Shown here: positions 1 to 61,237 of the stretch, one piece after another
Position numbering within the stretch: the first letter of the stretch is position 1
Layout of the letters: each line of letters starts with the position of its first letter
NCBI GenBank assembly: GCA_030041495.1
Contig: JASHNT010000085.1
Coordinates: 1-61,237, forward strand
Length of the DNA: 61,237 nucleotides
Direction of reading: 5' to 3'
Source: Bryobacteraceae bacterium
GTDB lineage: Bacteria > Acidobacteriota > Terriglobia > Bryobacterales > Bryobacteraceae
Notes under the pieces: generated by a model
Databases searched by the model: none
What the model was told of the DNA's origin: nothing
Seen by the model: only the letters and a program-made list of their open reading frames with translations
Program-made: the position numbers and the translations under genes

Positions 1-2298
1 ACCGATCGCACCAACACCATTCGGGCGTCGGTGTCAGACGTGGAATTCGAGCTGATGTTGACCATCGGACTGGTGGTGATGGTCATCTTCGTGTTCCTGC
101 GCAACTTTCCCGCGACGGTGATTCCCAGCGTGGCGGTGCCGCTGTCGCTGGTGGGCACGTTCGGAGTGATGTACCTGCTGGGGTACAGCCTGGACAACCT
201 GTCGATGATGGCGCTGACCATCTCCACCGGGTTCGTGGTGGACGATGCCATTGTGATGATCGAAAACATCAGCCGCTTCATTGAAGAAGGCGACAAGCCG
301 CTGGAGGCCGCGCTCAAAGGATCGGCGCAGATCGGGTTCACCATCGTTTCGCTGACGGTTTCGCTCATCGCCGTGCTGATCCCGCTGCTGTTCATGGGCG
401 ACATCGTGGGCCGCCTGTTCCGCGAGTTCGCCGTCACGCTCAGCGTCACGATCCTGATGTCGGCGGTGGTCAGCCTCACGCTGACGCCGATGATGTGCGC
501 CAAACTGCTGAAGCATACGCCGGAGCAGCAGCAGGGCCGTCTGTTCCGAGCATCGGAGCACGCTTTCGACACCATCATTCGCTGGTACGGGAAAACGCTG
601 GAGGTGGTGCTGCGGTTTCAGACCGTCACGCTGCTGGTGGCCGTGGGTACGCTCGCTTTCACGGTGTATTTGTTCTATGTCATTCCCAAGGGATTCTTCC
701 CGATTCAGGATACCGGCCTGATTCAGGGAGTGTCCGAAGCGGCGCAATCCGTGTCGTTCGGGGAGATGTCACGGCTGCAGCAGGCGCTGGCCACAGTGAT
801 CCTGAAAGACCCGGCGGTGGACAGCCTCTCCAGCTTCATCGGCATCGACGGAACCAACCAGACGCTGAACAGCGGGAGGATTCTGATCAACCTGAAGCCC
901 ATCGAGGAGCGCAAGATCAGCGCTTCGGATATCATCCGGCGGCTGCAGCCGGAGCTGGCCAATATCGCCGGGATCACGCTGTACATGCAGCCTGTACAGG
1001 ACCTGACGGTGGAGGACCGGGTAAGCCGGACGCAGTTTCAATATACGCTCGAAGATCCCAGCGCGGATGAGCTGAACCGGTACGCGCCGCAATTCTTAGC
1101 CAAGCTGCAGCAATCGCCGGAGCTGGCCGACGCGGCCAGCGACCAGCAGGTGCAGGGACTGCGCGCCGGCCTGGTGTACGACCGTGAAACGGCGTCGCGG
1201 CTCGGCATCACGCCGACCATGATCGATCAGACCCTGTACGACGCCTACGGCCAGCGCCAGGTCTCGACCATGTTCACGCAGTTGAACCAATACCACGTGG
1301 TGCTGGAACTGATGCCGGGTTTCCAGCAGACGCCGCTGGATCTTCGCGATTTGTACATTCGCACGGGCGCCGCGAGCAGCTCCAGCGGAGGCAATACCGG
1401 TCTGGTGGCGGGAGGGACGTCGACGACCGGGCTCTCGCAAGGGCCCACCAATAGCGCGGGTGGCGCATCTACCTCCGTGTTGACGGGGTCCGGTTCGGCG
1501 CCGGCCGGAGCGGTGTTCAGCGGGCCGGCTCCTGGCGCGGCGGTTTATGCCAGCGGCGGGCAAGTGCCGCTGGCGGCCTTCTCGCATATGCAATTGACCA
1601 CGGTGCCCATCACCATCAATCATCAGGGCCAGTTTCCGGTGGTGACGCTTTCTTTTAACTTGGCGCCCAACGCGTCGCTGGGCGACGCGGTCACGGCGGT
1701 GAACAAGGTGAAAGACGAACTGCATCTGCCGGCCAGCATCCAGGCGCAGTTTCAAGGCACGGCGGCGGCGTTCGAAACATCGCTGGCGAATGAGGGCGTG
1801 CTGATTCTGGCGGCGTTGGTGACGGTTTATATCGTGCTGGGCGTGTTGTACGAAAGCTACATTCATCCCATCACGATCCTTTCCACGCTGCCTTCGGCGG
1901 GGGTGGGCGCCCTGCTGGCGCTGATGCTGTTCAAAAACGACTTCAGTGTGATTGCGCTGATCGGGATCGTGCTGCTGATCGGCATTGTGAAGAAGAACGC
2001 AATCATGATGATCGACTTCGCGCTGGAAGCGGAACGCAAAGGGGGCAAGAGCCCGCGCGAGGCGATTTATCAAGCCTGTCTGCTGCGTTTCCGGCCCATC
2101 ATGATGACCACCATGGCGGCGCTGCTGGGCGGCGTGCCGCTGGCGCTGGGAACCGGCACCGGCTCCGAGTTACGCAAGCCGTTGGGCATCAGCATCATCG
2201 GCGGGTTGATTTTCAGCCAGGCGCTCACGCTGTACACTACGCCGGTGATTTACCTGTGGTTTGAACGGCTGGCCCAGAGGTTCCGGAAGCACGCATGA
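1..2298 (+). CDS. RND efflux pump inner-membrane subunit, MdtB-like (5' partial)
   Basis: Proton-driven HAE1-type RND drug exporter of the inner membrane. The frame is open from the first base and continues upstream, so about 300 N-terminal residues are missing; 765 are visible. The paired aspartates of TM4 ([13 protein letters not shown], Asp-Asp codons at 241-246) and the TM10 lysine motif (GIVKKNAI, near 1985) of the proton relay are present. Between DLYIRT and GGQVPLAAF lies a Gly/Ser/Thr/Ala-rich insert of about 60 residues (nt 1360-1560) that the downstream paralogue lacks. The stop overlaps the next gene by four bases (ATGA), so the two are co-translated. The tandem non-identical RND pair resembles MdtBC, which works as a hetero-oligomer. 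Any membrane-fusion partner would lie upstream, outside the window. Confidence 0.93.
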
Positions 2299-5200
2299 GT
2301 ATTTGCGAACCATTCATCCGGCGGCCGGTGGCGACGACGCTGCTGACGATCGCCATTGCGCTGGCCGGCGGCGTGGCGTTTCGGGTGCTGCCGGTGTCGC
2401 CTTTGCCGCAAGTGGATTTCCCCACCATTTCGGTGAGCGCAACGCTGCCCGGCGCTTCGGCCGAGACCATGGCGTCATCGGTGGCAACGCCGCTCGAGCG
2501 GCAGTTGGGCCACATCGCGGCGGTGAGCGAGATGACTTCGATCAGCACGCTGGGCTCGACCTCGATTACACTGCAGTTCAACTTGAACCGGAACATAGAC
2601 GCGGCCGCTCGCGACGTGCAGGCGGGCATCGCGGCAGCGCGCAGTTACCTCCCCACCAACCTCACCAGCAATCCAACTTACAAGAAGGTGAACCCCGCGG
2701 ATTCGCCGATCATGATCGTCACGCTGACGTCAAAGGTTCTCGACAAGACTCAGATGTACGACTCCGCTTCGACGATCATGGCCCAGAAGCTGTCGCAGAT
2801 CCAGGGCGTAGGCCAGGTGACGGTGGGAGGAAGCGCGCTGCCTTCAGTCCGCGTGGAGTTGAATCCGGACGCAGTGAACAAATACGGAATCGGGTTTGAG
2901 CAGGTGCGGACCGCGCTGGCCAGCGCCAACGCCAACAAGCCGAAAGGGCATTTTTCGAGCAACGGGCAGATGTGGGAAGTCGGGGCCAACGACCAGATCT
3001 TCAAGGCCGCCGATTACGCGCCACTGATTGTCGGCTACTCGAACGGCGCGCCGGTGCGTATCTCCGATATCGGCGAGGCAATCGATTCGGTGCAGGACGT
3101 GCGCAATGCCGGCTACGCAAACGTGGAGCCGTCCGTGCTGGTGATCATTTACCGGCAGCCGGGAGCCAATATTATCGACACGGTGGACCGGGTAAAGGAG
3201 GCGCTGCCGCAGCTTCACGCCGCGATTCCGGCGGCGATCGATATGCGCGTCGCGCTGGATCAGACGGTGACCATTCGCGCCTCGGTGCACGACGTGGAGC
3301 GGTCGCTGGGCCTCTCCGTGTTCCTGGTGGTGCTGGTGGTGTTCTTCTTCTTGCGCAACGCCCGCACCACTTTCATTCCTAGCGTAGCGGTGCCGGTTTC
3401 GCTGATCGGAACCTTTGGGGTCATGTACCTGGTTGGGTTCAGCGTGGACAACCTGTCGATGATGGCTCTAACGATTTCCACCGGCTTCGTGGTGGACGAC
3501 GCGATCGTGGTGATCGAGAACATCACGCGCTATATCGAGCAGGGCATGCAGCCGATCCCGGCGGCGCTGAAAGGCGCAGAAGAGATCGGCTCCACGGTGC
3601 TGACCATCAGCATCTCTCTGGTCGCGGTTTTCATCCCGCTGTTGCTGATGGGCGGCATCGTGGGCCGGCTGCTGCGCGAATTCGCCGTGATCCTCTCGGT
3701 GGCCATCGGCATCTCCATGGTGATCTCGCTGACGGCCACACCGATGATGTGCGCGCATCTGCTGAAGCACCGTCCCGCGGAGGGGCACGGCTGGTTCTAC
3801 CGGGCGTCGGAAGCGGCGCTGGATTGCGCGGTAAGGGTGTACGCTCGTGCTCTACGAGTGGTCCTGCGGCACTCTTTCATTACGCTGCTGATCCTGCTCG
3901 GCACCGTTGGCCTGAGCGGGTATTTGTTCTTCCGCGTTCCCAAGGGATTCTTCCCTGCTCAGGATACGGGCCGGCTGAACGGGAACATTCAGGCGGACCA
4001 AGCCACGTCTTTCCAGCAATTGGACAAATTGTTGCGGGAGTACGAGTCGATTTTGCATGCGGACCCCACCATGGACACGGTGATGGGATTCGCGGGCGGA
4101 GGCACCGGGCGAGCGACGGATACAGCCCGCGTGTTTATGTCCCTCAAGCCTCTGGGGCAGCGGACCGAAACCGCACAACAGATCATCGACCGGCTGCGGC
4201 CGAAGTTGGCGAAGGTACCGGGCGCGACGCTGTATCTGACCGCGGCGCAGGACGTGCGCGTCGGCGGCCGGCAGGCCAATGCGGACTATCAGTACACCAT
4301 GACCAGCGACAACGTGCAGGACCTGGTGACGTGGGCCCCCAAAATGCTCGACGCACTGAAGACGATCAAGATCATCGCCGACGTGAACACCGATCAGCAG
4401 AACCGCGGACTCGAGACCTACGTGGACTACGACCGGGCGACCGCCGCACGCCTGGGGATCTCCTCACAGCTCATCGACGCGACTCTATACGACGCCTTCG
4501 GGCAAGCGCCGGTGTCCACCATGTACACCTCCTTGAATCAGTATTTCGTGGTGATGGAGGCTGCGCCCAAGTACTGGCAGAGCCCGGACATCTTGAAGCG
4601 CATCTTTGTGACCTCCACCAACGGCCAGCATGTTCCGCTGGCGGCGTTCGCCCATTTCAACAACGATCTGACCGCGTTGGCGGTATCGCACCAGGGGTTG
4701 TTTCCGGCGGCGACCATTTCCTTCAACCTGCTCAATGGCGTTGCGCTGGGCGATGCGGAAAATGCAATCAGCGCCAAGGCCCGCGAGGTGGGGCTGCCGT
4801 CGAACATCCAGACCGGTTACGTCGGGACGGCCGAGGCGTATCAGGATTCGCTGAGCTCGGAGCCGCTGCTGGTGGCCGCGGCGCTCATCACCGTCTATCT
4901 GGTCCTGGGCATTTTGTATGAAAGCTACATCCATCCGATCACCATTCTTTCCACGCTGCCCTCGGCCGGCGTGGGAGCGGTGCTGGCCCTGATTCTGACG
5001 CACAACGATCTGGACGTGATCGGCATTATCGGAATTATTCTCTTGATCGGCCTGGTGAAGAAGAACGCCATCCTGATGATCGATTTTGCGATTGCCACGG
5101 AGCGGCAGGACGGTAAGAGCTCGCGCGAGGCGATCTTTGAGGCGTGCCAGTTGCGTTTCCGCCCGATCATGATGACCACCATGGCGGCGTTGCTGGGCGC

Positions 5201-5408
5201 TTTGCCGCTTGCGCTGGGGCATGGGACCGGCTCCGAACTGCGGCGCCCGCTGGGGATCACCATCATCGGGGGATTGATCGTGAGCCAGTCACAAACGCTG
5301 TTCACTACGCCGGTCGTGTATCTGTATTTCGACCGGCTGCAACACTTTCTTTCGCGCTTGCGGAAGCGGAAGCTCGCCGGCCGCGAACCGGTGGGGTCGG
5401 AAGCATGA
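2295..5408 (+). CDS. RND efflux pump inner-membrane subunit, MdtC-like
   Basis: Full-length 1037-residue HAE1-family RND transporter. The N-terminus ([20 protein letters not shown]) is the usual first amphipathic helix plus TM1 of MdtB/MdtC proteins. TM4 has [19 protein letters not shown] with the Asp pair, and TM10 has [17 protein letters not shown] with the coupling lysine. Two internally homologous halves are visible, each with a large periplasmic loop between TM1-2 and TM7-8. It begins inside the stop codon of the first RND gene and ends inside the start of the NodT lipoprotein gene, which gives one tight operon. Substrate cannot be told from sequence; MdtBC relatives export bile salts, novobiocin and similar amphiphiles. 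Confidence 0.95.
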
Positions 5409-6922
5409 GGCAGACCATCGCCATAGCGGGCGCCATCGCGGGATTGCTGGCTTGGCTGGCAGGATGCAAGGTCGTCGGGCCGGACTACAAGCAGCCCTCG
5501 GTTCCGGCGCCGCCGGCGTTCCGGGAAACGCCACCGTCGAATTTTAAAGAAGCCGAGGCGCAGGGGTGGAGGCAATCGCAGCCCGGCGACGCGTACTCGA
5601 AAGGCGAGTGGTGGGAAGTGTATAACGATCCGGTGCTGAATCAGCTTGAAGAGCAGGTCAGCATCTCCAATCAAACCGTTCTGCAGGCGGAGGCGACGTT
5701 CCGCGAGGCCAAGGCGGCAGTATCGGCGGCGCGCGCGGGGTTGTTTCCCACCGTCACCGCCACGCCGGCGATCACCGAAACCGGGTTGGGTGGAAACGCG
5801 GCGGGGGCCAACGTGGGCGTGACCCTGCCATCGCAAACCAGGAGCGTTTTCGATCTCCCCTTCAGCGCCACCTGGGAGCCGGACTTGTGGGGCAACATCC
5901 GCCGCAGCATCACCGCTGCCGCGGAAACGGCGCAAGCGACGGCCGGCGATCTGGAAAACGCCAAGCTGCTGTATCAATCCGAGCTCGCGCAGGATTATTT
6001 CGGCTTGCGCGGCGCGGATGCCGAAGCCGATCTGCTGACGCGAACCGAGGCGTCTTATCAGGAATATTTGACGCTCACGCGCAATCGTTTTAACGGCGGC
6101 GTGGCTTCGGACCTGGATGTGGCTCAGGCCGAATCCCAGCTCTACGCGGTGCAATCGCAATTGATCGATCTGGGAGTGCAGCGCGCGCAATATGAGCACG
6201 CCATCGCGATGTTGATCGGCAAGGCTCCGGTGGAGCTGACCATTCCCGCGGAGCAGTCGCTGCGGCCGCCGCCTCCGGTGCCGGTCGGTGTTCCGTCGGA
6301 ACTCTTGCAGCGGAGGCCGGATATCGCCGGGGCGGAGCGTCGAGTCGCGGCCGCGAATGAGCAGATCGGCATCGCGCTGGCTGCGTTCTACCCAACGCTG
6401 ACGCTCAACGGATCGGTTGGGCTTGAGGCGGGCAGCCTGGCGAAATGGTTCACTTGGCCGGCGCGAGTGTGGTCGGTGGGGCCGGCGCTGGCGGAGACCT
6501 TGTTCGACGCGGGCCGGCGGCGTTCCGTTGTCGCGGAACAGCGCGCTGCCTACGACGCCACCGCGGCCAATTATCGTCAGACGGTGTTGACCGCGTTTCA
6601 GCAGGTGGAAGATAACCTGGCGGCGCTACGGATTCTGGAGCAGGAGTCGGCCAAGGAGCAGGATACCATTCAGTCAGCGGACCGGGCTTTGACAGTTTCC
6701 ACCGCGCAATACACCGCCGGCACCGTCAACTACCTCACTGTGATCACGGCGCAGGCCACTCTATTGACCGCGCAGGTAACGGCGGTGACCATCCTGACGC
6801 GGCGGCTGACGGCCAGCGCGATCCTCATTCAGGCTCTGGGCGGCGGCTGGCAATCGGTGGATTTGCCTTCCGAGCAAGCGGTCGCGGCAGCGGAGCGCGA
6901 TAAGAGAATCGCGCCGAAGTGA
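5405..6922 (+). CDS. NodT-family RND outer-membrane channel lipoprotein
   Basis: Outer-membrane factor that completes the tripartite pump. ATG at 5405 overlaps the stop of the MdtC-like gene (ATGA) and gives a 505-residue protein; a longer open frame to 5144 is only overlap. The N-terminus has a lipoprotein signal with lipobox LAGC, so Cys is acylated after cleavage. It is followed by the family hallmark VGPDYKQPSVPAPPAF and, further on, the conserved WWEVYNDPVLNQLEEQ. Two OEP repeats follow, with typical motifs (ATWEPDLWGNIRR; PSELLQRRPDIAGAERR; YDATAANYRQTVLTAFQQVEDNLA). Length and motifs match NodT/CusC-type channels. No membrane-fusion gene follows, so that component must be upstream of the window or encoded elsewhere. 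Confidence 0.93.
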   Translation: MRQTIAIAGAIAGLLAWLAGCKVVGPDYKQPSVPAPPAFRETPPSNFKEAEAQGWRQSQPGDAYSKGEWWEVYNDPVLNQLEEQVSISNQTVLQAEATFREAKAAVSAARAGLFPTVTATPAITETGLGGNAAGANVGVTLPSQTRSVFDLPFSATWEPDLWGNIRRSITAAAETAQATAGDLENAKLLYQSELAQDYFGLRGADAEADLLTRTEASYQEYLTLTRNRFNGGVASDLDVAQAESQLYAVQSQLIDLGVQRAQYEHAIAMLIGKAPVELTIPAEQSLRPPPPVPVGVPSELLQRRPDIAGAERRVAAANEQIGIALAAFYPTLTLNGSVGLEAGSLAKWFTWPARVWSVGPALAETLFDAGRRRSVVAEQRAAYDATAANYRQTVLTAFQQVEDNLAALRILEQESAKEQDTIQSADRALTVSTAQYTAGTVNYLTVITAQATLLTAQVTAVTILTRRLTASAILIQALGGGWQSVDLPSEQAVAAAERDKRIAPK

Positions 6923-7025
6923 ACGAGAGGAAAATGTTAGAATATACGGGAAGCAGTTTCCCCGCGTTCCCGGCGGCTTTCCAACCTGCGCCGCTCGCGA
7001 ACCAGAGCGTAAGGAGCATACTCGA

Positions 7026-8345
7026 TTGCCCGCAAAAGATAACGTCCAGATTGCGCCCGCGGACGGAACACTCGGCGTATTAATTCCCGGTATCGGCGCG
7101 GTTTCCACCACGTTCATGGCCGGAGTCGAGGCCGTAAAGCGGGGACTCGGCGCGCCGGTCGGCTCGCTCACGCAGCTTGCCACCATTCGCCTCGGAAAGC
7201 GCACCGAAGGCCGCTCGCCGTTGATCAAGGATTTCGTGCCGCTGGCCGGATTAAACGACCTGGTTTTCGGCGGCTGGGATATTTACGAAGACACCGCCTA
7301 TGAAGCGGCGACGAATGCCAAGGTTCTGGACACCTCGCTGCTCGATCAGGTTAAGCAGCCGCTCAGCGCGATCCGGCCGATGAAAGCGGTGTTCGATCCG
7401 GAGTACATTCGCCGCATCAACGGTCCCAACGTCAAGGATAAGGGCACCAAGATGGATAAAGCGGAAATGCTGATGGAGGACATCCAGCAGTTCCGCAAGC
7501 AGCACAATTGCTCGCGCCTGGTCATGATCTGGTGCGCGTCCACCGAGGTGTACCACAGGCCTGCGCCGGTGCACCAGACGCTCAAGGATTTCGAATGCGG
7601 TCTGATGAAGAACGATCCGGAGATCGCGCCCAGCCAGATTTACGCCTACGCCGCGTTGAAGAGCGGCGTGCCGTTCGCCAACGGAGCTCCCAACCTGACC
7701 ACGGACACTCCGGCGCTGCTCGATTTGGCGAAGGAGCGCAACCTGCCCATCTGCGGAAAAGATTTCAAAACCGGGCAAACATTCATGAAGACGCTGATCG
7801 CGCCTGGATTGAAGGCTCGCATGCTGGGGCTGAACGGATGGTTTTCCACCAACATCCTGGGCAATCGCGACGGCGAGGTGCTGGAGGATCCGGGCTCCTT
7901 CAAGACTAAGGAAGAAACCAAGCTGAGCGTGCTGGATCAGATCCTGCAACCCAAGCTGTACCCGGAACTGTACAAGAATTTCTACCACGCCGTGCGGATC
8001 AACTACTATCCGCCGCGTGGCGACGCCAAGGAGGGCTGGGACAACATCGACATCTTCGGATGGCTGGGCTATCCGATGCAGATCAAGATCAACTTCCTGT
8101 GCCGCGATTCGATTTTGGCGGCTCCGCTGGTGCTGGATCTGGTGCTGTTCATGGACTTGGCGCAGAGGACCGGCATGCGCGGCATCCAGGAGTGGCTGTC
8201 ATTCTACTTCAAGGCGCCGATGCACGCTCCGGAGCTGTACCCGGAGCACGATATTTTCATTCAGCTCATGAAGCTAAAGAATACGTTGCGCTGGATGCGC
8301 GGCGAAGACCTCATCACTCACCTTGGTCTGGAGTATTACGACTAG
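7026..8345 (+). CDS. ino1: Inositol-3-phosphate synthase (myo-inositol-1-phosphate synthase)
   Basis: Converts glucose 6-phosphate to 1D-myo-inositol 3-phosphate with bound NAD, the committed step to inositol lipids or other inositol compounds. The 439-residue protein starts with a Rossmann segment (LIPGIGAVSTTFMAGVEAVKRG, residues ~18-40) and carries the family signatures ARMLGLNGWFSTNILGNRDG and GYPMQIKINFLCRDSILAAPLVLDL in the catalytic half. The start is TTG, supported by AAGGAG at 7011-7016 nine bases upstream; no in-frame ATG gives a comparable N-terminus. It is followed 23 bases later by an NAD-dependent epimerase, probably in one transcript. Inositol-phosphate synthases are uncommon outside Actinobacteria, archaea and eukaryotes but occur sporadically in other phyla. 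Confidence 0.93.
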   Translation: MPAKDNVQIAPADGTLGVLIPGIGAVSTTFMAGVEAVKRGLGAPVGSLTQLATIRLGKRTEGRSPLIKDFVPLAGLNDLVFGGWDIYEDTAYEAATNAKVLDTSLLDQVKQPLSAIRPMKAVFDPEYIRRINGPNVKDKGTKMDKAEMLMEDIQQFRKQHNCSRLVMIWCASTEVYHRPAPVHQTLKDFECGLMKNDPEIAPSQIYAYAALKSGVPFANGAPNLTTDTPALLDLAKERNLPICGKDFKTGQTFMKTLIAPGLKARMLGLNGWFSTNILGNRDGEVLEDPGSFKTKEETKLSVLDQILQPKLYPELYKNFYHAVRINYYPPRGDAKEGWDNIDIFGWLGYPMQIKINFLCRDSILAAPLVLDLVLFMDLAQRTGMRGIQEWLSFYFKAPMHAPELYPEHDIFIQLMKLKNTLRWMRGEDLITHLGLEYYD

Positions 8346-8368
8346 GCAGCTAGCGTGCAAGGCCCCGC

Positions 8369-9373
8369 ATGAGATGCCTGGTCATCGGAGGAACGGGATA
8401 CCTCGGCCGTGCTTTGGTTGCCGAGCTTCTCAAGAAGGAGCATACGGTCGCGGTCTTGCACCGGCGGCCAAAGCACGAACTCGGCCGGCGCGTCGAGAAT
8501 ATTTGCGCGGACCGCAATGACGCGCAGGCCGTAAAGGCCGCGCTCGCCGGCAAGAGCTTCGACGTGGTATTCGATCACGTCTACGATTGGGACCGCGGGA
8601 CGACGGCCGGACACATCGAATCCACCGTGCGCGCGGCAGGCGGCAATCTGTATCGCTACGTGTTCATGTCCAGCGTGGCGGCCTACGGCGACGGCCTGAA
8701 TCATCACGAAGGCGACGCGCTGGCGCCGGACGACGCCCCCGATCTATATGTGCGCAACAAGGCCATGAGCGAGCGCGCGTTGTTCCGCCTGCACCAGCGC
8801 ATCGGATTACCGGTGGTGACCCTGCGCCCGCCGTATGTGTACGGACCGGGTAAAAACAATCCGTATTACCGCGAGGCATTTTTCTGGGACCGGTTGAGGG
8901 CCGGCCGCCCGATTATTTTGCCCGGTGACGGACGGCGCCTGATGCAGTTCGTCTACATCAAGGATTTGATCAAGGCGGCCTTGCGGTCCGTGGATGAGCC
9001 GGCGGCGATCGGCCACGCGTTCAACATCGCCAACTCGCGCCCGGTTTCACAGGCGGAGGCTGTGGAGGCTCTGGCAAAGGCCGCCAAGAAACCCGTGAAA
9101 TTCGTCCGCATTCCCCGCGAATACATTCTGCGAGCCGGCGGCCATCCCATGGGTCCTAAGCTGTACTTCGCGGTGTATTACGATATGCCACCGATCACTC
9201 AGGTCACCGCGAAAGCGCAGCGCGTGCTGAAGTTCAAGCCGACTGAATTCCTGACCGGCTTGAAAGAGACCTACACCTGGTATCTGCGTCACAACGAATT
9301 TCCGAAACCGGATTACTCCTTCGAAGACGCGCTGCTGGCCAACGCTCCGCAGATTATCGCGGCGCGGGTGTAG
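8369..9373 (+). CDS. NAD-dependent epimerase/dehydratase (extended SDR)
   Basis: 334-residue extended short-chain dehydrogenase, probably acting on a nucleotide sugar or similar polyol. The N-terminus RCLVIGGTGYLGRALVAELL is the GxxGxxG NAD(P)-binding turn. A serine-bearing segment (YVFMSSVAAYGDG) and a downstream tyrosine/lysine pair (LYVRNKAMSE) match the Ser-Tyr-Lys catalytic triad, and RPPYVYGPGKNNPYYREAFF is the usual substrate-binding stretch. It follows the inositol-phosphate synthase by 23 bases on the same strand, so a linked role in inositol or cyclitol metabolism is possible but unproven. It ends three bases before the convergent metallo-beta-lactamase gene. The exact substrate is unknown. 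Confidence 0.85.
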   Translation: MRCLVIGGTGYLGRALVAELLKKEHTVAVLHRRPKHELGRRVENICADRNDAQAVKAALAGKSFDVVFDHVYDWDRGTTAGHIESTVRAAGGNLYRYVFMSSVAAYGDGLNHHEGDALAPDDAPDLYVRNKAMSERALFRLHQRIGLPVVTLRPPYVYGPGKNNPYYREAFFWDRLRAGRPIILPGDGRRLMQFVYIKDLIKAALRSVDEPAAIGHAFNIANSRPVSQAEAVEALAKAAKKPVKFVRIPREYILRAGGHPMGPKLYFAVYYDMPPITQVTAKAQRVLKFKPTEFLTGLKETYTWYLRHNEFPKPDYSFEDALLANAPQIIAARV

Positions 9374-9376
9374 AGC

Positions 9377-10210
9377 TTACTGAGGCAATCCGGGAGGCGT
9401 TTTCTGCTGCCGGGTCCACTCCGCGCGGAAGGCTTGCTCGCGCTCGGCAATGTAGGCTTTGTACCCGTCGGGATCGATGAACGGATTTTGGGACGGGTCG
9501 GCTTTCATCTTATCGATCTTCGCGAGCATGCCAAAGTACGCTCCATGCGCGCCGAGGAACAGATCGCAAGGCAGGCTCTTCAACACTTCGAACGTCTTGA
9601 GGTAATCGTCGGCGATTTGCGGGTAGGTTTTGTTGCCGACCAGAATATAGCCGGGGTTGACGTTGGGGCTGCCGACAATCACGGCATTGAGCGTGCCTGC
9701 GCCATCGTGAACCTGCATCGTCCAGGTGGTGCAGCCGGGGGTGTGGCCCGGAGTGAGGTGTGCGACGAGGGTCGAGCCTCCGAGCGTTACTTTGTCGCCA
9801 TCGTGCAACACGCGATCGACATGCGCGCCGGGACGGCCTGGTGCGGTGCTCTCTTCGGACTCCACGTCCGCGTCCATCACCATAAGCTTCGCGCCGGTTT
9901 CCTTTTGGATGACGCCGGTAGCTTCGTCATGGTCGCCATGGGCGTGGCTGATGAGCAGGATCTTGGTATCGCTATACTTGAAGCCGAGCTGCGCGATGCT
10001 CTTCTTGACGGCCGGCAGGTCCTGCTTGTAGTCGGAGTTGATGAGGATATTCCCCTGAGGCGTCGCAATCAGGTACACGGCAAGGTCGGCCGTGCCGGCG
10101 TAGTAGAGATTGCCGGCGATCTTGAAGCCGGGGATTTCTCGGTGAGTATCGTTGCCTTGCGCGAGGAGCAACGGAGCTGTCAAACACAGGGCGATGAGAA
10201 CTCGCTGCAC
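9377..10210 (-). CDS. Subclass B3-type metallo-beta-lactamase fold protein, secreted
   Basis: 277-residue exported zinc hydrolase. An N-terminal signal peptide (MQRVLIALCLTAPLLLAQG) is followed by an MBL fold with a complete B3 metal set. HAHGDH gives His89, His91, Asp93 and His94; PGHTPGC gives His156; LGAHGAYF gives His222. In B3 enzymes (L1, THIN-B, GOB) the first site uses three histidines and the second Asp-His-His, matching this order and spacing. The length is also typical. Many environmental Acidobacteria carry B3 enzymes, some of which hydrolyse penicillins and carbapenems; activity here is inference. It could instead be a related lactonase-type hydrolase. The gene is monocistronic or expressed together with the broken gene upstream on the same strand. 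Confidence 0.85.
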   Translation of the reverse strand: MQRVLIALCLTAPLLLAQGNDTHREIPGFKIAGNLYYAGTADLAVYLIATPQGNILINSDYKQDLPAVKKSIAQLGFKYSDTKILLISHAHGDHDEATGVIQKETGAKLMVMDADVESEESTAPGRPGAHVDRVLHDGDKVTLGGSTLVAHLTPGHTPGCTTWTMQVHDGAGTLNAVIVGSPNVNPGYILVGNKTYPQIADDYLKTFEVLKSLPCDLFLGAHGAYFGMLAKIDKMKADPSQNPFIDPDGYKAYIAEREQAFRAEWTRQQKTPPGLPQ

Positions 10211-10257
10211 GGGGAGCCTCCTTGCGAATCAGTCCATCGTATAACACGGGCTTCGCC

Positions 10258-10819
10258 CTAGCGCGTGGCGCGAACTTCTTTCAGCCGTTCGCGCAGGGGC
10301 TGGGAAAGGGAGTCTTCGATTTCGGGAGTGATCAGCCCGGCTCCGTCCATGTCCTGAATGTGGACCTTGTCCTTGAGGCGGAAGCTGGTGAGCTTCATGC
10401 GCAGGAGGTCGGCGACGGGCGCGATAAGATAGCCATCCGCACAGGTGTTCGGCTCAGAGGACGGAACGGGCTCGAGATATGACGGATTCACTCTCTCGTG
10501 TGCGAAGACGAACTGGACGGCGACGCCTTTCGGCTTTGAGACGTCCAAAAGCATCTCCACTCCCGCCGCATGCCGATATCGAAACCCTTCGGTCTCTGCA
10601 GCCGCGATGATTCGGGCGAGGTCCTCCCGGCGGATCGCCAAGTCAACATCTCGCGTTAGACGCGCCTTGTCGGGGTCGGCGTTGTGAACTTGGAGAAATA
10701 CGCCAAAACCTCCCACGATCCGGTACGCAATCCCTGCGGCCTTAAGAGCAGAGTGAATGCCGCTGCATTTTATCGAAGAGTTGCTCCACGTGGAGATCGT
10801 AGGCTTGAGCGGCCATCAT
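10258..10819 (-). pseudogene. Nucleotidyltransferase-like protein gene with a +1 frameshift
   Basis: The open frame from 10716 (152 residues) has RDVDLAIRREDL near its start, like nucleotidyltransferase-fold proteins of the AbiEii/MNT type. It lacks the expected N-terminus and has no ribosome-binding site. A better start is the ATG at 10819, preceded by GGAGG five bases away, which encodes MMAAQAYDLHVEQLFDKMQR before running into TAA at 10744. Dropping one base near 10755-10768 joins this peptide to HSALKAAGIAYRIVGGFGVF, the normal run-in to the nucleotidyltransferase glycine motif. Total length is 562 bases, which is 3n+1. The gene is therefore either inactivated or carries a sequencing error. 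The target nucleotide or partner is unknown. Confidence 0.6.
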
Positions 10820-10866
10820 TCTCTCCTCCAGTCTACGGCTTTCCTCCGGAATCAGGAGAAGAAGTA

Positions 10867-10902
10867 TTGACGTGCCCCTGTTTCAATCGTATGATTGAAA
10901 CA
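10867..10902 (+). promoter_or_regulatory. Sigma-70-type promoter overlapped by a 24-bp palindromic operator
   Basis: TTGACG (10867-10872) and TATGAT (10890-10895) are separated by exactly 17 bases. A perfect inverted repeat TGTTTCAATC-GTAT-GATTGAAACA (10879-10902) covers the spacer end, the -10 box and the likely transcription start. The repressor ATG is at 10908, only about six bases past the expected start site and without a Shine-Dalgarno sequence, so the message is probably leaderless. Location and symmetry fit an operator of the TetR-family product encoded just downstream, giving autorepression of the whole exporter operon. Confidence 0.72.
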
Positions 10903-10907
10903 TACGT

Positions 10908-11540
10908 ATGAGCGAAAAGCAGGATACGAAGTCAAGAATCCTCGACGCTGCTGAAAAGCTGTTTGGATTGAAAGGCTTCGACGCGACATCCCTGCGCGAC
11001 ATCACGGCCGAGGCTCAGGTGAATCTGGCCGCCGTCAACTATCATTTCCAGTCGAAAGACAGCTTGATCGATGCGGTGATCGCGCGGCGCATCGAACCGG
11101 TGAACCGGAGACGCATGGAGATGCTCGACGCCGCGGGTTCCCATCCCAACCTCAAGCAGATTCTGACGGCGTTCCTGGCGCCGGTATTGGATCAGGATCT
11201 CGGGTCGGTGGTCCCGTTGCTTGGAAGAATGATGTCGGACCCGACGCAGTTCGTCGAAAAGGTTTTCCGGAAGCATCTGGCACAGATTTCACAGCGGTTT
11301 CAAGAGGCCTTGCAGGAGCAGTTGCCGGAGCTTGCACCGGCGGAGCTGTTGTGGAGGACGCACTTCACGGTGGGTGTAATGACTCATCTCATGAGCCTGT
11401 CGCAGGTGCTGCCGGCGCTGACCGGCGGGCTGTGCGACATTTCCGACCGCCAGGCGCTGATCGAGCGCGTGGTGACGTTCGCGGCTGCCGGATATCGCGC
11501 CCGGGCGGCCGAGCCGGCTTTGACGGAAGGGAAAGGATAA
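10908..11540 (+). CDS. TetR/AcrR-family repressor, CecR-like, of the ABC exporter operon
   Basis: 210-residue transcriptional repressor. Residues ~9-55 form the TetR helix-turn-helix (SRILDAAEKLFGLKGFDATSLRDITAEAQVNLAAVNYHFQSK), with the conserved YHF at the end of the recognition helix. The C-terminal ligand domain resembles the CerR/CecR group (E. coli YbiH), which controls ybhGFSR. The gene order here, repressor followed by HlyD, ABC ATPases and ABC-2 permeases, is the same arrangement. A perfect 24-bp palindrome lies immediately upstream and overlaps the promoter, suggesting autoregulation. The ATG at 10908 has no ribosome-binding site and probably starts a leaderless transcript. The ligand is unknown. 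Confidence 0.92.
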   Translation: MSEKQDTKSRILDAAEKLFGLKGFDATSLRDITAEAQVNLAAVNYHFQSKDSLIDAVIARRIEPVNRRRMEMLDAAGSHPNLKQILTAFLAPVLDQDLGSVVPLLGRMMSDPTQFVEKVFRKHLAQISQRFQEALQEQLPELAPAELLWRTHFTVGVMTHLMSLSQVLPALTGGLCDISDRQALIERVVTFAAAGYRARAAEPALTEGKG

Positions 11541-11548
11541 AAATCGAG

Positions 11549-12886
11549 ATGCTCGTGCTGGTTCTGATCCTGATGGCAGGCTTGAAAGCCGAGGCTCAGG
11601 ATTCGCCTCAACATAAAATCTTGCAGCTCAGCATGAAGCGCGCGGTGGAAATCGCGCTAACGCCGGAAGGCAGCACGCGAGTGGCTCTGGCGCTGGAATC
11701 GGTTAAGCAGGCGCAGCAACAGGCGCGAGAGGCGAAATCGGCATTCTTGCCGACCATTGACGCCCAGGTGGAAGAGCAGAGCGAAACCGTCTTCCTGAAG
11801 ACTTTCGGAATCAATTTTCCGACCGTTCCGGTCTTTGGATTCGTCATCCCGTCGTTTGTTGGGCCGTTCGGCGTGTTTGACGCGCGAGCCTCGGCGCAGC
11901 AATCGGTATTCAGTTACTCCGACATCAAGAAATACAAAGCCGCGAAACTCTCCGCGGCAGCCAGCAATACGGATCTGGGCACCACCCGCAATCAGGTCAG
12001 CGACCAGGTGGCGCGCTCGTACTTGACGGCCTTGCGCGCCGACGCCGCGTTAGCGACGGCCCAGGCTGACGTGGACCTGTCCAACGCGCTGGAGAAATTG
12101 GCCCAGCGGCAGAAGGACGCGGGCACGGGAACGGGCATCGAAATCACGCGAGCGCAAGTGCAACTGGCCAACGATCAGCAGAAGCTGCTAGTGGCCGACA
12201 ATGACCGGCGCCGCGCCGTGCTCGAGTTGCTCCGCGCGATGAATTTGAACTTGGACGCGGAGGTTGAGCTGACGGACAAGTTGTCGTACACGGAAGTGAA
12301 TGTGGCGACGCTGGAGGCTTCGCTGGATGAGGCCCGCACGGAGCGCACGGAGCTGCAGGCGCAGCAGCAGCGCGAACAGGTCGCGCGCCTGAACTACGAT
12401 GCCGTGAGCGCGGAGCGCCTGCCCACCGCGGGCGTGTTCGGCAACTACGGAGACACCGGGCTGGCGGTGGATTCCTCGCGCGCCACGCGCGACGTTGGCG
12501 TCTCTCTCAAGGTTCCGGTGTTCGACGGCTTTCGCAGGGATGCGCGCCGCGCCGAAAGCCTTTCCCAATACCGCCAGGAAAAGACGCGCACGCATGATCT
12601 GGAACAGCAGATTGAGCTGGACGTGCGGCTGGCTCTGGACAGCTTCCGCTCGGCCAAGGCGCAGGTCCAGACCGCGCAGGACGGATTGGCGCTGGCGCAG
12701 AACGAAGTGGCGCAGGCACAGAGGCGGTATCAGGCGGGCGTGACCAACTCGATCGAAGTCACCGACGCGCAGACGCGCTTGGATCGCGCTCGCGACAACC
12801 AGATTGCGGCGCTGTACAACTACAACCTGGCTCGCATCGACCTGGCGACCGCCACGGGAACCATAGCGGAGTACGTGAACCAATGA
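11549..12886 (+). CDS. TolC-family outer-membrane channel of the ABC exporter
   Basis: 445-residue outer-membrane efflux protein. I start it at ATG 11549, eight bases after the repressor stop, because this gives a signal peptide (MLVLVLILMAGLKAEAQ); the frame is open further upstream but only as overlap with tetR. Two OEP repeats are visible. The periplasmic helices are Gln/Ala-rich (VKQAQQQAREAKSAFLPTID; AQRRYQAGVTNSIEVTDAQTRL), and the C-terminal motif YNLARIDLATATGTI is typical of TolC/CyaE-type channels. There is no lipobox, unlike the NodT proteins elsewhere in this window. It overlaps the HlyD gene by four bases and provides the exit duct for the ABC-2 pump encoded downstream. Confidence 0.9.
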   Translation: MLVLVLILMAGLKAEAQDSPQHKILQLSMKRAVEIALTPEGSTRVALALESVKQAQQQAREAKSAFLPTIDAQVEEQSETVFLKTFGINFPTVPVFGFVIPSFVGPFGVFDARASAQQSVFSYSDIKKYKAAKLSAAASNTDLGTTRNQVSDQVARSYLTALRADAALATAQADVDLSNALEKLAQRQKDAGTGTGIEITRAQVQLANDQQKLLVADNDRRRAVLELLRAMNLNLDAEVELTDKLSYTEVNVATLEASLDEARTERTELQAQQQREQVARLNYDAVSAERLPTAGVFGNYGDTGLAVDSSRATRDVGVSLKVPVFDGFRRDARRAESLSQYRQEKTRTHDLEQQIELDVRLALDSFRSAKAQVQTAQDGLALAQNEVAQAQRRYQAGVTNSIEVTDAQTRLDRARDNQIAALYNYNLARIDLATATGTIAEYVNQ

Positions 12887-14049
12887 AGAAACTGATCGTC
12901 ATTCTATTGATTGCCGCGGCCGGGACCGTCGGCTACCTGTGGTACACCGGAGCTTTCACTCCGAAGGGCAACTTCATCGCGGTCTCCGGGAACCTGGAGC
13001 TGACCGAAGTCGACTTGTCCTTCAAGATCGCCGGGCGCTTGATTGAGCGGAAAGTAGACGAAGGGGACTGGGTCAAAACCGGCGACCTGATCGCACGGCT
13101 GGACCCGATAGAGCTGCAGCGCCAGGCCACGCGAGACAAGGCGATGGTGATCGGTGCGAAGTCGAACTACGACCAATTGGTCACCTCGATCCAGTTCCAG
13201 AAATCCACGCTTGAAAGTGACGTAGCCGCTCGGCAGGCGGAACTGAATCTGGCGCAGGCGAAGCTCGATGAGATGCTCAACGGCAGCCGCCAGCAGGATA
13301 TTCAACAAGCGATCGCGGGGGTCAACGACGCCACGGCGCAGCTCGACTACGCGCGCCTGGATTGGGACCGCGCGCAGACGCTGTTCAAGAACGACGACAT
13401 TTCCAAGCAACAATTCGATCAGGCTCGCACCAAGTTCGAAAGCGCCCAGGCGGTGTTGCGGCAAGCGCAGGAGAAAGAGTCCGAGGTGAAAGAGGGCCCG
13501 CGCAAGGAAGATATCGCGGGCGCACGGGCAGACGTGGCTCGCGCGGCGGCGGCGGTGCAGACGGCGGAGGCCAACCGGCTCGAAGTGCAGCGTAAGGAAG
13601 AGGAGCTCCAGCAGCGGAAATCCGAGATCGAGAGGACCGAGGCGCAGGCGGGGATTTCCGAAAAGCAGCTTTCCGACACCGAAATTTTTACGCCGATCGA
13701 CGGCGTGGTGCTGGTGAAATCGGCTGAGCCGGGCGAAGTCCTGGCTGCGGGAACAACCGTGGTGACCGTCGGCGATCTGGAACATCCGTGGCTGCGGGCC
13801 TACATCAACGAGACGGATTTGGGGCGCGTGAAGCTCGGACAAAAGGTGAAGCTGACCACCGACTCCTATCCGACCAAGGCGTATTGGGGCCACGTCTCCT
13901 ACATCGCGTCCCAAGCTGAGTTCACGCCTAAGCAGATTCAGACCAAGGAAGAGCGCGTGAAGCTGGTGTACCGCATCAAAATTGAAGTCGAGAACAAGGA
14001 GCACGAGCTCAAGGACAACATGCCGGTGGACGCGCAGATTCTACTATGA
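12883..14049 (+). CDS. HlyD-family periplasmic adaptor (YbhG/EmrA-like)
   Basis: 388-residue membrane-fusion protein linking the ABC-2 permeases to the TolC-type channel. A single N-terminal membrane anchor (KKLIVILLIAAAGTVGYLWY) is followed by the first half of a biotinyl-lipoyl domain (GNLELTEVDLSFKIAGRLIE). Next comes a long Gln/Glu/Ala-rich coiled-coil hairpin (~residues 90-255), then the second lipoyl half (SDTEIFTPIDGVVLVKSAEPGEVLAAG) and a beta-barrel domain (RAYINETDLGRVKLGQKVKLTTD). The architecture and neighbours match E. coli YbhG. It is joined by four-base overlaps to the genes on both sides, indicating tight translational coupling. Confidence 0.93.
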   Translation: MKKLIVILLIAAAGTVGYLWYTGAFTPKGNFIAVSGNLELTEVDLSFKIAGRLIERKVDEGDWVKTGDLIARLDPIELQRQATRDKAMVIGAKSNYDQLVTSIQFQKSTLESDVAARQAELNLAQAKLDEMLNGSRQQDIQQAIAGVNDATAQLDYARLDWDRAQTLFKNDDISKQQFDQARTKFESAQAVLRQAQEKESEVKEGPRKEDIAGARADVARAAAAVQTAEANRLEVQRKEEELQQRKSEIERTEAQAGISEKQLSDTEIFTPIDGVVLVKSAEPGEVLAAGTTVVTVGDLEHPWLRAYINETDLGRVKLGQKVKLTTDSYPTKAYWGHVSYIASQAEFTPKQIQTKEERVKLVYRIKIEVENKEHELKDNMPVDAQILL

Positions 14050-14987
14050 GCATCATTCGCGCCAGCAATCTTACGCGGCGGTTCGGAAATCTGACAGCCG
14101 TGGATCATCTGAACCTGGAGGTTCAGCAGGGCGAGATTTTTTGCCTGGTGGGTCCGGATGGCGCGGGCAAGACCACGACTTTGCGCCTGCTGTGCAGCCT
14201 GATGGATCCGACCGAGGGCTCGGCCGAGGTCGCCGGGCACGACGTGGCGAAGGAGTCGGATGCTGTACATGACCAGCTCGGCTACATGGCGCAGCGGTTC
14301 GGCTTGTATCCCGACCTGACCGTCGACGAGAATATGTTCTTCTACTCCGACCTCTACGGCATCACGGGAAAGGAGCGCGACGAGCTGACCGAGAAGCTAT
14401 TGCGCATGACGAGGCTGGAGCCGTTCCGCACGCGCGCGGCCGGAAAACTTTCGGGCGGGATGAAGCAGAAGCTCGCGTTGATGTGCACGCTGTTGCACAA
14501 GCCTCACGTTCTCTTCCTGGATGAGCCGACCAACGGCGTCGACCCGGTCTCTCGCCGCGACTTCTGGGCGATTCTGTATTCGTTGGTGCGCGACGGTTTG
14601 ACCGTGTTTGTAGCCACCGCGTACCTGGACGAAGCCGAGCGTGCCAATCGAGTGGGACTGATGCAGAAAGGCCGCATGATCCGCTGCGACACTCCGGCGG
14701 CGTTACGCCAGGATTTGGATCACGCCTACTACAACATCGAAGGCGGCGATCCGCGGCAGCTTCGCGAAGTTTTATTGAAGCAGCCGGGAGTGCTTGCGGT
14801 GCAGCCGACGGGGGCGCATCTGCGGTTGTACGTAGATGAGCGGCACACCTCGGCCGGGGAGTTGGCGCGCGTCACGCCGTTCACCTGGCAGCGCATCGCG
14901 CCGTCTCTTGAAGATGTGTTCATTGCGCTGGTGCGGCAGGAAGAGCTGCGCGAAGAACATCAGGAGGACGCGCCGCATGCTGCCTAA
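14046..14987 (+). CDS. ABC-2 exporter ATPase, first copy
   Basis: 313-residue nucleotide-binding subunit. Walker A is GPDGAGKTTT (Asp where Pro-Asn is usual, still a valid P-loop), the signature is KLSGGMKQKLALMC, and Walker B is HVLFLDEPTNGVDPVSR with catalytic Glu. It ends with ~80 residues beyond the NBD core, as in DrrA/YbhF-type ATPases. In E. coli YbhF the two NBDs are fused in one protein; here they are separate consecutive genes, this one overlapping the next by 11 bases. It should energise the two ABC-2 permeases at 15945-18246. Confidence 0.94.
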   Translation: MSIIRASNLTRRFGNLTAVDHLNLEVQQGEIFCLVGPDGAGKTTTLRLLCSLMDPTEGSAEVAGHDVAKESDAVHDQLGYMAQRFGLYPDLTVDENMFFYSDLYGITGKERDELTEKLLRMTRLEPFRTRAAGKLSGGMKQKLALMCTLLHKPHVLFLDEPTNGVDPVSRRDFWAILYSLVRDGLTVFVATAYLDEAERANRVGLMQKGRMIRCDTPAALRQDLDHAYYNIEGGDPRQLREVLLKQPGVLAVQPTGAHLRLYVDERHTSAGELARVTPFTWQRIAPSLEDVFIALVRQEELREEHQEDAPHAA

Positions 14988-15948
14988 AGGAAACGGTCCG
15001 GCGGTGGTGCTGGAGAAGCTGGTGAAACGCTTCGGGGACTTCGTGGCCGTGGATCAGGTTTCACTGGAAATTCCGCGCGGCGAGATCTTCGGTTTTCTGG
15101 GCCCGAACGGCGCTGGAAAATCCACCACAATTCGCATCTTGTGCGGTCTGCTCGGGCCCACTTCGGGCCGCGCGACGGTGGCCGAGTTCGATGTAGCCAC
15201 ACAAGCCGAAGACATCCGCCGCAATATCGGCTACATGTCGCAGAAATTTTCGCTCTACGACGATTTGACGGTGGAAGAGAACATCGTCTTCTTCGGCGGA
15301 GTGTACGGCGTGAAGCCGGACATTTTGCCCGTGCGCCGCGACTACGTTCTGAAGATGGCGGGCCTCGAAGATCGCCGCGCCAGTCTTACGCGCCTGCTTT
15401 CAGGCGGCTGGAAGCAGCGGCTGGCGCTGGGTTGCGCGATCCTGCATGAGCCACCGATCCTTTTTCTGGACGAACCCACCAGCGGCGTGGATCCCATCGC
15501 GCGGCGCAATTTCTGGGACTTGATCTACCAGCTTTCCGCCGCCGGCCACACCATTTTCGTCACCACGCATTACATGGACGAGGCTGAGTACTGCCATCGC
15601 ATCGCGCTGATGTACGGAGGCCGCGTGATCGCGTTGGGCTCGCCCGCGGAGCTGAAGCGGCTGTTGGGCGAAGGCCACCTGTTGTATCTGGAATCGTCCG
15701 ACCTAATGGGCAGTATGACGGCGTTGAACGGCCTTCCGGAGATTCTGGACGTGGCGGTGTTCGGCGGCGGGTTGCACGTGAAGGTGGCCGACAACCGGCA
15801 GGGCGAAGCGGCGATTCACACTGCGCTCGATGCGGCGGGTATCAAGATCGGGCGGCTGGAGCCGATTACGGCGACCATGGAGGACGTTTTCGTCAGCCTG
15901 ATCGAACATGAGGAGCAGAGCGCCCGCGAGGAGAAGAGCGCCGCATGA
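14977..15948 (+). CDS. ABC-2 exporter ATPase, second copy
   Basis: 323-residue ABC ATPase. Start chosen at ATG 14977, which has AGGAGG at 14962-14967 and lies inside the end of the preceding ATPase gene. Walker A is GPNGAGKSTT, the signature LLSGGWKQRLALGC, and Walker B ILFLDEPTSGVDPIARR. The signature has Trp where Met or Gln is usual. The C-terminal extension (LLYLESSDLMGSM...) is typical of antibiotic or lipid exporters of the DrrA class. It pairs with the first ATPase, probably as a heterodimer equivalent to the fused YbhF. The stop overlaps the start of the first permease (ATGA). Confidence 0.94.
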   Translation: MLPKGNGPAVVLEKLVKRFGDFVAVDQVSLEIPRGEIFGFLGPNGAGKSTTIRILCGLLGPTSGRATVAEFDVATQAEDIRRNIGYMSQKFSLYDDLTVEENIVFFGGVYGVKPDILPVRRDYVLKMAGLEDRRASLTRLLSGGWKQRLALGCAILHEPPILFLDEPTSGVDPIARRNFWDLIYQLSAAGHTIFVTTHYMDEAEYCHRIALMYGGRVIALGSPAELKRLLGEGHLLYLESSDLMGSMTALNGLPEILDVAVFGGGLHVKVADNRQGEAAIHTALDAAGIKIGRLEPITATMEDVFVSLIEHEEQSAREEKSAA

Positions 15949-17078
15949 ACTTCCGCCGCACGCGCGCCATGTTCCGCAAGGAATTCCTGCACATTATCCG
16001 CGACCCCCGGAGTTTGATCGCCGCGCTGGCGCAACCTTTAATGATGCTGTTGCTGTTCGGCTACGCGCTGAGCCTGGACGTGGACCGCATCCCAACGGTG
16101 ATTTACGATCTGGATCAAACCTCTGTGAGCCAGGCTCTGATCAAGGATTTTCGCGGCTCGCGCTATTTCGACATCGTCGGCGACGTGCACGGTTACCGGC
16201 CGATTGAACAGGACATCGACACAAGCAAAGCGCTGTTGGGTGTGGTGATTCCCGAAAATTACTCGCGCGACCTGGCGCTGGGTAAGAACGCGGACGTGCA
16301 ATTCCTACTGGACGGCAGCGATTCAAACACAGCGTCCATCGCCATGGGTTACGCGGAGGGCATGATCCAAGCCTACGCGCAGCGCCGGAGGGCAGACGCG
16401 GAGATGACGCGGACCGGCAGCGTGCTGCGGCCGCCGATCGACGCACGAGTTCGCGTCTGGTACAACACCGACCTGGTCTCGCGCAATTTCATCGTGCCCG
16501 GCTTGATTGCGGTGATTCTGATGATTATCGCCGCGATGCTGACTTCGCTCACCGTGGCGCGCGAATGGGAGAACGGGACCATGGAGCAACTGCTCTCGAC
16601 TCCGGTGCGGCCGGTGGAGATCGCGGTGGGGAAATTGGGCGCGTACTTCGTGCTGGGGGTCATCGACATGGTGATGTCGATATTCGTCGGCATGGTGATT
16701 TTCGACGTGCCGCTGAAAGGCAGCCCGGTGCTGCTGTTCGTGTCGAGCTGCATCTTTCTATTCGGCGCGCTGGCGTGGGGAATCCTGATCTCGGCAATGA
16801 ACCGGAACCAGCTCGCGGCCTACCAGTTGTGCACGCTGACTTCGTTCCTGCCGGCGTTTCTGCTCTCCGGATTCATCTACTCGCTCCAGAACATGCCGCT
16901 GGTGATTCAGTTTTTGGCGCTGTTCGTGCCGGCGCGTTACTTCATCGACATTGTGAAAGGGATTTTCTTGAAAGGCATTGGGCTGGAAATTTTGTGGTTC
17001 GATGTGTTGCTGCTGATGGCCTATGGAGTAGCGATGTTCTATCTGGCGGCCAAAAAACTGCGGCAGAAGGTGGCTTGA
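15945..17078 (+). CDS. ABC-2 type permease (YbhS-like)
   Basis: 377-residue inner-membrane permease. TM1 follows a cytoplasmic amphipathic segment (FRKEFLHIIRDPRSLIAALAQPLMMLLLFGYAL), then a large periplasmic domain (~residues 45-170), then five hydrophobic segments in the C-terminal half. The conserved EWENGTMEQLLSTPVRPVEIAVGKL coupling region and FLLSGFIYSLQNMP motif of the ABC-2 family are present. It lies between the ATPases and a homologous second permease, as in ybhS-ybhR, so a heterodimeric transmembrane channel is likely. Substrate unknown. Confidence 0.93.
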   Translation: MNFRRTRAMFRKEFLHIIRDPRSLIAALAQPLMMLLLFGYALSLDVDRIPTVIYDLDQTSVSQALIKDFRGSRYFDIVGDVHGYRPIEQDIDTSKALLGVVIPENYSRDLALGKNADVQFLLDGSDSNTASIAMGYAEGMIQAYAQRRRADAEMTRTGSVLRPPIDARVRVWYNTDLVSRNFIVPGLIAVILMIIAAMLTSLTVAREWENGTMEQLLSTPVRPVEIAVGKLGAYFVLGVIDMVMSIFVGMVIFDVPLKGSPVLLFVSSCIFLFGALAWGILISAMNRNQLAAYQLCTLTSFLPAFLLSGFIYSLQNMPLVIQFLALFVPARYFIDIVKGIFLKGIGLEILWFDVLLLMAYGVAMFYLAAKKLRQKVA

Positions 17079-17088
17079 GGAAGCGCCT

Positions 17089-18246
17089 ATGAGACAACGG
17101 CTGCGGCACATGATCCGCAAGGAATTCATTCAGACGCTACGCGAGCCGCGCATGCGCGTGATGCTGTTTCTGCCGCCGCTGCTGCAATTGCTGATCTATG
17201 GCTTTTCGGTGAATTTGGACGTCGATTCGGCGCGGATCGCCTGGATGGATCAGGACCGGACGCCGCAGAGCCGCGAGTTGGAATCGGAATTTCTGGGCTC
17301 CGGGCGGTTTGTCGTTGTGGCCAACCCGACCGGCGAAGGCGAGATGCAGGAACTGCTCGATCGCGGCAAAGTGGACGGCGTGGTTCGTGTCCTGCCGGGA
17401 TTCGCGCACGACCTGGAACGCGGCCGGACCACCAGTGTGCAGGTTCTGCTCGACGGGACCGATTCCAATACGGCGTCGATTGTATCCGCCTACGCCAGCC
17501 AGACCATCCTGCGGTATTCCTCCGAAGTGATGAACCAGAGGCAGCGCGACAAACTCGTGGCTGGCACGGTGGCCTCGAATGGTCCGATCGGCGCGGCCGT
17601 GCCGACGGTGCAGTCGGCGACGCGCGTGTGGTTCAATCCGGACCTGAAGAGCCGCAATTATTTTGTGCCCGGCGTGGTGGTGAACATTATCATGCTGGTG
17701 ACTCTCTCGCTGACCGCGCTGGCCATCGTGCGCGAAAAAGAGATCGGCACCATGGAACAGTTGATGGTGACTCCGCTGCGGCCGGTGGAGCTGATCTTGG
17801 GCAAGACTCTGCCATTCGTGCTGATCGGCTTCTGGGACATGGTGCTGGTGGTGGCGGCGTCACTGCTGATTTTTCACGTGCCTTTCGTGGGGAATTTCGG
17901 GACTCTTTGCCTAGCGGCGTTTTTCTTCATCCTGACCAGCCTGGGCGCGGGCCTATTCATTTCCACGATTTCGAAGACGCAGCAGCAGGCCAACATGTCC
18001 ACCTTCCTGTTCTTCCAGCCGTTCATGATGCTGAGCGGGTTCACCTTCCCGGTCCGCAACATGCCGACGATCGTGCAGTACTTCACGTTTCTGAATCCGA
18101 TGCGCTACTTCATCGAGATCGTGCGCGGCATCTTTCTCAAAGGTTCCGGCTTCGCGGTGTTGTGGCCGCAGATGCTGGCGCTGGGCGTGATGGGCGTGGT
18201 GGTGCTGGGCTTGAGCGTGCAGCGGTTCCACAAACATTTGGAGTAG
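17089..18246 (+). CDS. ABC-2 type permease (YbhR-like)
   Basis: 385-residue second permease of the exporter, paralogous to the preceding one. It has the same layout: an N-terminal MIRKEFIQTLREPRMRVMLFLPPLLQLLIYGF segment with TM1, a ~130-residue periplasmic domain, and a C-terminal membrane domain with VREKEIGTMEQLMVTPLRPVELILGK and MLSGFTFPVRNMPTIVQ. Ten bases separate it from the upstream permease. It is the last gene of the tetR-tolC-hlyD-ABC-ABC-ABC2-ABC2 operon; the next gene starts 19 bases later but encodes an unrelated exported oxidoreductase. Confidence 0.93.
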   Translation: MRQRLRHMIRKEFIQTLREPRMRVMLFLPPLLQLLIYGFSVNLDVDSARIAWMDQDRTPQSRELESEFLGSGRFVVVANPTGEGEMQELLDRGKVDGVVRVLPGFAHDLERGRTTSVQVLLDGTDSNTASIVSAYASQTILRYSSEVMNQRQRDKLVAGTVASNGPIGAAVPTVQSATRVWFNPDLKSRNYFVPGVVVNIIMLVTLSLTALAIVREKEIGTMEQLMVTPLRPVELILGKTLPFVLIGFWDMVLVVAASLLIFHVPFVGNFGTLCLAAFFFILTSLGAGLFISTISKTQQQANMSTFLFFQPFMMLSGFTFPVRNMPTIVQYFTFLNPMRYFIEIVRGIFLKGSGFAVLWPQMLALGVMGVVVLGLSVQRFHKHLE

Positions 18247-18265
18247 GTCCTGCTACACTCCAAGT

Positions 18266-19495
18266 ATGGATTCCTCCCGCCGCAACTTTATCGGAAAGGT
18301 GGCCACCGGACTAGCCGGAACCCTGGCCGCCGGGCCGGCTGAGGCGCTGGCCGCGGTGAATCGCGTGCGGGTGGGCGTGATTGGCGCGGGGGACCGGGGC
18401 ATGGAGCTGGTCAGCCAAATCCGCGTATGCCCCAACACGGACATCGCCGCTTTTGCCGATATTTACTCCCGGAATTTGGAGCGGGCGCAGCGCGCGATCC
18501 CGGGCGCTGCGGGCTACGCCGATTACCGGCGATTGCTGGACGACCGCTCGATCGATGCGGTGGTGATCGCCACTCCTCCGCACTTGCATGCGGCGCAGTT
18601 CGTCGATGCGTTGGACGCGGGCAAGCACGTGTACATCGAGAAGGTGATGGCGTTCAACCTGGACCACGCCAAGCGCATGCGCACGGCGTACCAGAAGCAC
18701 GGGAAGCTGACCGTGCAGGTGGGGCATCAGGCGTGCTCCGCCGGGCACATCGCCGACGTGCGCCAATTCCTCTCTGACCCTGAGCGGATGGGCCGGGTCA
18801 CGGCGGTCACCATGCAGATGCATCGCAACACGCCGGTGGGCAAGCCGCAATGGGCGCGGCCCGCGCTGCTCACGCCGGACGTGAATCCTGGCAACGTGGC
18901 GTGGGAGGAGTTTTTGGGCCGGGATCTCTCGGGCAACGGGGTCAAGCCCTTCGATCCGCAGCGTTTCATTCACTGGCGCTATTTCTGGGACACCTCCGGC
19001 GGCGGTGTTTTCGAGGGCATGAGCCAGCAGTTGGCGTTTTGGTACAAGGCTCTGGGCTTGCACATTCCGCGCGCCGCGTCGATGGAAGGCGGGATCTATC
19101 TGTGGAAGGACGGACGCGAAGCCCCAGACACGGCCAGCGTCACCGTGCAGCAACCAGAGGAGATCCTGATCAACTGGGTTTCGGGATTCGGAAACAACCA
19201 GCTCGGGGTGAGCGAAGACGTGCTGGGCACCCACGGTTCCATTTCACGCGCCGCGCAGGTGCGTTACCTTCCGCAAAAGGTGAACCGGCCCTCCGCGGGA
19301 GAGATGGTGGGCCGCGCCGCGCACTCGCCGCACGCGCACATGGCGAATTTTATCGACTGCATCCGCACCGGCCAGGAGCCAAATTGCCCGTTCGATTTGG
19401 GATTCCGCGTGTCGGTGGCGTGCCGCATGGCGGTGGATAGCTACCGTCTGGGGCGCACTCTGCGCTGGGACGCGGCGCGGGAAGAGATCGTCTAA
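18266..19495 (+). CDS. Tat-exported Gfo/Idh/MocA-family oxidoreductase
   Basis: 409-residue NAD(P)-dependent sugar or cyclitol oxidoreductase. The N-terminus [27 protein letters not shown] is a twin-arginine signal, so the folded cofactor-bound enzyme is probably exported. The Rossmann motif [17 protein letters not shown] is followed by the Gfo/Idh hallmark [14 protein letters not shown] in place of the common EKP. The C-terminal half carries [27 protein letters not shown] and a final [17 protein letters not shown], features of the large Tat-exported Gfo/Idh clade abundant in Acidobacteria and Planctomycetes. No neighbouring sugar pathway is apparent. Substrate unknown. Confidence 0.9.
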
Positions 19496-19505
19496 CGACA
19501 TCCGA

Positions 19506-20651
19506 ATGGATTTCGGTTTCACCGAGGACCAAAGGCAGCTTCGCCATACCGTTCGCGAGTTCTGCGAGGCCGAAATCAAGCCGCATGTCATGGAGTGGGA
19601 CGAGGCGCAGACGTTTCCCACGGCTGTTTTTCGCGAGCTCGGCCAGCTTGGTGTTCTGGGCGCGATTTTTCCGGAGGAGTTTGGCGGCTCCGGCTACAGC
19701 TACGTCGACTACTCAATCGTGATGGAGGAACTGGCGCGCGTCGATCCCTCGATAGCGCTGAGCGTCGCCGCACATGTTTCGCTGTGCGCCAATCACATTT
19801 ACACCGCTGGTAGCCAGGAGCAAAAGCGCCGCTATATTCCCAAGCTCGCCTCTGGCGAATGGATCGGCTCATGGTCCTTGACCGAGCCGGAATCGGGATC
19901 GGACGCGGCTCAGGCGCGAGCTTCCGCTGTTCGCGACGGAGATTGCTGGGTGCTGAACGGAGTCAAAACGTTCACCACCAATGCTCACGTGGCTGAGGTC
20001 GGCGTGGTAATGGCCGTGACGGACCGCTCGGCATCGGCGCACGGGATCTCGGCGTTTATCATCGAGCGAGGCACTCCGGGATACAGCTTCGGAAAGAAAG
20101 AAAACAAGCTAGGGATGCGGTGTTCGCCCACTGGCGACGTTATCCTCACCAACTGCCGGGTTCCCGATTTGAAATTGTGCGGCAAGGTGGGCGAAGGGTT
20201 CGTCGATGCTCTGCGGATTCTGGATGGGGGTAGAATTTCGATTGCCGCTCTGGCCCTCGGCGTGGCGCAGGGGGCCTATGAGGCGGCGCTCGCCTATTCC
20301 AAGCAGCGCAAACAATTCAGCCGCTTTATTTCCGAATTTCAGGCGATTCAGAATAAATTGGCGGACATGGCTACGAATATCGACGCCGCGCGACTGCTGA
20401 CTCAGAGAGCCGCGTGGCTCAAGGATACGGGAGCAAGCGTCAATAAGGAATCGTCGATGGCCAAGCTGTTCGCCTCCGAGACTGCGGTGCGCGTGTCCAA
20501 TGAGGCGGTGCAGATCCACGGCGGCTACGGGTTCACTAAAGATTATCCGGTGGAGAAATTCTTCCGGGACTCGAAGCTTTGCACCATTGGCGAGGGCACC
20601 AGCGAAATCCAACGGCTGGTGATCGCGCGGCAGTTGCTGAAGAGCCAGTGA
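19506..20651 (+). CDS. Acyl-CoA dehydrogenase
   Basis: 381-residue FAD-dependent acyl-CoA dehydrogenase that introduces the C2-C3 double bond in fatty or branched-chain acyl-CoA. The family's three regions are clear: an N-terminal helical domain ([20 protein letters not shown]), a middle beta-domain ([19 protein letters not shown]), and a C-terminal helical domain with [20 protein letters not shown]. The catalytic glutamate is in [18 protein letters not shown]. It ends ten bases before the MeaB-epimerase fusion gene, so a role in branched-chain amino acid or odd-chain breakdown feeding propionyl/methylmalonyl-CoA is plausible. The chain-length class cannot be fixed from motifs. Confidence 0.93.
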
Positions 20652-20661
20652 GGCGCCGCGC

Positions 20662-21825
20662 GTGACTGAGCCCTCTTTTAGGGAAACGATCGACCGCATC
20701 CTCGCCCGCGATCCCCGCGCGCTGGCCCGCGCAGCGACGTGGATCGAGAACAGGCGGCCGGAGGCAAAGGCGCTGCTCAAGGAGCTCCCGCCGCACGAGG
20801 GGCGTGCCGTGGTGCTCGGCGTCACCGGAGCTCCAGGGACCGGCAAGAGCACTTTGTGCAACGCTCTGATCCGCGAGCTGCGGGCGCAAGCCAAGACTGT
20901 CGCGATCGTCGCCGTGGACCCCAGCAGCCCTTACACCGGCGGAGCTCTGCTCGGCGATCGCGTCCGCATGCAGCAGCATCATGCCGACCCCGGCGTGTTC
21001 ATTCGCTCTATGGCCACGCGCGGTGCCGCCGGCGGAGTCGCGCGAGCCACGAAAGAAACGGCCTTGCTGCTGGATGCGGCCGGCTTCGACGTCGTGATCA
21101 TCGAAACGGTCGGAGTGGGGCAGGACGAAGTGGAGATCGCGCGGCTGGCCGACGTCACGCTGCTGGTGCTGACTCCCGGCTCGGGCGACGAGGTGCAAGC
21201 GATCAAAGCGGGTATTATGGAGATCGCTCAAGTACTCGTCATTAATAAAGCGGATTTACCAGGGGCTGAGAAGCTGGAGCACGAATTAAATGCCTCCTTG
21301 GGGCTGGCGCATGGATACAAACCGGTTATTATCCGCACCGTTGCGAGCGAAGGGCAGGGGATCGCGGAACTGCTGAGCGCTGCTGAAAAAGCGCGCGGGG
21401 ACGCCGGCCGCGGTGCGCTGCCCCGCCGTGCTGAGGTCTCCATCGATCACCTGGGCATCGCCGTGCGTTCGATCGAACAAGCTCTCGGGTTTTATGAACG
21501 CCAGCTTGGATTGAAGATTGCCATGCGCGAGACGGTTGCGCAGGAAAAAGTTCACGTCGCGATGCTGCCCCTGGAGGGTTCGCGGATCGAGTTGTTGGAG
21601 CCGACGGAAGCGGAATCGCCGGTCGGAAAATTTCTGGCCAAGCGCGGCGAGGGGCTGCATCACGTCGCGCTGAAAGTGCCCGACTTGAATGCGGCCGTGG
21701 AGCGGCTGCGTGCGGCGGGAGCGAAGCTGTTGAACGAGCCTCGCATGGGCGCCGGAGGCCACCTCTACGTGTTCGTGCACCCTGCTTCCTCCGGCGGCGT
21801 CTTATTGGAACTGATACAAGCATGA
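20662..21825 (+). CDS. Fusion: MeaB-type GTPase + methylmalonyl-CoA epimerase
   Basis: 387 residues combining two methylmalonyl-CoA pathway activities. Residues ~1-245 are a MeaB/ArgK G3E GTPase, the chaperone of B12-dependent methylmalonyl-CoA mutase: P-loop GAPGTGKST (56-64), VDPSSPYTGGALLGDR, ETVGVGQDE switch II, NKAD (195-198). Residues ~258-387 are a vicinal-oxygen-chelate epimerase (VSIDHLGIAVRSIEQALGFYE; GLHHVALKVPD; GGVLLELIQ), with His263, His333/334 and Glu383 as candidate metal ligands. Stand-alone MeaB is ~330 residues and ends in a helical dimerisation arm; that arm is absent and the epimerase takes its place. Start is GTG at 20662. It overlaps mtnP by four bases. The mutase itself is not in the window. 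Confidence 0.92.
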   Translation: MTEPSFRETIDRILARDPRALARAATWIENRRPEAKALLKELPPHEGRAVVLGVTGAPGTGKSTLCNALIRELRAQAKTVAIVAVDPSSPYTGGALLGDRVRMQQHHADPGVFIRSMATRGAAGGVARATKETALLLDAAGFDVVIIETVGVGQDEVEIARLADVTLLVLTPGSGDEVQAIKAGIMEIAQVLVINKADLPGAEKLEHELNASLGLAHGYKPVIIRTVASEGQGIAELLSAAEKARGDAGRGALPRRAEVSIDHLGIAVRSIEQALGFYERQLGLKIAMRETVAQEKVHVAMLPLEGSRIELLEPTEAESPVGKFLAKRGEGLHHVALKVPDLNAAVERLRAAGAKLLNEPRMGAGGHLYVFVHPASSGGVLLELIQA

Positions 21826-22679
21826 AACCAAAAATCGGAATTATCGGCGGCAGCGGGCTGTATTCGATGCCGGGATTTGAAGCGCAGGAAGAGCGCGCGG
21901 TGACGACTCCCTTCGGCGAGCCCTCGGACAAATTTGTGGTGGGGCGGCTGGCAGGTAAGGAAGTCGCCTTTCTCGCGCGGCATGGGCGAGGGCACCGCAT
22001 CTCGCCCTCCGAGTTGAATTTTCGAGCCAATATCTGGGCCATGAGGTCGCTCGGCGTGGAGCGGATTTTGTCGCTGAGCGCGGTGGGGTCGCTCAAGGAG
22101 GAACACAAGCCGCTGGACTTCGTGATTCCGGATCAATTCGTGGACCGCACGCGCGGGCGCGTCTCGACATTTTTCGGTGAAGGCTTGGTCGCGCACATTA
22201 GCTTCGCGCATCCCATCTGCCCACAACTGGCTCAGGTCGCCTATCGCGCCGCCGGCGAAGCCGGCGTTCAGGCAAAGCTGGGCGGGACCTATCTGTGCAT
22301 GGAAGGCCCGGCGTTTTCGACGCTGGCCGAATCGAATCTGTACCGGAGCTGGGGCATGGACGTCATCGGCATGACCAATCTGCAAGAGGCCAAGCTCGCA
22401 CGCGAAGCCGAAATGTGTTACGTGACCATCGCCATGGTGACGGATTACGATTGCTGGCATCCGGATCATGATGCGGTGACCGTGAATGACATCATCCGGG
22501 TGCTCACTAGGAACGCCGAAAATGCCGCGACGCTGATCGCGGCGGCGGTGCGGTCGATGCCCGACGCCCGCGAGTGCAAATGCGACTCGGCGCTTTCGCA
22601 TGCGCTGATCACGGATCGGAAAGCGATTCCGGAGCCGACTCGCAAGAAGCTGGAGCTGCTGATTGGGAAGTATCTGTAA
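21822..22679 (+). CDS. mtnP: S-methyl-5'-thioadenosine phosphorylase
   Basis: 285-residue purine nucleoside phosphorylase-fold enzyme that phosphorolyses methylthioadenosine to adenine and methylthioribose 1-phosphate (methionine salvage). The N-terminus has IGIIGGSGLYSMPGF; ARHGRGHRISPSELNFRANIWAMRSLGVERILSLSAVGSL is the phosphate and ribose site region, and TYLCMEGPAFSTLAESNLYRSWGMDVIGMTNLQEAKLAREAEMCY covers the substrate site. Asp in VTDYDCWH favours adenine-type bases (MtnP rather than guanosine-type PNP). It is translationally coupled to the upstream MeaB-epimerase fusion by an ATGA overlap, and the following gene overlaps its 3' end. No other salvage gene is nearby. Confidence 0.93.
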   Translation: MKPKIGIIGGSGLYSMPGFEAQEERAVTTPFGEPSDKFVVGRLAGKEVAFLARHGRGHRISPSELNFRANIWAMRSLGVERILSLSAVGSLKEEHKPLDFVIPDQFVDRTRGRVSTFFGEGLVAHISFAHPICPQLAQVAYRAAGEAGVQAKLGGTYLCMEGPAFSTLAESNLYRSWGMDVIGMTNLQEAKLAREAEMCYVTIAMVTDYDCWHPDHDAVTVNDIIRVLTRNAENAATLIAAAVRSMPDARECKCDSALSHALITDRKAIPEPTRKKLELLIGKYL

Positions 22680-23799
22680 GCCGGAGAGCATCTGTAGCCA
22701 GCTTCTCGACTGCTGTCTCAGCGGAGAGCCGTGGACTGAAGAGATGCTGCGGGCCGTGCTCGACATCGATGAAGGCCGCGCATTCCTGTCGATCGTGGTC
22801 GAGCGCCTGGGAGACCTGTTCGAGCCGCGCTTGTGCGACGTTTATGCAGAGCTGTTCACGCAGGCGATCCGGATTGTGTATCCGGAATTGATTCCTCGCA
22901 TCCGGCGAGCTGCCGTGCCGGGCGAAGCGCCGTCCTCCGCGGACCGCGTCTATATCCTCTCACGCGTCACGCTCGGCGCAGATATCGCCGTGACCAGCGT
23001 GCTGTTGGACGCCGCGAAGAAGCATTGGCCTGGCGCTGAAATCTGCTTCGCCGGACCGCGAAAGAATTTCGAGCTGTTTGAAGCCGATCCGCGTATCCGC
23101 CACGTCCCCACGCCGTACCCGCGGTCGAGCTCCCTGCGCGACCGGCTGGAGGCTTCGGCGGCTCTGGAGTTTACCGATGGCATCGTGATCGATCCGGATT
23201 CACGGCTCACGCAGCTCGGCCTGATCCGCGTGTGCGACGACGAACGTTACTTCTTCTTCGATAGCCGTGGCTACGGCGGCGCCGAGTTGGATCGCCTACC
23301 GGACGTGGCGGCGCGATGGGTTCGCGAGATTCTCCGGGTGGAAAGCGCCGGGCCGTATATCGCGCCCTTGCCCGTCGAAGGCCCGCCGGCCGATGTCACC
23401 GTGAGCCTCGGTGTCGGCGAAAACGCAAGCAAGCGGCTTAGCGGCGACTTCGAGCGCCAATTGCTTCGCCTGCTGGCTGAGACCGGGGCATCCGTGTTGG
23501 TGGACAAGGGTGCGGGGGAGGAAGAGCGGGCGCGCGTGGAAGGCGCGTTGCAGCCCGGCATGCGCACGCATGAAGGAGCCTTCGCGCCGTTCGCGGCGGA
23601 GATCGCGCGCAGTAAATTGTTCGTCGGCTACGATTCGGCGGGGGGCCATGCCGCGTCTGCGTGCGGAGTGCGGCTGATCAGCATCGCCAACGGATTCGCC
23701 AGCGAACGGATGCTGGAGCGCTGGCGGCCGAATGGCGTCGTGATTCGCGGGGATTCGCCCGATGTGCTGGGAGCCGTTCTCCGGGCGCTTCTTCAATGA
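22663..23799 (+). CDS. GT9-like (heptosyltransferase-fold) protein
   Basis: 378 residues of uncertain function. After ~90 residues that look helical (WTEEMLRAVLDIDEGRAFLSIVVERL...), the remainder resembles ADP-heptose:LPS heptosyltransferases. It has a first Rossmann half (RVYILSRVTLGADIAVTSVLLDAAKKHWPGAEICFAGPRKNFELFE) and a second half with VTVSLGVGENASKRLSGDFERQLLRLLAETGASVLVDKG and a C-terminal KLFVGYDSAGGHAASACGVRLISI, like the family's nucleotide-sugar loop. The start is unsure: TTG 22663 overlaps mtnP by 17 bases, and the first in-frame ATG is at 22744. Expression is probably coupled to mtnP. It could be a glycosyltransferase of unusual acceptor or a non-catalytic relative. Confidence 0.65.
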   Translation: MGSICKPESICSQLLDCCLSGEPWTEEMLRAVLDIDEGRAFLSIVVERLGDLFEPRLCDVYAELFTQAIRIVYPELIPRIRRAAVPGEAPSSADRVYILSRVTLGADIAVTSVLLDAAKKHWPGAEICFAGPRKNFELFEADPRIRHVPTPYPRSSSLRDRLEASAALEFTDGIVIDPDSRLTQLGLIRVCDDERYFFFDSRGYGGAELDRLPDVAARWVREILRVESAGPYIAPLPVEGPPADVTVSLGVGENASKRLSGDFERQLLRLLAETGASVLVDKGAGEEERARVEGALQPGMRTHEGAFAPFAAEIARSKLFVGYDSAGGHAASACGVRLISIANGFASERMLERWRPNGVVIRGDSPDVLGAVLRALLQ

Positions 23800-23803
23800 G
23801 TCC

Positions 23804-24538
23804 TCACATGTACATTCCGCCGTTGACGTCCAGCACGTGGCCGGTGATGTAGCCGGCTTCTTCGCTCGCCAGAAAACGCACCGCGGCGGCTATGTCTTCA
23901 CTTTTGCCGAAACGGCGTAGAGGAATGTGGTTCAGCATGTTGTCCTTTGTTTCGGCCGAAAGACTCGCGGTCATGTCGGTCTCGATGAATCCGGGCGCGA
24001 CGGCGTTGACGGTGATGTTGCGGCTGGCCATCTCCTGCGCCAGAGTCTTGGTCAGGCCGATCAGTCCGGCCTTCGACGCGACGTAGTTGGCCTGGCCGGG
24101 ATTGCCCGCCTCGGCGACCACCGAGGAAACATTGATGATGCGTCCCCATCGTTCGCGCATCATGCCATGCAGGACCTGTTGGGCGGCGATGAAAGCGCCC
24201 GTCAGATTGGTGGCGATAACGGCGTCCCAATCGTCCTTCTTCATGCGCAGGGCGAGGCCGTCGCGTGTGATGCCGGCATTGTTGACCAGAATATCGATGC
24301 GCCCGAACTCCTCGGCCGCGGTCGCGAACGCCTGCTTAATCGACTCAGCCGAGCTCATATCGATGGGCACGGCAAAAGCTTCAGCGCCGGTCGAGCGAAT
24401 TTCGGATGCGGTCTCTTCCAGGCGCGTAAGATCGCGGGCGGCAATGGCCACTCGCGCGCCCGCCTGCGCGAGCGCGATGGCGCAGGCTCTTCCAATTCCC
24501 CGGCTGCCGCCGGTGACAAACGCTGTCCTTGTTGGCAT
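23804..24538 (-). CDS. fabG: 3-oxoacyl-ACP reductase (SDR)
   Basis: 244-residue NADPH-dependent reductase of fatty acid synthesis. Cofactor motif FVTGGSRGIGRACAIALAQAG (glycines at 10-16), NNAG at 87-90, and a catalytic triad from NVSSVVAEAGNPGQANYVASK (Ser138/139, Tyr152, Lys156). The C-terminal APGFIETDMTASL and ITGHVLDVNGGMYM are typical of FabG. I start at ATG 24538; the frame is open upstream but runs into the divergent ubiD gene. Only 44 bases separate the two divergent starts, so their promoters must overlap. Without acyl carrier protein genes nearby, it could serve another 3-oxoacyl substrate. Confidence 0.92.
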   Translation of the reverse strand: MPTRTAFVTGGSRGIGRACAIALAQAGARVAIAARDLTRLEETASEIRSTGAEAFAVPIDMSSAESIKQAFATAAEEFGRIDILVNNAGITRDGLALRMKKDDWDAVIATNLTGAFIAAQQVLHGMMRERWGRIINVSSVVAEAGNPGQANYVASKAGLIGLTKTLAQEMASRNITVNAVAPGFIETDMTASLSAETKDNMLNHIPLRRFGKSEDIAAAVRFLASEEAGYITGHVLDVNGGMYM

Positions 24539-24582
24539 ACGATTAATGATAGTGAAAACGCCAGCTTTGTCCCATACGCAAC

Positions 24583-26031
24583 ATGCCCTATGACGACTTG
24601 CGTGACTTCGTGCGTGCTCTAGAGAAGCAGGGCGAGCTGAAGCGCGTTCCGTTTGAAGTCGATCCACACCTAGAAATCACCGAATTTGCCGACCGCAGCG
24701 TCAAGCATGGCGGCCCGGCGTTCTTATTCGAAAAGCCCAAGGGCTCGGACGTTCCGGTGCTGATCAACGCCTTGGCCAGCGCGGCCCGGATGGAGCTGGC
24801 ACTCGAAGCAACGCCGGATGAAGTCGCGGGACGCATCGCGGAGTTGATCGAGATGCGTAAGCCGGAAGGCTTGATGGGCAAGCTGAAAATGCTGCCCAAG
24901 CTGGCGGATCTGGCGTCCGTTTTTCCGAAGACCGTAAGCTCCGGGCCGTGCAAGGACGTTATCGAGCGGCGCGATTATTCGCTCGATAAGTTTCCGATTC
25001 TGCACTGCTGGCCGCAGGACGGCGGTCGCTTCATCACCTTGCCCATGGTGTTTTCGCGCAATCCGGATACCGGCAAGCGTAATTGCGGCTGCTATCGATT
25101 GCAGGTTTTCGACGAGCGCACCACCGGCATGCATTGGCAGACGCACAAGCAGGGGGCGGAACATTATCGAAGGATGGCCGCTACGGGAAAGAGCTCACGG
25201 ATGGATGTTGCCGTGGCGATTGGCTCCGACCCTTGCACGATGTATTCGGCGATTCTACCCTTGCCGCCCGATCTGGATGAGATGATGCTGGCGGGATTTC
25301 TGCGCGGCAAAGCGGTGGAGATGGTGAAGTGCGAAACCTCCGATATCGAGGTCCCGGCGAATGCGGAAATCGTGCTGGAAGGCTACGTCGAGCTGGGCGA
25401 ACTTCGCCGCGAAGGTCCTTTCGGAGATCACACGGGATTTTATTCACTGGAAGACGATTACCCGGTGTTCCATCTCACCTGTGTCACGCATCGAAAGAAT
25501 CCGATCTACGCGACGACCATCGTTGGACCACCGCCCATGGAGGATTTCTACATGGGCAAGGCCATCGAACGCATCTTTCTGCCGCTGATGCGCCTGCAAC
25601 TGCCGGAAATCCGTGACGTGTCCATGCCGGCGGAAGGAATCTTTCACAACCTGATTCTGGTATCCATCCGCAAGTCTTATCCAGGCCAGGCTCGCAAAGT
25701 AATGCACGCGATCTGGGGCCTGGGCCAGGCGATGTTCTCCAAGTGCATCGTGGTGGTGGATGAAGACGTGAACGTGCAGGACGTGCGTGAAGTCGCCTGG
25801 AAGGCGCTGAACAATATCGATCCGGAGCGAGACATCCAGTTCGTCTTGGGGCCGGTCGATTCGCTGGACCACTCCAGCCGCCTTCCCAATTACGGCTCCA
25901 AGATGGGTGTCGACGCAACCAAGAAATGGCCCGGGGAGGGTTTCACTCGGCCTTGGCCCGACGTGATCCGTATGTCGGACCAGGTGCAGAAGCGGGTGGA
26001 CGAGCTGTGGAAGAAGGCCGGGCTGCGGTAA
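24583..26031 (+). CDS. UbiD-family prenylated-FMN decarboxylase
   Basis: 482-residue decarboxylase that uses prenylated FMN and Mn/K ions. In quinone synthesis it removes the carboxyl from a prenylated hydroxybenzoate or its menaquinone-pathway counterpart. Family motifs include FFEKPKGSD-like FLFEKPKGSDVPVLINAL near the N-terminus, GKRNCGCYRLQVFDERTTGMHWQTHKQGAEHY, VAVAIGSDPC, ELRREGPFGDHTGFYS (catalytic Glu of the E-R-E triad) and MPAEGIFHNLILVSIRKSYPGQARKVMHAIWG. Length fits UbiD (~490). The UbiX prenyltransferase that makes the cofactor is not in the window. A UbiA-family enzyme lies 5 kb downstream on the other strand but looks unrelated in pathway. Confidence 0.9.
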   Translation: MPYDDLRDFVRALEKQGELKRVPFEVDPHLEITEFADRSVKHGGPAFLFEKPKGSDVPVLINALASAARMELALEATPDEVAGRIAELIEMRKPEGLMGKLKMLPKLADLASVFPKTVSSGPCKDVIERRDYSLDKFPILHCWPQDGGRFITLPMVFSRNPDTGKRNCGCYRLQVFDERTTGMHWQTHKQGAEHYRRMAATGKSSRMDVAVAIGSDPCTMYSAILPLPPDLDEMMLAGFLRGKAVEMVKCETSDIEVPANAEIVLEGYVELGELRREGPFGDHTGFYSLEDDYPVFHLTCVTHRKNPIYATTIVGPPPMEDFYMGKAIERIFLPLMRLQLPEIRDVSMPAEGIFHNLILVSIRKSYPGQARKVMHAIWGLGQAMFSKCIVVVDEDVNVQDVREVAWKALNNIDPERDIQFVLGPVDSLDHSSRLPNYGSKMGVDATKKWPGEGFTRPWPDVIRMSDQVQKRVDELWKKAGLR

Positions 26032-26042
26032 AACCAGATTCG

Positions 26043-27059
26043 CTAAGCCTGAGCCGTGCGATTCTGGCTTCCCGGGAAAGAGTCGAGCTGCTGAATCAGT
26101 CCCTCGAGCGGCGGGGCAATCGGGAACAGTGCCCAGGTGGCCGAGATCGAGAGCATTACCGAGCGGTTGGAGAGTTCGAAATCGCGCTCGATTCTTGCGG
26201 GTAGCAGGAAGCGGAGTTGTTCGCGGACCTTTTCGATCCCTTCTGCGCGGTGGAGCAAAGTTAGGAACGCCGGTCCGCTCCAACGGAAGATTTGGTCGCT
26301 TGGCGGGAGACGGCTGCGGAGCTCTTCCAGGTAGGCCCTCAGAACGCGGTCCCCAAGTTCGTAGCCGAAACGGGAATTGAACAACATGACGCGGTCCACG
26401 ATAAACAGCCCGGCGTAAGGCGGCTTGCGGTTGAGCGCCCACTCCGCCAAGGCCGCTTGAGCGGCGGCGCGCGCGCGCAGACCGGTGGTGGGGTCGAGGA
26501 CCGGCCCGGTGCCGGCTGCAGAGATGCGCGTCTGGCTTTCTCGAAGCTCCTCTTGCAGACCGGCCATGGTGCGCGAAGCATCGGCCTTCTGCCGCTCAGC
26601 TTCGTTGCGAATGCTCTCCAGGCAATCCGCCAGACGAACCTTGAGCACGCGCACGTCCTCAATAGCAGACGTCCTTTCAAGCTGGCCTTCAATTTCGCGC
26701 AAGCGGATGACGGACTCCTGGCTTCCGGAGCCCAGCATCGCCACGGTTCGAGTAAGCATGGCGATCATATGGTGCAACTCCGCCCCTTGCATCCGGAGAT
26801 GGCGAGTGGTTCGTGAATTGTAGGCCTCCAGGGATTTCAGAATGGCGCCGACGCTCACCATCAGGTCCGCGGGAGACGGGATTCCCTCCACTACGTCCAT
26901 TTGTTCCTGCATCTCGCGGCGGAACGACTGGTAGTCCATCGGGTCGCCCTCGACAGCATGCAACGCGAAGCCTTGCATCAGGAGGCGGATTACCCGCATG
27001 AGGCTGCCGTCGTCGGATTCCGGCGCCGGTGCGCTCCAGAATTTGCGCAGCGAAATCAT
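26043..27059 (-). CDS. Degenerate GGDEF-domain protein
   Basis: 338 residues. The N-terminal ~190 are helical with a coiled-coil stretch (IRNEAERQKADASRTMAGLQEELRESQTRI). From DPTTGLRARAAAQAALAEW onward the sequence follows the diguanylate-cyclase fold: the D-x-T-G-L turn, the FNSRFGYELGDRVLRAYLEELRSRL helix and a final strand set. The signature loop that should read GG(D/E)EF reads WSGPAFL, and the metal-binding aspartate after the first strand is replaced (LFIVDRVMLFNSRFG). Cyclase activity is therefore unlikely; it may be a c-di-GMP- or GTP-sensing or purely structural relative. It converges on ubiD with an 11-base gap. Confidence 0.75.
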   Translation of the reverse strand: MISLRKFWSAPAPESDDGSLMRVIRLLMQGFALHAVEGDPMDYQSFRREMQEQMDVVEGIPSPADLMVSVGAILKSLEAYNSRTTRHLRMQGAELHHMIAMLTRTVAMLGSGSQESVIRLREIEGQLERTSAIEDVRVLKVRLADCLESIRNEAERQKADASRTMAGLQEELRESQTRISAAGTGPVLDPTTGLRARAAAQAALAEWALNRKPPYAGLFIVDRVMLFNSRFGYELGDRVLRAYLEELRSRLPPSDQIFRWSGPAFLTLLHRAEGIEKVREQLRFLLPARIERDFELSNRSVMLSISATWALFPIAPPLEGLIQQLDSFPGSQNRTAQA

Positions 27060-27128
27060 GGCTCTCTGCGAACAAAGTGTCCGCGACGGTGCGGGAATCT
27101 CAGCGGCTGCGGTAAAATGAACCCATAC

Positions 27129-27206
27129 GGCGGCTGTAGCTCAGCTGGTAGTAGCGCCAGATTGTGGTTCTGGATGTCGTGGGTTCGAATCCCACCAGCC
27201 GCCCCA
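27129..27206 (+). tRNA. tRNA-His (anticodon GTG)
   Basis: Complete cloverleaf. The acceptor stem GCGGCTG (27130-27136) pairs with CAGCCGC. The anticodon stem is CCAGA/TCTGG around the loop TTGTGGT with anticodon GTG, and the T-arm is GTGGG-TTCGAAT-CCCAC. A G precedes the stem at 27129 and faces discriminator C at 27203, which is the histidine-specific G-1:C73 identity pair, here genome-encoded. The CCA tail is also encoded (27204-27206). A plausible -10 box TAAAAT sits at 27113-27118. The D-arm is one base longer than the commonest form. Confidence 0.96.
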
Positions 27207-27207
27207 C

Positions 27208-29082
27208 TCAAAACATGTTCAGGCTGTCGAGCCTGGCGATGATTTTGTTCGCCGCGTGCCGCCAGGTCCAATTTTCCCGAACATATTTCGAAGCGGCTGC
27301 GCCTCTTATCCTAGCCTCGGCTTGGTGGCCGAATACGTAACGCATTAACCGGCGCAGGTGCGAATACGACGGTTCGGCCCACCGGAACCCGGCGTAGTAG
27401 GGGCACTTCGCCCGGGCGGGAACCAGTTCCTCGATCGGCAAGGGATATGCGGTCGTTTCCGTCATGAAATCGCAATGGGCGCTCCAGTTGGTGGCGATCA
27501 CCGGAAGGCCGCACGCCATGGCCTCAATCACCGGCATGCCCCAGCCTTCACCGCGAGTCGTGAGCACAAAACAATCAGCCGATCGATACACCACGCCCAG
27601 TTGATGCGTGGGAATCACCTGATTCAGTGAAAGATGAATCCGTCCGCCGTTGGGGTCCAGTCCCAGATTCGCCACTTGGCGCTCCACGTCGACTCCCGCA
27701 TCGACGTTGGTGGTTTTGGCCAAAAGAATCACCGGTTCATCCGAGCGAAATTCCTCGTTGAACGCCCGAAGGAGCAATTCCGGGGCCTTCCGTTCACCCC
27801 ATTCAAAAATGGAAAGAAACGTATAAACGCCGGAAAAAGGATGGGACGCAATTTTCGGGTTGAAATAATCCGGATCGACGCCAAGCGGCATGACGTATAT
27901 CGGCTTTGTCACCCCACTAGCGCGGAAGGTTTCCGCATTGAACGTCGATGGAACCCAGACCTCGTCCATCGCGTTGGCTTGCCGTGCCCAATCCGCGGGA
28001 ATCCGGTCGGCCTCTAGCATCGTGAACCCGATTTTATAGCGTCCAAAATTAGCGTGAAACATATCGCCCTGGCCGTAGACGACTTGTGGCAGTTCATGAC
28101 TGAGCTTACGGCGGCGAATTTCATCGACGAGGGGAGCTTCCGCGCCGCTCGGTTCCGGAACAGGCAAGACCGTTCCAGGCCCATAGAGGTACTTATAGAA
28201 AACCCGCACCCCCTGTTTATCCAGAGCGGTTGCCAGCGCCGCCGAACTGATCGCGTATCCTGTCGGGAAATTTAGAGCCGAGTGCCATCCGAGGCAGCGA
28301 GTATAGCGGGTTTGTTTAAACGTCCTCTCCCATTTCTTCCGGAATAGCTGCTGACTCTTCTGAAACAGCCTGCGATGCGACGTGTTGTTTACTTTCGTGG
28401 AGACGTTCTCGTGGTGGAGAACGGTGACGCTTCCGCAGCATTGCGTTCTGAAGCCAAAGGCCGCGGCGCGGGCGCAGTAGTCCGTGTCCTCGAAGTAGCA
28501 GAAATATTCTTCATCCAGGAGGCCGGCTTGATCCAGAACAGCGCGCTTCAAATAAACGCAGGCGAACACGACGCTCTCCACGTCGCGGTCATCATTAAAC
28601 TGGTTGACATCCCGCTCTCCGCCCCCGATTTGTTGCCCCCAGAAAGTATCGAGCGGCATATAGGCGCCTGCATGCTGCAGCATGCCGTTGGGCCGGACCA
28701 GGCGGCAACCCACGATGCCAGTGTCGCTGCTCGCATGAGCCGTAATCTGCATCTGGGTGAGCCAGTCCGGCTGGCCGATCTCGGTATCGTTGTTGAGCAA
28801 CACGATATCGTGTCCAGCCGGCGCGCTGCGAATGCCAATATTGCTGCCTCTAGCAAAACCCAGGTTCTCCGGATTGCGTACTACGGATATCCAGTTCTGG
28901 CCCTCCAGGTACTCGATCGTTCCATCCGTGCTGGCGTTATCCACCACCACGACGCTAAACGCCGGGTGATCCGTTTTGGAGCGGAGGCTTTCCAGACAGC
29001 GGCGGGTGTACTCGAGTCCGTTCCAGGTCAGGATAACGACGGTTACCGGACGCCGCGGATCCGTCAACACCGATCCGGTCAA
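27208..29082 (-). CDS. Two-domain glycosyltransferase (GT2 + GT4)
   Basis: 624 residues with two catalytic modules, likely for surface polysaccharide assembly in the cytoplasm. Residues ~12-260 are GT2: VTVVILTWNGLEYTRRCLESL, VVVVDNASTDGT, the NNDTE metal-binding motif, and YFCYFEDTDYCARAAAFG near its end, as in rhamnosyltransferases. Residues ~300-620 are GT4: a DEVWVPS segment, a central IFEWGERKAPELLLRAFNEE donor-domain strand, and the E-x7-E motif in GEGWGMPVIEAMACGLPVIATNWSAH. It overlaps the upstream small gene by four bases, and gmd lies just beyond, so GDP-rhamnose or a related 6-deoxyhexose is a reasonable donor guess. The 3' end abuts the tRNA-His gene. Confidence 0.9.
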   Translation of the reverse strand: MTGSVLTDPRRPVTVVILTWNGLEYTRRCLESLRSKTDHPAFSVVVVDNASTDGTIEYLEGQNWISVVRNPENLGFARGSNIGIRSAPAGHDIVLLNNDTEIGQPDWLTQMQITAHASSDTGIVGCRLVRPNGMLQHAGAYMPLDTFWGQQIGGGERDVNQFNDDRDVESVVFACVYLKRAVLDQAGLLDEEYFCYFEDTDYCARAAAFGFRTQCCGSVTVLHHENVSTKVNNTSHRRLFQKSQQLFRKKWERTFKQTRYTRCLGWHSALNFPTGYAISSAALATALDKQGVRVFYKYLYGPGTVLPVPEPSGAEAPLVDEIRRRKLSHELPQVVYGQGDMFHANFGRYKIGFTMLEADRIPADWARQANAMDEVWVPSTFNAETFRASGVTKPIYVMPLGVDPDYFNPKIASHPFSGVYTFLSIFEWGERKAPELLLRAFNEEFRSDEPVILLAKTTNVDAGVDVERQVANLGLDPNGGRIHLSLNQVIPTHQLGVVYRSADCFVLTTRGEGWGMPVIEAMACGLPVIATNWSAHCDFMTETTAYPLPIEELVPARAKCPYYAGFRWAEPSYSHLRRLMRYVFGHQAEARIRGAAASKYVRENWTWRHAANKIIARLDSLNMF

Positions 29083-29582
29083 CGATGGTCCTCCGGCCGC
29101 TCGGCGCGTAAGCGCCGAACCTCCTCCCGAAGAGCCTCGATCTCAATCTGGTTGGCGCGCAGCATGTATAACAATACCTCGATCGCCTCTGTAGAGCCCT
29201 GCAGATGCGTTCCAACCGACCGCGCGAAGTTTCTGAGCGAGCCGGTATACCACCACATCAATCGCTGCAGAAAGCCGATCGCGATGCGGCCCACAGTGCC
29301 GCGAAGAGTGGGCGCAACCGCGGGCATCTCCCCGATTTCAGCCACGCTGGCCGCGAAACCGCCATCCAACGACCGATACAAAGCGAGAAGCCGTTCGGCT
29401 AACTCGCCGGATCCGTTCGTCTGATCCTGCTGTACGCTGCCGCTGCCCCATACGCGAGGCGGTCCTGAATACACCTTCACGGCGCGATTGAGCGTAGGGA
29501 ACAACGCGTCGCGCCGCAATTGCTGCCGCACTTGCCCGATAATATCCTCCGCGCGAAAAGAGCTAAGCCGGCCGGCAGACAT
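29079..29582 (-). CDS. Hypothetical coiled-coil protein of the glycan cluster
   Basis: Not recognised. 167 residues if started at ATG 29582; a TTG at 29603 that overlaps the gmd stop would add seven residues and is equally possible. The frame stays open to 29711, but that part overlaps gmd and is probably not translated. The middle has a Trp-rich, mildly hydrophobic stretch (IAIGFLQRLMWWYTGSLRNFA), and the C-terminus is a charged helix (IEIEALREEVRRLRAERPED) likely to form a coiled coil. It is sandwiched between gmd and a two-domain glycosyltransferase with a four-base overlap to the latter. A membrane-associated organiser or partner of the glycosyltransferase is conceivable. Confidence 0.6.
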   Translation of the reverse strand: MSAGRLSSFRAEDIIGQVRQQLRRDALFPTLNRAVKVYSGPPRVWGSGSVQQDQTNGSGELAERLLALYRSLDGGFAASVAEIGEMPAVAPTLRGTVGRIAIGFLQRLMWWYTGSLRNFARSVGTHLQGSTEAIEVLLYMLRANQIEIEALREEVRRLRAERPEDHR

Positions 29583-29599
29583 ATCAAGTTCCGCTTCCG

Positions 29600-30610
29600 T
29601 CAAGAGCGCATGGCGGCAAGTGAGGTTTGCATGCGTAGGCCCTGTTGGCTCCGCAGATCCTCCTGCACCATCTCCCGGATCAATTCGCGGAAGGTAGTTC
29701 TCGGTTCCCATCCCAGCGCCTTCCTCGCTTTAGAAGCATCGCCGAGAAGTAAATCCACTTCCGTGGGACGATAGAACCGCTGGTCCACCACGACATACTC
29801 GCGGTAGTCTAGGTTGGCTTCGGCAAAGGCCGCCTCGCAGAACTCGCGCACCGAATGCGTTTCACCGGTGGCAATAACATAGTCGTCCGGATCGGGCGAC
29901 TGCAGCATCAGCCACATTGCTTCCACATATTCGCGGGCATGTCCCCAATCACGCTTGGCGTCGAGGTTTCCGAGCCTCAATTCCTTCGCCTGGCCATTCA
30001 CGATGCGCGCGACTCCGGAGGTAATCTTGCGAGTGACGAATTCAAAACCACGCCGCGGCGACTCATGATTGAACAGGATACCGTTGGCTCCGAACATCGC
30101 ATACGCTTCGCGATAGTTGCGCGTCAATTCGAATCCGCAAACCTTGCTGATGCCATAGGCTGAACTGGGGCGAAAGCGGGTTTGCTCGGCTTGAGGAACT
30201 TCCTGAGCCTTGCCGAACATCTCGCTCGAACCCGCAAAGTAGAATCGGCACTTCGGCGCCACTTGTTTTAGCGCCGAAAGAAGGAAATGAGTACCCTTGA
30301 TGTTGACATCGAACGTGGAAAACTCATCGTCGAAGGAATGGCTGACGAAGCTCTGCGCGGCGAGATGATAACATTCGTCCGGAGCGATCTCCGCCACCGC
30401 CGTGAAAAGGCTTGCAAAACTCTCTAAAGAAGCGGCCCGCAAGTGGATACGGTGGATGACCGCTTCAAGCCGGGCCAAGCGGTGCGCGGCATCCTCCAGC
30501 GCCACACGGCGAACGATTCCAAAGACTTCGTAGCCCTTGGAAAGGAGCAGTTCGGCCAAGTACGAACCGTCTTGCCCGGTAATACCCGTTATCAGAGCCC
30601 GCCGCGGCAT
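29600..30610 (-). CDS. gmd: GDP-mannose 4,6-dehydratase
   Basis: 336-residue extended SDR making GDP-4-keto-6-deoxymannose, the precursor of GDP-fucose, GDP-rhamnose and related sugars. RRALITGITGQDGSYLAELLLSKGYEVFGIVRR is the characteristic Gmd N-terminus. AGSSEMFGKAQEVPQ and SSAYGISKVCGFELTRNYREAYAMFGANGILFNHESPRRG carry the Ser/Thr-Tyr-Lys site and the NHESPRRG substrate loop. VDQRFYRPTEVDLLLGDASKARKALGWEP is the conserved C-terminal stretch. Final reduction enzymes (Rmd, GMER) are not in the window. The 152 bases upstream (30611-30762) are locally AT-rich and hold no gene, so its promoter probably lies there. Confidence 0.95.
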   Translation of the reverse strand: MPRRALITGITGQDGSYLAELLLSKGYEVFGIVRRVALEDAAHRLARLEAVIHRIHLRAASLESFASLFTAVAEIAPDECYHLAAQSFVSHSFDDEFSTFDVNIKGTHFLLSALKQVAPKCRFYFAGSSEMFGKAQEVPQAEQTRFRPSSAYGISKVCGFELTRNYREAYAMFGANGILFNHESPRRGFEFVTRKITSGVARIVNGQAKELRLGNLDAKRDWGHAREYVEAMWLMLQSPDPDDYVIATGETHSVREFCEAAFAEANLDYREYVVVDQRFYRPTEVDLLLGDASKARKALGWEPRTTFRELIREMVQEDLRSQQGLRMQTSLAAMRS

Positions 30611-30762
30611 GAGAGACCCAAAACCACACGTTTACCCCCCAACCGTTCATGACGGTAGGGAAGTTGACTCTTCAAAGAATAGCATGCTCAATAAATTCCA
30701 AAGATGAATTTGAGACCGTTCCGCAGGTGGCCGCGCGCGACGCCTGTGAGCGGCGGCAGCTA

Positions 30763-31677
30763 CTATCGGTCATGGGCCACAGCCAACACCACGACTAGGC
30801 CCAGGACGGCGTACAAAATCCGATAACGCATTTGAAGCCGGCGAATAGTCTCGAAGGTAAGACCCGCATCCCGGGTTTGTAACGTCCACCGGAGGTGAAG
30901 CGGGTACAAGACCGCGACGGAAAGAAGAGCGCGGGGTACAAGGCCGATGGCGGCCAGCGCGATCAGCAGCAAATCGGCGGCGGTGAACAGGAGGAAGCCT
31001 GCCGCGAAGCTCTTCGCAGGTCCGAATTTCACCGCGTTGGTCTGAATCCCGTTGAGCAGGTCGCTGCCGCTGTCGCGCGCCTCATGCGTCAGATGCCCGG
31101 CCATGAACGTCAAGGCGAAAAAGCTACCGATCGCGAAGCTGCGCCGGTCCATCACGTGGAACAGAGAGTAACCAAGCACGAATTGCAAGAGCCCGCCCAG
31201 AAAGTGCAGTACGGAACTAGCCAGGGGCACGCCCTTCATGGCAAACCAGGGGGCCGAATAAAGCGCACTCAGAACCGCTAGAGCGAACGCCAGAAGGAGA
31301 GGGGTCCAGCCGAAAGGAACCAGCATCAGGAGGCTAAGCAAAAGGAGCGTTATGCACAGTATCCCAGCGGCCCGGCTGCTGATCCCTCTCGCCCTGAAGA
31401 CGCCTTCCGCGCGGTTGGGGTCGCGAAGGTCGGCGCTGGCTCCGCCCAGGTCGTTTAACACAAACACGTGCGCCACCAGGCAGAAACTCGCTAGCGCGAA
31501 CCCGAGCAGGGTGAGGCTTTTGGCGAAAGTAAGCGTGCCGATTGAAAACAGCGCGCCCAACAGGGGCGTGCCCTGCAGCACCAGCACCTCATTCAGGCGA
31601 ATGCATGACAACAAGCTCACAAACGATCGTCGCGCCTCTGCGGGACGAGCCGGCGCCAATCTCTGGAGCGTCTGCAT
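30763..31677 (-). CDS. UbiA-superfamily membrane prenyltransferase
   Basis: 304 residues with about eight to nine hydrophobic helices. UbiA enzymes bind a polyprenyl diphosphate through two Asp-rich motifs. The first is altered here: NDLGGASADLRDPNRAEG, with Asn75, Asp76, Asp83 and Asp86, where the standard is NDxxDxxxD. The second is HEARDSGSDLLNGIQTNAVKFG with Asp202 and Asp206. The start ATG at 31677 overlaps the stop of the upstream 909-residue gene (TAATG), so the two are translationally coupled. Quinone, chlorophyll and DPPR synthase roles are all possible; coupling to a protein with a DXDD motif suggests an isoprenoid-lipid pathway. Acceptor unknown. Confidence 0.85.
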   Translation of the reverse strand: MQTLQRLAPARPAEARRSFVSLLSCIRLNEVLVLQGTPLLGALFSIGTLTFAKSLTLLGFALASFCLVAHVFVLNDLGGASADLRDPNRAEGVFRARGISSRAAGILCITLLLLSLLMLVPFGWTPLLLAFALAVLSALYSAPWFAMKGVPLASSVLHFLGGLLQFVLGYSLFHVMDRRSFAIGSFFALTFMAGHLTHEARDSGSDLLNGIQTNAVKFGPAKSFAAGFLLFTAADLLLIALAAIGLVPRALLSVAVLYPLHLRWTLQTRDAGLTFETIRRLQMRYRILYAVLGLVVVLAVAHDR

Positions 31678-34406
31678 TACCTTACACCGCCAGCCACCGT
31701 ATCCTGCCCTAGCTCGAAGTACAGCCTCAACCAAAGTGCGTAACCGAAATCCTCGGACCAGTAGAACCTGGGCACAGAAGCGCTTGGGTCATTGTGATAC
31801 AGCAACGGGGGGGAGAGCCGCACCATCGAGAAATCGTCTCCGGCGAGTCTTTGCAACAAACCGCGGACGTCGCTGGGACGAGGCGGGCCTGCGTCGCTGC
31901 GTGCGCGGTCGAGCATCCGTGCGGCGGACACCCAGATCTCTTGGTTCGCCATGGTGGTGCGCAGGTGCGATGGCGGCAGCGGCAGCGAACAGCCGGCCTC
32001 GCGTAAATCGGCTTGACGAAGGACCGGAATCAAAGGAGCGCTCTTGTAGTAGACCCAGATGCGGTCGTCGTTCACCGTCTGCTGAAGCGCGGAGCAGAGC
32101 GCCTTGGCCGCGGGCGGATCCGCTTTGGACAACCACAGGAATATGTGCATTTGGATCCCGGCGTCGGCTGGGTCGGGATCCGAGCCCGGATCGATGCACT
32201 GGTAGCGATCTCGCGGCGCCAGCCAGGTGCGGTAGAGCCCCTTGGGATTTCGAAAAGCCGCGAGCGTCGCGAGCGCATCCTGCCGGAGCGGCAGACGATC
32301 GCTCGGTGCAATTCGCCACACCAGAGCTGTATCGTCCGCATCCGGAGTGATGGCGCAGCCAAGCGTGCCTATCGTGGGTGCATCCGGAAGGCCATGATAG
32401 CGAACCAGGCCGCTACCCTCGATCTGACGGGTCAAGAAATGCCGCGCTCGTTCCATGCTGGCTTGAAGGCCGGCACGATTCGCCACCGGTCCCAGGATAT
32501 CCAGCAGCACGGATGGCAGATAGGTGTTCATCTCCACTTGTGGATGGTCAAAGCGAGGCTGCGCGGTGTAAGAAGTAAGCCAATATCCGGCCTGCTGCTG
32601 CCGGCTGGAAAGAATCTCCTCGGCAAGGTTGGCGCTGAAAGCGAGGTCCGATCCCCCGGGCACTTGGAAGCTTCGTTCGGCCAACAGACGTGTGTCGCCG
32701 CCGGGATACGCCCGCACCAGAACCGCGACGCGGTGTTCTCCCGGGCTCAGGTCGCTGGCCGGGACCGTAAGATGCCAACCACTCGGGCCTTTGGCCCCGA
32801 GCGCTCTCGACACATCCGGGCGTGGTCCGAAGGCGGTTCCCGTGGCCGCCGGATGGCCGTCGCGGAGGGCCACGACCTCGGATGGCGAGTGCCCGTCGGC
32901 TGTCGCCCACCCCTCCAGCTCGACGGCACGCCCCGCAGGTCCGTAGCCGATCGTCATCGTGTCTATGTAGCCTCGTACCTTGGCGCCGAGTTCAAGCGGC
33001 GCGCGAGGGTGTCTCAGCTCGGCAAGAAACGGCGCATTGCCCGGTTCCCATGCCGACCGCATCGGGTTCGCCTCAGTGGCCGACGCATAGACCGCGGCAT
33101 TGCTTGCGCCCGTATACCAGAAAGCGCCAATTGCTTCGATGACAACGCCGGATCCCACGGCGAACACGAAGGCGGCACGGGCCGCTTTGTTGAACCCGGT
33201 CACGGCGGGCGCGAGCATCCAGACCAGCAATGGTACGAGGTCGGTGAGCCATCGCGGGCCCCAGGAGCCGCCTTGCCTCCAGTCCGCCACGGAGTAAAAC
33301 ATTAGTTGCAGCACCACCGCTGAAACGGCCGCGGCGCCGATCCGGCGCGTGGGTTCCTCTCGAAGAAGGAGTGGCGCGCAGAATGGGACAAAAACAAGGA
33401 ACGGCGAAAAGACGAGAAGACCCTTGGTTGGGCTTAGCAAGAGGCCGGCAAGGCCAGCCAGCGGGTTGTGTTGCAGGAAACTGACGTCGCCAACCAGCCC
33501 ATACGCGCCTGCGATATGGCCGGCGATCTTTAGGTTGTAAACAAGAAGAGGAATCGTGGGCAACAAAACGCCCACAATCAGGGCGAATCGGAATCGCCGT
33601 GCCCACCACAGCGCGTACACCCCAAGCGCCGCAGCGATGATCCCATCGGGAGGGCGGTTGGCGGCGATCAAACCCAAAATCGCTCCCGCCGTCACGGCCC
33701 GGCTCCGGCCGCATTCCTCGGTGAGAAACAACAAAGCGCACACCACCAGCAGCTCGCCCGCGCCATGCTGCCACAACGCTTGACTGCCGATCATCCACGT
33801 GGTGGTTCCAAAGGCGTAGGCGATTGTAAGCAGCAGCGCCGGGCGTGAGCCTACCCGCCGCCGGAGCAACAAAAGGAACAGCGCGGCGGAGACCGCGGCG
33901 AGAAGCGATGCCGAGAGCTTTTCCATTACTCGCGCGACCCGGTCCATCTGTTCCGGGTCCCAGCCCGTTGCGCGGAGATAAACCACCGCCGGCAGATACA
34001 GTGGCGCCACAAGCAGAGGGACCACCAGCGGGTAGAGCGAAATGGCATGGCCGGTCGGGAGTTGAACGACCCAGTAGGCCTCCTGAGGGTCAACGCTCTT
34101 CGGTGAGTCTTTATTCTTACGCGGCCGGATCGGAGTCCAGCCTTGCGCGGTGAGGTCCTTAATCGGATCCAGTAGAACCGTGTGCCAGCGCCAGATCGCG
34201 AAGGGGAGATAGCGTGCCGGGTAGGTATCGCCGGCGCTGACGGATCGCAGGTTTGCCGAATAGACCAACAAACACAGTAGCCCAGCGATTACCGCCACAC
34301 GAAGCCCACCGCGCGCCGGGGGAGTCGTAGCCAAATCCCCGCGCCTAGCTGCCGGAAATGTGGAGGGCGATCTATCGCGCATCATTTCACTGCCTGCGCA
34401 GATCAT
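31677..34406 (-). CDS. Membrane GT-C-like protein fused to a terpene-cyclase-like domain
   Basis: 909 residues in three parts. Residues ~35-430 have ten or more hydrophobic helices with motifs seen in bacterial GT-C-type glycosyltransferase relatives (PTGHAISLYPLVVPLLVAPLYL; GLLLSPTKGLLVFSPFLVF; WRQGGSWGPRWLTDLVPLL). Residues ~470-585 look like a beta-sandwich (VELEGWATADGHSPSEVVALRDG). Residues ~590-909 are an alpha-helical domain containing PDADDTALVWRI. Asp689-Ala-Asp-Asp-Thr-Ala matches the DXDDTA catalytic motif of class II terpene cyclases (squalene-hopene and copalyl diphosphate cyclases), although other alpha/alpha-toroid proteins can show similar stretches. It is translationally coupled to a UbiA-family gene. 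Starts at ATG 34406 or 34385/34382; none has a strong Shine-Dalgarno. Function unknown. Confidence 0.75.
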   Translation of the reverse strand: MICAGSEMMRDRSPSTFPAARRGDLATTPPARGGLRVAVIAGLLCLLVYSANLRSVSAGDTYPARYLPFAIWRWHTVLLDPIKDLTAQGWTPIRPRKNKDSPKSVDPQEAYWVVQLPTGHAISLYPLVVPLLVAPLYLPAVVYLRATGWDPEQMDRVARVMEKLSASLLAAVSAALFLLLLRRRVGSRPALLLTIAYAFGTTTWMIGSQALWQHGAGELLVVCALLFLTEECGRSRAVTAGAILGLIAANRPPDGIIAAALGVYALWWARRFRFALIVGVLLPTIPLLVYNLKIAGHIAGAYGLVGDVSFLQHNPLAGLAGLLLSPTKGLLVFSPFLVFVPFCAPLLLREEPTRRIGAAAVSAVVLQLMFYSVADWRQGGSWGPRWLTDLVPLLVWMLAPAVTGFNKAARAAFVFAVGSGVVIEAIGAFWYTGASNAAVYASATEANPMRSAWEPGNAPFLAELRHPRAPLELGAKVRGYIDTMTIGYGPAGRAVELEGWATADGHSPSEVVALRDGHPAATGTAFGPRPDVSRALGAKGPSGWHLTVPASDLSPGEHRVAVLVRAYPGGDTRLLAERSFQVPGGSDLAFSANLAEEILSSRQQQAGYWLTSYTAQPRFDHPQVEMNTYLPSVLLDILGPVANRAGLQASMERARHFLTRQIEGSGLVRYHGLPDAPTIGTLGCAITPDADDTALVWRIAPSDRLPLRQDALATLAAFRNPKGLYRTWLAPRDRYQCIDPGSDPDPADAGIQMHIFLWLSKADPPAAKALCSALQQTVNDDRIWVYYKSAPLIPVLRQADLREAGCSLPLPPSHLRTTMANQEIWVSAARMLDRARSDAGPPRPSDVRGLLQRLAGDDFSMVRLSPPLLYHNDPSASVPRFYWSEDFGYALWLRLYFELGQDTVAGGVR

Positions 34407-34431
34407 GCTTGCGCAAAAATTCTACAAACGG

Positions 34432-34791
34432 TCAATTATAGCGTGGCGAGCCGGGGCGGCTTGAGTGCTGTGATCGGCATCGCATTGTTGCTCGGCAGTG
34501 TATGTATAAAGGCTCCGCCCTTGATACGTCGGCCGCATTTGCGGCGAACATGCCGCACCCCCGGGCCGGCTCGCAGGCCCGGCGAAGGCTCGGAGGGAAT
34601 TCCGCCAGCAAATGCCTGGCGTTCTCGCGGCCTACTTCGCGTTGCACGTCCTGCAGTCTAAGCGCTGGATTGATGTGGTTTTCCGCGTTTTCGTAACAGG
34701 TGAAACCGGCGAGGACGCCCTCGGAGGTTTCCGCGAAGCCCGCCAGCGGCAACAGGGTAATGGGGCGGGCGATTTGCCTGATCTTAGTCAT
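34432..34791 (-). CDS. Hypothetical protein
   Basis: Not recognised. 119 residues from ATG 34791, preceded by GAGG eight bases upstream on the minus strand. The first ~65 codons have the high third-position GC expected of genes here and a plausible composition (TKIRQIARPITLLPLAGFAE; NHINPALRLQDVQREVGREN). The last ~35 residues are Arg/Ser/Pro-rich and less convincing, so the end may be altered or the whole may be a gene remnant. A strong GC hairpin lies within it near 34564-34585. It precedes the 909-residue gene on the same strand with a 25-base gap. Confidence 0.35.
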   Translation of the reverse strand: MTKIRQIARPITLLPLAGFAETSEGVLAGFTCYENAENHINPALRLQDVQREVGRENARHLLAEFPPSLRRACEPARGCGMFAANAADVSRAEPLYIHCRATMRCRSQHSSRPGSPRYN

Positions 34792-34874
34792 GGTGACGTC
34801 CTCAATGCGCGATGCGCGCTGAATCCATTTCCCTTCGACGAGCAAGGTGGGACAAGGGTCGCCCAGTAATCTGG

Positions 34875-34937
34875 TGCGGCGAAACGCCGCAGAAGGTGCT
34901 TACGTCAATAGCTGAGAGGGCGCGGTGTGTCCGCGCC
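34875..34937 (+). promoter_or_regulatory. Putative structured 5' leader (two strong hairpins)
   Basis: Just upstream of the secreted TIGR03437 protein gene are two strong stem-loops: TGCGGCG-AAA-CGCCGCA (34875-34891) and GGCGCGG-TGTGT-CCGCGCC (34919-34937), joined by an unpaired-looking linker of 27 bases. The second ends 15 bases before the ATG at 34953. I could not match it to a known riboswitch consensus; c-di-GMP-I, SAM and cobalamin signatures are absent. It may be a translational control element, an mRNA-stability element or coincidence in GC-rich DNA. Confidence 0.3.
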
Positions 34938-34952
34938 AAGGGACGACTAGCG

Positions 34953-36923
34953 ATGAGCCGCCGCGTTTTCAATTGGCCCGCCGTGTTTCATTGGGCCGCT
35001 GCCGGATGCGCGGCCGCTGCGCTCCCGGCCGGCGCGCGAGCTTCGGAGGCCGACGCGCTCGCCATCTCCGCGAACATCCAGGCGGTGCATCTACCCTACG
35101 GGACCATTCTCGATCCGATCTTCTCCGCACCGGCGAGCAACCAGATCTCCGACTACACGCGCTGCGGCGATTCCGCGCTGTGGACCGGCCATTATCTAGC
35201 CGCGGAAGCATTCCGTTATTCGGTGACCGGCTCAGCCGACGCATTCAACAACGTGAAACAAGCCGTCGCCGGAATCAATAGCCTGATTCAGGTGACCGGC
35301 ACGAATCTGCTGGCGCGCTGCCTGGCGCCGCTCAACTCTCCCTACGCGGCCAGCATCCAGAGCCAGGAAGCCTCCAACGGAATCTATACCAACCAATCCG
35401 CCGGATATTTTTGGGTGGGCAACACCTCGCGCGATCAATACATGGGCGTGGCGTTCGGCCTGGCCGTCGCGTACGACTTGGTAAACGATTCTGGCGTGCG
35501 CGGCTCCATCAGCCAGGTTGCCTGGCTGCTGATCGGATTCCTGACCGCGCACGGATGGTCCGTGGTAATGCCGGACGGAAGCATCAGCACCACCTTCCTG
35601 GTGCGGCCGGATGAGATGCTGACGCTGTTGCAGATCGGCAGGCACGTCAATTCGGGCAAATTCGGAACCGATTACGACATCGACCGGATCCTGCTTGCCG
35701 CAAGCGTACTGGTTCCCATTACCGTCGATATCGCCAATGATGACTCGTATTTTAAATTTAATCTGGACTACATTTCTTTCTACAACTTGATCCGGCTGGA
35801 ATCGAGCTCCGCCAAATCTATTTATCAGGCGGCCTACAACGAATTGCGCTCAGCAACTTCCAGCCACCAGAACGCGATCTTCGACATGATCGACCGGGGA
35901 TTGAACGGTCCCAACGCCGCGCGGGATGCCGAAGCCGCGGCGCTGATCAATGAGTGGCTCCAGCGGCCGAGCCGCGACAATCCCGTGAATCTTGAAAGCG
36001 TGGTTCCGGTATGCAGCGGCGCGGCGTGCACTCCCATTCCGGTGGTGTTGCGCCCGCCGGATGAATACTTGTGGGAAGAGAGCCCGTTCCAGTTGAGCGG
36101 AGGCGGCAGCGGGGTCATCGAGACCTCGGGTGTCGATTACATCCTGCCGTACTGGATGGCGCGTTACTACGGCGTGCTTCCCGCGGTCGAGGTCGAATCC
36201 GCCGCTGCTCCCACGGGAGCCGTGGCGCCGGATTCGATAGCGTCTCTGTTTGGTTCGATGGAGACTCCCAGCCTGGCGGCAGCCACGCAACCGGCTACCG
36301 GTTCGACTCTTCCGGAATCGCTCGGCGGCGTGACGCTCACCGTGACCGATTCGGCCGGGGGCGCACGGCCCGCGCCGCTGATCTATGTTTCACCGGCGCA
36401 GATCAATTTCGTGGTTCCTTCGGGCACGGCCGCGGGCGCCGCGCAATTCTCCATCAGCAATGGCAATGCGGCTCCGGTGATGACTACAGGGCTGATTCAG
36501 TCCGTTTCGCCGACGCTGTTCAGCATGAGCGGCGACGGCCGCGGCGTCGCGGCTGCGCAGGCGATCCGGACCACCGGGACGAACCTTCCCGTGCAGACCA
36601 TGGTTCCGGTCTTCGAATGCGCGACATCTTCCTCGGGCGCGTCGGTCTGTCAGGCGACACCCATCGCGCTGGACTCAGAAAGTATGATGACGCTGGTCTT
36701 GTACGGCACGGGCCTTCGCAACCGGAGCTCCCTTACGAATGTGATCGCCAACATCAACGGCGTCGATGTGCCGGTCCAGTACGCAGGGGCCCAGCCGGGA
36801 TATGAGGGCCTGGACCAGGTGAACGTTATGCTTCCGCCAAGCTTGAGCGGCAGCGGTAACGTGAACATCGTGCTGACGGTGGATGGCCAGACCGCTAACG
36901 TGGTCTCGATCGCGATTCAATAA
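34953..36923 (+). CDS. Secreted protein with TIGR03437 (Solibacter-type) C-terminal domain
   Basis: 656 residues. Start chosen at ATG 34953 because it gives a signal peptide (RRVFNWPAVFHWAAAGCAAAALPAGARA); the frame is open to 34812 without one. Residues ~30-430 are not recognised; they are rich in Asn/Tyr/Ser and read like an all-helical extracellular domain (SDYTRCGDSALWTGHYLAAEAFRYS). The last ~200 residues fit the family: TVTDSAGGARPAPLIYVSPAQINFVVPSG, SPTLFSMSGDGRGVAAAQAI, MMTLVLYGTGLRNRSS and YEGLDQVNVMLPPSLSGSGNVNIVLTVDG. That domain is found almost only in Acidobacteria such as Solibacter, at the C-terminus of many exported proteins. Role unknown. Confidence 0.85.
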   Translation: MSRRVFNWPAVFHWAAAGCAAAALPAGARASEADALAISANIQAVHLPYGTILDPIFSAPASNQISDYTRCGDSALWTGHYLAAEAFRYSVTGSADAFNNVKQAVAGINSLIQVTGTNLLARCLAPLNSPYAASIQSQEASNGIYTNQSAGYFWVGNTSRDQYMGVAFGLAVAYDLVNDSGVRGSISQVAWLLIGFLTAHGWSVVMPDGSISTTFLVRPDEMLTLLQIGRHVNSGKFGTDYDIDRILLAASVLVPITVDIANDDSYFKFNLDYISFYNLIRLESSSAKSIYQAAYNELRSATSSHQNAIFDMIDRGLNGPNAARDAEAAALINEWLQRPSRDNPVNLESVVPVCSGAACTPIPVVLRPPDEYLWEESPFQLSGGGSGVIETSGVDYILPYWMARYYGVLPAVEVESAAAPTGAVAPDSIASLFGSMETPSLAAATQPATGSTLPESLGGVTLTVTDSAGGARPAPLIYVSPAQINFVVPSGTAAGAAQFSISNGNAAPVMTTGLIQSVSPTLFSMSGDGRGVAAAQAIRTTGTNLPVQTMVPVFECATSSSGASVCQATPIALDSESMMTLVLYGTGLRNRSSLTNVIANINGVDVPVQYAGAQPGYEGLDQVNVMLPPSLSGSGNVNIVLTVDGQTANVVSIAIQ

Positions 36924-36974
36924 CTCTGGAGAGACCCTCCGCTACAGTGGGGTTTATGCGTAGTTCTGCAGTTG

Positions 36975-37561
36975 TCAGTTTGCTGGTTCTAGCCGGGGCG
37001 GGGGGCTCCCGCGTAAAGGTGCGTTCGGCGGGGCATCGCGCACCAGGATCAGGTAGCGTTCAAGCGCCGTCTCCGTGCGCCACCAGTGGCCGTCGAAGGG
37101 AGGCTCGACCGCATCCAGAGAGGCTTCGACGCCGGGCGCATGGATCCAGGCTACGGGCAGAAGAGGCGAGATCGCTGTCCAGATCGAAGGCTGTATCGAA
37201 AATGCGTCCACGCGGCCGAAGCGCAGGGCCGCTGATGCAGCGCATCAGCGAAACGGTCAGTCCGAGATCGAATCTAACAGGAGCCGACGCCGCGAGACCA
37301 GGCAGGCGCGAGGCGTCGTAATCCTCCGGGTCCAGGCCCTTGGCGTCCGCACTTTACAGAATTTTGAAGGATTGTTTTAGCAGCGGGCATAAGCGCGCCA
37401 TGGTCCGTCCAGGCGAGCGCGTAATCCGACTCTTCATAAAAGCTGCGCGCATCCAGACTGTTCCCGTTTGGATGCCAAACTGCAACCCTCACTAGCGGGA
37501 GGGCGAAACGGGCTGTTTCATCGCAAAATGACGCAGCCGGCGCGTCCATACGAGGTCGCAT
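36975..37561 (-). pseudogene. Possible decayed coding sequence in three frames
   Basis: Between the TIGR03437 gene and the CBS gene no intact gene is visible, but the minus strand reads like protein in three successive frames. From ~37561: DETARFALPLVRVAVWHPNG and SFYEESDYALAWTDHGALMP. After a stop near 37350: AKGLDPEDYDASRLPGLAAS and VRFDLGLTVSLMRCISGPAL. Then in the third frame, to 36975: RVDAFSIQPSIWTAISPLLP and WWRTETALERYLILVRDAPP. Joining them needs two frame changes. This looks like a gene fragment under decay. I do not recognise the family. Low certainty, because GC-rich DNA produces long chance frames. Confidence 0.3.
37469..37484 (+). promoter_or_regulatory. Weak sigma-54-like site upstream of the CBS gene
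   Basis: TGGATGC-N4-CTGCA with the GG-N10-GC spacing of sigma-54 promoters. The -12 element matches four of five and the -24 element only the TGG core. The predicted transcription start near 37495 lies about 65 bases before the CBS ATG. Listed because similar sites recur before other stress-island genes. Confidence 0.28.
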
Positions 37562-38036
37562 GTTGGTGCGCGATGCGATGGGGCGGTCGCCGGCGAGTTG
37601 TGATCCCGGCGCGAATCTCGCCGCTATTACAGAGCGTCTGTGGACTTGCGGATGCGGAGCGATGCCGGTGGTCGATTCCGCTGGAAACGTTTTGGGGATC
37701 ATCACGGACCGCGACATTTGCGTCGTGCTCGGCACGCGCGACCGGCGGCCTTCGGAACTCACAGCGGAACAGGCGATGACGCGCGGCGTGGCCGCCTGCC
37801 GGGCGGATGACGATATTCATGAAGCCTTGCGTATGATGAGTTCCAAGAAGGTGCGCCGCTTGCCGGTGCTGGATCGCGCAGGCAAGCTGGCCGGCATTCC
37901 GTGCATGAGCGACCTGATCCTGGATGCGTGGCATGGCAGCGGCACGCGTCCGGAGCTTTCTTATGAAGACGTGATGACCGCACTTCGCGGCATCTACTGG
38001 AACGCCACGGCAGTGATTCCAGAAATGCACCGCTAA
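37560..38036 (+). CDS. Tandem CBS-domain protein (Hrp1-like)
   Basis: 158 residues made almost wholly of two CBS domains (~1-58 and ~66-125): LVRDAMGRSPASCDPGANLAAITERLWTCGCGAMPVVDSAGNVLGIITDRDIC and QAMTRGVAACRADDDIHEALRMMSSKKVRRLPVLDRAGKLAGIPCMSDLILDA. Such stand-alone pairs bind adenine nucleotides and sense energy state; Mycobacterium Hrp1 of the DosR dormancy regulon has this form. Two vicinal cysteines (CGC) lie in the first domain. It opens the stress block that continues to 58 kb. A weak sigma-54-like element lies ~75 bases upstream. Confidence 0.92.
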   Translation: MLVRDAMGRSPASCDPGANLAAITERLWTCGCGAMPVVDSAGNVLGIITDRDICVVLGTRDRRPSELTAEQAMTRGVAACRADDDIHEALRMMSSKKVRRLPVLDRAGKLAGIPCMSDLILDAWHGSGTRPELSYEDVMTALRGIYWNATAVIPEMHR

Positions 38037-38182
38037 GGGCTCGGACCTAAAAAGAACCGGGGCCCGTTCCCGCGGGAAATACGCGTTATTCACTTACTGG
38101 TCCAGCATCCTGTGCGTGTTGAAAAACGATCCGTTTGCCGAAATGGCGGAGCGCATGACTTGCGCGTATGCCGACGGGCCGC

Positions 38183-38671
38183 CTACACCAGCGTCAACTC
38201 GCGAGCCTTCACGGCGAAGGACGCCACCAACGGATTCACCAGCCTATGGGAGTCGGCCGAGCTCATGCGCAGCACGTCCTGATGCGTGCCGGCGTTGAAC
38301 ACGATGAACGGCGCGGTCGCGATGGTCTCGTCTGCCAGCACCGGCATGTTAAACATGTTTCCGAAAGGCGGCATCGCGCCGACTTCACAATCCGGGAACA
38401 CTTCAATCAGCTCCGACTCGGTCGCCAGGCGAATTTCGTTCAAGCCGAGCAGACGGCGGACCTCGTCCAGATCGGCCACGTAATCGGCAGGCAAGACCAG
38501 CATGCCGTATCCGTTGTCGCCGGAGTACACCACGACCTTGGCGAGGTCGTGCAAGGGCATGCACTCCGCCTCGGCGACGTCATGCGCGGTGTAAGCGGGT
38601 GCGTGGATGGAATGGGCATAGTGAACCCCATTCTGTTTCAAGTAGCGTTGGCAGCGGTGTAGCGTGTTCAT
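38183..38671 (-). CDS. YbaK/EbsC-family aminoacyl-tRNA deacylase-like protein
   Basis: 162 residues with the YbaK/ProX fold, which hydrolyses mischarged aminoacyl-tRNAs (for example Cys-tRNA-Pro or Ala-tRNA-Pro) in trans. Features: YTAHDVAEAECMPLHDLAKVVVYSGDNGYGMLVLPADYVADLDEVRRLLG, with the conserved catalytic-type lysine in DLAKVVV, then EVGAMPPFGNMFNMPVLADE, the family's G-x-x-P-F-G motif. The length suits a free-standing deacylase. Some relatives in stress clusters act outside proline editing. The convergent CBS gene ends 146 bases away. A TGGCGGG-N4-TTGCA sigma-54-type element lies immediately upstream. Confidence 0.85.
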   Translation of the reverse strand: MNTLHRCQRYLKQNGVHYAHSIHAPAYTAHDVAEAECMPLHDLAKVVVYSGDNGYGMLVLPADYVADLDEVRRLLGLNEIRLATESELIEVFPDCEVGAMPPFGNMFNMPVLADETIATAPFIVFNAGTHQDVLRMSSADSHRLVNPLVASFAVKARELTLV

Positions 38672-38683
38672 GCTACGAATCCT

Positions 38684-38699
38684 GCAACCAGCCCGCCAA
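38684..38699 (-). promoter_or_regulatory. Candidate sigma-54 promoter for the YbaK-like gene
   Basis: Minus-strand TGGCGGG-CTGG-TTGCA: the -24 box matches TGGCACG at five of seven positions and the -12 box is perfect, with GG-N10-GC spacing. The predicted start near 38673 would leave a two-base leader before the ATG at 38671, so either the message is nearly leaderless or translation starts later. Confidence 0.42.
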
Positions 38700-38841
38700 A
38701 TACAAATGCATGAAAAGGACCGGTTTGCCGGGGGCGGCGCCTGCCCTGGGAATGGGTGAAATCACGCACGTGGCGCCAAAACCGGGACCGGCGAAAAGCG
38801 CCAAGCCGATTCGTATTCAGCCGCTTGCAACCATATCGCTT

Positions 38842-38857
38842 TGGCCCAGCGAATGCG
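38842..38857 (+). promoter_or_regulatory. Weak sigma-54-like site upstream of the VWA/exporter operon
   Basis: TGGCCCA-GCGA-ATGCG with GG-N10-GC spacing; -24 matches five of seven, -12 three of five. The predicted start near 38868 lies ~27 bases before the VWA-protein ATG and ahead of its ribosome-binding site AGGAGGGG (38881-38888). Confidence 0.28.
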
Positions 38858-38894
38858 CATGCCAACAGTGAGACTCCACAAGGAGGGGTCGGTT

Positions 38895-39857
38895 ATGGAG
38901 AGAATCGGGAAGCTGCTGGGGCTGGTTCTGGCAAGTTCGCTCATGGCATTGAGTCAAAGCGCCGTTCCAGCGCGGAGTCAAAGCGCCGTTCCAGCGCACA
39001 TCATTGTCACGGCGGGTCATTACTACAGTCACCAGCCTCCGTTGCTGAACCAGACGGAGCTGACGGTGACCCAGAATATGGACCCAGTGAGGATTACCAA
39101 TCTGGTTCCGTTGCGCGGAGACATGGCGGCGCTGGAGCTGTTTGTCTTGGTGGACGATTGCTCCAGTTGCGAAGCCGGGACCAAGTTCGATGAGCTGCGC
39201 CGCTTCATTCTGGCGCAACCCGAGACCACGGCAGTGGGCGTGGCTTACATTCGTGGCGGACGTTTGGAAATTGCCCAAGATCCCACACACGATCGCGCCC
39301 GGGCGGTGAAAGCTCTCAATGCCCCCACCGGCGGCAAGCCGGCCAATCCGTTCGTTCCTCTGGCGGAGTTGATCCAGAATTGGGATCGGGACCCCTCAGG
39401 TCCACACGAGGCGCGCCGCGTGGTGCTGATGATCTCCAACGGGATCGATCCTGCGATCACCAGCGGCCTGCTGGATCCGACGGCCGACGCAGCGATTGAA
39501 GCCGCCCAGCGCCACGAGGTCACCATCTTCGCGCTGTACCATCCCAGCGCGGACTATGCCAACACGGATGCGGCCGCGATCTACGCCGGGCAGGTGCAGC
39601 TTGCTCACGTCGCCAACGAAACGGGCGGTGAGGCTTACCTGCTGGGATTCGGACCGCTGCCGTCGCTGGCACCGTTTCTGGCCGACGTGGCGGATCATCT
39701 CGCCAACCAGTACCGGCTGGAGTTTCTGGCGAATCCCGCGGACCCAGGCGGCTCGCTCGAAGAGACCACGGTCCGCAGCAGCTTGCCGGAGATCGAGTTG
39801 ATGACCCCCGCCAAGGCTTGGATTCCGGGAGCCCGCACGCCGGGGAAAGGGCAGTAA
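38895..39857 (+). CDS. Secreted VWFA-related domain protein heading the exporter operon
   Basis: 320 residues. ATG 38895 follows AGGAGGGG by six bases. A signal peptide (ERIGKLLGLVLASSLMALS) leads into a duplicated octapeptide (SQSAVPAR/SQSAVPAH). The body resembles the acidobacterial VWFA-related family: LELFVLVDDCSSCEAGTKFDELRRFI occupies the position of the usual D-x-S-x-S metal site (here Asp-Asp-Cys-Ser-Ser), then ARRVVLMISNGIDPAIT and a C-terminal LADHLANQYRLEFLANP. The degenerate MIDAS suggests weak or no metal binding. Twelve bases separate it from an ABC permease gene, so it may be a periplasmic partner of the exporter. Confidence 0.8.
   Translation: MERIGKLLGLVLASSLMALSQSAVPARSQSAVPAHIIVTAGHYYSHQPPLLNQTELTVTQNMDPVRITNLVPLRGDMAALELFVLVDDCSSCEAGTKFDELRRFILAQPETTAVGVAYIRGGRLEIAQDPTHDRARAVKALNAPTGGKPANPFVPLAELIQNWDRDPSGPHEARRVVLMISNGIDPAITSGLLDPTADAAIEAAQRHEVTIFALYHPSADYANTDAAAIYAGQVQLAHVANETGGEAYLLGFGPLPSLAPFLADVADHLANQYRLEFLANPADPGGSLEETTVRSSLPEIELMTPAKAWIPGARTPGKGQ
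38951..38997 (+). repeat. Two-copy 24-base tandem repeat in the signal-peptide region
   Basis: Units at 38951-38974 and 38975-38998 begin with GAGTCAAAGCGCC and are identical except for the last base. Each encodes eight residues (SQSAVPAR and SQSAVPAH) at the signal-peptide/mature junction of the VWA-type protein. The unit is a multiple of three, so copy-number change would keep the frame. It looks like a recent slippage duplication. Confidence 0.9.
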
Positions 39858-39869
39858 GAGGAGCCGGCC

Positions 39870-41006
39870 ATGCGAGGCATCCTCAAGCTCGCCTACAAAC
39901 TGCTGGTCAACGATAAGGCGAAGTTCACGGCGCTGCTGGTGGGCATCACATTCGCGGTGTTTCTGATGGTCGCGATGACTTCGCTGTTCGCCGGGGTCTT
40001 GTACCGGGCGTCCGCGACAGTCATCAATCTCGGCGCCTCAGTTTGGATCATGGACCCTTCGGTCCAAACCGTGGCGAATACCATCGGCATTCCGGACTAT
40101 GTATTGGATGCGGTTCGCAGCATGCAAGGGGTGAATTACGCGGTGCCGGTGTATACCGGAGGCGCACTGGTCAAGCGTAGCGACGGCTTCTATCAAGCCG
40201 TCAACGTGGTGGGGCTGGACGACACCAGTCTGTTCGGCCGGCCGCAGTTGCTCAACGGCAAGATCGAAGACATCTATGCCGAGAACGGATTCCTCGTCGT
40301 CAAAGACACTGAGTTCTCCAAGCTGAACAATCCGGCGGTCGGCACGGAGTTCGAGCTGAACGACCACCGCGGGGTTGTGGTGGGAATCGCCAAAGTCGCC
40401 AGCAGCGGGCTGTTTGGCGTGCCGACGCTCTACACCACTTATTACCGCGCACTGCAATACATCCCCAATCCGCGCTTCACCATCTCCTACGTGCTGGTCG
40501 AGCCGAAGAGCCCGGCCGACGTCGCGAAGATCAAAAAGCAAGCACAGGCGCTGGGATATTTGGCGCTGACCAAGGACGAGTTCATGACCAAGATCTCGGA
40601 CTTTTATATGTTCCAGACCGGTCTGGGGATGAACCTTCTGATCATGACCATCATGAGTTTCATCGTCGGACTTTCGATCTCGGGCCAAACCTTCTACACC
40701 TTTGTTCTCGAAAACCTGGAGAAGTTCGGCGCGCTCAAGGCGATCGGTTCAAAGAGCCGCGAATTGATCGCGACCATTCTGTTTCAAGCCAGCTTCACGG
40801 CTCTTACCGGCTACGGCCTGGGGGTGGGGCTATGCGCCGGTACCATCGCGCTCGCCAAAATGCGCCTGCCAGACTACGCGGCGATGATCATGTTCTGGAA
40901 CCTGGCGCTGGCCTTCGGGATGGTAGTGGTGATCGCCGCGGTTTCCGGGTACTTCGGAGTGCGCAAGGTTCTGCAGATCGAGCCGTTCGATATTTTCCGA
41001 GGATGA
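39870..41006 (+). CDS. FtsX/DevC-like ABC exporter permease
   Basis: 378-residue permease of the MacB/DevC type. TM1 (FTALLVGITFAVFLMVAMTSLFAGV) is followed by a ~200-residue periplasmic domain, then three TMs (MNLLIMTIMSFIVGLSISGQTFYTF, a second near 300-330, a third near 345-365). The DevC-like cytoplasmic coupling segment FVLENLEKFGALKAIGSKSRELIATILFQ lies between TM2 and TM3. The C-terminus KVLQIEPFDIFRG is typical of DevC proteins, which in cyanobacteria export heterocyst glycolipids with DevA and DevB. The ATPase gene starts one base after its stop. Confidence 0.92.
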   Translation: MRGILKLAYKLLVNDKAKFTALLVGITFAVFLMVAMTSLFAGVLYRASATVINLGASVWIMDPSVQTVANTIGIPDYVLDAVRSMQGVNYAVPVYTGGALVKRSDGFYQAVNVVGLDDTSLFGRPQLLNGKIEDIYAENGFLVVKDTEFSKLNNPAVGTEFELNDHRGVVVGIAKVASSGLFGVPTLYTTYYRALQYIPNPRFTISYVLVEPKSPADVAKIKKQAQALGYLALTKDEFMTKISDFYMFQTGLGMNLLIMTIMSFIVGLSISGQTFYTFVLENLEKFGALKAIGSKSRELIATILFQASFTALTGYGLGVGLCAGTIALAKMRLPDYAAMIMFWNLALAFGMVVVIAAVSGYFGVRKVLQIEPFDIFRG

Positions 41007-41007
41007 T

Positions 41008-41748
41008 ATGGCGGCATCTTCAGTCAATCCGGGCAGCGCCGCGACTGGGTTAAGCAACGCCGCCATCAGCGCTACCGGCCTCGTCAAGTGGTTCGGCCAA
41101 GGGGAGGCGCGCACTTTGGCGGTACGCGAGGTGAGTATGGAAGCGAACTTCGGCGAGATGTTGTACATCGTCGGGCCGTCGGGAAGCGGCAAAACCACTC
41201 TGTTGAGCGTGCTCTCCGGGATTCTGCGGCCGGACGCGGGTAGTGTGACCGTGGAAGGGTCCGACATCTGGAAGCTTTCGAGCGACAAGCTGGCCGACTT
41301 CCGCCTGCACAAGATCGGCTTCGTGTTCCAGGATTATCACCTGTTCCCCCGGCTGACGACCGCCGAAAACGTCGCGATCCCTCTCATCCTCAAGCGTGTG
41401 AGCTGGAGCGATGCGATTCAAGAAGCCAAGAAGTATCTGGAGGTCGTCGGGCTGAGAACCCGCGCGGATTTGCCTCCGGTGAAGCTCAGCGGCGGGGAGC
41501 AGCAGCGCGTGGCGATTGCGCGCGCCATCGCGGGTAAACCGGACATCCTGATCATGGACGAGCCAACCGCTTCTCTGGATGGCGACACCGGCCACGCCAT
41601 CGTGAGCTTCGTGAAACAGAATGTGTTGAACGACAAGCGCTGCATTCTAATCGTTACCCACGACAGCCGGATCTATGGCCTCGCGACCCGGATCTTGAAG
41701 ATGGAGGATGGCCGGCTGGTGAGTATCGAAAAGGGAGACGTCTCATGA
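41008..41748 (+). CDS. DevA/LolD-type ABC exporter ATPase
   Basis: 246-residue ABC ATPase. Walker [12 protein letters not shown]-loop [22 protein letters not shown], signature [37 protein letters not shown], and H-loop [17 protein letters not shown]. The order Q-loop then [12 protein letters not shown] is typical of the DevA/MacB/LolD subfamily. It sits between its permease and adaptor genes, one base after the former and overlapping the latter by four bases. Together they form a type VII mechanotransmission-like exporter. Confidence 0.95.
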
Positions 41749-42824
41749 GGAAGATCATTTTTATGTTGTCCGCGGTGGGACTGATGGCGGGACTCTTTGT
41801 CGCCTACCTCTCCGGCATCGTCGAGCCGGCGCCTCCGCCGGCGTTCAGCCCTCCCACCAATCCGTATTCGAATGCCGTGTACGCGGAAGGAATGGTCGAA
41901 AGCGATCAACCCAGCGGCGAAAACATCAACGTCTATCCGGAAGTGGCGGGCACGGTGAAGGAGATCCTGGTGGCCGAAGGGCAGGAAGTGAAAAAGGGAC
42001 AGGTGTTGATGGCGATCGACGATTCGGTCCAGCACGCCACGGTTGAGCAGTTACAATCGCAGGCGCAAGCGGCCGCGACGATGCTGGAAGAGCTGAAGGC
42101 GCAACCGAGAAAAGAAACGCTGGACGTGAATGAGGCGCAGGTGGCCGCGGCGGCGGCAGCTTTGAAGACCGCAGAGGATGAATTGGACAAGCAACAAGCG
42201 GCGTACCGGATGAACCCCAAGTCGATCAGCAAGGACGCGCTGGACAGTGCTGTCAATGCGGCAAAGACCGCGCAGGCGAACCTGGAAGTCGCGCGCAAAC
42301 AGCGCGATCTGACTAAAGCCGGCGCCTGGATTTACGACATCAACAACCAGGAGCGGACTTACAACGCCCTGTATAAGTCGTATCTTTCGGCCGACGCGCT
42401 GTTGGCGAAATACACTCTGCGAGCTCCGGCGGACGGAAAGGTGCTGGCCATCAGTCCGATTATCGGAAGTTACGTTTCGCCGCAGGGCGCTTACGATACC
42501 TACACCCAGGGGATGGATCCGGTGCTGGTCCTCGGTTCCGCTGAGACGCGCTTGAATGTTCGCTGCTATGTGGACGAGATTCTGGTGCCGCGGCTCCATG
42601 ATCTGTCCAAGGTCAACGCACAGATGACGATGCGCGGATCGGATGTAAAAGTGCCGCTCAAGTTCGTCCGGACGCAGCCGTTCATTTCACCGAAAATCGA
42701 GCTGTCCGATGAAAGGCTGGAACGAGTGGACGTGCGGGTGCTGCCGATCGTTTTCCGGGTGGAGAAACCCAAGGACCTCAATCTGTATCCGGGTCTCCTG
42801 GTGGATGTGTATATCAGTGAGTAA
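41745..42824 (+). CDS. HlyD/DevB-like periplasmic adaptor
   Basis: 359-residue membrane-fusion protein. An N-terminal anchor ([25 protein letters not shown]) precedes the first lipoyl half (GMVESDQPSGENINVYPEVAGTVKEILVAEGQEVKKGQVLMAIDD). A Gln/Ala-rich coiled-coil hairpin (~residues 100-200) is followed by the second lipoyl half (KYTLRAPADGKVLAISPIIGSYVSPQG) and a barrel domain ending FRVEKPKDLNLYPGLLVDVYISE. The layout fits DevB, which connects DevCA to an outer-membrane channel; the next gene encodes that channel. It is coupled to the ATPase gene by a four-base overlap. Confidence 0.93.
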   Translation: MRKIIFMLSAVGLMAGLFVAYLSGIVEPAPPPAFSPPTNPYSNAVYAEGMVESDQPSGENINVYPEVAGTVKEILVAEGQEVKKGQVLMAIDDSVQHATVEQLQSQAQAAATMLEELKAQPRKETLDVNEAQVAAAAAALKTAEDELDKQQAAYRMNPKSISKDALDSAVNAAKTAQANLEVARKQRDLTKAGAWIYDINNQERTYNALYKSYLSADALLAKYTLRAPADGKVLAISPIIGSYVSPQGAYDTYTQGMDPVLVLGSAETRLNVRCYVDEILVPRLHDLSKVNAQMTMRGSDVKVPLKFVRTQPFISPKIELSDERLERVDVRVLPIVFRVEKPKDLNLYPGLLVDVYISE

Positions 42825-42828
42825 TTCT

Positions 42829-44307
42829 ATGGCCAAACGTTTCCAATGGACCGGACCGGTGATCGGAGCGTTGCTGCTCGCCGGATGCAACATCGGGCCG
42901 AAGTATGCGAAGCCGTCGGCCCCAGTGCCCCCGGCTTACAAAGAGAGCGCGCTGGCGGACGACGGCGAATGGAGGCCGGCTCAGCCGCGCGACGATCTCT
43001 CGCGCGGCAAATGGTGGGAACGGTTTCACGATCCGCAACTGAACGCGCTGGAAGATAAAGTCAGCATCTCCAACCAGAACATCGTGGCGGCCGCGGCCAA
43101 CGTCCAGAGCGCACGAGCGTTGATCCGGGAAGCCCAGACGCAATATTTCCCCAGCGTAACCGCCAACCCGGGGATCACCAACAGCCGCATCTCGAGTGCG
43201 TTTGGACAAAGCGTTGGCGTGAACTACACGACCTACGTTCTGCCGCTGGAAGCTTCGTGGGAGCCGGATTTGTGGGGCCGGGTGCGAAAGACGAAGGAGG
43301 CGAATGTGATGGCTGCGCAAGCCAGCGTTGCCGATCTCGAAAATGTGCGCTTATCGGCGCAGGCCGATCTGGCCGCCGATTATTATCAGCTCCGCGCCCA
43401 GGATGCCCTCAAACTTGTCCTGGACCAGACCGCGGCTGGCGACCGCGTCGCTTTAGAGTTGACGCGCGACCTATATGTCTCTGGGCTGGCCAACGACGAA
43501 GCTGTTGCGCAAGCCGAGTCCCAACTCAAGGTTGTGGAGGCGCAGGATACAAATCTGGGAGTCCTGCGCGCGCAGTATGAGCATGCGATCGCGGTGCTGG
43601 ATGGCGAGCCGGCTTCGACGTTCTCGATTCCCGAGCGAGCCTTTGAAGCCGGCATGCCGCAGATTCCGGCGGGTCTTCCCTCAGAGCTGCTGGAGCGGCG
43701 TCCCGATATCGCCGCGGCGGAGCGCGCCGTTGCGCAGGCGAACGCACAGATCGGCATCGCCAAAACCGCGTTTTATCCGGCTGTGACGCTGAGCGCAGCG
43801 GTCGGACTGGGAAGCGTTTCGGCGTCGAACTGGTTCACCTGGCCCAGCCGCGTGTGGTCGGCCGGGCCCGCTCTGGCAGAAACGCTTTTCGACGCGGGAC
43901 TGCGCAAAGCCACAGCGCAGCAATATCAGGCCGCGTACGATGCGACCGTGGCCAACTACCGGCAGACGGTGTTGACGGCGTTCCAGCAAGTGGAGGACAA
44001 CCTCGCGGCGCTGCGGATACTCAGCCAGGCGATTGAACAGCAGGACTCCGCCGTCGAATCCGCGGCTAGAAACTTGGAGGAGGCCGAGGTCCGCTATCGC
44101 GCCGGACTGGATCCGTATCTCAATGTCATCGCCGCGCAAAATACGTTGCTTGCGGACAGGCAAGCGACGGTCAATTTCCGTGCGCAACAGATGGTGGCTG
44201 GAGTTCAATTGGTCAAGGCTCTGGGTGGAGGCTGGGACACCTCGCGCATTCCTTCCGCGAAAGAACTGGGCGCGAAAACCTCCGCCCAACAGAGCAGCGA
44301 GCGTTGA
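42829..44307 (+). CDS. NodT-family outer-membrane channel lipoprotein of the DevBCA-like exporter
   Basis: 492 residues from ATG 42829, four bases after the adaptor stop; the frame is open upstream only as overlap. Lipobox LAGC follows a short hydrophobic signal, then IGPKYAKPSAPVPPAYKE and GKWWERFHDPQLNALEDKVSISNQN. Channel repeats carry LEASWEPDLWGRVRK, PSELLERRPDIAAAERAVAQANAQIGIAKTAFYPAVTLS and the same YDATVANYRQTVLTAFQQVEDNLAALRIL stretch as the NodT protein at 5405-6922, so the two are paralogues. NodT proteins more often pair with RND pumps; here the partner is an ABC exporter. It ends 20 bases before a convergent stress-protein gene. Confidence 0.93.
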   Translation: MAKRFQWTGPVIGALLLAGCNIGPKYAKPSAPVPPAYKESALADDGEWRPAQPRDDLSRGKWWERFHDPQLNALEDKVSISNQNIVAAAANVQSARALIREAQTQYFPSVTANPGITNSRISSAFGQSVGVNYTTYVLPLEASWEPDLWGRVRKTKEANVMAAQASVADLENVRLSAQADLAADYYQLRAQDALKLVLDQTAAGDRVALELTRDLYVSGLANDEAVAQAESQLKVVEAQDTNLGVLRAQYEHAIAVLDGEPASTFSIPERAFEAGMPQIPAGLPSELLERRPDIAAAERAVAQANAQIGIAKTAFYPAVTLSAAVGLGSVSASNWFTWPSRVWSAGPALAETLFDAGLRKATAQQYQAAYDATVANYRQTVLTAFQQVEDNLAALRILSQAIEQQDSAVESAARNLEEAEVRYRAGLDPYLNVIAAQNTLLADRQATVNFRAQQMVAGVQLVKALGGGWDTSRIPSAKELGAKTSAQQSSER

Positions 44308-44327
44308 TTCACGCGCTCGCGGCCGAA

Positions 44328-45215
44328 TCAGATACTTACGACCGAACAGGGAACGCCGCAAATGATGCCGTAGGTGTGCGGACCGAGCCTTCCGGCGGAC
44401 TCCGCCGCATCATTGCGCCCGATCACCAGCAGCCCCGCATTCTGATCCTCGACCACTCGCGCGAGCGCGGCCGGGATATCGCCGTCGCTGATCACCAGCG
44501 TCTGCGCTTCGACGCCGCAATCCTGCAACAGGACGTGGATACGCTGCTCGCCGCCGCTATGCGCTTTCTCGCGCCACTGGACCATGTAACGGTCGGGCAG
44601 GTTGGGCGGAGTCTCGAGCACGGCGTGAACCACGGTCAGCTTGGCGTTCGCCTTCCGCGCGAAGGCCGCGGCCCATTCGAGCGTCCGTGCGCTGTGCCGC
44701 CTGAAGTTCACCGCACATAAAACGTGGCGGATTTCGAAGGACGGAAGCGCATGAGGCTCATCCAAATGCGCGGCGGTCCATACCGGGCACGCGGCGTCGT
44801 GCAAGACCTTGGCCGTGACCGAACCCAGTAGGAACTGGCGAAACACTCCACCACCATGGGTCGGCATGAGGATCAGATCCGATTCTTCGGCGCGCGCGCG
44901 TTCGACAATCGTTTTAGCAGGATCGCCGCAGGCCACAATCCGTTCCACCGGAATTCCACTCAGCTCCGCTACGCCCAATTGATCGAGCTGCTTGCGCCGT
45001 GCGGCGAGATGCTCCGCGCGCGCTGATTCCACCGACGTGATGCCGAATCCCAACGCGCCGGCGGGGGAGTGCACAATCTCAAATTCATTCACGTGCAGCA
45101 GGGTGACGCGGGAGCCGAACCGCCGCGCCAGCGCTCCGGCATGAGCGGCCGCGCTCAGACTGGTGTCCGAGAAGTCGACGGGAACCAGGATCCGTTCGAG
45201 CCGGAACATCCGCAT
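44328..45215 (-). CDS. Tandem universal stress protein (UspA x2)
   Basis: 295 residues with two Usp domains. The first (~3-148) starts RILVPVDFSDTSLSAAAHAGALARRFG and has the ATP-binding G-2x-G-9x-G-S run in MPTHGGGVFRQFLLGSVTAKVLHDAACPVW. The second (~160-295) starts HVLCAVNFRRHSARTLEWAAAFARK but ends VIGRNDAAESAGRLGPHTYGIICGVPCSVV, with the ATP motif lost. One nucleotide-binding and one degenerate domain is common in tandem Usps. It starts seven bases after the stop of the baeRF-like gene and is probably co-transcribed from the sigma-54-type promoter at 46420-46435. Confidence 0.92.
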   Translation of the reverse strand: MRMFRLERILVPVDFSDTSLSAAAHAGALARRFGSRVTLLHVNEFEIVHSPAGALGFGITSVESARAEHLAARRKQLDQLGVAELSGIPVERIVACGDPAKTIVERARAEESDLILMPTHGGGVFRQFLLGSVTAKVLHDAACPVWTAAHLDEPHALPSFEIRHVLCAVNFRRHSARTLEWAAAFARKANAKLTVVHAVLETPPNLPDRYMVQWREKAHSGGEQRIHVLLQDCGVEAQTLVISDGDIPAALARVVEDQNAGLLVIGRNDAAESAGRLGPHTYGIICGVPCSVVSI

Positions 45216-45221
45216 GACTCC

Positions 45222-46382
45222 TCAGTAGCGCATCAGAGCAGCTGCAGCCGCGCCGCCGGGCATGGCCACGGCGGGAAGCTCGCAATATTTGCCGTGATGG
45301 ATGACGGTCTGGACCGCGGCCAGGTTCAGCAGTTCCTCCTGGCCCCAGCTCCGGTAATTGCCGCGCTCGAATACGTCCACGCGCTTGGCCTCCTCATTGA
45401 GGAACAGATGCGCCACACGGCCCGCGAAGGCCGCGTGCAGGATCTCCTCGGGATGGATCGAAAACCGCGCCGGCGCTACCCGCTCGCGCGCGGCCCGGAG
45501 CACCGCGGCCTGGCGTTCGACTGCGGCCTCGCGCAAGATCGCGTACGCTACTTCGAGCGCGGGTGTGAGGTCCGCCGAGACCGGCAGACTGCCGGCGATT
45601 TCGCCTTTCACCAGATTCGGATTGCCGCTGACGGAGCGGTACAGCGCGGCGTCTTCCTCCACTCCCGCGAGAACCAGCGGTGTTTCCGGTTCCTTGAAGA
45701 GCTCTTCGACGGCGCGATCCACTAGTTTGTAGTAATCCGCCAGATGGGCGTGCTGGCGCTCACGCCCGGAGCCGGTACCGAAGCGTACGCCGTGCATAGT
45801 GCCCGTCGATTCGCCACTGATTACGGAGCGATTCTGCAGATCGTGATCCGGTGGTTCCAGCTCCAGCGCTTCCGCCAGCGTTTCGGGAACTCCATGCGGA
45901 AGCTTCACGGTCTCGGCATGCAAACCGGCGCAGCGCAGCAGCGCGACTCCCGATTTGGCCAGCGCGAGGATATAGAACAGCCGTGGCCGCGCGAACTCCG
46001 CCGCCAGCGGCCGAATGGCGCAGCAGCCGCCGACGGTCAGCGACGCCGGCACGGGCTGCGCCAGGTCAAAATGCTCGAAGACGCTGGGGGAGCGAAAAAT
46101 CGCCTGGCTCCAGCGCGATCCCCCGGCGAAAGCCAGGTCCTGCGCCAGCTCCTCCAGGGGATGCAATAAAATCGAATTCGCGGCTTTGGCCGACCCTCGC
46201 CCCACGAGCTGCCGCGCGGCCTCCTGAACATTCGCTTTCAAAAACGCAGCGGGAGAACCGGCTTGCTCCCCCGGATGATAGGGCGGCAGCAACAGCGTCA
46301 CGCATGGACCGGGCAAGCGCAGCATGTCGCGCATACTTCCCAACCGGATCAACTCAGGTGTTGCAGTTTTGGTTGCAAGCAT
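45222..46382 (-). CDS. baeRF-like protein (bacterial archaeo-eukaryotic release-factor family)
   Basis: 386 residues from ATG 46382, preceded by AGAGGA; the frame is open to 46478 but crosses the promoter. The sequence resembles bacterial homologues of archaeo-eukaryotic release factor aRF1 (baeRF3-like group). There is an N-terminal domain (RDMLRLPGPCVTLLLPPYHPGEQ), a central strand-rich part with VALLRCAGLHAETVKLPHGVPETLAEAL, and a segment with a GTGSGRERQHAHLADYYKLVDRAVEELF glycine-turn-helix. A C-terminal L7Ae-like part follows (LVLAGVEEDAALYRSVSGNPNLV ... YCELPAVAMPGGAAAAALMRY). These proteins are proposed to act on stalled ribosomes. It diverges from groEL. Family assignment is by overall pattern, not one decisive motif. 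Confidence 0.6.
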   Translation of the reverse strand: MLATKTATPELIRLGSMRDMLRLPGPCVTLLLPPYHPGEQAGSPAAFLKANVQEAARQLVGRGSAKAANSILLHPLEELAQDLAFAGGSRWSQAIFRSPSVFEHFDLAQPVPASLTVGGCCAIRPLAAEFARPRLFYILALAKSGVALLRCAGLHAETVKLPHGVPETLAEALELEPPDHDLQNRSVISGESTGTMHGVRFGTGSGRERQHAHLADYYKLVDRAVEELFKEPETPLVLAGVEEDAALYRSVSGNPNLVKGEIAGSLPVSADLTPALEVAYAILREAAVERQAAVLRAARERVAPARFSIHPEEILHAAFAGRVAHLFLNEEAKRVDVFERGNYRSWGQEELLNLAAVQTVIHHGKYCELPAVAMPGGAAAAALMRY

Positions 46383-46419
46383 AGTTGGAGATTCCTCTCG
46401 ACTCATCCGGCATAAGCGT

Positions 46420-46435
46420 TGCAATCCGGTGACCA
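46420..46435 (-). promoter_or_regulatory. Candidate sigma-54 promoter for baeRF-like/usp genes
   Basis: Minus strand TGGTCAC-CGGA-TTGCA: perfect -12 box, TGG core in the -24 box, GG-N10-GC spacing. The predicted start near 46409 is ~27 bases before the ATG at 46382. It is back to back with another such element for groEL, 19 bases away. Confidence 0.5.
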
Positions 46436-46454
46436 TGCCCCGGCCGCTTAGAGG

Positions 46455-46470
46455 TGGAAACTCAGTTGCT
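46455..46470 (+). promoter_or_regulatory. Candidate sigma-54 promoter for groEL paralogue
   Basis: TGGAAAC-TCAG-TTGCT: perfect -12 box (TTGCT), four of seven matches in the -24 box, GG-N10-GC spacing. The predicted start near 46481 is ~16 bases before the groEL ATG at 46497. No heat-shock CIRCE repeat is seen in this intergenic region. Confidence 0.52.
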
Positions 46471-46496
46471 TCCACCATGGCAGGGAGTACTGGACG

Positions 46497-48119
46497 ATGC
46501 CAGCCAAAGAGTTTTTATTTCATGCCGACGCGCGCCAGAGCATTCTGCGGGGCGCGGGCGTACTCGCCGATGCTGTGCGCGTCACGCTGGGACCCAAATC
46601 CAAGTCCGTGTTAATCGAGAAGAAATTCGGGCGTCCCCTGGTGTGCGACGACGGCGTCACTATCGCCAAGGAAGTGGAGCTGAAGGATCCCAAAGAGAAC
46701 CTGGGCGCGCAGATGGTCCGGGAGGCGGCGGAACGCACCGGAGAAGCCGTCGGCGACGGCACCACCACCTCTACTCTTCTGGCACATGCCATTCTAACCG
46801 AAGGAGTTCGCAATGTTGCCGCGGGGGCCAGCGCGGTCGATCTGCGGCGCGGGCTGATGCGCGGTCTGAAGGCCGCCGTCGTGAGTCTGCGGACGATCTC
46901 CCGCCCGGTCACGAATAAGCGCGAAAAAGCCCAGGTGGCGACTATCTCTGCGCACAATGACTCAGCCATCGGCGGCATGGTCGCCGAAGCCGTGGAGAAG
47001 GTGGGAGCCGAGGGCGCTATTACCGTAGAGGAATCCAAAACCACGGAAACCGTGCTCGAAATCGTGGAGGGAATGGAGTTCGACCGCGGTTTCCTTTCGC
47101 CCTACTTCGTCACCGATCCGGAAGCGATGGAGACCGCTCTCGATGAGCCGCTGATCCTGCTGTACGAAAAAAAGATCAGCAACGTGAAGGACCTGCTGCC
47201 GTTGCTGGAACAAATCGTGCGCCTGGGCAAGCCGCTGCTGATCGTCTCTGAAGACGTCGAGGCCGACGCTCTGGCCACGCTGGTGTTGAACAAGATCCGC
47301 GGCACTCTGCCGTGTGCTGCCGTGAAGGCTCCGGGATTCGGCGACCGGCGCAAGGCCATGCTGCAGGACATCGCGATCCTGACGGGCGGGCAACTCATCG
47401 CCGAGGAGCTGGGAGTGAAGCTCGAAAACGTCGCTATCGATTCGCTCGGCAAGGCCAAGCGAGTGGTGATCGATAAAGACACCACCACAATCGTCGGCGG
47501 AGCCGGCGACAAGGCCGCTATCGAAGGCCGCTGCAAGGAGCTGCGCAAGCAGATCGAGGAAACTACTTCTGATTACGACAAAGAGAAGCTGCGCGAACGG
47601 CTGGCCAAGCTGACCGGCGGCGTGGCGGTGGTGCGCGTCGGCGCGCCTTCGGAATCCGAAGCGAAGAAGCTGAAGGAAGCCTTCGAGGACGCGATCAGCG
47701 CCACCAAGGCCGCGATCGCCGAGGGCGTGCTGCCGGGAGCGGGGCTTGCGTTGCTGCGCGCCATCGACGACGTCGACGCGGAGGAGAGCAAGTGCGCGGA
47801 AGACGAAAAAACCGGTCTGCGGATTCTCAAGCGCGCTCTCGAAACACCTACGCGCCAGATTGCGGAAAACTCCGGGCTCGATGCCGGAGTCGTGATCGAC
47901 CGCATGCGCTCCGGCAAAGGCAACATCGGGCTGGACGCTGCCACCGGGACTTACGTGGATTTGATCGAGGCGGGCATCATTGACGCCACAAAGGTAGTCC
48001 GCGTGGCGCTGGAGAATGCGGTGTCGGTCGCCGGCACCTTACCGCTGACCGAGGCTACGCTCACCGAGGAGCGCGAGAAGAAGCCGGAGCGGACTCCCGT
48101 GCCTGAGTTTGCGGAGTAG
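46497..48119 (+). CDS. groEL: GroEL-type chaperonin paralogue
   Basis: 540-residue group I chaperonin subunit. Core motifs are intact: [48 protein letters not shown] (ATP site with catalytic Asp), [22 protein letters not shown] and [14 protein letters not shown]. Differences from housekeeping GroEL are clear. The N-terminus is [20 protein letters not shown], and the C-terminus has [16 protein letters not shown] in place of the GGM repeat tail. There is no groES gene beside it. The neighbours are stress genes, and a sigma-54-type element precedes it, so it is probably a secondary, condition-specific chaperonin. A VIT1/CCC1 gene follows after three bases. Confidence 0.94.
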
Positions 48120-48122
48120 CGC

Positions 48123-48851
48123 GTGCCCAAAACAGCCGATCACGAGCACACCCACGAGGCCATTCGCGAGCGCCTTGCCGCGGGCCCGCACCAGAGCTAT
48201 CTGCGCGATTGGGTGTACGGCGGCATCGACGGCACCATCACGACTTTCGCGATCGTCTCAGGCGTGGTGGGCGCGCACCTGGCACCCAATGTGATTCTGA
48301 TCCTAGGCGGCGCGAGCCTGATCGCCGACGGCTTCGCCATGGCCGCCGGAAACTATTTGGCCACGCGCGCCGAGCATGACGAGTTTCGCTTCGCCGAAGC
48401 GGTCGAGAGGCGGCACATCGAGAAGTATCCGGAGGGGGAACGGGAAGAGGTACGTGAGATCCTGCGAGGGATCGGGGTTATTGACGATTTGCTGGAGCCG
48501 GTGGTCGGATCGGTCACGGCGGACCGGGACCGCTGGGTGCGGATGATGCTGCGCGACGAATACGGGCTGCCCGCTGCCGTGCGGTCGGCCTGGCGCGCCG
48601 CCGCTGCGACGTTCACCGCATTCCTGCTGTGCGGCTTGGTTCCGCTCATTCCCTTTGTCGCGGGCGGGCACAACGCGTTCTGGATCGCGGGCGCGATCAC
48701 CAGCCTGATCTTCCTGGTGATCGGGGCGCTCAAGAGCCGCTGGCCCGTTCAGCCGTGGTGGCGAGCGGGATTGATAACGTTGGCCATCGGAGGCGGCGCA
48801 GCGGGCGTTGCGTTCCTGATCGGCGCATGGTTGCGCAGCATCACCGGCTGA
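48123..48851 (+). CDS. VIT1/CCC1-family membrane transporter
   Basis: 242 residues with about five TM helices. Hallmark N-terminal motif SYLRDWVYGGIDGTITTFAIVSGVVGAHL, then LILGGASLIADGFAMAAGNYLATRAEHDEF, then a cytoplasmic Glu/Arg-rich metal-binding-type segment (FAEAVERRHIEKYPEGEREEVREILRG). VIT1/CCC1 proteins export Fe2+ or Mn2+ from the cytosol; bacterial versions include rubrerythrin-fused and plain forms. It starts at GTG 48123, three bases after groEL, so both share one transcript. Iron or manganese handling under stress is a reasonable reading. Confidence 0.9.
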   Translation: MPKTADHEHTHEAIRERLAAGPHQSYLRDWVYGGIDGTITTFAIVSGVVGAHLAPNVILILGGASLIADGFAMAAGNYLATRAEHDEFRFAEAVERRHIEKYPEGEREEVREILRGIGVIDDLLEPVVGSVTADRDRWVRMMLRDEYGLPAAVRSAWRAAAATFTAFLLCGLVPLIPFVAGGHNAFWIAGAITSLIFLVIGALKSRWPVQPWWRAGLITLAIGGGAAGVAFLIGAWLRSITG

Positions 48852-48856
48852 CTGCG

Positions 48857-49696
48857 TCAGCAGGGAACCCGTAAGCGGTGCGAGAGATCGCGCAAGTAGC
48901 TGCGGCCGCGGCGCGCCGCTTCCAGAATCGAGCTCCGCTCTCCGTTCCCGTTAATCTCCAGAATGAAGGTGCCGTTGAAGTGCAGCCGATGAAGGTGCGT
49001 AAGTAGCGCCGTCCAGTTGATCTTGCCGTCGCCGGGCGGAAGATGGTCGTCGAATTGGCCGTGATTGTCGCTGGCGTGGACCATCCAGAGATGCCCGGAT
49101 AGTTTGTGCACCACTGCCGGCAGATCCTCACCCAAATGCGCGTGCCCGGTGTCTAGGCAGACGCCGACCTCGCAGGAATCCATCGCGCCCAGAATCCACA
49201 GAAGATCCCTGATTCGTCCGGCGAACAAATGCGGCAGCATGTTTTCGAGCACCAGGCCGACACCCATCCGGCGGCAGTGCAGAAACACTCGGTTGAGGAC
49301 TCCGGACGCATTTTGGAGACGCCAGAATCGCTCCTGTTCCGGCAGCATGGCATTTTCCGGTCCGGGATGCACGACAAAGTAGCGGACGTTCAGGATCGCT
49401 GCCGCGTCCGCGGCTTTCAGCAGCTCTTTCTGCGCGCAATCGCGCGCGTGAGCGTCTGGCGCGGTGATGTCGATGTGCTCCGCAAACGGCGCGTGAAAGG
49501 AGTAGGTTTCCAAGCCCAGCTCCTCGATCAGCGCCGCCGCGCGCTTGACGCCGTCGATATCGTGATAATCGAGGTGTGCGGGAGCGGAGCAGACTTCGAT
49601 TCTGCCAAAGCCCGAATTGCGAATATCCTCGAGGCAGTCGAAGATGCTGGTCCGCCAGAAGCAGCCTGTGGAAAGACCCACCGCCCAATCGCTCAT
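48857..49696 (-). CDS. Sugar phosphate isomerase/epimerase-like TIM-barrel protein
   Basis: 279-residue AP-endonuclease-2-fold (xylose isomerase-like TIM barrel) protein. Metal-site elements visible: FGRIEVCSAPAHLDYHD near the N-terminus, FVVHPGPENAMLPEQ, LVLENMLPHLF (metal Glu), VGVCLDTGHAHLGED (Asp-x-x-His), LWMVHASDNHGQFDDHLPPGDGKINW (His-x-x-Asp-x-x) and ILEINGNG (final Glu). That set coordinates a divalent ion in sugar isomerases, epimerases and in endonuclease IV; the absence of Nfo signatures favours the sugar enzyme. It overlaps the primase-like gene by four bases and is co-transcribed with it, an unusual pairing. Substrate unknown. Confidence 0.85.
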   Translation of the reverse strand: MSDWAVGLSTGCFWRTSIFDCLEDIRNSGFGRIEVCSAPAHLDYHDIDGVKRAAALIEELGLETYSFHAPFAEHIDITAPDAHARDCAQKELLKAADAAAILNVRYFVVHPGPENAMLPEQERFWRLQNASGVLNRVFLHCRRMGVGLVLENMLPHLFAGRIRDLLWILGAMDSCEVGVCLDTGHAHLGEDLPAVVHKLSGHLWMVHASDNHGQFDDHLPPGDGKINWTALLTHLHRLHFNGTFILEINGNGERSSILEAARRGRSYLRDLSHRLRVPC

Positions 49697-51111
49697 GCCA
49701 CACTCTTCTCAATCAGGCGATCGCGAAACTCCACAAGATTAGAGACGCATTCACCCACGCCGCAGAATCCTTTTTCCTGGTGCGAGACGCAGTTCATGTC
49801 AATCAACTTATCGGTTCCGGTCGCGATCAATCCGGCGAACAGACGTGTGTAGAAGATTCCGCGCTGGCAGGGCTCTATCCGCCGCCAGATGTTGCCCCAG
49901 CCGGCATCCTGCCGGTAGGCAGTCCAGATCGCTTGGGCGATCGCGGCCGGGCTCCAGTCGAGCGCGGTGAGCATTCGCACCACGTGCTGCAGTGCCGCGG
50001 GCTTGAGCAGCAAATCATTGGGATGCTCCAGCGGCCAACGCAGGCAGGGCGGGCTTTGTGGAACGCGAACCGCTGCTGGTTCGACCGGGCACTGGAACTG
50101 GCCGCGAAGCTGCCGGTGGAACCGCTCATGGAATGCCGCAAGCGCGGAGGCTCGATATCGATTCAGCAGTTCTTCCATTGGCTCAGAGGCGTCGGGAATC
50201 GCCACGGAAACGCTCTGCGCGAGTTCCAGCACGGCGCGCGGCTCCCGCGCCACCGCGATCGCCCGGGAAGCGTTCATGCCATTCAGCGGGATCTCGAAGA
50301 TTGGCAGGAAACTCTCGGCGCCGGCTTGTCCCAGCAGCCAGTCCCATTGCCGCGGCTTGAGATAGGCGCTGAAGGGAAGCCGGATGTGGCGGGTGTACAG
50401 CGGATCGCCGTATTCGGAAAGGTCGAAGGAAACAATCTCGCGTCCGTTGACTCCCGGTCCGACTTCGATGGCCGTGGGCACCACCGGCACGGCGCAATCC
50501 CGGCCGCAAGCCTCCAGCACGCCGTGCGCGATAAACTCCACGATCAACCCCAATCCCGCGAAAGCGAGACCCACCGTGGGATCGATCCGCAACCCTGCGG
50601 GAGCATGCGGCCGGCCATAGCGCGCCATCAGGGCGGAAGGCACCTGCCCGATTTCCGCCAGCCCTTGAAACGCGGGTGAGCCGCGGCGAACGGACCAGAC
50701 GAAGTGATAACCGCGCCCGCTGACCAGCACCAGGGGCCGGATGCCGGCGCCGTGCAGGATGCGCAGCGTCTGGTCCACCACCGGCTGCTGCAGCCGGAAC
50801 GCACGTTCGGGGTCGGCCCAGGCCGCCGCCGGAATATCGAAGTTGTGATACTCGAGATCGATGTCGGCGATCAGCGCCTGCTGGCCCCACAAGGAGCGGT
50901 CGACTTCCAGGCCCCGGTCCAAATAAGCGGAAAGGCGCGAAGGAAAATCCGGACGGCTGTAGGAGGAATGACCGTCGCTGGCGGTGATGTAGACTGCGCC
51001 CGGCTTGCCTCCGAGAAATTCGGCCATGCGCTCGCGAACAGCCCGGCTCTGGTAGTATCGCCGCAAAAGAGCGCCCAGCTCTGTAACCGCCGCTGTGCCG
51101 CACACCGTCAT
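49693..51111 (-). CDS. Archaeo-eukaryotic primase (AEP)-like protein
   Basis: 472 residues from ATG 51111. The pattern of AEP catalytic motifs is present. Motif I is ALIADIDLEYHNFD (Asp83, Asp85). Motif II is LVLVSGRGYHFVWSV (Ser131-x4-His136). Motif III is IVSFD (Asp230), followed by YTRHIRLPFSAYLK, like the RxxRxPG segment of PrimPols. A C-terminal helical domain (NDLLLKPAALQHVVRMLTALDWSPAAIAQAIWTAY) ends with four cysteines (Cys415, 441, 450, 455; MNCVSHQEKGFCGVGEC) that could bind Zn or an Fe-S cluster, as PriL does. No helicase, ligase or phage gene is adjacent. It may synthesise primers, do translesion or repair synthesis, or have lost activity. It is coupled to a TIM-barrel gene. Confidence 0.7.
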   Translation of the reverse strand: MTVCGTAAVTELGALLRRYYQSRAVRERMAEFLGGKPGAVYITASDGHSSYSRPDFPSRLSAYLDRGLEVDRSLWGQQALIADIDLEYHNFDIPAAAWADPERAFRLQQPVVDQTLRILHGAGIRPLVLVSGRGYHFVWSVRRGSPAFQGLAEIGQVPSALMARYGRPHAPAGLRIDPTVGLAFAGLGLIVEFIAHGVLEACGRDCAVPVVPTAIEVGPGVNGREIVSFDLSEYGDPLYTRHIRLPFSAYLKPRQWDWLLGQAGAESFLPIFEIPLNGMNASRAIAVAREPRAVLELAQSVSVAIPDASEPMEELLNRYRASALAAFHERFHRQLRGQFQCPVEPAAVRVPQSPPCLRWPLEHPNDLLLKPAALQHVVRMLTALDWSPAAIAQAIWTAYRQDAGWGNIWRRIEPCQRGIFYTRLFAGLIATGTDKLIDMNCVSHQEKGFCGVGECVSNLVEFRDRLIEKSVA

Positions 51112-51124
51112 CTTGGCCGCTACC

Positions 51125-51496
51125 TCATGCCGACCCCGTGTTGGTCGTCCGCAACCGCTCCAACCGGATATCGCGACGGGTCGGCCTGCCTGCCTCCACC
51201 ACGATCTGTGCAAGCCATAGCGAGTCGTGCCCGTCGGCTTCCACCCGCAGCGAATATTGCCCGGGAGGAAGGTGCGCTACCCGATAGGCCCCGCCCGTGT
51301 CCGAGGCGCTCAATATCATCGCGCCGTTGAACAAATCCCGTACCTGAATGGAGGCGTTCACGACGGGCCCCAAGTCATCGCTGACGCGTCCCTCAATCGA
51401 TCCGGCGCTCGCGTTGTTCAGTTGCATGGCCAGCGGAATAGCGGCCATCAGCAGAAATGCCAGGAGTAACAAGGTAAATTTCAACCATCGTTGCAT
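51125..51496 (-). CDS. Membrane-anchored carboxypeptidase-regulatory-like domain protein
   Basis: 123 residues from ATG 51496, with GGAGGGG just upstream; the frame is open further but without a signal. The N-terminus is a strong hydrophobic segment (FTLLLLAFLLMAAIPLAMQL). It is followed by a small beta-sandwich of the CarboxypepD_reg type (GSIEGRVSDDLGPVVNASIQVRD ... GGAYRVAHLPPGQYSLRVEADGHD). Such domains are very common as extracellular modules in Acidobacteria. It is the first gene of a minus-strand unit, 13 bases ahead of the primase-like gene, with a sigma-54-type element upstream. Confidence 0.8.
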   Translation of the reverse strand: MQRWLKFTLLLLAFLLMAAIPLAMQLNNASAGSIEGRVSDDLGPVVNASIQVRDLFNGAMILSASDTGGAYRVAHLPPGQYSLRVEADGHDSLWLAQIVVEAGRPTRRDIRLERLRTTNTGSA

Positions 51497-51528
51497 AGGC
51501 CCCTCCACTTGTTCCTCGGATGTGACCA

Positions 51529-51544
51529 TGCAACCTCTCCTCCA
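51529..51544 (-). promoter_or_regulatory. Candidate sigma-54 promoter for the primase-containing unit
   Basis: Minus strand TGGAGGA-GAGG-TTGCA: perfect -12 box and TGG core with GG-N10-GC spacing; the rest of the -24 box is poor. The predicted start near 51517 is ~21 bases before the ATG at 51496. Confidence 0.4.
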
Positions 51545-51608
51545 AACTTGGGGTGGTAGGCGGCTTTGACGCATCGCAAGGGCCCCTTGCATGCTCAAAG
51601 AGGAAGCG

Positions 51609-52055
51609 ATGGCTACCATTCTGCTTGGATGCGCCGCTTGCGGCGCGAGCAACCGCATTCCGGCAGGACGCCTCTCCAATCGCGCGGTTTGCGGCCGGTG
51701 CAAGGCGCGGCTTGCCGGGCCGCAGCAGCCGATCGAGGCCGATGAAGCCCTGTTGGAAGAGGTGGTCGCCACATCGAAAGTGCCTGTGCTGGTTGATTTT
51801 TGGGCCGCCTGGTGCGGGCCTTGCCGGATGGCCGCGCCGGAAGTTCATGCGCTGGCTCGCGAGATGCAAGGCCAGGCGCTGGTACTCAAGGTAGACACCG
51901 AAGCACATCCGCGTTTGGCAGAGCGCTACGGCATCCAGTCGATTCCCAATTTCGTAGTCTTCGCCAACGGCCGGCCTGTTCTGCAAAGGGCCGGCGTGGC
52001 CCCGCGAGCCGAGATGCGCCGCTGGCTGGAGCAATCCGGCGCAGCGATCCGCTAA
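51609..52055 (+). CDS. trxC: Thioredoxin 2 (zinc-ribbon thioredoxin)
   Basis: 148 residues from ATG 51609 (AGAGGA just upstream). An N-terminal zinc ribbon (Cys8-x2-Cys11 ... Cys28-x2-Cys31) precedes a thioredoxin domain with the active site FWAAWCGPCRMAAPE (Cys69, Cys72) and the cis-proline stretch YGIQSIPNFVVFANG. This is the Trx2 architecture, a disulfide reductase induced by oxidative stress in E. coli. It is divergent from the carboxypeptidase-regulatory-like gene with 112 bases between starts. I saw no convincing promoter for it. Confidence 0.94.
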   Translation: MATILLGCAACGASNRIPAGRLSNRAVCGRCKARLAGPQQPIEADEALLEEVVATSKVPVLVDFWAAWCGPCRMAAPEVHALAREMQGQALVLKVDTEAHPRLAERYGIQSIPNFVVFANGRPVLQRAGVAPRAEMRRWLEQSGAAIR

Positions 52056-52106
52056 CGCTTCCTGCGCGCTTTCGCCTCGGCTTGTGGCATTTCGCGCGCA
52101 GGCGTC

Positions 52107-52301
52107 TCACGTCCGCCGCTCTTCGGACTCGATCATCTCGAATTCCGCGCGTTCCAATTCCGCTTTTGAGACTTCGAACCGTCCGCAATCCGGGCAGACG
52201 ATTTCAACCCTTTGTTCTTCAGCATCGAGGAAGCGCCATGTCGCTTCCGCCCCGCAGCGCAAGCACAGAGTCTCGGGCGATTCTTGCTTTTCGGTGTTCA
52301 T
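52107..52301 (-). CDS. Small zinc-ribbon protein
   Basis: 64 residues from ATG 52301, with GGGGGA upstream. Two CxxC knuckles, TLCLRCGAEATWRF (Cys13, Cys16) and EIVCPDCGRFEVS (Cys36, Cys39), form a rubredoxin/zinc-ribbon-like fold, followed by a Glu-rich helix (KAELERAEFEMIESEE). No catalytic motif. Such minimal ribbons often bind RNA polymerase, ribosomes or partner proteins. It is convergent with trxC and divergent from the 52399 gene. A weak GG-N10-GC element (CGGCTAC-N4-GTGCT, 52327-52342 minus) lies just upstream. Confidence 0.75.
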   Translation of the reverse strand: MNTEKQESPETLCLRCGAEATWRFLDAEEQRVEIVCPDCGRFEVSKAELERAEFEMIESEERRT

Positions 52302-52371
52302 GATCGTCCCCCTTAGACCCTTCCTGAGCACGCCGGTAGCCGCGCGGCAAAGGCTTCGCGAGGGAGACGGC

Positions 52372-52387
52372 TGGCACGGCAATTGCA
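52372..52387 (+). promoter_or_regulatory. Consensus sigma-54 (-24/-12) promoter
   Basis: TGGCACG-GCAA-TTGCA is a full match to the sigma-54 consensus TGGCACG-N4-TTGCW. The predicted transcription start is near 52398. It drives the small hypothetical gene and the phosphoribosyltransferase gene, and lies 1.6 kb upstream of a gene for an NtrC-type activator. Confidence 0.78.
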
Positions 52388-52398
52388 TCGTTGAAGGC

Positions 52399-52710
52399 GT
52401 GAATCGCAAAAGTCCAATTTGCACTCTGAAGCTTTCGGCCCCGGATGCGTCGCCGGCGGTTGCCTCGCCGGTGGAAGCGCCGCCGGCTCCGGTCCCTGAG
52501 TCTGGGGCCCGCAAACGGCTGGCGCGTGGATTTGCGCGCTTGCAAAACATCGATTTGGTGCGCAATCATCTCGGTAACGCGGATTTTGGAAAGTGGGCGG
52601 AGAACCGGATCATTTGGCGGGAACTGTTGGAGTTGGAATTACAGCGAATCTTGGGGGAAGATGCCGCAGGACAAAGCAGCACCAAGCGCGAAGCCCAACG
52701 CAAACCCTGA
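52399..52710 (+). CDS. Small hypothetical protein upstream of the phosphoribosyltransferase
   Basis: Not recognised. 103 residues if begun at GTG 52399. A Pro/Ala-rich linker (SPAVASPVEAPPAPVPESG) is followed by a well-composed helical region (LARGFARLQNIDLVRNHLGN; WAENRIIWRELLELELQRIL). The GTG sits one base after the predicted sigma-54 transcription start, so either the message is leaderless or translation begins further in. It overlaps the phosphoribosyltransferase frame by ~50 bases if that starts at 52661, which suggests coupling. Confidence 0.45.
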   Translation: MNRKSPICTLKLSAPDASPAVASPVEAPPAPVPESGARKRLARGFARLQNIDLVRNHLGNADFGKWAENRIIWRELLELELQRILGEDAAGQSSTKREAQRKP

Positions 52711-53392
52711 CATGGGGCGGCATGTCCGCGCCATTGTGACTAGGCTGCCGTTCCAAAACCGCACGGAAGCCGGGCGTCTGCTGGGCGCGGAGTTGGCCGC
52801 GCGCAATCTGGGGCCCGATCCAATCGTGCTGGCGCTGGCCAGGGGCGGCGTAGCGGTCGGGGCCGAAGTAGCCGAGGCTCTGCATGCCTCGCTCGATGTC
52901 ATGGTGGTACGGAAGCTCGGAGTACCCTGGCAGCCCGAGCTCGCCATGGGCGCGATTGCCCGTGGAACCCGCGTCCTCGATCACGCCATGATAACCGCAG
53001 CGCACATCTCCGAGAAGGAAGTCGAAGCGGTTGCGAAGCGCGAAACCGAAGAGTTGGAGCGGCGCGAAAGGCGCTACCGGGAAGGTCCGGAACCCGATCT
53101 CCGCGGCCGCACAGTGATCCTGGTGGATGACGGACTGGCGACCGGCTCCAGCATGGTCGCGGCCGCGCGCCACGCGCGTGCCATGAACGCGCAGCGCCTG
53201 ATCGTAGCGGTCCCGGTCGGCTCCACGGAAGCGTCCGAGCGCTTGCGCCGGGAAGCGGGCGAATGCGTGTGCCTCGCCACGCCCGAACCCTTCCGCGCCG
53301 TCGGAGAGTGGTATGTGGATTTTGAGCAGGTCTCCGACAGCGAAGTTCATCAGATCCTGAAGCACGCCCACAGTCGTGTCGGAACGGCGTAG
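52661..53392 (+). CDS. Phosphoribosyltransferase-domain protein
   Basis: 243 residues from ATG 52661, which has GGGGGAAG upstream; ATG 52712 is the alternative and would skip a low-complexity 17-residue lead. The PRPP-binding motif is TVILVDDGLATGSSMVAAARHARAM (residues ~152-176). FQNRTEAGRLLGAELAARNL, VLALARGGVAVGAEVAEAL and VVRKLGVPWQPELAMGAIA are typical of the dormancy-associated phosphoribosyltransferase group (for example Rv0571c of the DosR regulon), which is not tied to a known nucleotide. It ends 190 bases before the response-regulator pair. The base it acts on is unknown. Confidence 0.9.
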   Translation: MPQDKAAPSAKPNANPDMGRHVRAIVTRLPFQNRTEAGRLLGAELAARNLGPDPIVLALARGGVAVGAEVAEALHASLDVMVVRKLGVPWQPELAMGAIARGTRVLDHAMITAAHISEKEVEAVAKRETEELERRERRYREGPEPDLRGRTVILVDDGLATGSSMVAAARHARAMNAQRLIVAVPVGSTEASERLRREAGECVCLATPEPFRAVGEWYVDFEQVSDSEVHQILKHAHSRVGTA

Positions 53393-53582
53393 GCCCCTAG
53401 CAATTTTGCGAGTCCCCTCCACGGCAGGTTGAGGTTATACTGGCGGCATCGGAAGACGGCCCTAGGCCAATGGGTGAGCGGAAGGTGCGCGTGCTGTTGC
53501 AAGTAGTCCATAACTCTAAGAAACTTCACGTCTTTTCTGGTGAAGCGATGTCGGATAGGCTGGTAAGTCGCAGCAGAGGATC

Positions 53583-53963
53583 ATGACCGAAGCCGCCCTC
53601 CCCAAGAAAGTGCTCGTGGCGGACGATAATGCCACTAGCCGCGAACTGGTCCGCGCCGTTCTGGAACAATCCGGACACGTGGTTTACGAAGCAGCCAACG
53701 GCATGGAAGCCGTCCGCCGGGCGCGGGAAGTCGATCCCGACTTGATCCTGCTGGACTTGCACATGCCCGCTCTGGACGGCTTCGGCGTCTTGAAAGAGCT
53801 ACAAGGAGACGAGAAATTTAGCTCTACCCCCATCGTCGCGCTCACTGCCAGTGCCATGCAGGGCGATCGCGAGCGAGCCTTATCCGTGGGCTTTACCGGC
53901 TATATCGCAAAACCCATCAGCCTGAACGCGTTGCGAGGAGAAATCGAGCGCCTGTTGGTGTAG
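53583..53963 (+). CDS. Single-domain response regulator (CheY/DivK-like)
   Basis: 126-residue receiver domain with no output domain. Acidic pair Asp14-Asp15 (VLVADDNATSRELVR), phospho-acceptor Asp58 (LILLDLHMPALDGFG), Thr88 (VALTASAM) and Lys110 (GYIAKPISLNALRGEIERLL) are all present, so it should be phosphorylatable. It lies 23 bases upstream of an NtrC-type regulator. No histidine kinase is encoded in the window, so the phosphodonor is elsewhere. It may be a phosphate sink or relay for the activator. Confidence 0.94.
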   Translation: MTEAALPKKVLVADDNATSRELVRAVLEQSGHVVYEAANGMEAVRRAREVDPDLILLDLHMPALDGFGVLKELQGDEKFSSTPIVALTASAMQGDRERALSVGFTGYIAKPISLNALRGEIERLLV

Positions 53964-53986
53964 GATAAAGCCGTAAGGAAATTCCC

Positions 53987-55405
53987 ATGTTCGAGTCCGA
54001 TCCCTCCCTTTTCTTGCTCATTATTGACGACAACCAGGGCAGCCTGGACCTGCTTTCAAACGCCTTGGCGCAGCCGGGTCTCGAAATCCTCACTGCGTCC
54101 AATCCCGACGAGGGCCTCGACCTGTTCTGCTCCCGTCATCCGCAGATTGTGCTGACCGATTTGGTCATGCCGCAGATGAGTGGCATGGAGGTGCTGGAGC
54201 GGATCATGGAGATCGATCCCGCAACCGACGTGATCCTAATGACCGCGCATTATTCCACCGAATCCGCGGTGGAGGCGATACAGAAAGGCGCCAGCGATTA
54301 TTTGAATAAACCGGTTTCGCTCGGGCCTTTGCGCGAGCGGATCGCTAAGCTGATCAAGGAGGCACGCAGGCGGCAACGTTCCTTGGAGCTTGAAGACGAG
54401 TTGCGCGGGGCTGCTGAATTCGAAGGGATCGTCGGCCGCAGTCCTCAGATGTGGGACATGTTCTCGCGAATCCAGCGCGTCGCCCCGCACTACCGGGCAT
54501 TGCTGATTACCGGCGAAACGGGGACGGGCAAGGATTTGGTGGCTCGTGCGATTCACCGCCTGAGCCCGGTCGCCCAGGGCCGCTACGTGGTCCTGAACTG
54601 TTCCGCCGTAGTGGAAACGCTGTTTGAAAGCGAGCTGTTCGGCCACGTGAAAGGTTCCTTCACCGGCGCGACCCACGACAAGCCCGGACTGTTCGAGCAT
54701 GCCCATGGAGGTACCTTGTTCCTGGACGAAATCGGCGATATGCCGCTGGCCACGCAGGCCAAGCTCCTGCGCGTGCTGCAGAACCAGGAAGTGCAGCGTG
54801 TGGGCGCGCTCACTGCGCGCAAGGTCGACGTGCGCGTGGTTGCTGCCACCAATCACGATTTGCGCGCGGCCATCGCGGACAAACGCTTCCGCGAGGAGCT
54901 TTATTACCGGCTCTCGATGGTGGAGTTGCACGCTCCGCGGCTGGCCGACTGGAAGGAAGACCTGGCGCTGCTCTGCCGGCATTTTCTGCGCAAGTACTCC
55001 ACCCAATACGGCAAGCAGATTCGCGGTCTGACGCATCGCGCGCAAATCCGCCTGGCGCGGCATTCCTGGCCGGGCAACGTGCGGGAGCTGGAAAACGTCA
55101 TTGGTCACGCCGCGATGATGACCATGAGCGACACCATCGACATGCAGGACCTACCCGGTTACCTGCGCACCGCCGCGGAGCGCCCCGAGCCTGGCGAACC
55201 GGCCGATTCGGCGCCAGTTGCCGCCGATATCGGGTCTCTGGAAGCGCAGGAGCGTGAGCTATTGGTCAACGCTCTGGCCACGGCTGGGGGCAATCAATCC
55301 AAAGCGGCTCGCCTGCTGCGGATCGGGCGCGATGCCTTGCGCTACAAGGTAAAGAAGCACAGGCTCGACACGCCCGATTCCGGGCACGCCATGGCTGCGA
55401 ACTGA
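53987..55405 (+). CDS. NtrC-family sigma-54-dependent response regulator
   Basis: 472 residues. Receiver domain 1-125 (Asp15-Asp16 region, phospho-Asp58 in VLTDLVMPQMSG, Lys108 in DYLNKPVSL). AAA+ domain ~145-380: Walker A GETGTGKD (176-183), sigma-54 contact loop GSFTGA (223-228) where GAFTGA is usual, Walker B GGTLFLDEIGDMP, and RLSMVELHAPRLADWKEDLALL. A Fis-type helix-turn-helix lies at ~435-460 (GGNQSKAARLLRIGRDALRYKVKKH). It follows the CheY-like gene by 23 bases and is the only sigma-54 activator in the window, sitting among genes with -24/-12-like promoters. It is therefore the natural candidate for their activator. Confidence 0.95.
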   Translation: MFESDPSLFLLIIDDNQGSLDLLSNALAQPGLEILTASNPDEGLDLFCSRHPQIVLTDLVMPQMSGMEVLERIMEIDPATDVILMTAHYSTESAVEAIQKGASDYLNKPVSLGPLRERIAKLIKEARRRQRSLELEDELRGAAEFEGIVGRSPQMWDMFSRIQRVAPHYRALLITGETGTGKDLVARAIHRLSPVAQGRYVVLNCSAVVETLFESELFGHVKGSFTGATHDKPGLFEHAHGGTLFLDEIGDMPLATQAKLLRVLQNQEVQRVGALTARKVDVRVVAATNHDLRAAIADKRFREELYYRLSMVELHAPRLADWKEDLALLCRHFLRKYSTQYGKQIRGLTHRAQIRLARHSWPGNVRELENVIGHAAMMTMSDTIDMQDLPGYLRTAAERPEPGEPADSAPVAADIGSLEAQERELLVNALATAGGNQSKAARLLRIGRDALRYKVKKHRLDTPDSGHAMAAN

Positions 55406-55506
55406 TTCTCCTCGCAAGTGCGCTGTGGCGCATAAGCTGGGTCTATTGACGCGAAGCCGTGGCCAGCCCGTCTCCGGATCGATTGCCAGCATTCAAGTTA
55501 GCGCCA

Positions 55507-55522
55507 CGGTTATGCTCGTGCA
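55507..55522 (+). promoter_or_regulatory. Weak sigma-54-like site upstream of hsp20
   Basis: CGGTTAT-GCTC-GTGCA with GG-N10-GC spacing; -12 matches four of five, -24 only the GG. The predicted start near 55533 is ~18 bases before the hsp20 ATG. I see no better promoter in the 145 bases upstream. Confidence 0.22.
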
Positions 55523-55550
55523 ATTCCTCTAGGTGAAAGAGGGTAGAGCG

Positions 55551-56099
55551 ATGGCTGAAATCAATGTGGTCAAACACGCGAAGCCCGAGCGAGGCGAGCT
55601 CAGCCGCTGGCTGGGGTTCGAAACTCCGCTGTTTCGCGGAAGCCTGTTTGGGCTGAATCCATTCGCCCTTATGAGACGCTTCACCGAAGATCTCGACCGG
55701 GTCTTCAATTACGCGCCGCTGACGCCAGGCAGTGGCACGGCCTGGAGCCCCGCGATCGAGGTGAAGGAAAAGGACGGCAAACTCCTGGTGACCGCCGAGC
55801 TTCCCGGCGTGAAGAAGGAAGACGTGAAAGTCCACATCGAGGGCGACACGCTTGTGGTGGAAGGCGAACGAAAAGAGGAAAAGGAAGAGAAGCGCGAGGG
55901 CTACTATCACACCGAGCGTTTCTACGGTAATTTCTATCGCGCCATCCCGCTGCCGGAGGGCGCCAAAGTGGACTTGACCGCCGCCAATTTCAAAGACGGC
56001 GTGCTCGAGATCACGATCCCGATTCCGGAGGCGAAAACGAAAGGCAAAGAGATCCCTATTACTGAAGGGACGAAGGCTGAAGAAAAGGAAGCGGCCTAA
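55551..56099 (+). CDS. Hsp20-family small heat-shock protein
   Basis: 182 residues from ATG 55551. The N-terminal arm (ELSRWLGFETPLFRGSLFGLNPFALMRRFTEDLDRVF) is followed by an alpha-crystallin domain (~residues 58-150): AWSPAIEVKEKDGKLLVTAELPGVKKEDVKVHIEGDTLVVEGERKEE ... FYGNFYRAIPLPEGAKVDLTAANFKDGVLEITIPIPE. The C-terminal ITIPIP matches the I-x-I motif used for oligomer assembly. It is an ATP-independent holdase that binds unfolding proteins. It is followed after three bases by a tandem Usp gene, a pairing also seen in dormancy regulons of other phyla. Confidence 0.95.
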   Translation: MAEINVVKHAKPERGELSRWLGFETPLFRGSLFGLNPFALMRRFTEDLDRVFNYAPLTPGSGTAWSPAIEVKEKDGKLLVTAELPGVKKEDVKVHIEGDTLVVEGERKEEKEEKREGYYHTERFYGNFYRAIPLPEGAKVDLTAANFKDGVLEITIPIPEAKTKGKEIPITEGTKAEEKEAA

Positions 56100-56102
56100 C
56101 TT

Positions 56103-56972
56103 ATGAAGATCGTCCTGGCGATGGACACTTCCTCGGCGAGCCAGAGCACGCTGGATCTAATACTAGCGCGGCCCTGGCCCGCCCATTGTTATTTTGAGGC
56201 GGTCAGCGTGGTTGAACCCTCGCACTTGTGGACTACCTCGGAAGCCGCCGTAGAAGCCGAGAGCCGTGCGCACGAAGTGGTGGCGCGGGCGATCGAACGG
56301 CTTCGCGCCGCCTCCAAGGAGGCTTGCGGCGCGGTCTTTTCCGGCGATCCCAAGACCGTGATCCTGGACCGCGCTTGCGCTTTGGGCGCAGACCTCGTGG
56401 TTGTCGGGTCGCATGGCGCTTCCGCGGTCGCGCGTTTCCTGCTGGGCAACGTGGCCGCATCTGTGTTGCGCTATTCTTCCTGCTCGGTTGAAGTGGCGCG
56501 AGCGCGAACGCCGGATGCGAGCGGATTCAAGGTCTTGTTGGCAACGGATGGTTCCGCATTCTCTGAACAAGCGGCCAAATCGATTACCCTGCGTCCCTGG
56601 CCCGAGGGAACGGAAATCCGGGTGTTGAGCGCCGTCGAGCTGATTCTGCCCACGGCTCGCGCGATGTTCGAAGTACCGATCATTGATACGGCGTTCCTCG
56701 AAAAAGTTCGCGGCGAGGCGATGCGGCGCGCGCAAGACGCCGTCACGCGGGCTCGCGATATTCTCTGTGCAACCGGCCTGAACGTTAGCGATTCAATCTC
56801 GGTTCTGGCCGATGCCCCTAAAGCCGTCATCCTCCAGGAGGCCGGCGAGTGGGGCGCGGATCTGATCGTGCTCGGCTCCCACGGCCGTCACGGCATGGAC
56901 CGGTTTCTGGTGGGCAGCGTGTCCGAAGCAGTCGCGATGCACGCGCCCTGCTCAGTCGAAGTGATTCGCTGA
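56103..56972 (+). CDS. Tandem universal stress protein (UspA x2)
   Basis: 289 residues, two Usp domains, both with the ATP-binding signature. VVGSHGASAVARFLLGNVAASVLRYSSCSVEV ends domain 1 (~1-137), and VLGSHGRHGMDRFLVGSVSEAVAMHAPCSVEVIR ends domain 2 (~142-289). This differs from the Usp at 44328-45215, whose second domain is degenerate. It lies three bases after hsp20 and is certainly in the same transcript. Likely a nucleotide-binding stress regulator. Confidence 0.95.
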   Translation: MKIVLAMDTSSASQSTLDLILARPWPAHCYFEAVSVVEPSHLWTTSEAAVEAESRAHEVVARAIERLRAASKEACGAVFSGDPKTVILDRACALGADLVVVGSHGASAVARFLLGNVAASVLRYSSCSVEVARARTPDASGFKVLLATDGSAFSEQAAKSITLRPWPEGTEIRVLSAVELILPTARAMFEVPIIDTAFLEKVRGEAMRRAQDAVTRARDILCATGLNVSDSISVLADAPKAVILQEAGEWGADLIVLGSHGRHGMDRFLVGSVSEAVAMHAPCSVEVIR

Positions 56973-56979
56973 GTCCCGC

Positions 56980-57843
56980 CTATTTCTGAGAAGGCGAATT
57001 CAGGTAAGCAACCACATCGGCGATGTCCTGTGCCGAAAGCTGCGGCCAGCTGATGCCTTGCTCCAGCATGCGCTGATGCATCCGCCGCCCTTCACCCCAG
57101 CCGATCGCGGCTAGGGACGCCGGCGTGACCGTTTTGCCGATCGCCCGGTCGCCATGGCAGGAGGCGCAGCCCTTCTGGCGGAACATCTTTCTCCCGTCTT
57201 TCGGATTTCCTTGTGGACCGCGATACTGAAGTTCCCAGACATAGGCGAGGATCTTGCGCATGTCCGGCTCGCTGACTTGAGGAACGTGGCGCATTAGCGT
57301 GACATGGTTCCACATGCTCGCGCCGATGTCCATCCATGTAGTATTCGCGAGGGTCGTATTGGCCAAGCTGGTCCGCTGAATCTGCTGAAAGTGACGCCGT
57401 CAGATCGAAAACCGCCCGCCCCGGGCCCATCGATGAACTGGAGAGGGAATGCCAGCCCGCGCGCTGCTTGCTCTCGAACACCTCTTTGCCGCGGCCAGCT
57501 TCGGCGGGGAACTCGAGAAACTGCACCGAATAGAGGTACGCGAACAGGTCCTCCCAATCGCTGGCGATAAGGGGCGGCCGGCTCAGCCGCTCCGCGGACA
57601 TCTCTGCAAGCATCGCCGGCGTGTGATTTCAGACGGCACTCGCCAAAGCCGGGGCGGTGTAGGCCGGCGCCAGCTTTGCACCCAGCTCGGGCGCGATTTC
57701 GCTGGGCTCATGCTCAGCGCCTTGTGCTCGAATGGGGTGGCATTCGAGACACCCCGCGTCCTCCGGCAACAACGCCCCGCGGTTCGTATCCGCTGCCCAC
57801 GCAGCGCACGCACAGACCAAAAGAAGAAGCCCCCTCGATTCAT
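56980..57843 (-). pseudogene. Multi-heme cytochrome c, inactivated
   Basis: The remains of one gene are readable from ATG 57843 (perfect AAGGAGG site upstream) to 56980. Lesions: a five-base G run (57830-57834 on the plus strand) is one base short, so the signal peptide RGGLLLLVCACAAWAAD is out of frame with the start. A tryptophan codon in AV-W-NHTPAMLAEM has become TGA (57629-57631). One extra base near 57365 shifts the frame between SADSADQ and LANTTLANTTWMDIG. Heme sites: CLECH is intact, the second reads RAGWH after ESKQ (both cysteines lost), and CASCH near the end is intact. Two (M)WNH motifs mark repeated cytochrome domains. It follows the DksA-like gene by 38 bases. Confidence 0.82.
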
Positions 57844-57881
57844 GGCAGCCTCCTTTTGGGGCCGGCCCTCCCGCCTCCGGT

Positions 57882-58271
57882 CTAAGCGGCGTGGGTGAAC
57901 ACCGGCTCCATCCCAACGCCGGCAGCCTCGGCTTCCTCCTGGCACGGCACACACAGCCGAGCCCAGGGAACCGCGTCCAGACGGCGCCGTGGAATCGGCT
58001 CTTCACAGTTCGCGCACAATCCGTAGGTGCCGTCTTCGATGGCTGCCAGCGCGAACTGAATCTCGTGAACCAGGCGCGATTTCTGATCCAGATTGCGAAG
58101 CGCCATCTCGCGATCCGTGTTCGATTTGATCTGGTCGAGCGGATCCGCCAGATATTCGATTTGCAGCTCCTCGCGGGCCACGGAGGTTCCCAGAACTTCC
58201 CGGAGCTTCGCTTCCAAGGCCTTTTTGCGCTTCAGCGTCGCAGAATCATTTATGCTGGTTACGTGGTTCAT
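57882..58271 (-). CDS. DksA/TraR-family zinc-finger protein
   Basis: 129 residues. A coiled-coil N-terminal half (TLKRKKALEAKLREVLGTSVAREELQIEY ... SRLVHEIQFALAAIEDGTYGLC) precedes a four-cysteine zinc finger (Cys86-x2-Cys89 ... Cys107-x2-Cys110; CANCEEPIPRRRLDAVPWARLCVPC). DksA proteins enter the RNA polymerase secondary channel and, with ppGpp, retune transcription under starvation. The coiled-coil tip lacks the classical DxxD-A motif in a clear form, so ppGpp synergy is uncertain. A 16-bp inverted repeat (TTCAACT-CC-AGTTGAA, 58277-58292) sits between the ATG and a sigma-54-like element. It heads a unit with the broken cytochrome gene. Confidence 0.9.
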   Translation of the reverse strand: MNHVTSINDSATLKRKKALEAKLREVLGTSVAREELQIEYLADPLDQIKSNTDREMALRNLDQKSRLVHEIQFALAAIEDGTYGLCANCEEPIPRRRLDAVPWARLCVPCQEEAEAAGVGMEPVFTHAA

Positions 58272-58306
58272 TTTGGTTCAACTCCAGTTGAATTGAACTG
58301 AGAATG

Positions 58307-58322
58307 TGCACGCGTGAGGCCA
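58307..58322 (-). promoter_or_regulatory. Candidate sigma-54 promoter for the DksA-like gene
   Basis: Minus strand TGGCCTC-ACGC-GTGCA: TGGC core in the -24 box, four of five in the -12 box, GG-N10-GC spacing. The predicted start near 58296 gives a ~25-base leader that is filled by the inverted repeat at 58277-58292. Confidence 0.4.
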
Positions 58323-58427
58323 AACGCGAAAAGGCAGAATCAGTCCGCTTTTAGCTTAGAAAGCCTTAAATTGCCGGGAGACGCGGCGAAGAATTGGGTC
58401 CTGCTGGGGGTTTTGGCGCAACCCGGT

Positions 58428-59282
58428 TTATGGCCCGACGCTATTCCAGGTGATGTAGAAGCTGGTACCGTCGCTGGTCAGCGGCGAGGGTGTCGCCATG
58501 GGAACACTGGACGAGCCATCGCTGACCATCGTGGAACTGTTCAGGTTCGATCCGAAGGAGCCGATACTGGCAGGTGAGCCCGTGCCAACCGTGGCCGTAT
58601 CAGTATTCGCCGCTTGGCTGAAGTCCGGGCCGAATTTGACGACATTGAAGTCGGCCAGCGGGAGCACCTCAATCTTGCGGCCCACCGAGCCAGACGGCGC
58701 CTCGGCGATCCATTCCGCCGAAGAGCGGGCCGCGGTATTCCGGCGGTTGGGGGTATACGTGGTGCTGAAGGTCGCGCCGGAGGTCGTATCGGTGATGGTC
58801 GCCGTGAACTCTTCCTTTGAAGAATTGTAGGTTACCGAAGCCGTCATCACGTCGCCCGGCTTCAAATTGGTCATGCGGCCGGCGTAGTAGGAGGGCTGCG
58901 GATAAAACTCATACCACGCGTAGTAGGAAGGCGTACCGTTGGAGCAATCCGAATCCGTCCCGGTCTGCTCCACTGAGCTCGAATTCCAGCCGTCGATGCC
59001 GATCCAGAACGCGGCGTATTCGGCCGATGATTCCGGGGCGCAGGTGCTGGCCGGGACGATCCAGGAGCCGGTTACCTGGGTGAAGTTGGATCCCGTAACC
59101 GCATAGCCGCTCCAGTTGGTCGATTCATACGACCCATCGACACGGTGATTCCGAATGTCAGCCGGACGATGCTGATGTGGTGCGGGAACCGGAGCGGGCC
59201 GCGCGGGCGCGAGCGAGCTAGAAACGATCATCGCGGCGCTGGCGAGCACAGCCAGACCGGTTAAACCAACTCCTGACCTCAT
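58428..59282 (-). CDS. G1-family (eqolisin-type) glutamic endopeptidase, secreted
   Basis: 284 residues. Signal peptide (MRSGVGLTGLAVLASAAMIVSSSLA) and a ~25-residue pro-like linker precede the peptidase G1 fold. STNWSGYAVTGSNFTQVTGSWIVPAST is the conserved first strand. WIGIDGWNSSSVEQTGTD carries the catalytic Gln106. YAWYEFYPQPSY is the substrate-groove tyrosine/tryptophan stretch, and SSAEWIAEAPSG carries the catalytic Glu190. G1 peptidases are acid proteases of fungi with a minority of bacterial members, fitting an acid-soil acidobacterium. GGAGG lies ten bases before the ATG. It is monocistronic and secreted; the pH optimum is inferred from family. Confidence 0.9.
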   Translation of the reverse strand: MRSGVGLTGLAVLASAAMIVSSSLAPARPAPVPAPHQHRPADIRNHRVDGSYESTNWSGYAVTGSNFTQVTGSWIVPASTCAPESSAEYAAFWIGIDGWNSSSVEQTGTDSDCSNGTPSYYAWYEFYPQPSYYAGRMTNLKPGDVMTASVTYNSSKEEFTATITDTTSGATFSTTYTPNRRNTAARSSAEWIAEAPSGSVGRKIEVLPLADFNVVKFGPDFSQAANTDTATVGTGSPASIGSFGSNLNSSTMVSDGSSSVPMATPSPLTSDGTSFYITWNSVGP

Positions 59283-59343
59283 TGTTTATTTCCCTCCACT
59301 TAGACCGGCCCACAAGTATGGACTCGAGATCCAGTTTGGGTTG

Positions 59344-59372
59344 AGTCTAGCACGCCCCTGGCTCAGTAGCAA
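59344..59372 (-). promoter_or_regulatory. Possible sigma-70-type promoter of the G1 peptidase gene
   Basis: Minus strand TTGCTA (59372-59367), 17 bases, then TAGACT (59349-59344). It lies about 60 bases upstream of the ATG at 59282 in an otherwise empty 175-base gap. Match is moderate (four of six in each box). Confidence 0.4.
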
Positions 59373-59457
59373 TGCGGGATTCGCCCTAAGCGCTCTCTGG
59401 CAAACCTACTTAACTCCCCAAGAGTTGAACTTCAAAGATGCGAGCGCGGCTATTTCC

Positions 59458-60471
59458 TTAAACCGCGATTACCAGCTTGCCGAAGAAGTCACCGGAGGCC
59501 AGGCGGCGATAGGCGTCGGGGGCCTGCTCGAACGGGTAGACGCGGTCGATGGCGGGCTGGATGCGGTTCTGCTCGATGGCCCGGTTCATATCCTCGAACA
59601 TGTGCGTGCTGCCGACGCTGATGCCGTGCAGGCTGGCGGCCTTCATCATGAGGGGGAACGGCGAGGTGTCTCCGGTGGGCCCGCCGAGAAAGCCGATCAG
59701 GCAGACCTTCCCTCCAAAGCCTAGCGACTGCATCGAACGCGCCAGAGTCCCCGCGCCGCCGATCTCGATCACGCAATCCACGCCGCGGCCTCCCGTCACT
59801 CGCGCGACCTCCTTCTCCCATTCCGGCGTGGCCGTATAGTTGATGGTGTCGGAAGCGCCCAGCTTACGTGCGCGCTCCAGTTTTGCGTCGCTTGAGGAGG
59901 TCACGATGACCCGCGCGCCGGCCGCATGCGCGAGCTGCATCGCCAGCGTCGAGACTCCGCCGGTGCCCAGGCACAGCACGGTGTCTCCCGCCCGCACCGG
60001 GCGCCCGGCGGCCATCAAAGCGTGCCAGGCCGTAACGCCGGCGCAGGGCAGAGCCGCGGCTTCCTCGAAGGATAGATGCGTCGGAATCGCCACCACCCCG
60101 TCCTGATCCAGAGCGATGTATTCTGCGAGCGTCCCGTCCAAAGGCACTCCCAGCGCGGGAGGACTCGAAGAACGCGGACCGTCCTTCCACACCTGAAAGA
60201 AAGTCCCGGCGACGCGGTCGCCGGCTTTGAAGCGCGTGACGCCGGGGCCGGCGGCGACGACCTCGCCTGCTCCGTCGGATAAAGGGATGGTGTCCCGGCT
60301 GACGGCTCCGCCGAAGTAACGCCCGAGGGTGACCATGTGGTCGCGGTAATTGAGCGACACAGCTCGCACCCGTATCAGCAACTGGTGCCAGCCCGGTTGG
60401 GGATCGGGGCGCTGGGCCATGCGAAGGCCCTCAAGTGAGGTGGTTCCTTTTTGGACTTCGTAAACTCGCAT
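59458..60471 (-). CDS. Zinc-independent alcohol dehydrogenase-like oxidoreductase (MDR)
   Basis: 337 residues from ATG 60471, preceded by GAGAGGA; the frame is open upstream without a better start. Medium-chain dehydrogenase/reductase: N-terminal GroES-like domain (VSLNYRDHMVTLGRYFGGAVSRDTIPLSDGAGEVVAAGPGVTRFKAGDRVAG), then a Rossmann domain with LCLGTGGVSTLAMQLAHAAGARVIVTSSSDAKLERARKLGA. The catalytic-zinc cysteine of true alcohol dehydrogenases is missing (YRDH in its place) and there is no structural-zinc cysteine cluster. It is therefore closer to quinone oxidoreductase or enoyl reductase types. NADPH use is likely. Substrate unknown. Confidence 0.88.
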   Translation of the reverse strand: MRVYEVQKGTTSLEGLRMAQRPDPQPGWHQLLIRVRAVSLNYRDHMVTLGRYFGGAVSRDTIPLSDGAGEVVAAGPGVTRFKAGDRVAGTFFQVWKDGPRSSSPPALGVPLDGTLAEYIALDQDGVVAIPTHLSFEEAAALPCAGVTAWHALMAAGRPVRAGDTVLCLGTGGVSTLAMQLAHAAGARVIVTSSSDAKLERARKLGASDTINYTATPEWEKEVARVTGGRGVDCVIEIGGAGTLARSMQSLGFGGKVCLIGFLGGPTGDTSPFPLMMKAASLHGISVGSTHMFEDMNRAIEQNRIQPAIDRVYPFEQAPDAYRRLASGDFFGKLVIAV

Positions 60472-60509
60472 ATGGTTGTTCCTCTCATGGTTGCACGAAG
60501 GCGCTCCGA

Positions 60510-61124
60510 TTAGATTCCGCTGCGGCGCAGCAGGAATGAGGCAATTCCAAAACACCCGATAGCCAGTCCTCCGATACGATGCATCCAACGCAAGGGTCTT
60601 CCTCCGGCATGACCGCGGATGCGGGTCACAGCGCTGCTTAAGATAATCCACCACAGCATGGAGCCGCAAAAAATTCCAGCGATCAGAAAAATGGTCGGCA
60701 GTCCGTCGCGGTGCCGGCCTATACCAAGCGCGGCCAGCACGGCGATGAAGGACAGCACCGTCGTGGGATTGGTCAGCGTCAGAAAAAAGGTGAGGCGAAA
60801 ATTAGCGGAGCCGTCTTGCCGGTCGTCCCGCCGCGCTGGTTCCTTGAAGAAATAGACGATGCCGATGATGACCAGCAGGATTCCGCCCCACAGGCGAATC
60901 CAAAACAGCTCGCGGATCAGGAAGTCGATGACGAAGGTAATGCTGAAACCGGCGACTGCTCCGTAGAACGTGTCGGCCGCAGCGGAGCCGAGCCCGCATA
61001 CGATGCCGGCGCGCCAGCCGCTCAACAGCGCGCGGTTCATGCACACCACGTTGACCGGGCCGACGGGAGCGGCGATGACGAGACCGGCGATCAATCCGCG
61101 CAGTAGGAGTTCAAGCTCCTGCAT
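60510..61124 (-). CDS. LysE/RhtB-family exporter
   Basis: 204 residues with six predicted TM helices. The family N-terminus GLIAGLVIAAPVGPVNVVCMNRALLSGWRAGIVCGLGSAAADTFYGAVAGF has the P-x-G-P loop and the aspartate of TM2. FRLTFFLTLTNPTTVLSFIAVLAALG has the second conserved NP motif. LysE/RhtB proteins expel amino acids such as lysine, threonine or homoserine. No regulator is adjacent. The downstream ADH-like gene begins 38 bases after its stop. Confidence 0.9.
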   Translation of the reverse strand: MQELELLLRGLIAGLVIAAPVGPVNVVCMNRALLSGWRAGIVCGLGSAAADTFYGAVAGFSITFVIDFLIRELFWIRLWGGILLVIIGIVYFFKEPARRDDRQDGSANFRLTFFLTLTNPTTVLSFIAVLAALGIGRHRDGLPTIFLIAGIFCGSMLWWIILSSAVTRIRGHAGGRPLRWMHRIGGLAIGCFGIASFLLRRSGI

Positions 61125-61139
61125 GTTGTCGCGCAGTGC

Positions 61140-61237
61140 TCACTTTTCGATGCCGAGCTGGGCGGCGACGCGGTTGAGAGTCGCGATCAGGCGCTCAATG
61201 TGAGCCTCGGTGTGCGCGGAGGTGCAGGAGATGCGCA
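61140..61237 (-). CDS. C-terminus of an alpha-oxoamine synthase (KBL/BioF/SPT family), partial
   Basis: The last 32 codons of a gene entering from the right edge: RISCTSAHTEAHIERLIATL followed by NRVAAQLGIEK and TGA (61140-61142). The R-I-x-x-S-A-H-T-E-x-x-I-E-R pattern is the standard ending of glycine C-acetyltransferase and 8-amino-7-oxononanoate synthase, PLP-dependent enzymes that condense an amino acid with an acyl-CoA. Which member it is cannot be told from the tail. It lies 15 bases upstream of the LysE-type gene on the same strand and may share its transcript. Confidence 0.65.
   Translation of the reverse strand, partial: RISCTSAHTEAHIERLIATLNRVAAQLGIEK

Follow-up and report, generated by a model that had tools for sequence, protein, structure and literature searches.

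A stress-gene island in a Bryobacteraceae bacterium with sigma-54-type promoters and a palindrome probably bound by a clade of NtrC-type regulators

Can one NtrC-type activator, working with sigma-54, switch on a whole island of stress genes? The question is raised by a cluster of stress and persistence genes of about 21 kb in a Bryobacteraceae bacterium (GCA_030041495.1, contig JASHNT010000085.1), for which the initial annotation proposed such control. We analysed the stretch of 61,237 nucleotides in which the island lies (the window), together with the rest of the genome and related genomes.

Gene content of the island

A Pfam profile search recovered nearly all the gene families listed in the initial annotation, with GroEL assigned by NCBIfam (Table 1). 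A "primase-like" protein in the middle of a three-gene minus-strand set (49693-51213 as scanned) matched no family in Pfam or NCBIfam, and the zinc ribbon was recognised by eye only. Two tandem Usps had been listed; both are indeed tandem-domain proteins, but their genes are separate. The baeRF protein scores far under the cut-off of the NCBIfam hibernation-factor model. Also within the island, and absent from the earlier list, are a small c-type cytochrome and an operon whose genes after the first encode, by Pfam and in this order, a MacB/FtsX-like permease, an ABC ATPase, an HlyD-like protein and an outer-membrane efflux protein. The first protein of this operon (38895-39857) has no Pfam family match; we read the name VWA off its sequence by eye, and picked its ATG on account of a ribosome-binding site. 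The start of the minus-strand set (51496, ATG) was chosen by eye.

Table 1. Genes, sigma-54-like elements and enhancer-like palindromes of the island (window coordinates)
Feature	Position	Strand	Basis, score or location
Weak sigma-54-like element	37469-37484		upstream of CBS gene; score 5.8, shuffle p=0.39
CBS-domain pair protein	37560-38036	+	Pfam CBS x2
YbaK/aminoacyl-tRNA editing-type protein	38183-38671	-	Pfam tRNA_edit, 4.3e-25
-24/-12 element TGGCGGGCTGGTTGCA	38683-38698	-	upstream of YbaK; score 12.7, p=0.017
Enhancer-like palindrome TGGGTGAAATCACGCA	38753-38768		between YbaK and VWA operon; score 16.6
Sigma-54-like element TGGCCCAGCGAATGCG	38842-38857	+	upstream of VWA-efflux operon; score 10.2, p=0.08
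VWA-MacB-ABC-HlyD-OEP operon	38895-44307	+	Pfam, except first gene
Tandem Usp, first	44328-45215	-	Pfam Usp, 2 stretches; immediately downstream of baeRF
baeRF family protein (ribosome-hibernation-like)	45222-46382	-	Pfam baeRF families
Sigma-54-like element CGGCATAAGCGTTGCA	46408-46423	+	faces GroEL; score 13.7, p=0.010
Sigma-54-like element TGGTCACCGGATTGCA	46420-46435	-	upstream of baeRF; score 8.9, p=0.09
Sigma-54-like element TGGAAACTCAGTTGCT	46455-46470	+	begins 42 bp before GroEL ATG; score 11.4
GroEL paralogue	46497-48119	+	NCBIfam GroEL equivalog
VIT1/CCC1-type transporter	48123-48851	+	Pfam VIT1
AP_endonuc_2-type TIM barrel, family-less protein, small carboxypeptidase-regulatory-like protein	48857-51496	-	Pfam
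Sigma-54-like element TGGAGGAGAGGTTGCA	51529-51544	-	ahead of TIM-barrel gene set; score 10.4
Thioredoxin 2 (TrxC type)	51591-52055	+	Pfam thioredoxin with Thio2 zinc ribbon
Small zinc-ribbon-like protein	52107-52301	-	CxxC pairs in translation
Strongest sigma-54 element TGGCACGGCAATTGCA	52372-52387	+	score 18.4
Possible small ORF, GTG start	52399-52710		ahead of phosphoribosyltransferase
Phosphoribosyltransferase	52712-53392	+	Pfam Pribosyltran
Single-domain receiver	53583-53963	+	Pfam Response_reg
NtrC-type activator (REC-AAA-HTH8)	53987-55405	+	Pfam
Weak enhancer-like palindrome TGGGTCTATTGACGCG	55438-55453		ahead of Hsp20; score 9.9, p=0.038
Weak sigma-54-like element CGGTTATGCTCGTGCA	55507-55522	+	ahead of Hsp20; score 2.1
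Hsp20	55551-56099	+	Pfam
Tandem Usp, second	56103-56972	+	Pfam Usp, 2 stretches
Small c-type cytochrome	56980-57366	-	Pfam Cytochrom_C and Cytochrome_CBB3 domain
DksA/TraR-type zinc-finger protein	57882-58271	-	Pfam
Sigma-54-like element TGGCCTCACGCGTGCA	58307-58322	-	ahead of DksA-like gene; score 7.7, p=0.19
Enhancer-like palindrome TGGGGGTTTTGGCGCA	58405-58420		ahead of DksA-like gene; score 12.8

Sigma-54-type promoters

The genome encodes sigma-54 in a single rpoN gene (PF04552, E 2.4e-57; 557-aa open frame). All nine GG-N10-GC elements of the initial annotation were located, and the five strong ones are real, being the sole TGG-N8-TTGCW matches in the 21-kb island. Across the window this pattern occurs seven times against 3.64 expected, with five of the seven in the island; 8 of 100 shuffles contained at least seven, and 20 stretches of 20 kb from the same genome hold 0 to 5 each. 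Counted near promoters with the same automatic gene starts, matches number three in the island and a mean of 0.20 per background stretch. Although the island had been picked by an earlier reader on the strength of its sites, its 11 promoters scored higher than 200 others (186 background, 14 window; Mann-Whitney p=4.6e-5) under a generic sigma-54 matrix and gene starts from a home-made caller; the 52372 site is absent from the 11 because the caller placed it inside an ORF. The shuffle-based Fisher p was 0.00038 for the island promoters, 0.72 for a reversed-motif control and 0.014 for the best of 20 background stretches. Across the 172 promoters of 20 NtrC neighbourhoods, one of them from this genome, it was 1.3e-8 versus 0.84 for the reversed motif. 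As a set, -24/-12 promoters at target genes exceed background, though not at each gene.

Might the elements be chance matches in GC-rich DNA, with other sigma factors transcribing the island? The shuffle count above is in keeping with this, as are a genome-wide search for the consensus at up to one mismatch, which shows no excess (58 matches versus 77 for the reversed control), and the two weak elements at 37469 and 55507, which are no better than chance. We nevertheless consider such an explanation improbable, since the excess is oriented and lies in promoter regions, the elements keep a constrained distance to an independently learned palindrome, and they recur at YbaK, GroEL and VWA.

The strongest element, at 52372, is one of three perfect TGGCACRNNNNTTGCW matches in the 6.1-Mb genome, and precedes the possible small ORF; from it to the phosphoribosyltransferase start as called is a distance of 340 bp. 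At YbaK, the element predicts a transcript start one base ahead of the ATG, an unusual spacing, and two orthologues have an element at the same -27 position relative to the ATG (L244/L273, p=0.005; L243/L272, p=0.134). Orthologous GroEL genes also carry sigma-54-like elements (L034, TGGAATCCGGTTTGCA, p=0.010; L272, score 16.1). The GroEL-facing element at 46408 is an additional site, missing from the earlier list. Upstream of the receiver-NtrC pair itself, sigma-54 scores stay at chance level and no palindrome reaches a score of 9.

Promoter conservation in relatives is partial. Sites recur upstream of some orthologues of YbaK, GroEL and the VWA operon, and of some Usp and phosphoribosyltransferase genes, but 22 of the 29 fetched loci with YbaK homologues have no site at p<=0.05, nor have 25 of 29 with Hsp20 homologues (4 of 29 have one; at least 53 matches were listed). 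A search at E<=1e-60 found baeRF in only 3 of 150 relatives, one of these three with a clear sigma-54 site.

An enhancer-like palindrome

De novo motif discovery in upstream regions of relatives (60 sequences) gave a 16-bp palindrome, about TGSGYGAWWTCRCSCA, with a log-likelihood of 91; two shuffled sets reached 48 and 45.5. The learning set left out the genome under study, making the window a held-out test. In this genome, palindromes scoring at least 12 number two in the island's intergenic DNA (3.1 kb), three in 1.8 kb of a paralogous regulatory module (C122) and one in 40.9 kb of background. Palindromes recur mostly 44-91 bp upstream of sigma-54 sites, start to start, and several form pairs at 23-bp intervals. 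A sigma-54 site (score at least 9) lies at +40 to +110 from 17 of 52 intergenic palindromes, whereas permuted motifs at the same spacing gave a mean of 3.6, and none of 60 reached 17.

The palindrome at 38753 is shared by two promoters, lying 70 bp from the YbaK element and 89 bp from the VWA element (p=0.002 each), and that at 58405 is 98 bp from the 58307 element (p=0.002). Two of the four weaker elements proposed initially, 38842 and 58307, are therefore near palindromes while non-significant individually. No palindrome was found at five of nine island promoters tested, namely those of baeRF, GroEL, 51529, 52372 (phosphoribosyltransferase) and CBS; at 52372 the search covered 160 bp. Because the enhancer sits at some promoters only, control of the whole island by one NtrC-type protein, as first proposed, is not established. 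The motif evidence supports NtrC control for part of it: YbaK, VWA, the DksA-like gene and, weakly, Hsp20.

Two genomes of the same genus with close MacB orthologues (90% and 78%) both have the palindrome upstream of VWA (scores 16.0 in L294 and 12.6 in L295), with the sigma-54-like TGGC-N5-GAATGC recurring, at low matrix score (5.0 and 5.2), 90 and 86 bp from it. In the 2 kb ahead of a more distant MacB operon (G147, 66%), palindrome scores do not exceed 8.4. A second Hsp20 gene of the genome under study (L282) has no intergenic sigma-54 or palindrome match of 11 or more in the surrounding 20 kb. Counted with a pattern selected after sites had been seen, perfect palindromes average 2.05 in the 39 genomes where this NtrC is matched at E<=1e-170 versus 0.80 in the others (n=112), which thus still hold palindromes; a reversed control gave 0.13 and 0.12. 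Within the family, the means are 2.11 with a close NtrC and 1.09 without (p=0.006).

The activator, its relatives and known systems

The local activator has receiver, AAA+ sigma-54 interaction and Fis-type HTH domains (PF00072, PF00158, PF02954), with Asp58, GSFTGA, Walker A (GETGTGKD), Walker B (LFLDEIGD) and the HTH region intact; the Ala to Ser change relative to GAFTGA is common to most aligned rows. No histidine kinase adjoins it or occurs in the island. It groups with seven others in a clade of eight (support 100/99), and no kinase was found in the available sequence of this clade. The HTH region is intact in seven of the eight, having diverged in L067, and L057 reads GAFTDA for GAFTGA. 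Among 40 NtrC neighbourhoods, 32 have a kinase homologue, 30 a receiver, 16 a tandem Usp and 3 a CBS homologue, and several module kinase genes carry the palindrome. At seven loci of the clade, 102.8 kb in all, we count 11 stress-class genes; one of these loci (L035) was retrieved via its phosphoribosyltransferase, so that this gene counts by construction; 20 background stretches of the same genome hold none, and 34 other NtrC loci about 0.03 per kb.

At C122, the same genome encodes a kinase-receiver-NtrC module whose NtrC has a nearly identical recognition (HTH) region and comes with a separate palindrome pair and sigma-54 site. By its sequence, this paralogue could act on the same sites. 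The sigma-54 promoters may be real yet answer to the C122 protein or to still other activators, in which case the local NtrC would be redundant or have different targets. We give this a minor but appreciable chance: the genome has 21 strong and 5 weak Sigma54_activat matches, five island promoters lack the palindrome and two clade members are altered as described, whereas the window NtrC retains the functional motifs checked and the clade loci are rich in stress genes.

Computation establishes which genes are present, the excess of promoters, the enhancer motif and its spacing, the phylogeny and, for some orthologues, conservation. We think it probable that this stress island is in part a sigma-54 regulon under a clade of NtrC-type regulators binding the 16-bp palindrome. 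The clade, including the local protein, most likely binds the palindrome, which starts about 45-100 bp ahead of the 16-bp sigma-54 element (start to start), and would open -24/-12 promoters for sigma-54 RNA polymerase. Predicted targets in the window are YbaK, the VWA-MacB-ABC-HlyD-OEP operon, the DksA-like gene and possibly Hsp20; another activator may serve GroEL, baeRF-Usp and phosphoribosyltransferase, whose sigma-54-like promoters have no palindrome. The local NtrC apparently derives from a duplicated copy of the conserved kinase/receiver/NtrC module; the copy would have shed the kinase gene and now lies among stress genes, and the phosphate may come from the C122 kinase or some other kinase. 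We infer this binding and phosphorylation route, as we do the inducing signal, proposed initially as hypoxia, starvation or membrane stress, and a purpose in surviving energy or oxygen limitation. More tentatively, a DosR-like dormancy programme might run here via sigma-54: the duplicated, kinase-less NtrC would have kept its parent's DNA specificity, travelling with and tying together loosely collected stress genes (tRNA-editing, envelope efflux, DksA-like, chaperone, ribosome-hibernation-type and Usp), and leaderless sigma-54 transcripts would be made from some of the targets, YbaK among them.

The closest known system is the NmpR regulon of Myxococcus xanthus, with DosR and lxa near in gene content. 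DosR is a NarL/LuxR-type regulator that acts without sigma-54, whereas the local protein is NtrC-type; the initial comparison with it holds for gene content only. The DosR regulon of Mycobacterium places Usps, an alpha-crystallin-type Hsp and dormancy genes under a response regulator (PMC6127331, PMC11841059). In the lxa locus of Burkholderia cenocepacia, a cluster of Usp, alpha-crystallin and metabolic genes is tied to survival at low oxygen; it comprises 50 genes, and a CRP/Anr-type regulator is suspected (PMC6127331). In Clostridiales, enhancer motifs and sigma-54 promoters were likewise inferred via comparative genomics, with other targets and most enhancers 100-250 bp from the promoter rather than mostly 44-91 bp (PMC6615313).

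NmpR is an NtrC-like response regulator that uses sigma-54 and switches on a CBS protein, a Usp and the operon of its own kinase; its palindromic enhancer has TGCGC/GCGCA half-sites, often paired, as is seen here (PMC11841059). Could the island be an oxygen-limitation regulon specifically, homologous to NmpRSTU? The kinase-linked NtrC relatives, with their frequent tandem Usps, occasional CBS homologues and palindrome-bearing kinase genes, would fit, as would the island's c-type cytochrome. We nonetheless hold this homology unlikely. NmpRSTU has a globin-coupled kinase (NmpU), whereas the four module kinases that we scanned are all PAS-HisKA-HATPase, none with a globin domain. It also has a receiver-kinase hybrid (NmpS) and a double-receiver protein (NmpT); here, one of the four kinases has a receiver, C-terminal rather than N-terminal, and several receiver matches lie beside the kinase in relatives L104, L109, L110 and L112. 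The NmpR site reads GCGCA-N5-TGCGC, and neighbouring sites are mostly 14-15 bp apart (PMC11841059), a spacing unlike that of the 16-bp palindrome and the 23-bp intervals of several of its pairs. Unlike NmpR, the window NtrC has no adjoining kinase; no oxidase operon was seen in the island, and its scanned proteins include no oxidase subunit I, hemN or hemerythrin family.

In the literature that we searched, no study of sigma-54-controlled persistence genes for this lineage came up. The regulon that we favour would extend to it a mode of control known from a few systems, such as NmpR, and yields an enhancer motif and a list of targets that can be tested. A further lesson would be how a duplicated, kinase-less activator can take over local control of a stress island, a possible route of regulon assembly.

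Predicted sigma-54 elements at island promoters

The initial annotation had tentatively placed a stress-gene island (~37469..58322) under sigma-54 and a local NtrC-family activator. Pfam and NCBIfam matches agree with nearly all the gene names it gave; the "primase-like" protein has no match in either database, and the small zinc ribbon is a by-eye reading of the sequence. We identified, in addition, an efflux-type operon and a small cytochrome gene, and a Peptidase_A4 family gene lies just beyond the island (see table). The genome (6.12 Mb in 144 contigs) has one copy of rpoN, which the proposal requires. It also has 26 Sigma54_activat matches, 21 of them strong; hence, the presence of a local activator is not in itself telling.

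The window contains seven matches to TGG-N8-TTGCW, against 3.64 expected. Five of these are the elements previously singled out as strong (38684, 46420, 46455, 51529 and 52372), and all five lie within the island. Two of the elements described as weaker, at 37469 and 55507, score at chance level. A simple genome-wide count of the consensus showed no excess (58 matches with ≤1 mismatch versus 77 for the reversed control) and was insufficient; we therefore scored oriented promoters against shuffled sequence, using an untrained sigma-54 matrix. The 11 automatically called island promoters scored higher than a comparison set of 186 promoters from 20 stretches of the same genome and 14 from elsewhere in the window (p = 4.6e-5). 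With dinucleotide shuffles of each promoter, the island gave a Fisher p of 0.00038, versus 0.72 for the reversed motif; no background stretch among the 20 did better than 0.014. The element at 52372 was left out of the promoter set because the gene caller placed it within an ORF (52300-52710) that we think is called too long. The whole genome contains just three perfect matches to TGGCACRNNNNTTGCW: this element and two others, both located between called genes. Immediately behind it, the strongest sigma-54 element, is a possible small ORF, for which no match was found in the searched loci of relatives.

Coordinates of features in and next to the island
Feature	Window position	Score	Detail
YbaK sigma-54 element through YbaK ATG	38671-38698		
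Palindrome	38753	16.6	70 bp to YbaK element, 89 bp to VWA-operon element
Five-gene (VWA) operon	38895-44307		protein without Pfam match (labelled VWA from sequence reading), MacB/FtsX-like permease, ABC ATPase, HlyD-like protein, outer-membrane efflux protein
Possible small ORF	52399-52710		
NtrC-type activator	53987-55405 (+)		REC-AAA-HTH8
Palindrome	55438	9.9 (p = 0.038)	69 bp to poor Hsp20 element
Small c-type cytochrome	56980-57366		
Palindrome	58405	12.8	98 bp to DksA element
Peptidase_A4 family gene	58428-59282		

An enhancer-like palindrome upstream of sigma-54 sites

A first, hand-made palindrome pattern, which had no perfect match among 93 loci examined, was dropped: it derived partly from the window by eye and was thus circular, so the motif was relearned without the genome under study. 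Training on 60 sequences upstream of kinase, Usp and NtrC genes of relatives yielded a 16-bp motif, TGcGcgAatTcgCgCA, with a log-likelihood of 91; two shuffled sets gave 48 and 45.5. The pattern TGSGTGANNTCRCSCA, allowing ≤2 mismatches, occurs 335/309 times genome-wide versus 117/115 for the control, an excess that may partly reflect coding-sequence composition. Since several of its best matches in this genome fall within genes, we rest nothing on it.

In the held-out genome, sites scoring at least 12 number two in 3.1 kb of island intergenic DNA and three in 1.8 kb of a kinase-receiver-NtrC module elsewhere in the genome (C122), compared with one in 40.9 kb of background DNA. None of 100 permuted motifs at a matched cut-off reached the island value or that of the relatives' untrained DNA; 13 of 100 reached the value for phosphoribosyltransferase loci, and we therefore build no claim on those loci. 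A sigma-54 site lies at +40 to +110 of 17 of the 52 intergenic palindromes, whereas permuted motifs gave a mean of 3.6 (0 of 60 reached 17); within 30-130 bp, the offsets observed range from 44 to 91. Two of the 52 are from the window and 15 are flagged as present in training sequences, one flag (L063:1333) perhaps marking just an identical word; because the sigma-54 matrix was untrained, the flagged palindromes have no bearing on the spacing result. Genomes that encode the NtrC have more perfect palindromes (mean 2.05, versus 0.80 in those that lack it; reversed control, 0.13 and 0.12), and genomes without it still contain some. Several palindromes upstream of a kinase gene are paired, 23 bp apart.

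The motif also turned up in other settings. In genome G015 (L274:5233-5309), two palindromes 23 bp apart are accompanied by a strong sigma-54 site, away from the Hsp20 gene of that locus. Perfect palindromes adjoin phosphoribosyltransferase genes at L033:1088 and L036:703, with no called gene reading away. Short, secreted-looking proteins without a Pfam match, alike by eye, are encoded at L127:3487-4159 (contig C2 of the genome under study) and L066:14870-15734, and each is preceded by a palindrome together with a sigma-54 site, at an offset of 80 in the former and ~250-270 in the latter.

The local NtrC and its clade

At E ≤ 1e-170, the NtrC was found in 39 of 151 genomes, its own included (48 matches in total). 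Among 40 neighbourhoods from this search, 32 have a kinase homologue, 30 a receiver and 16 the tandem-domain Usp. The NtrC of the C122 module is 75% identical to the window copy, which forms a supported clade (100/99) with seven others. No kinase was found in the available sequence around these eight, its absence being unsure for L057 and L065, where contigs end nearby; L073 and L100, outside the clade, likewise yielded none. Across the seven loci of the clade (102.8 kb), one of them (L035) obtained via its phosphoribosyltransferase, there are 11 stress-class genes, versus none in 20 background stretches. The window copy retains Asp58, GSFTGA, the Walker motifs and the HTH region of the clade. 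The HTH region has diverged in L067 and L057 carries GAFTDA; these two copies are possibly losing or changing function. A scan of genome contigs returned only distant NtrC homologues, of which a Terriglobia record comes closest, at 53%; of 80 such loci, 6 are near a gene belonging to one of nine island types. In genome G014 (L275), a further stress cluster of ~6 kb has matches to Hsp20 (64%), two CBS proteins, a phosphoribosyltransferase, a zinc ribbon and NtrC (57%), with a sigma-54 site upstream of one CBS gene.

Conservation, mechanism and known systems

MacB orthologues of >75% identity occur in two genomes of the same genus; in both, the VWA operon is preceded by a palindrome (16.0 and 12.6), with TGGC-N5-GAATGC at 90 and 86 bp from it (89 bp in the window), but these sigma-54-like elements have matrix scores of only 5.0 and 5.2. 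In a more distant genome, where the MacB identity is 66%, no palindrome in the 2 kb ahead of the operon scores above 8.4. For YbaK, we fetched 29 loci of relatives from 47 matches (own included); a sigma-54 site passes p ≤ 0.05 in seven of them (far upstream in L251), and L252 and L260 carry a palindrome 57-79 bp away. The distance from the start of the element to the ATG is exactly 27 bp in the window, and it is the same in L272 and L273, the two closest orthologues (p = 0.005 in one, 0.13 in the other). From this spacing, transcription is predicted to begin a single base ahead of the ATG, and the YbaK transcript would thus be leaderless. The two further genomes in which GroEL adjoins baeRF (L034 and L272) both have a sigma-54 site at GroEL; baeRF has a clear one in one of three relatives, and Hsp20 one in 4 of 29 fetched loci. 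In G008 (L272:5085-5460), a palindrome scoring 18.1 is followed at 67 bp by a sigma-54 site; the pair lies between GroEL and an ORF that by eye resembles an ATP-synthase beta subunit.

NtrC control, first proposed for the whole island through a single protein, is supported for part of it: palindromes are present at the YbaK, VWA, DksA and, with a lower score, Hsp20 promoters, and none was found at the baeRF, GroEL, 51529, 52372 and CBS promoters of the window. At the latter, another activator or a distant enhancer would act, or the site would go unused. At the former, a kinase responding to a signal would phosphorylate the local NtrC, which would bind DNA.

The earlier comparison with DosR stands for gene content and fails for the regulator; the same is true of the lxa locus (PMC6127331). 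A literature search on sigma-54, rpoN, NtrC, Usp or Hsp20 in Acidobacteria or Solibacter gave no such system among the matches listed, and "Acidobacteri" does not occur in the main text of a 2025 survey of sigma-54 regulons. The nearest described system, which works alike, is NmpRSTU of M. xanthus; it activates CBS protein, Usp and oxidase genes via sigma-54, with oxygen depletion as the proposed trigger (PMC11841059). It has a globin-sensing kinase, whereas none was found among four kinases scanned here, and a binding site spaced unlike our palindrome; hence, we do not class the system as Nmp. We consider the best reading, and a probable one, to be a regulon of this NtrC clade and sigma-54 that embraces part of the island, our confidence being slightly reduced by the low matrix scores of the VWA elements in the two congeners.
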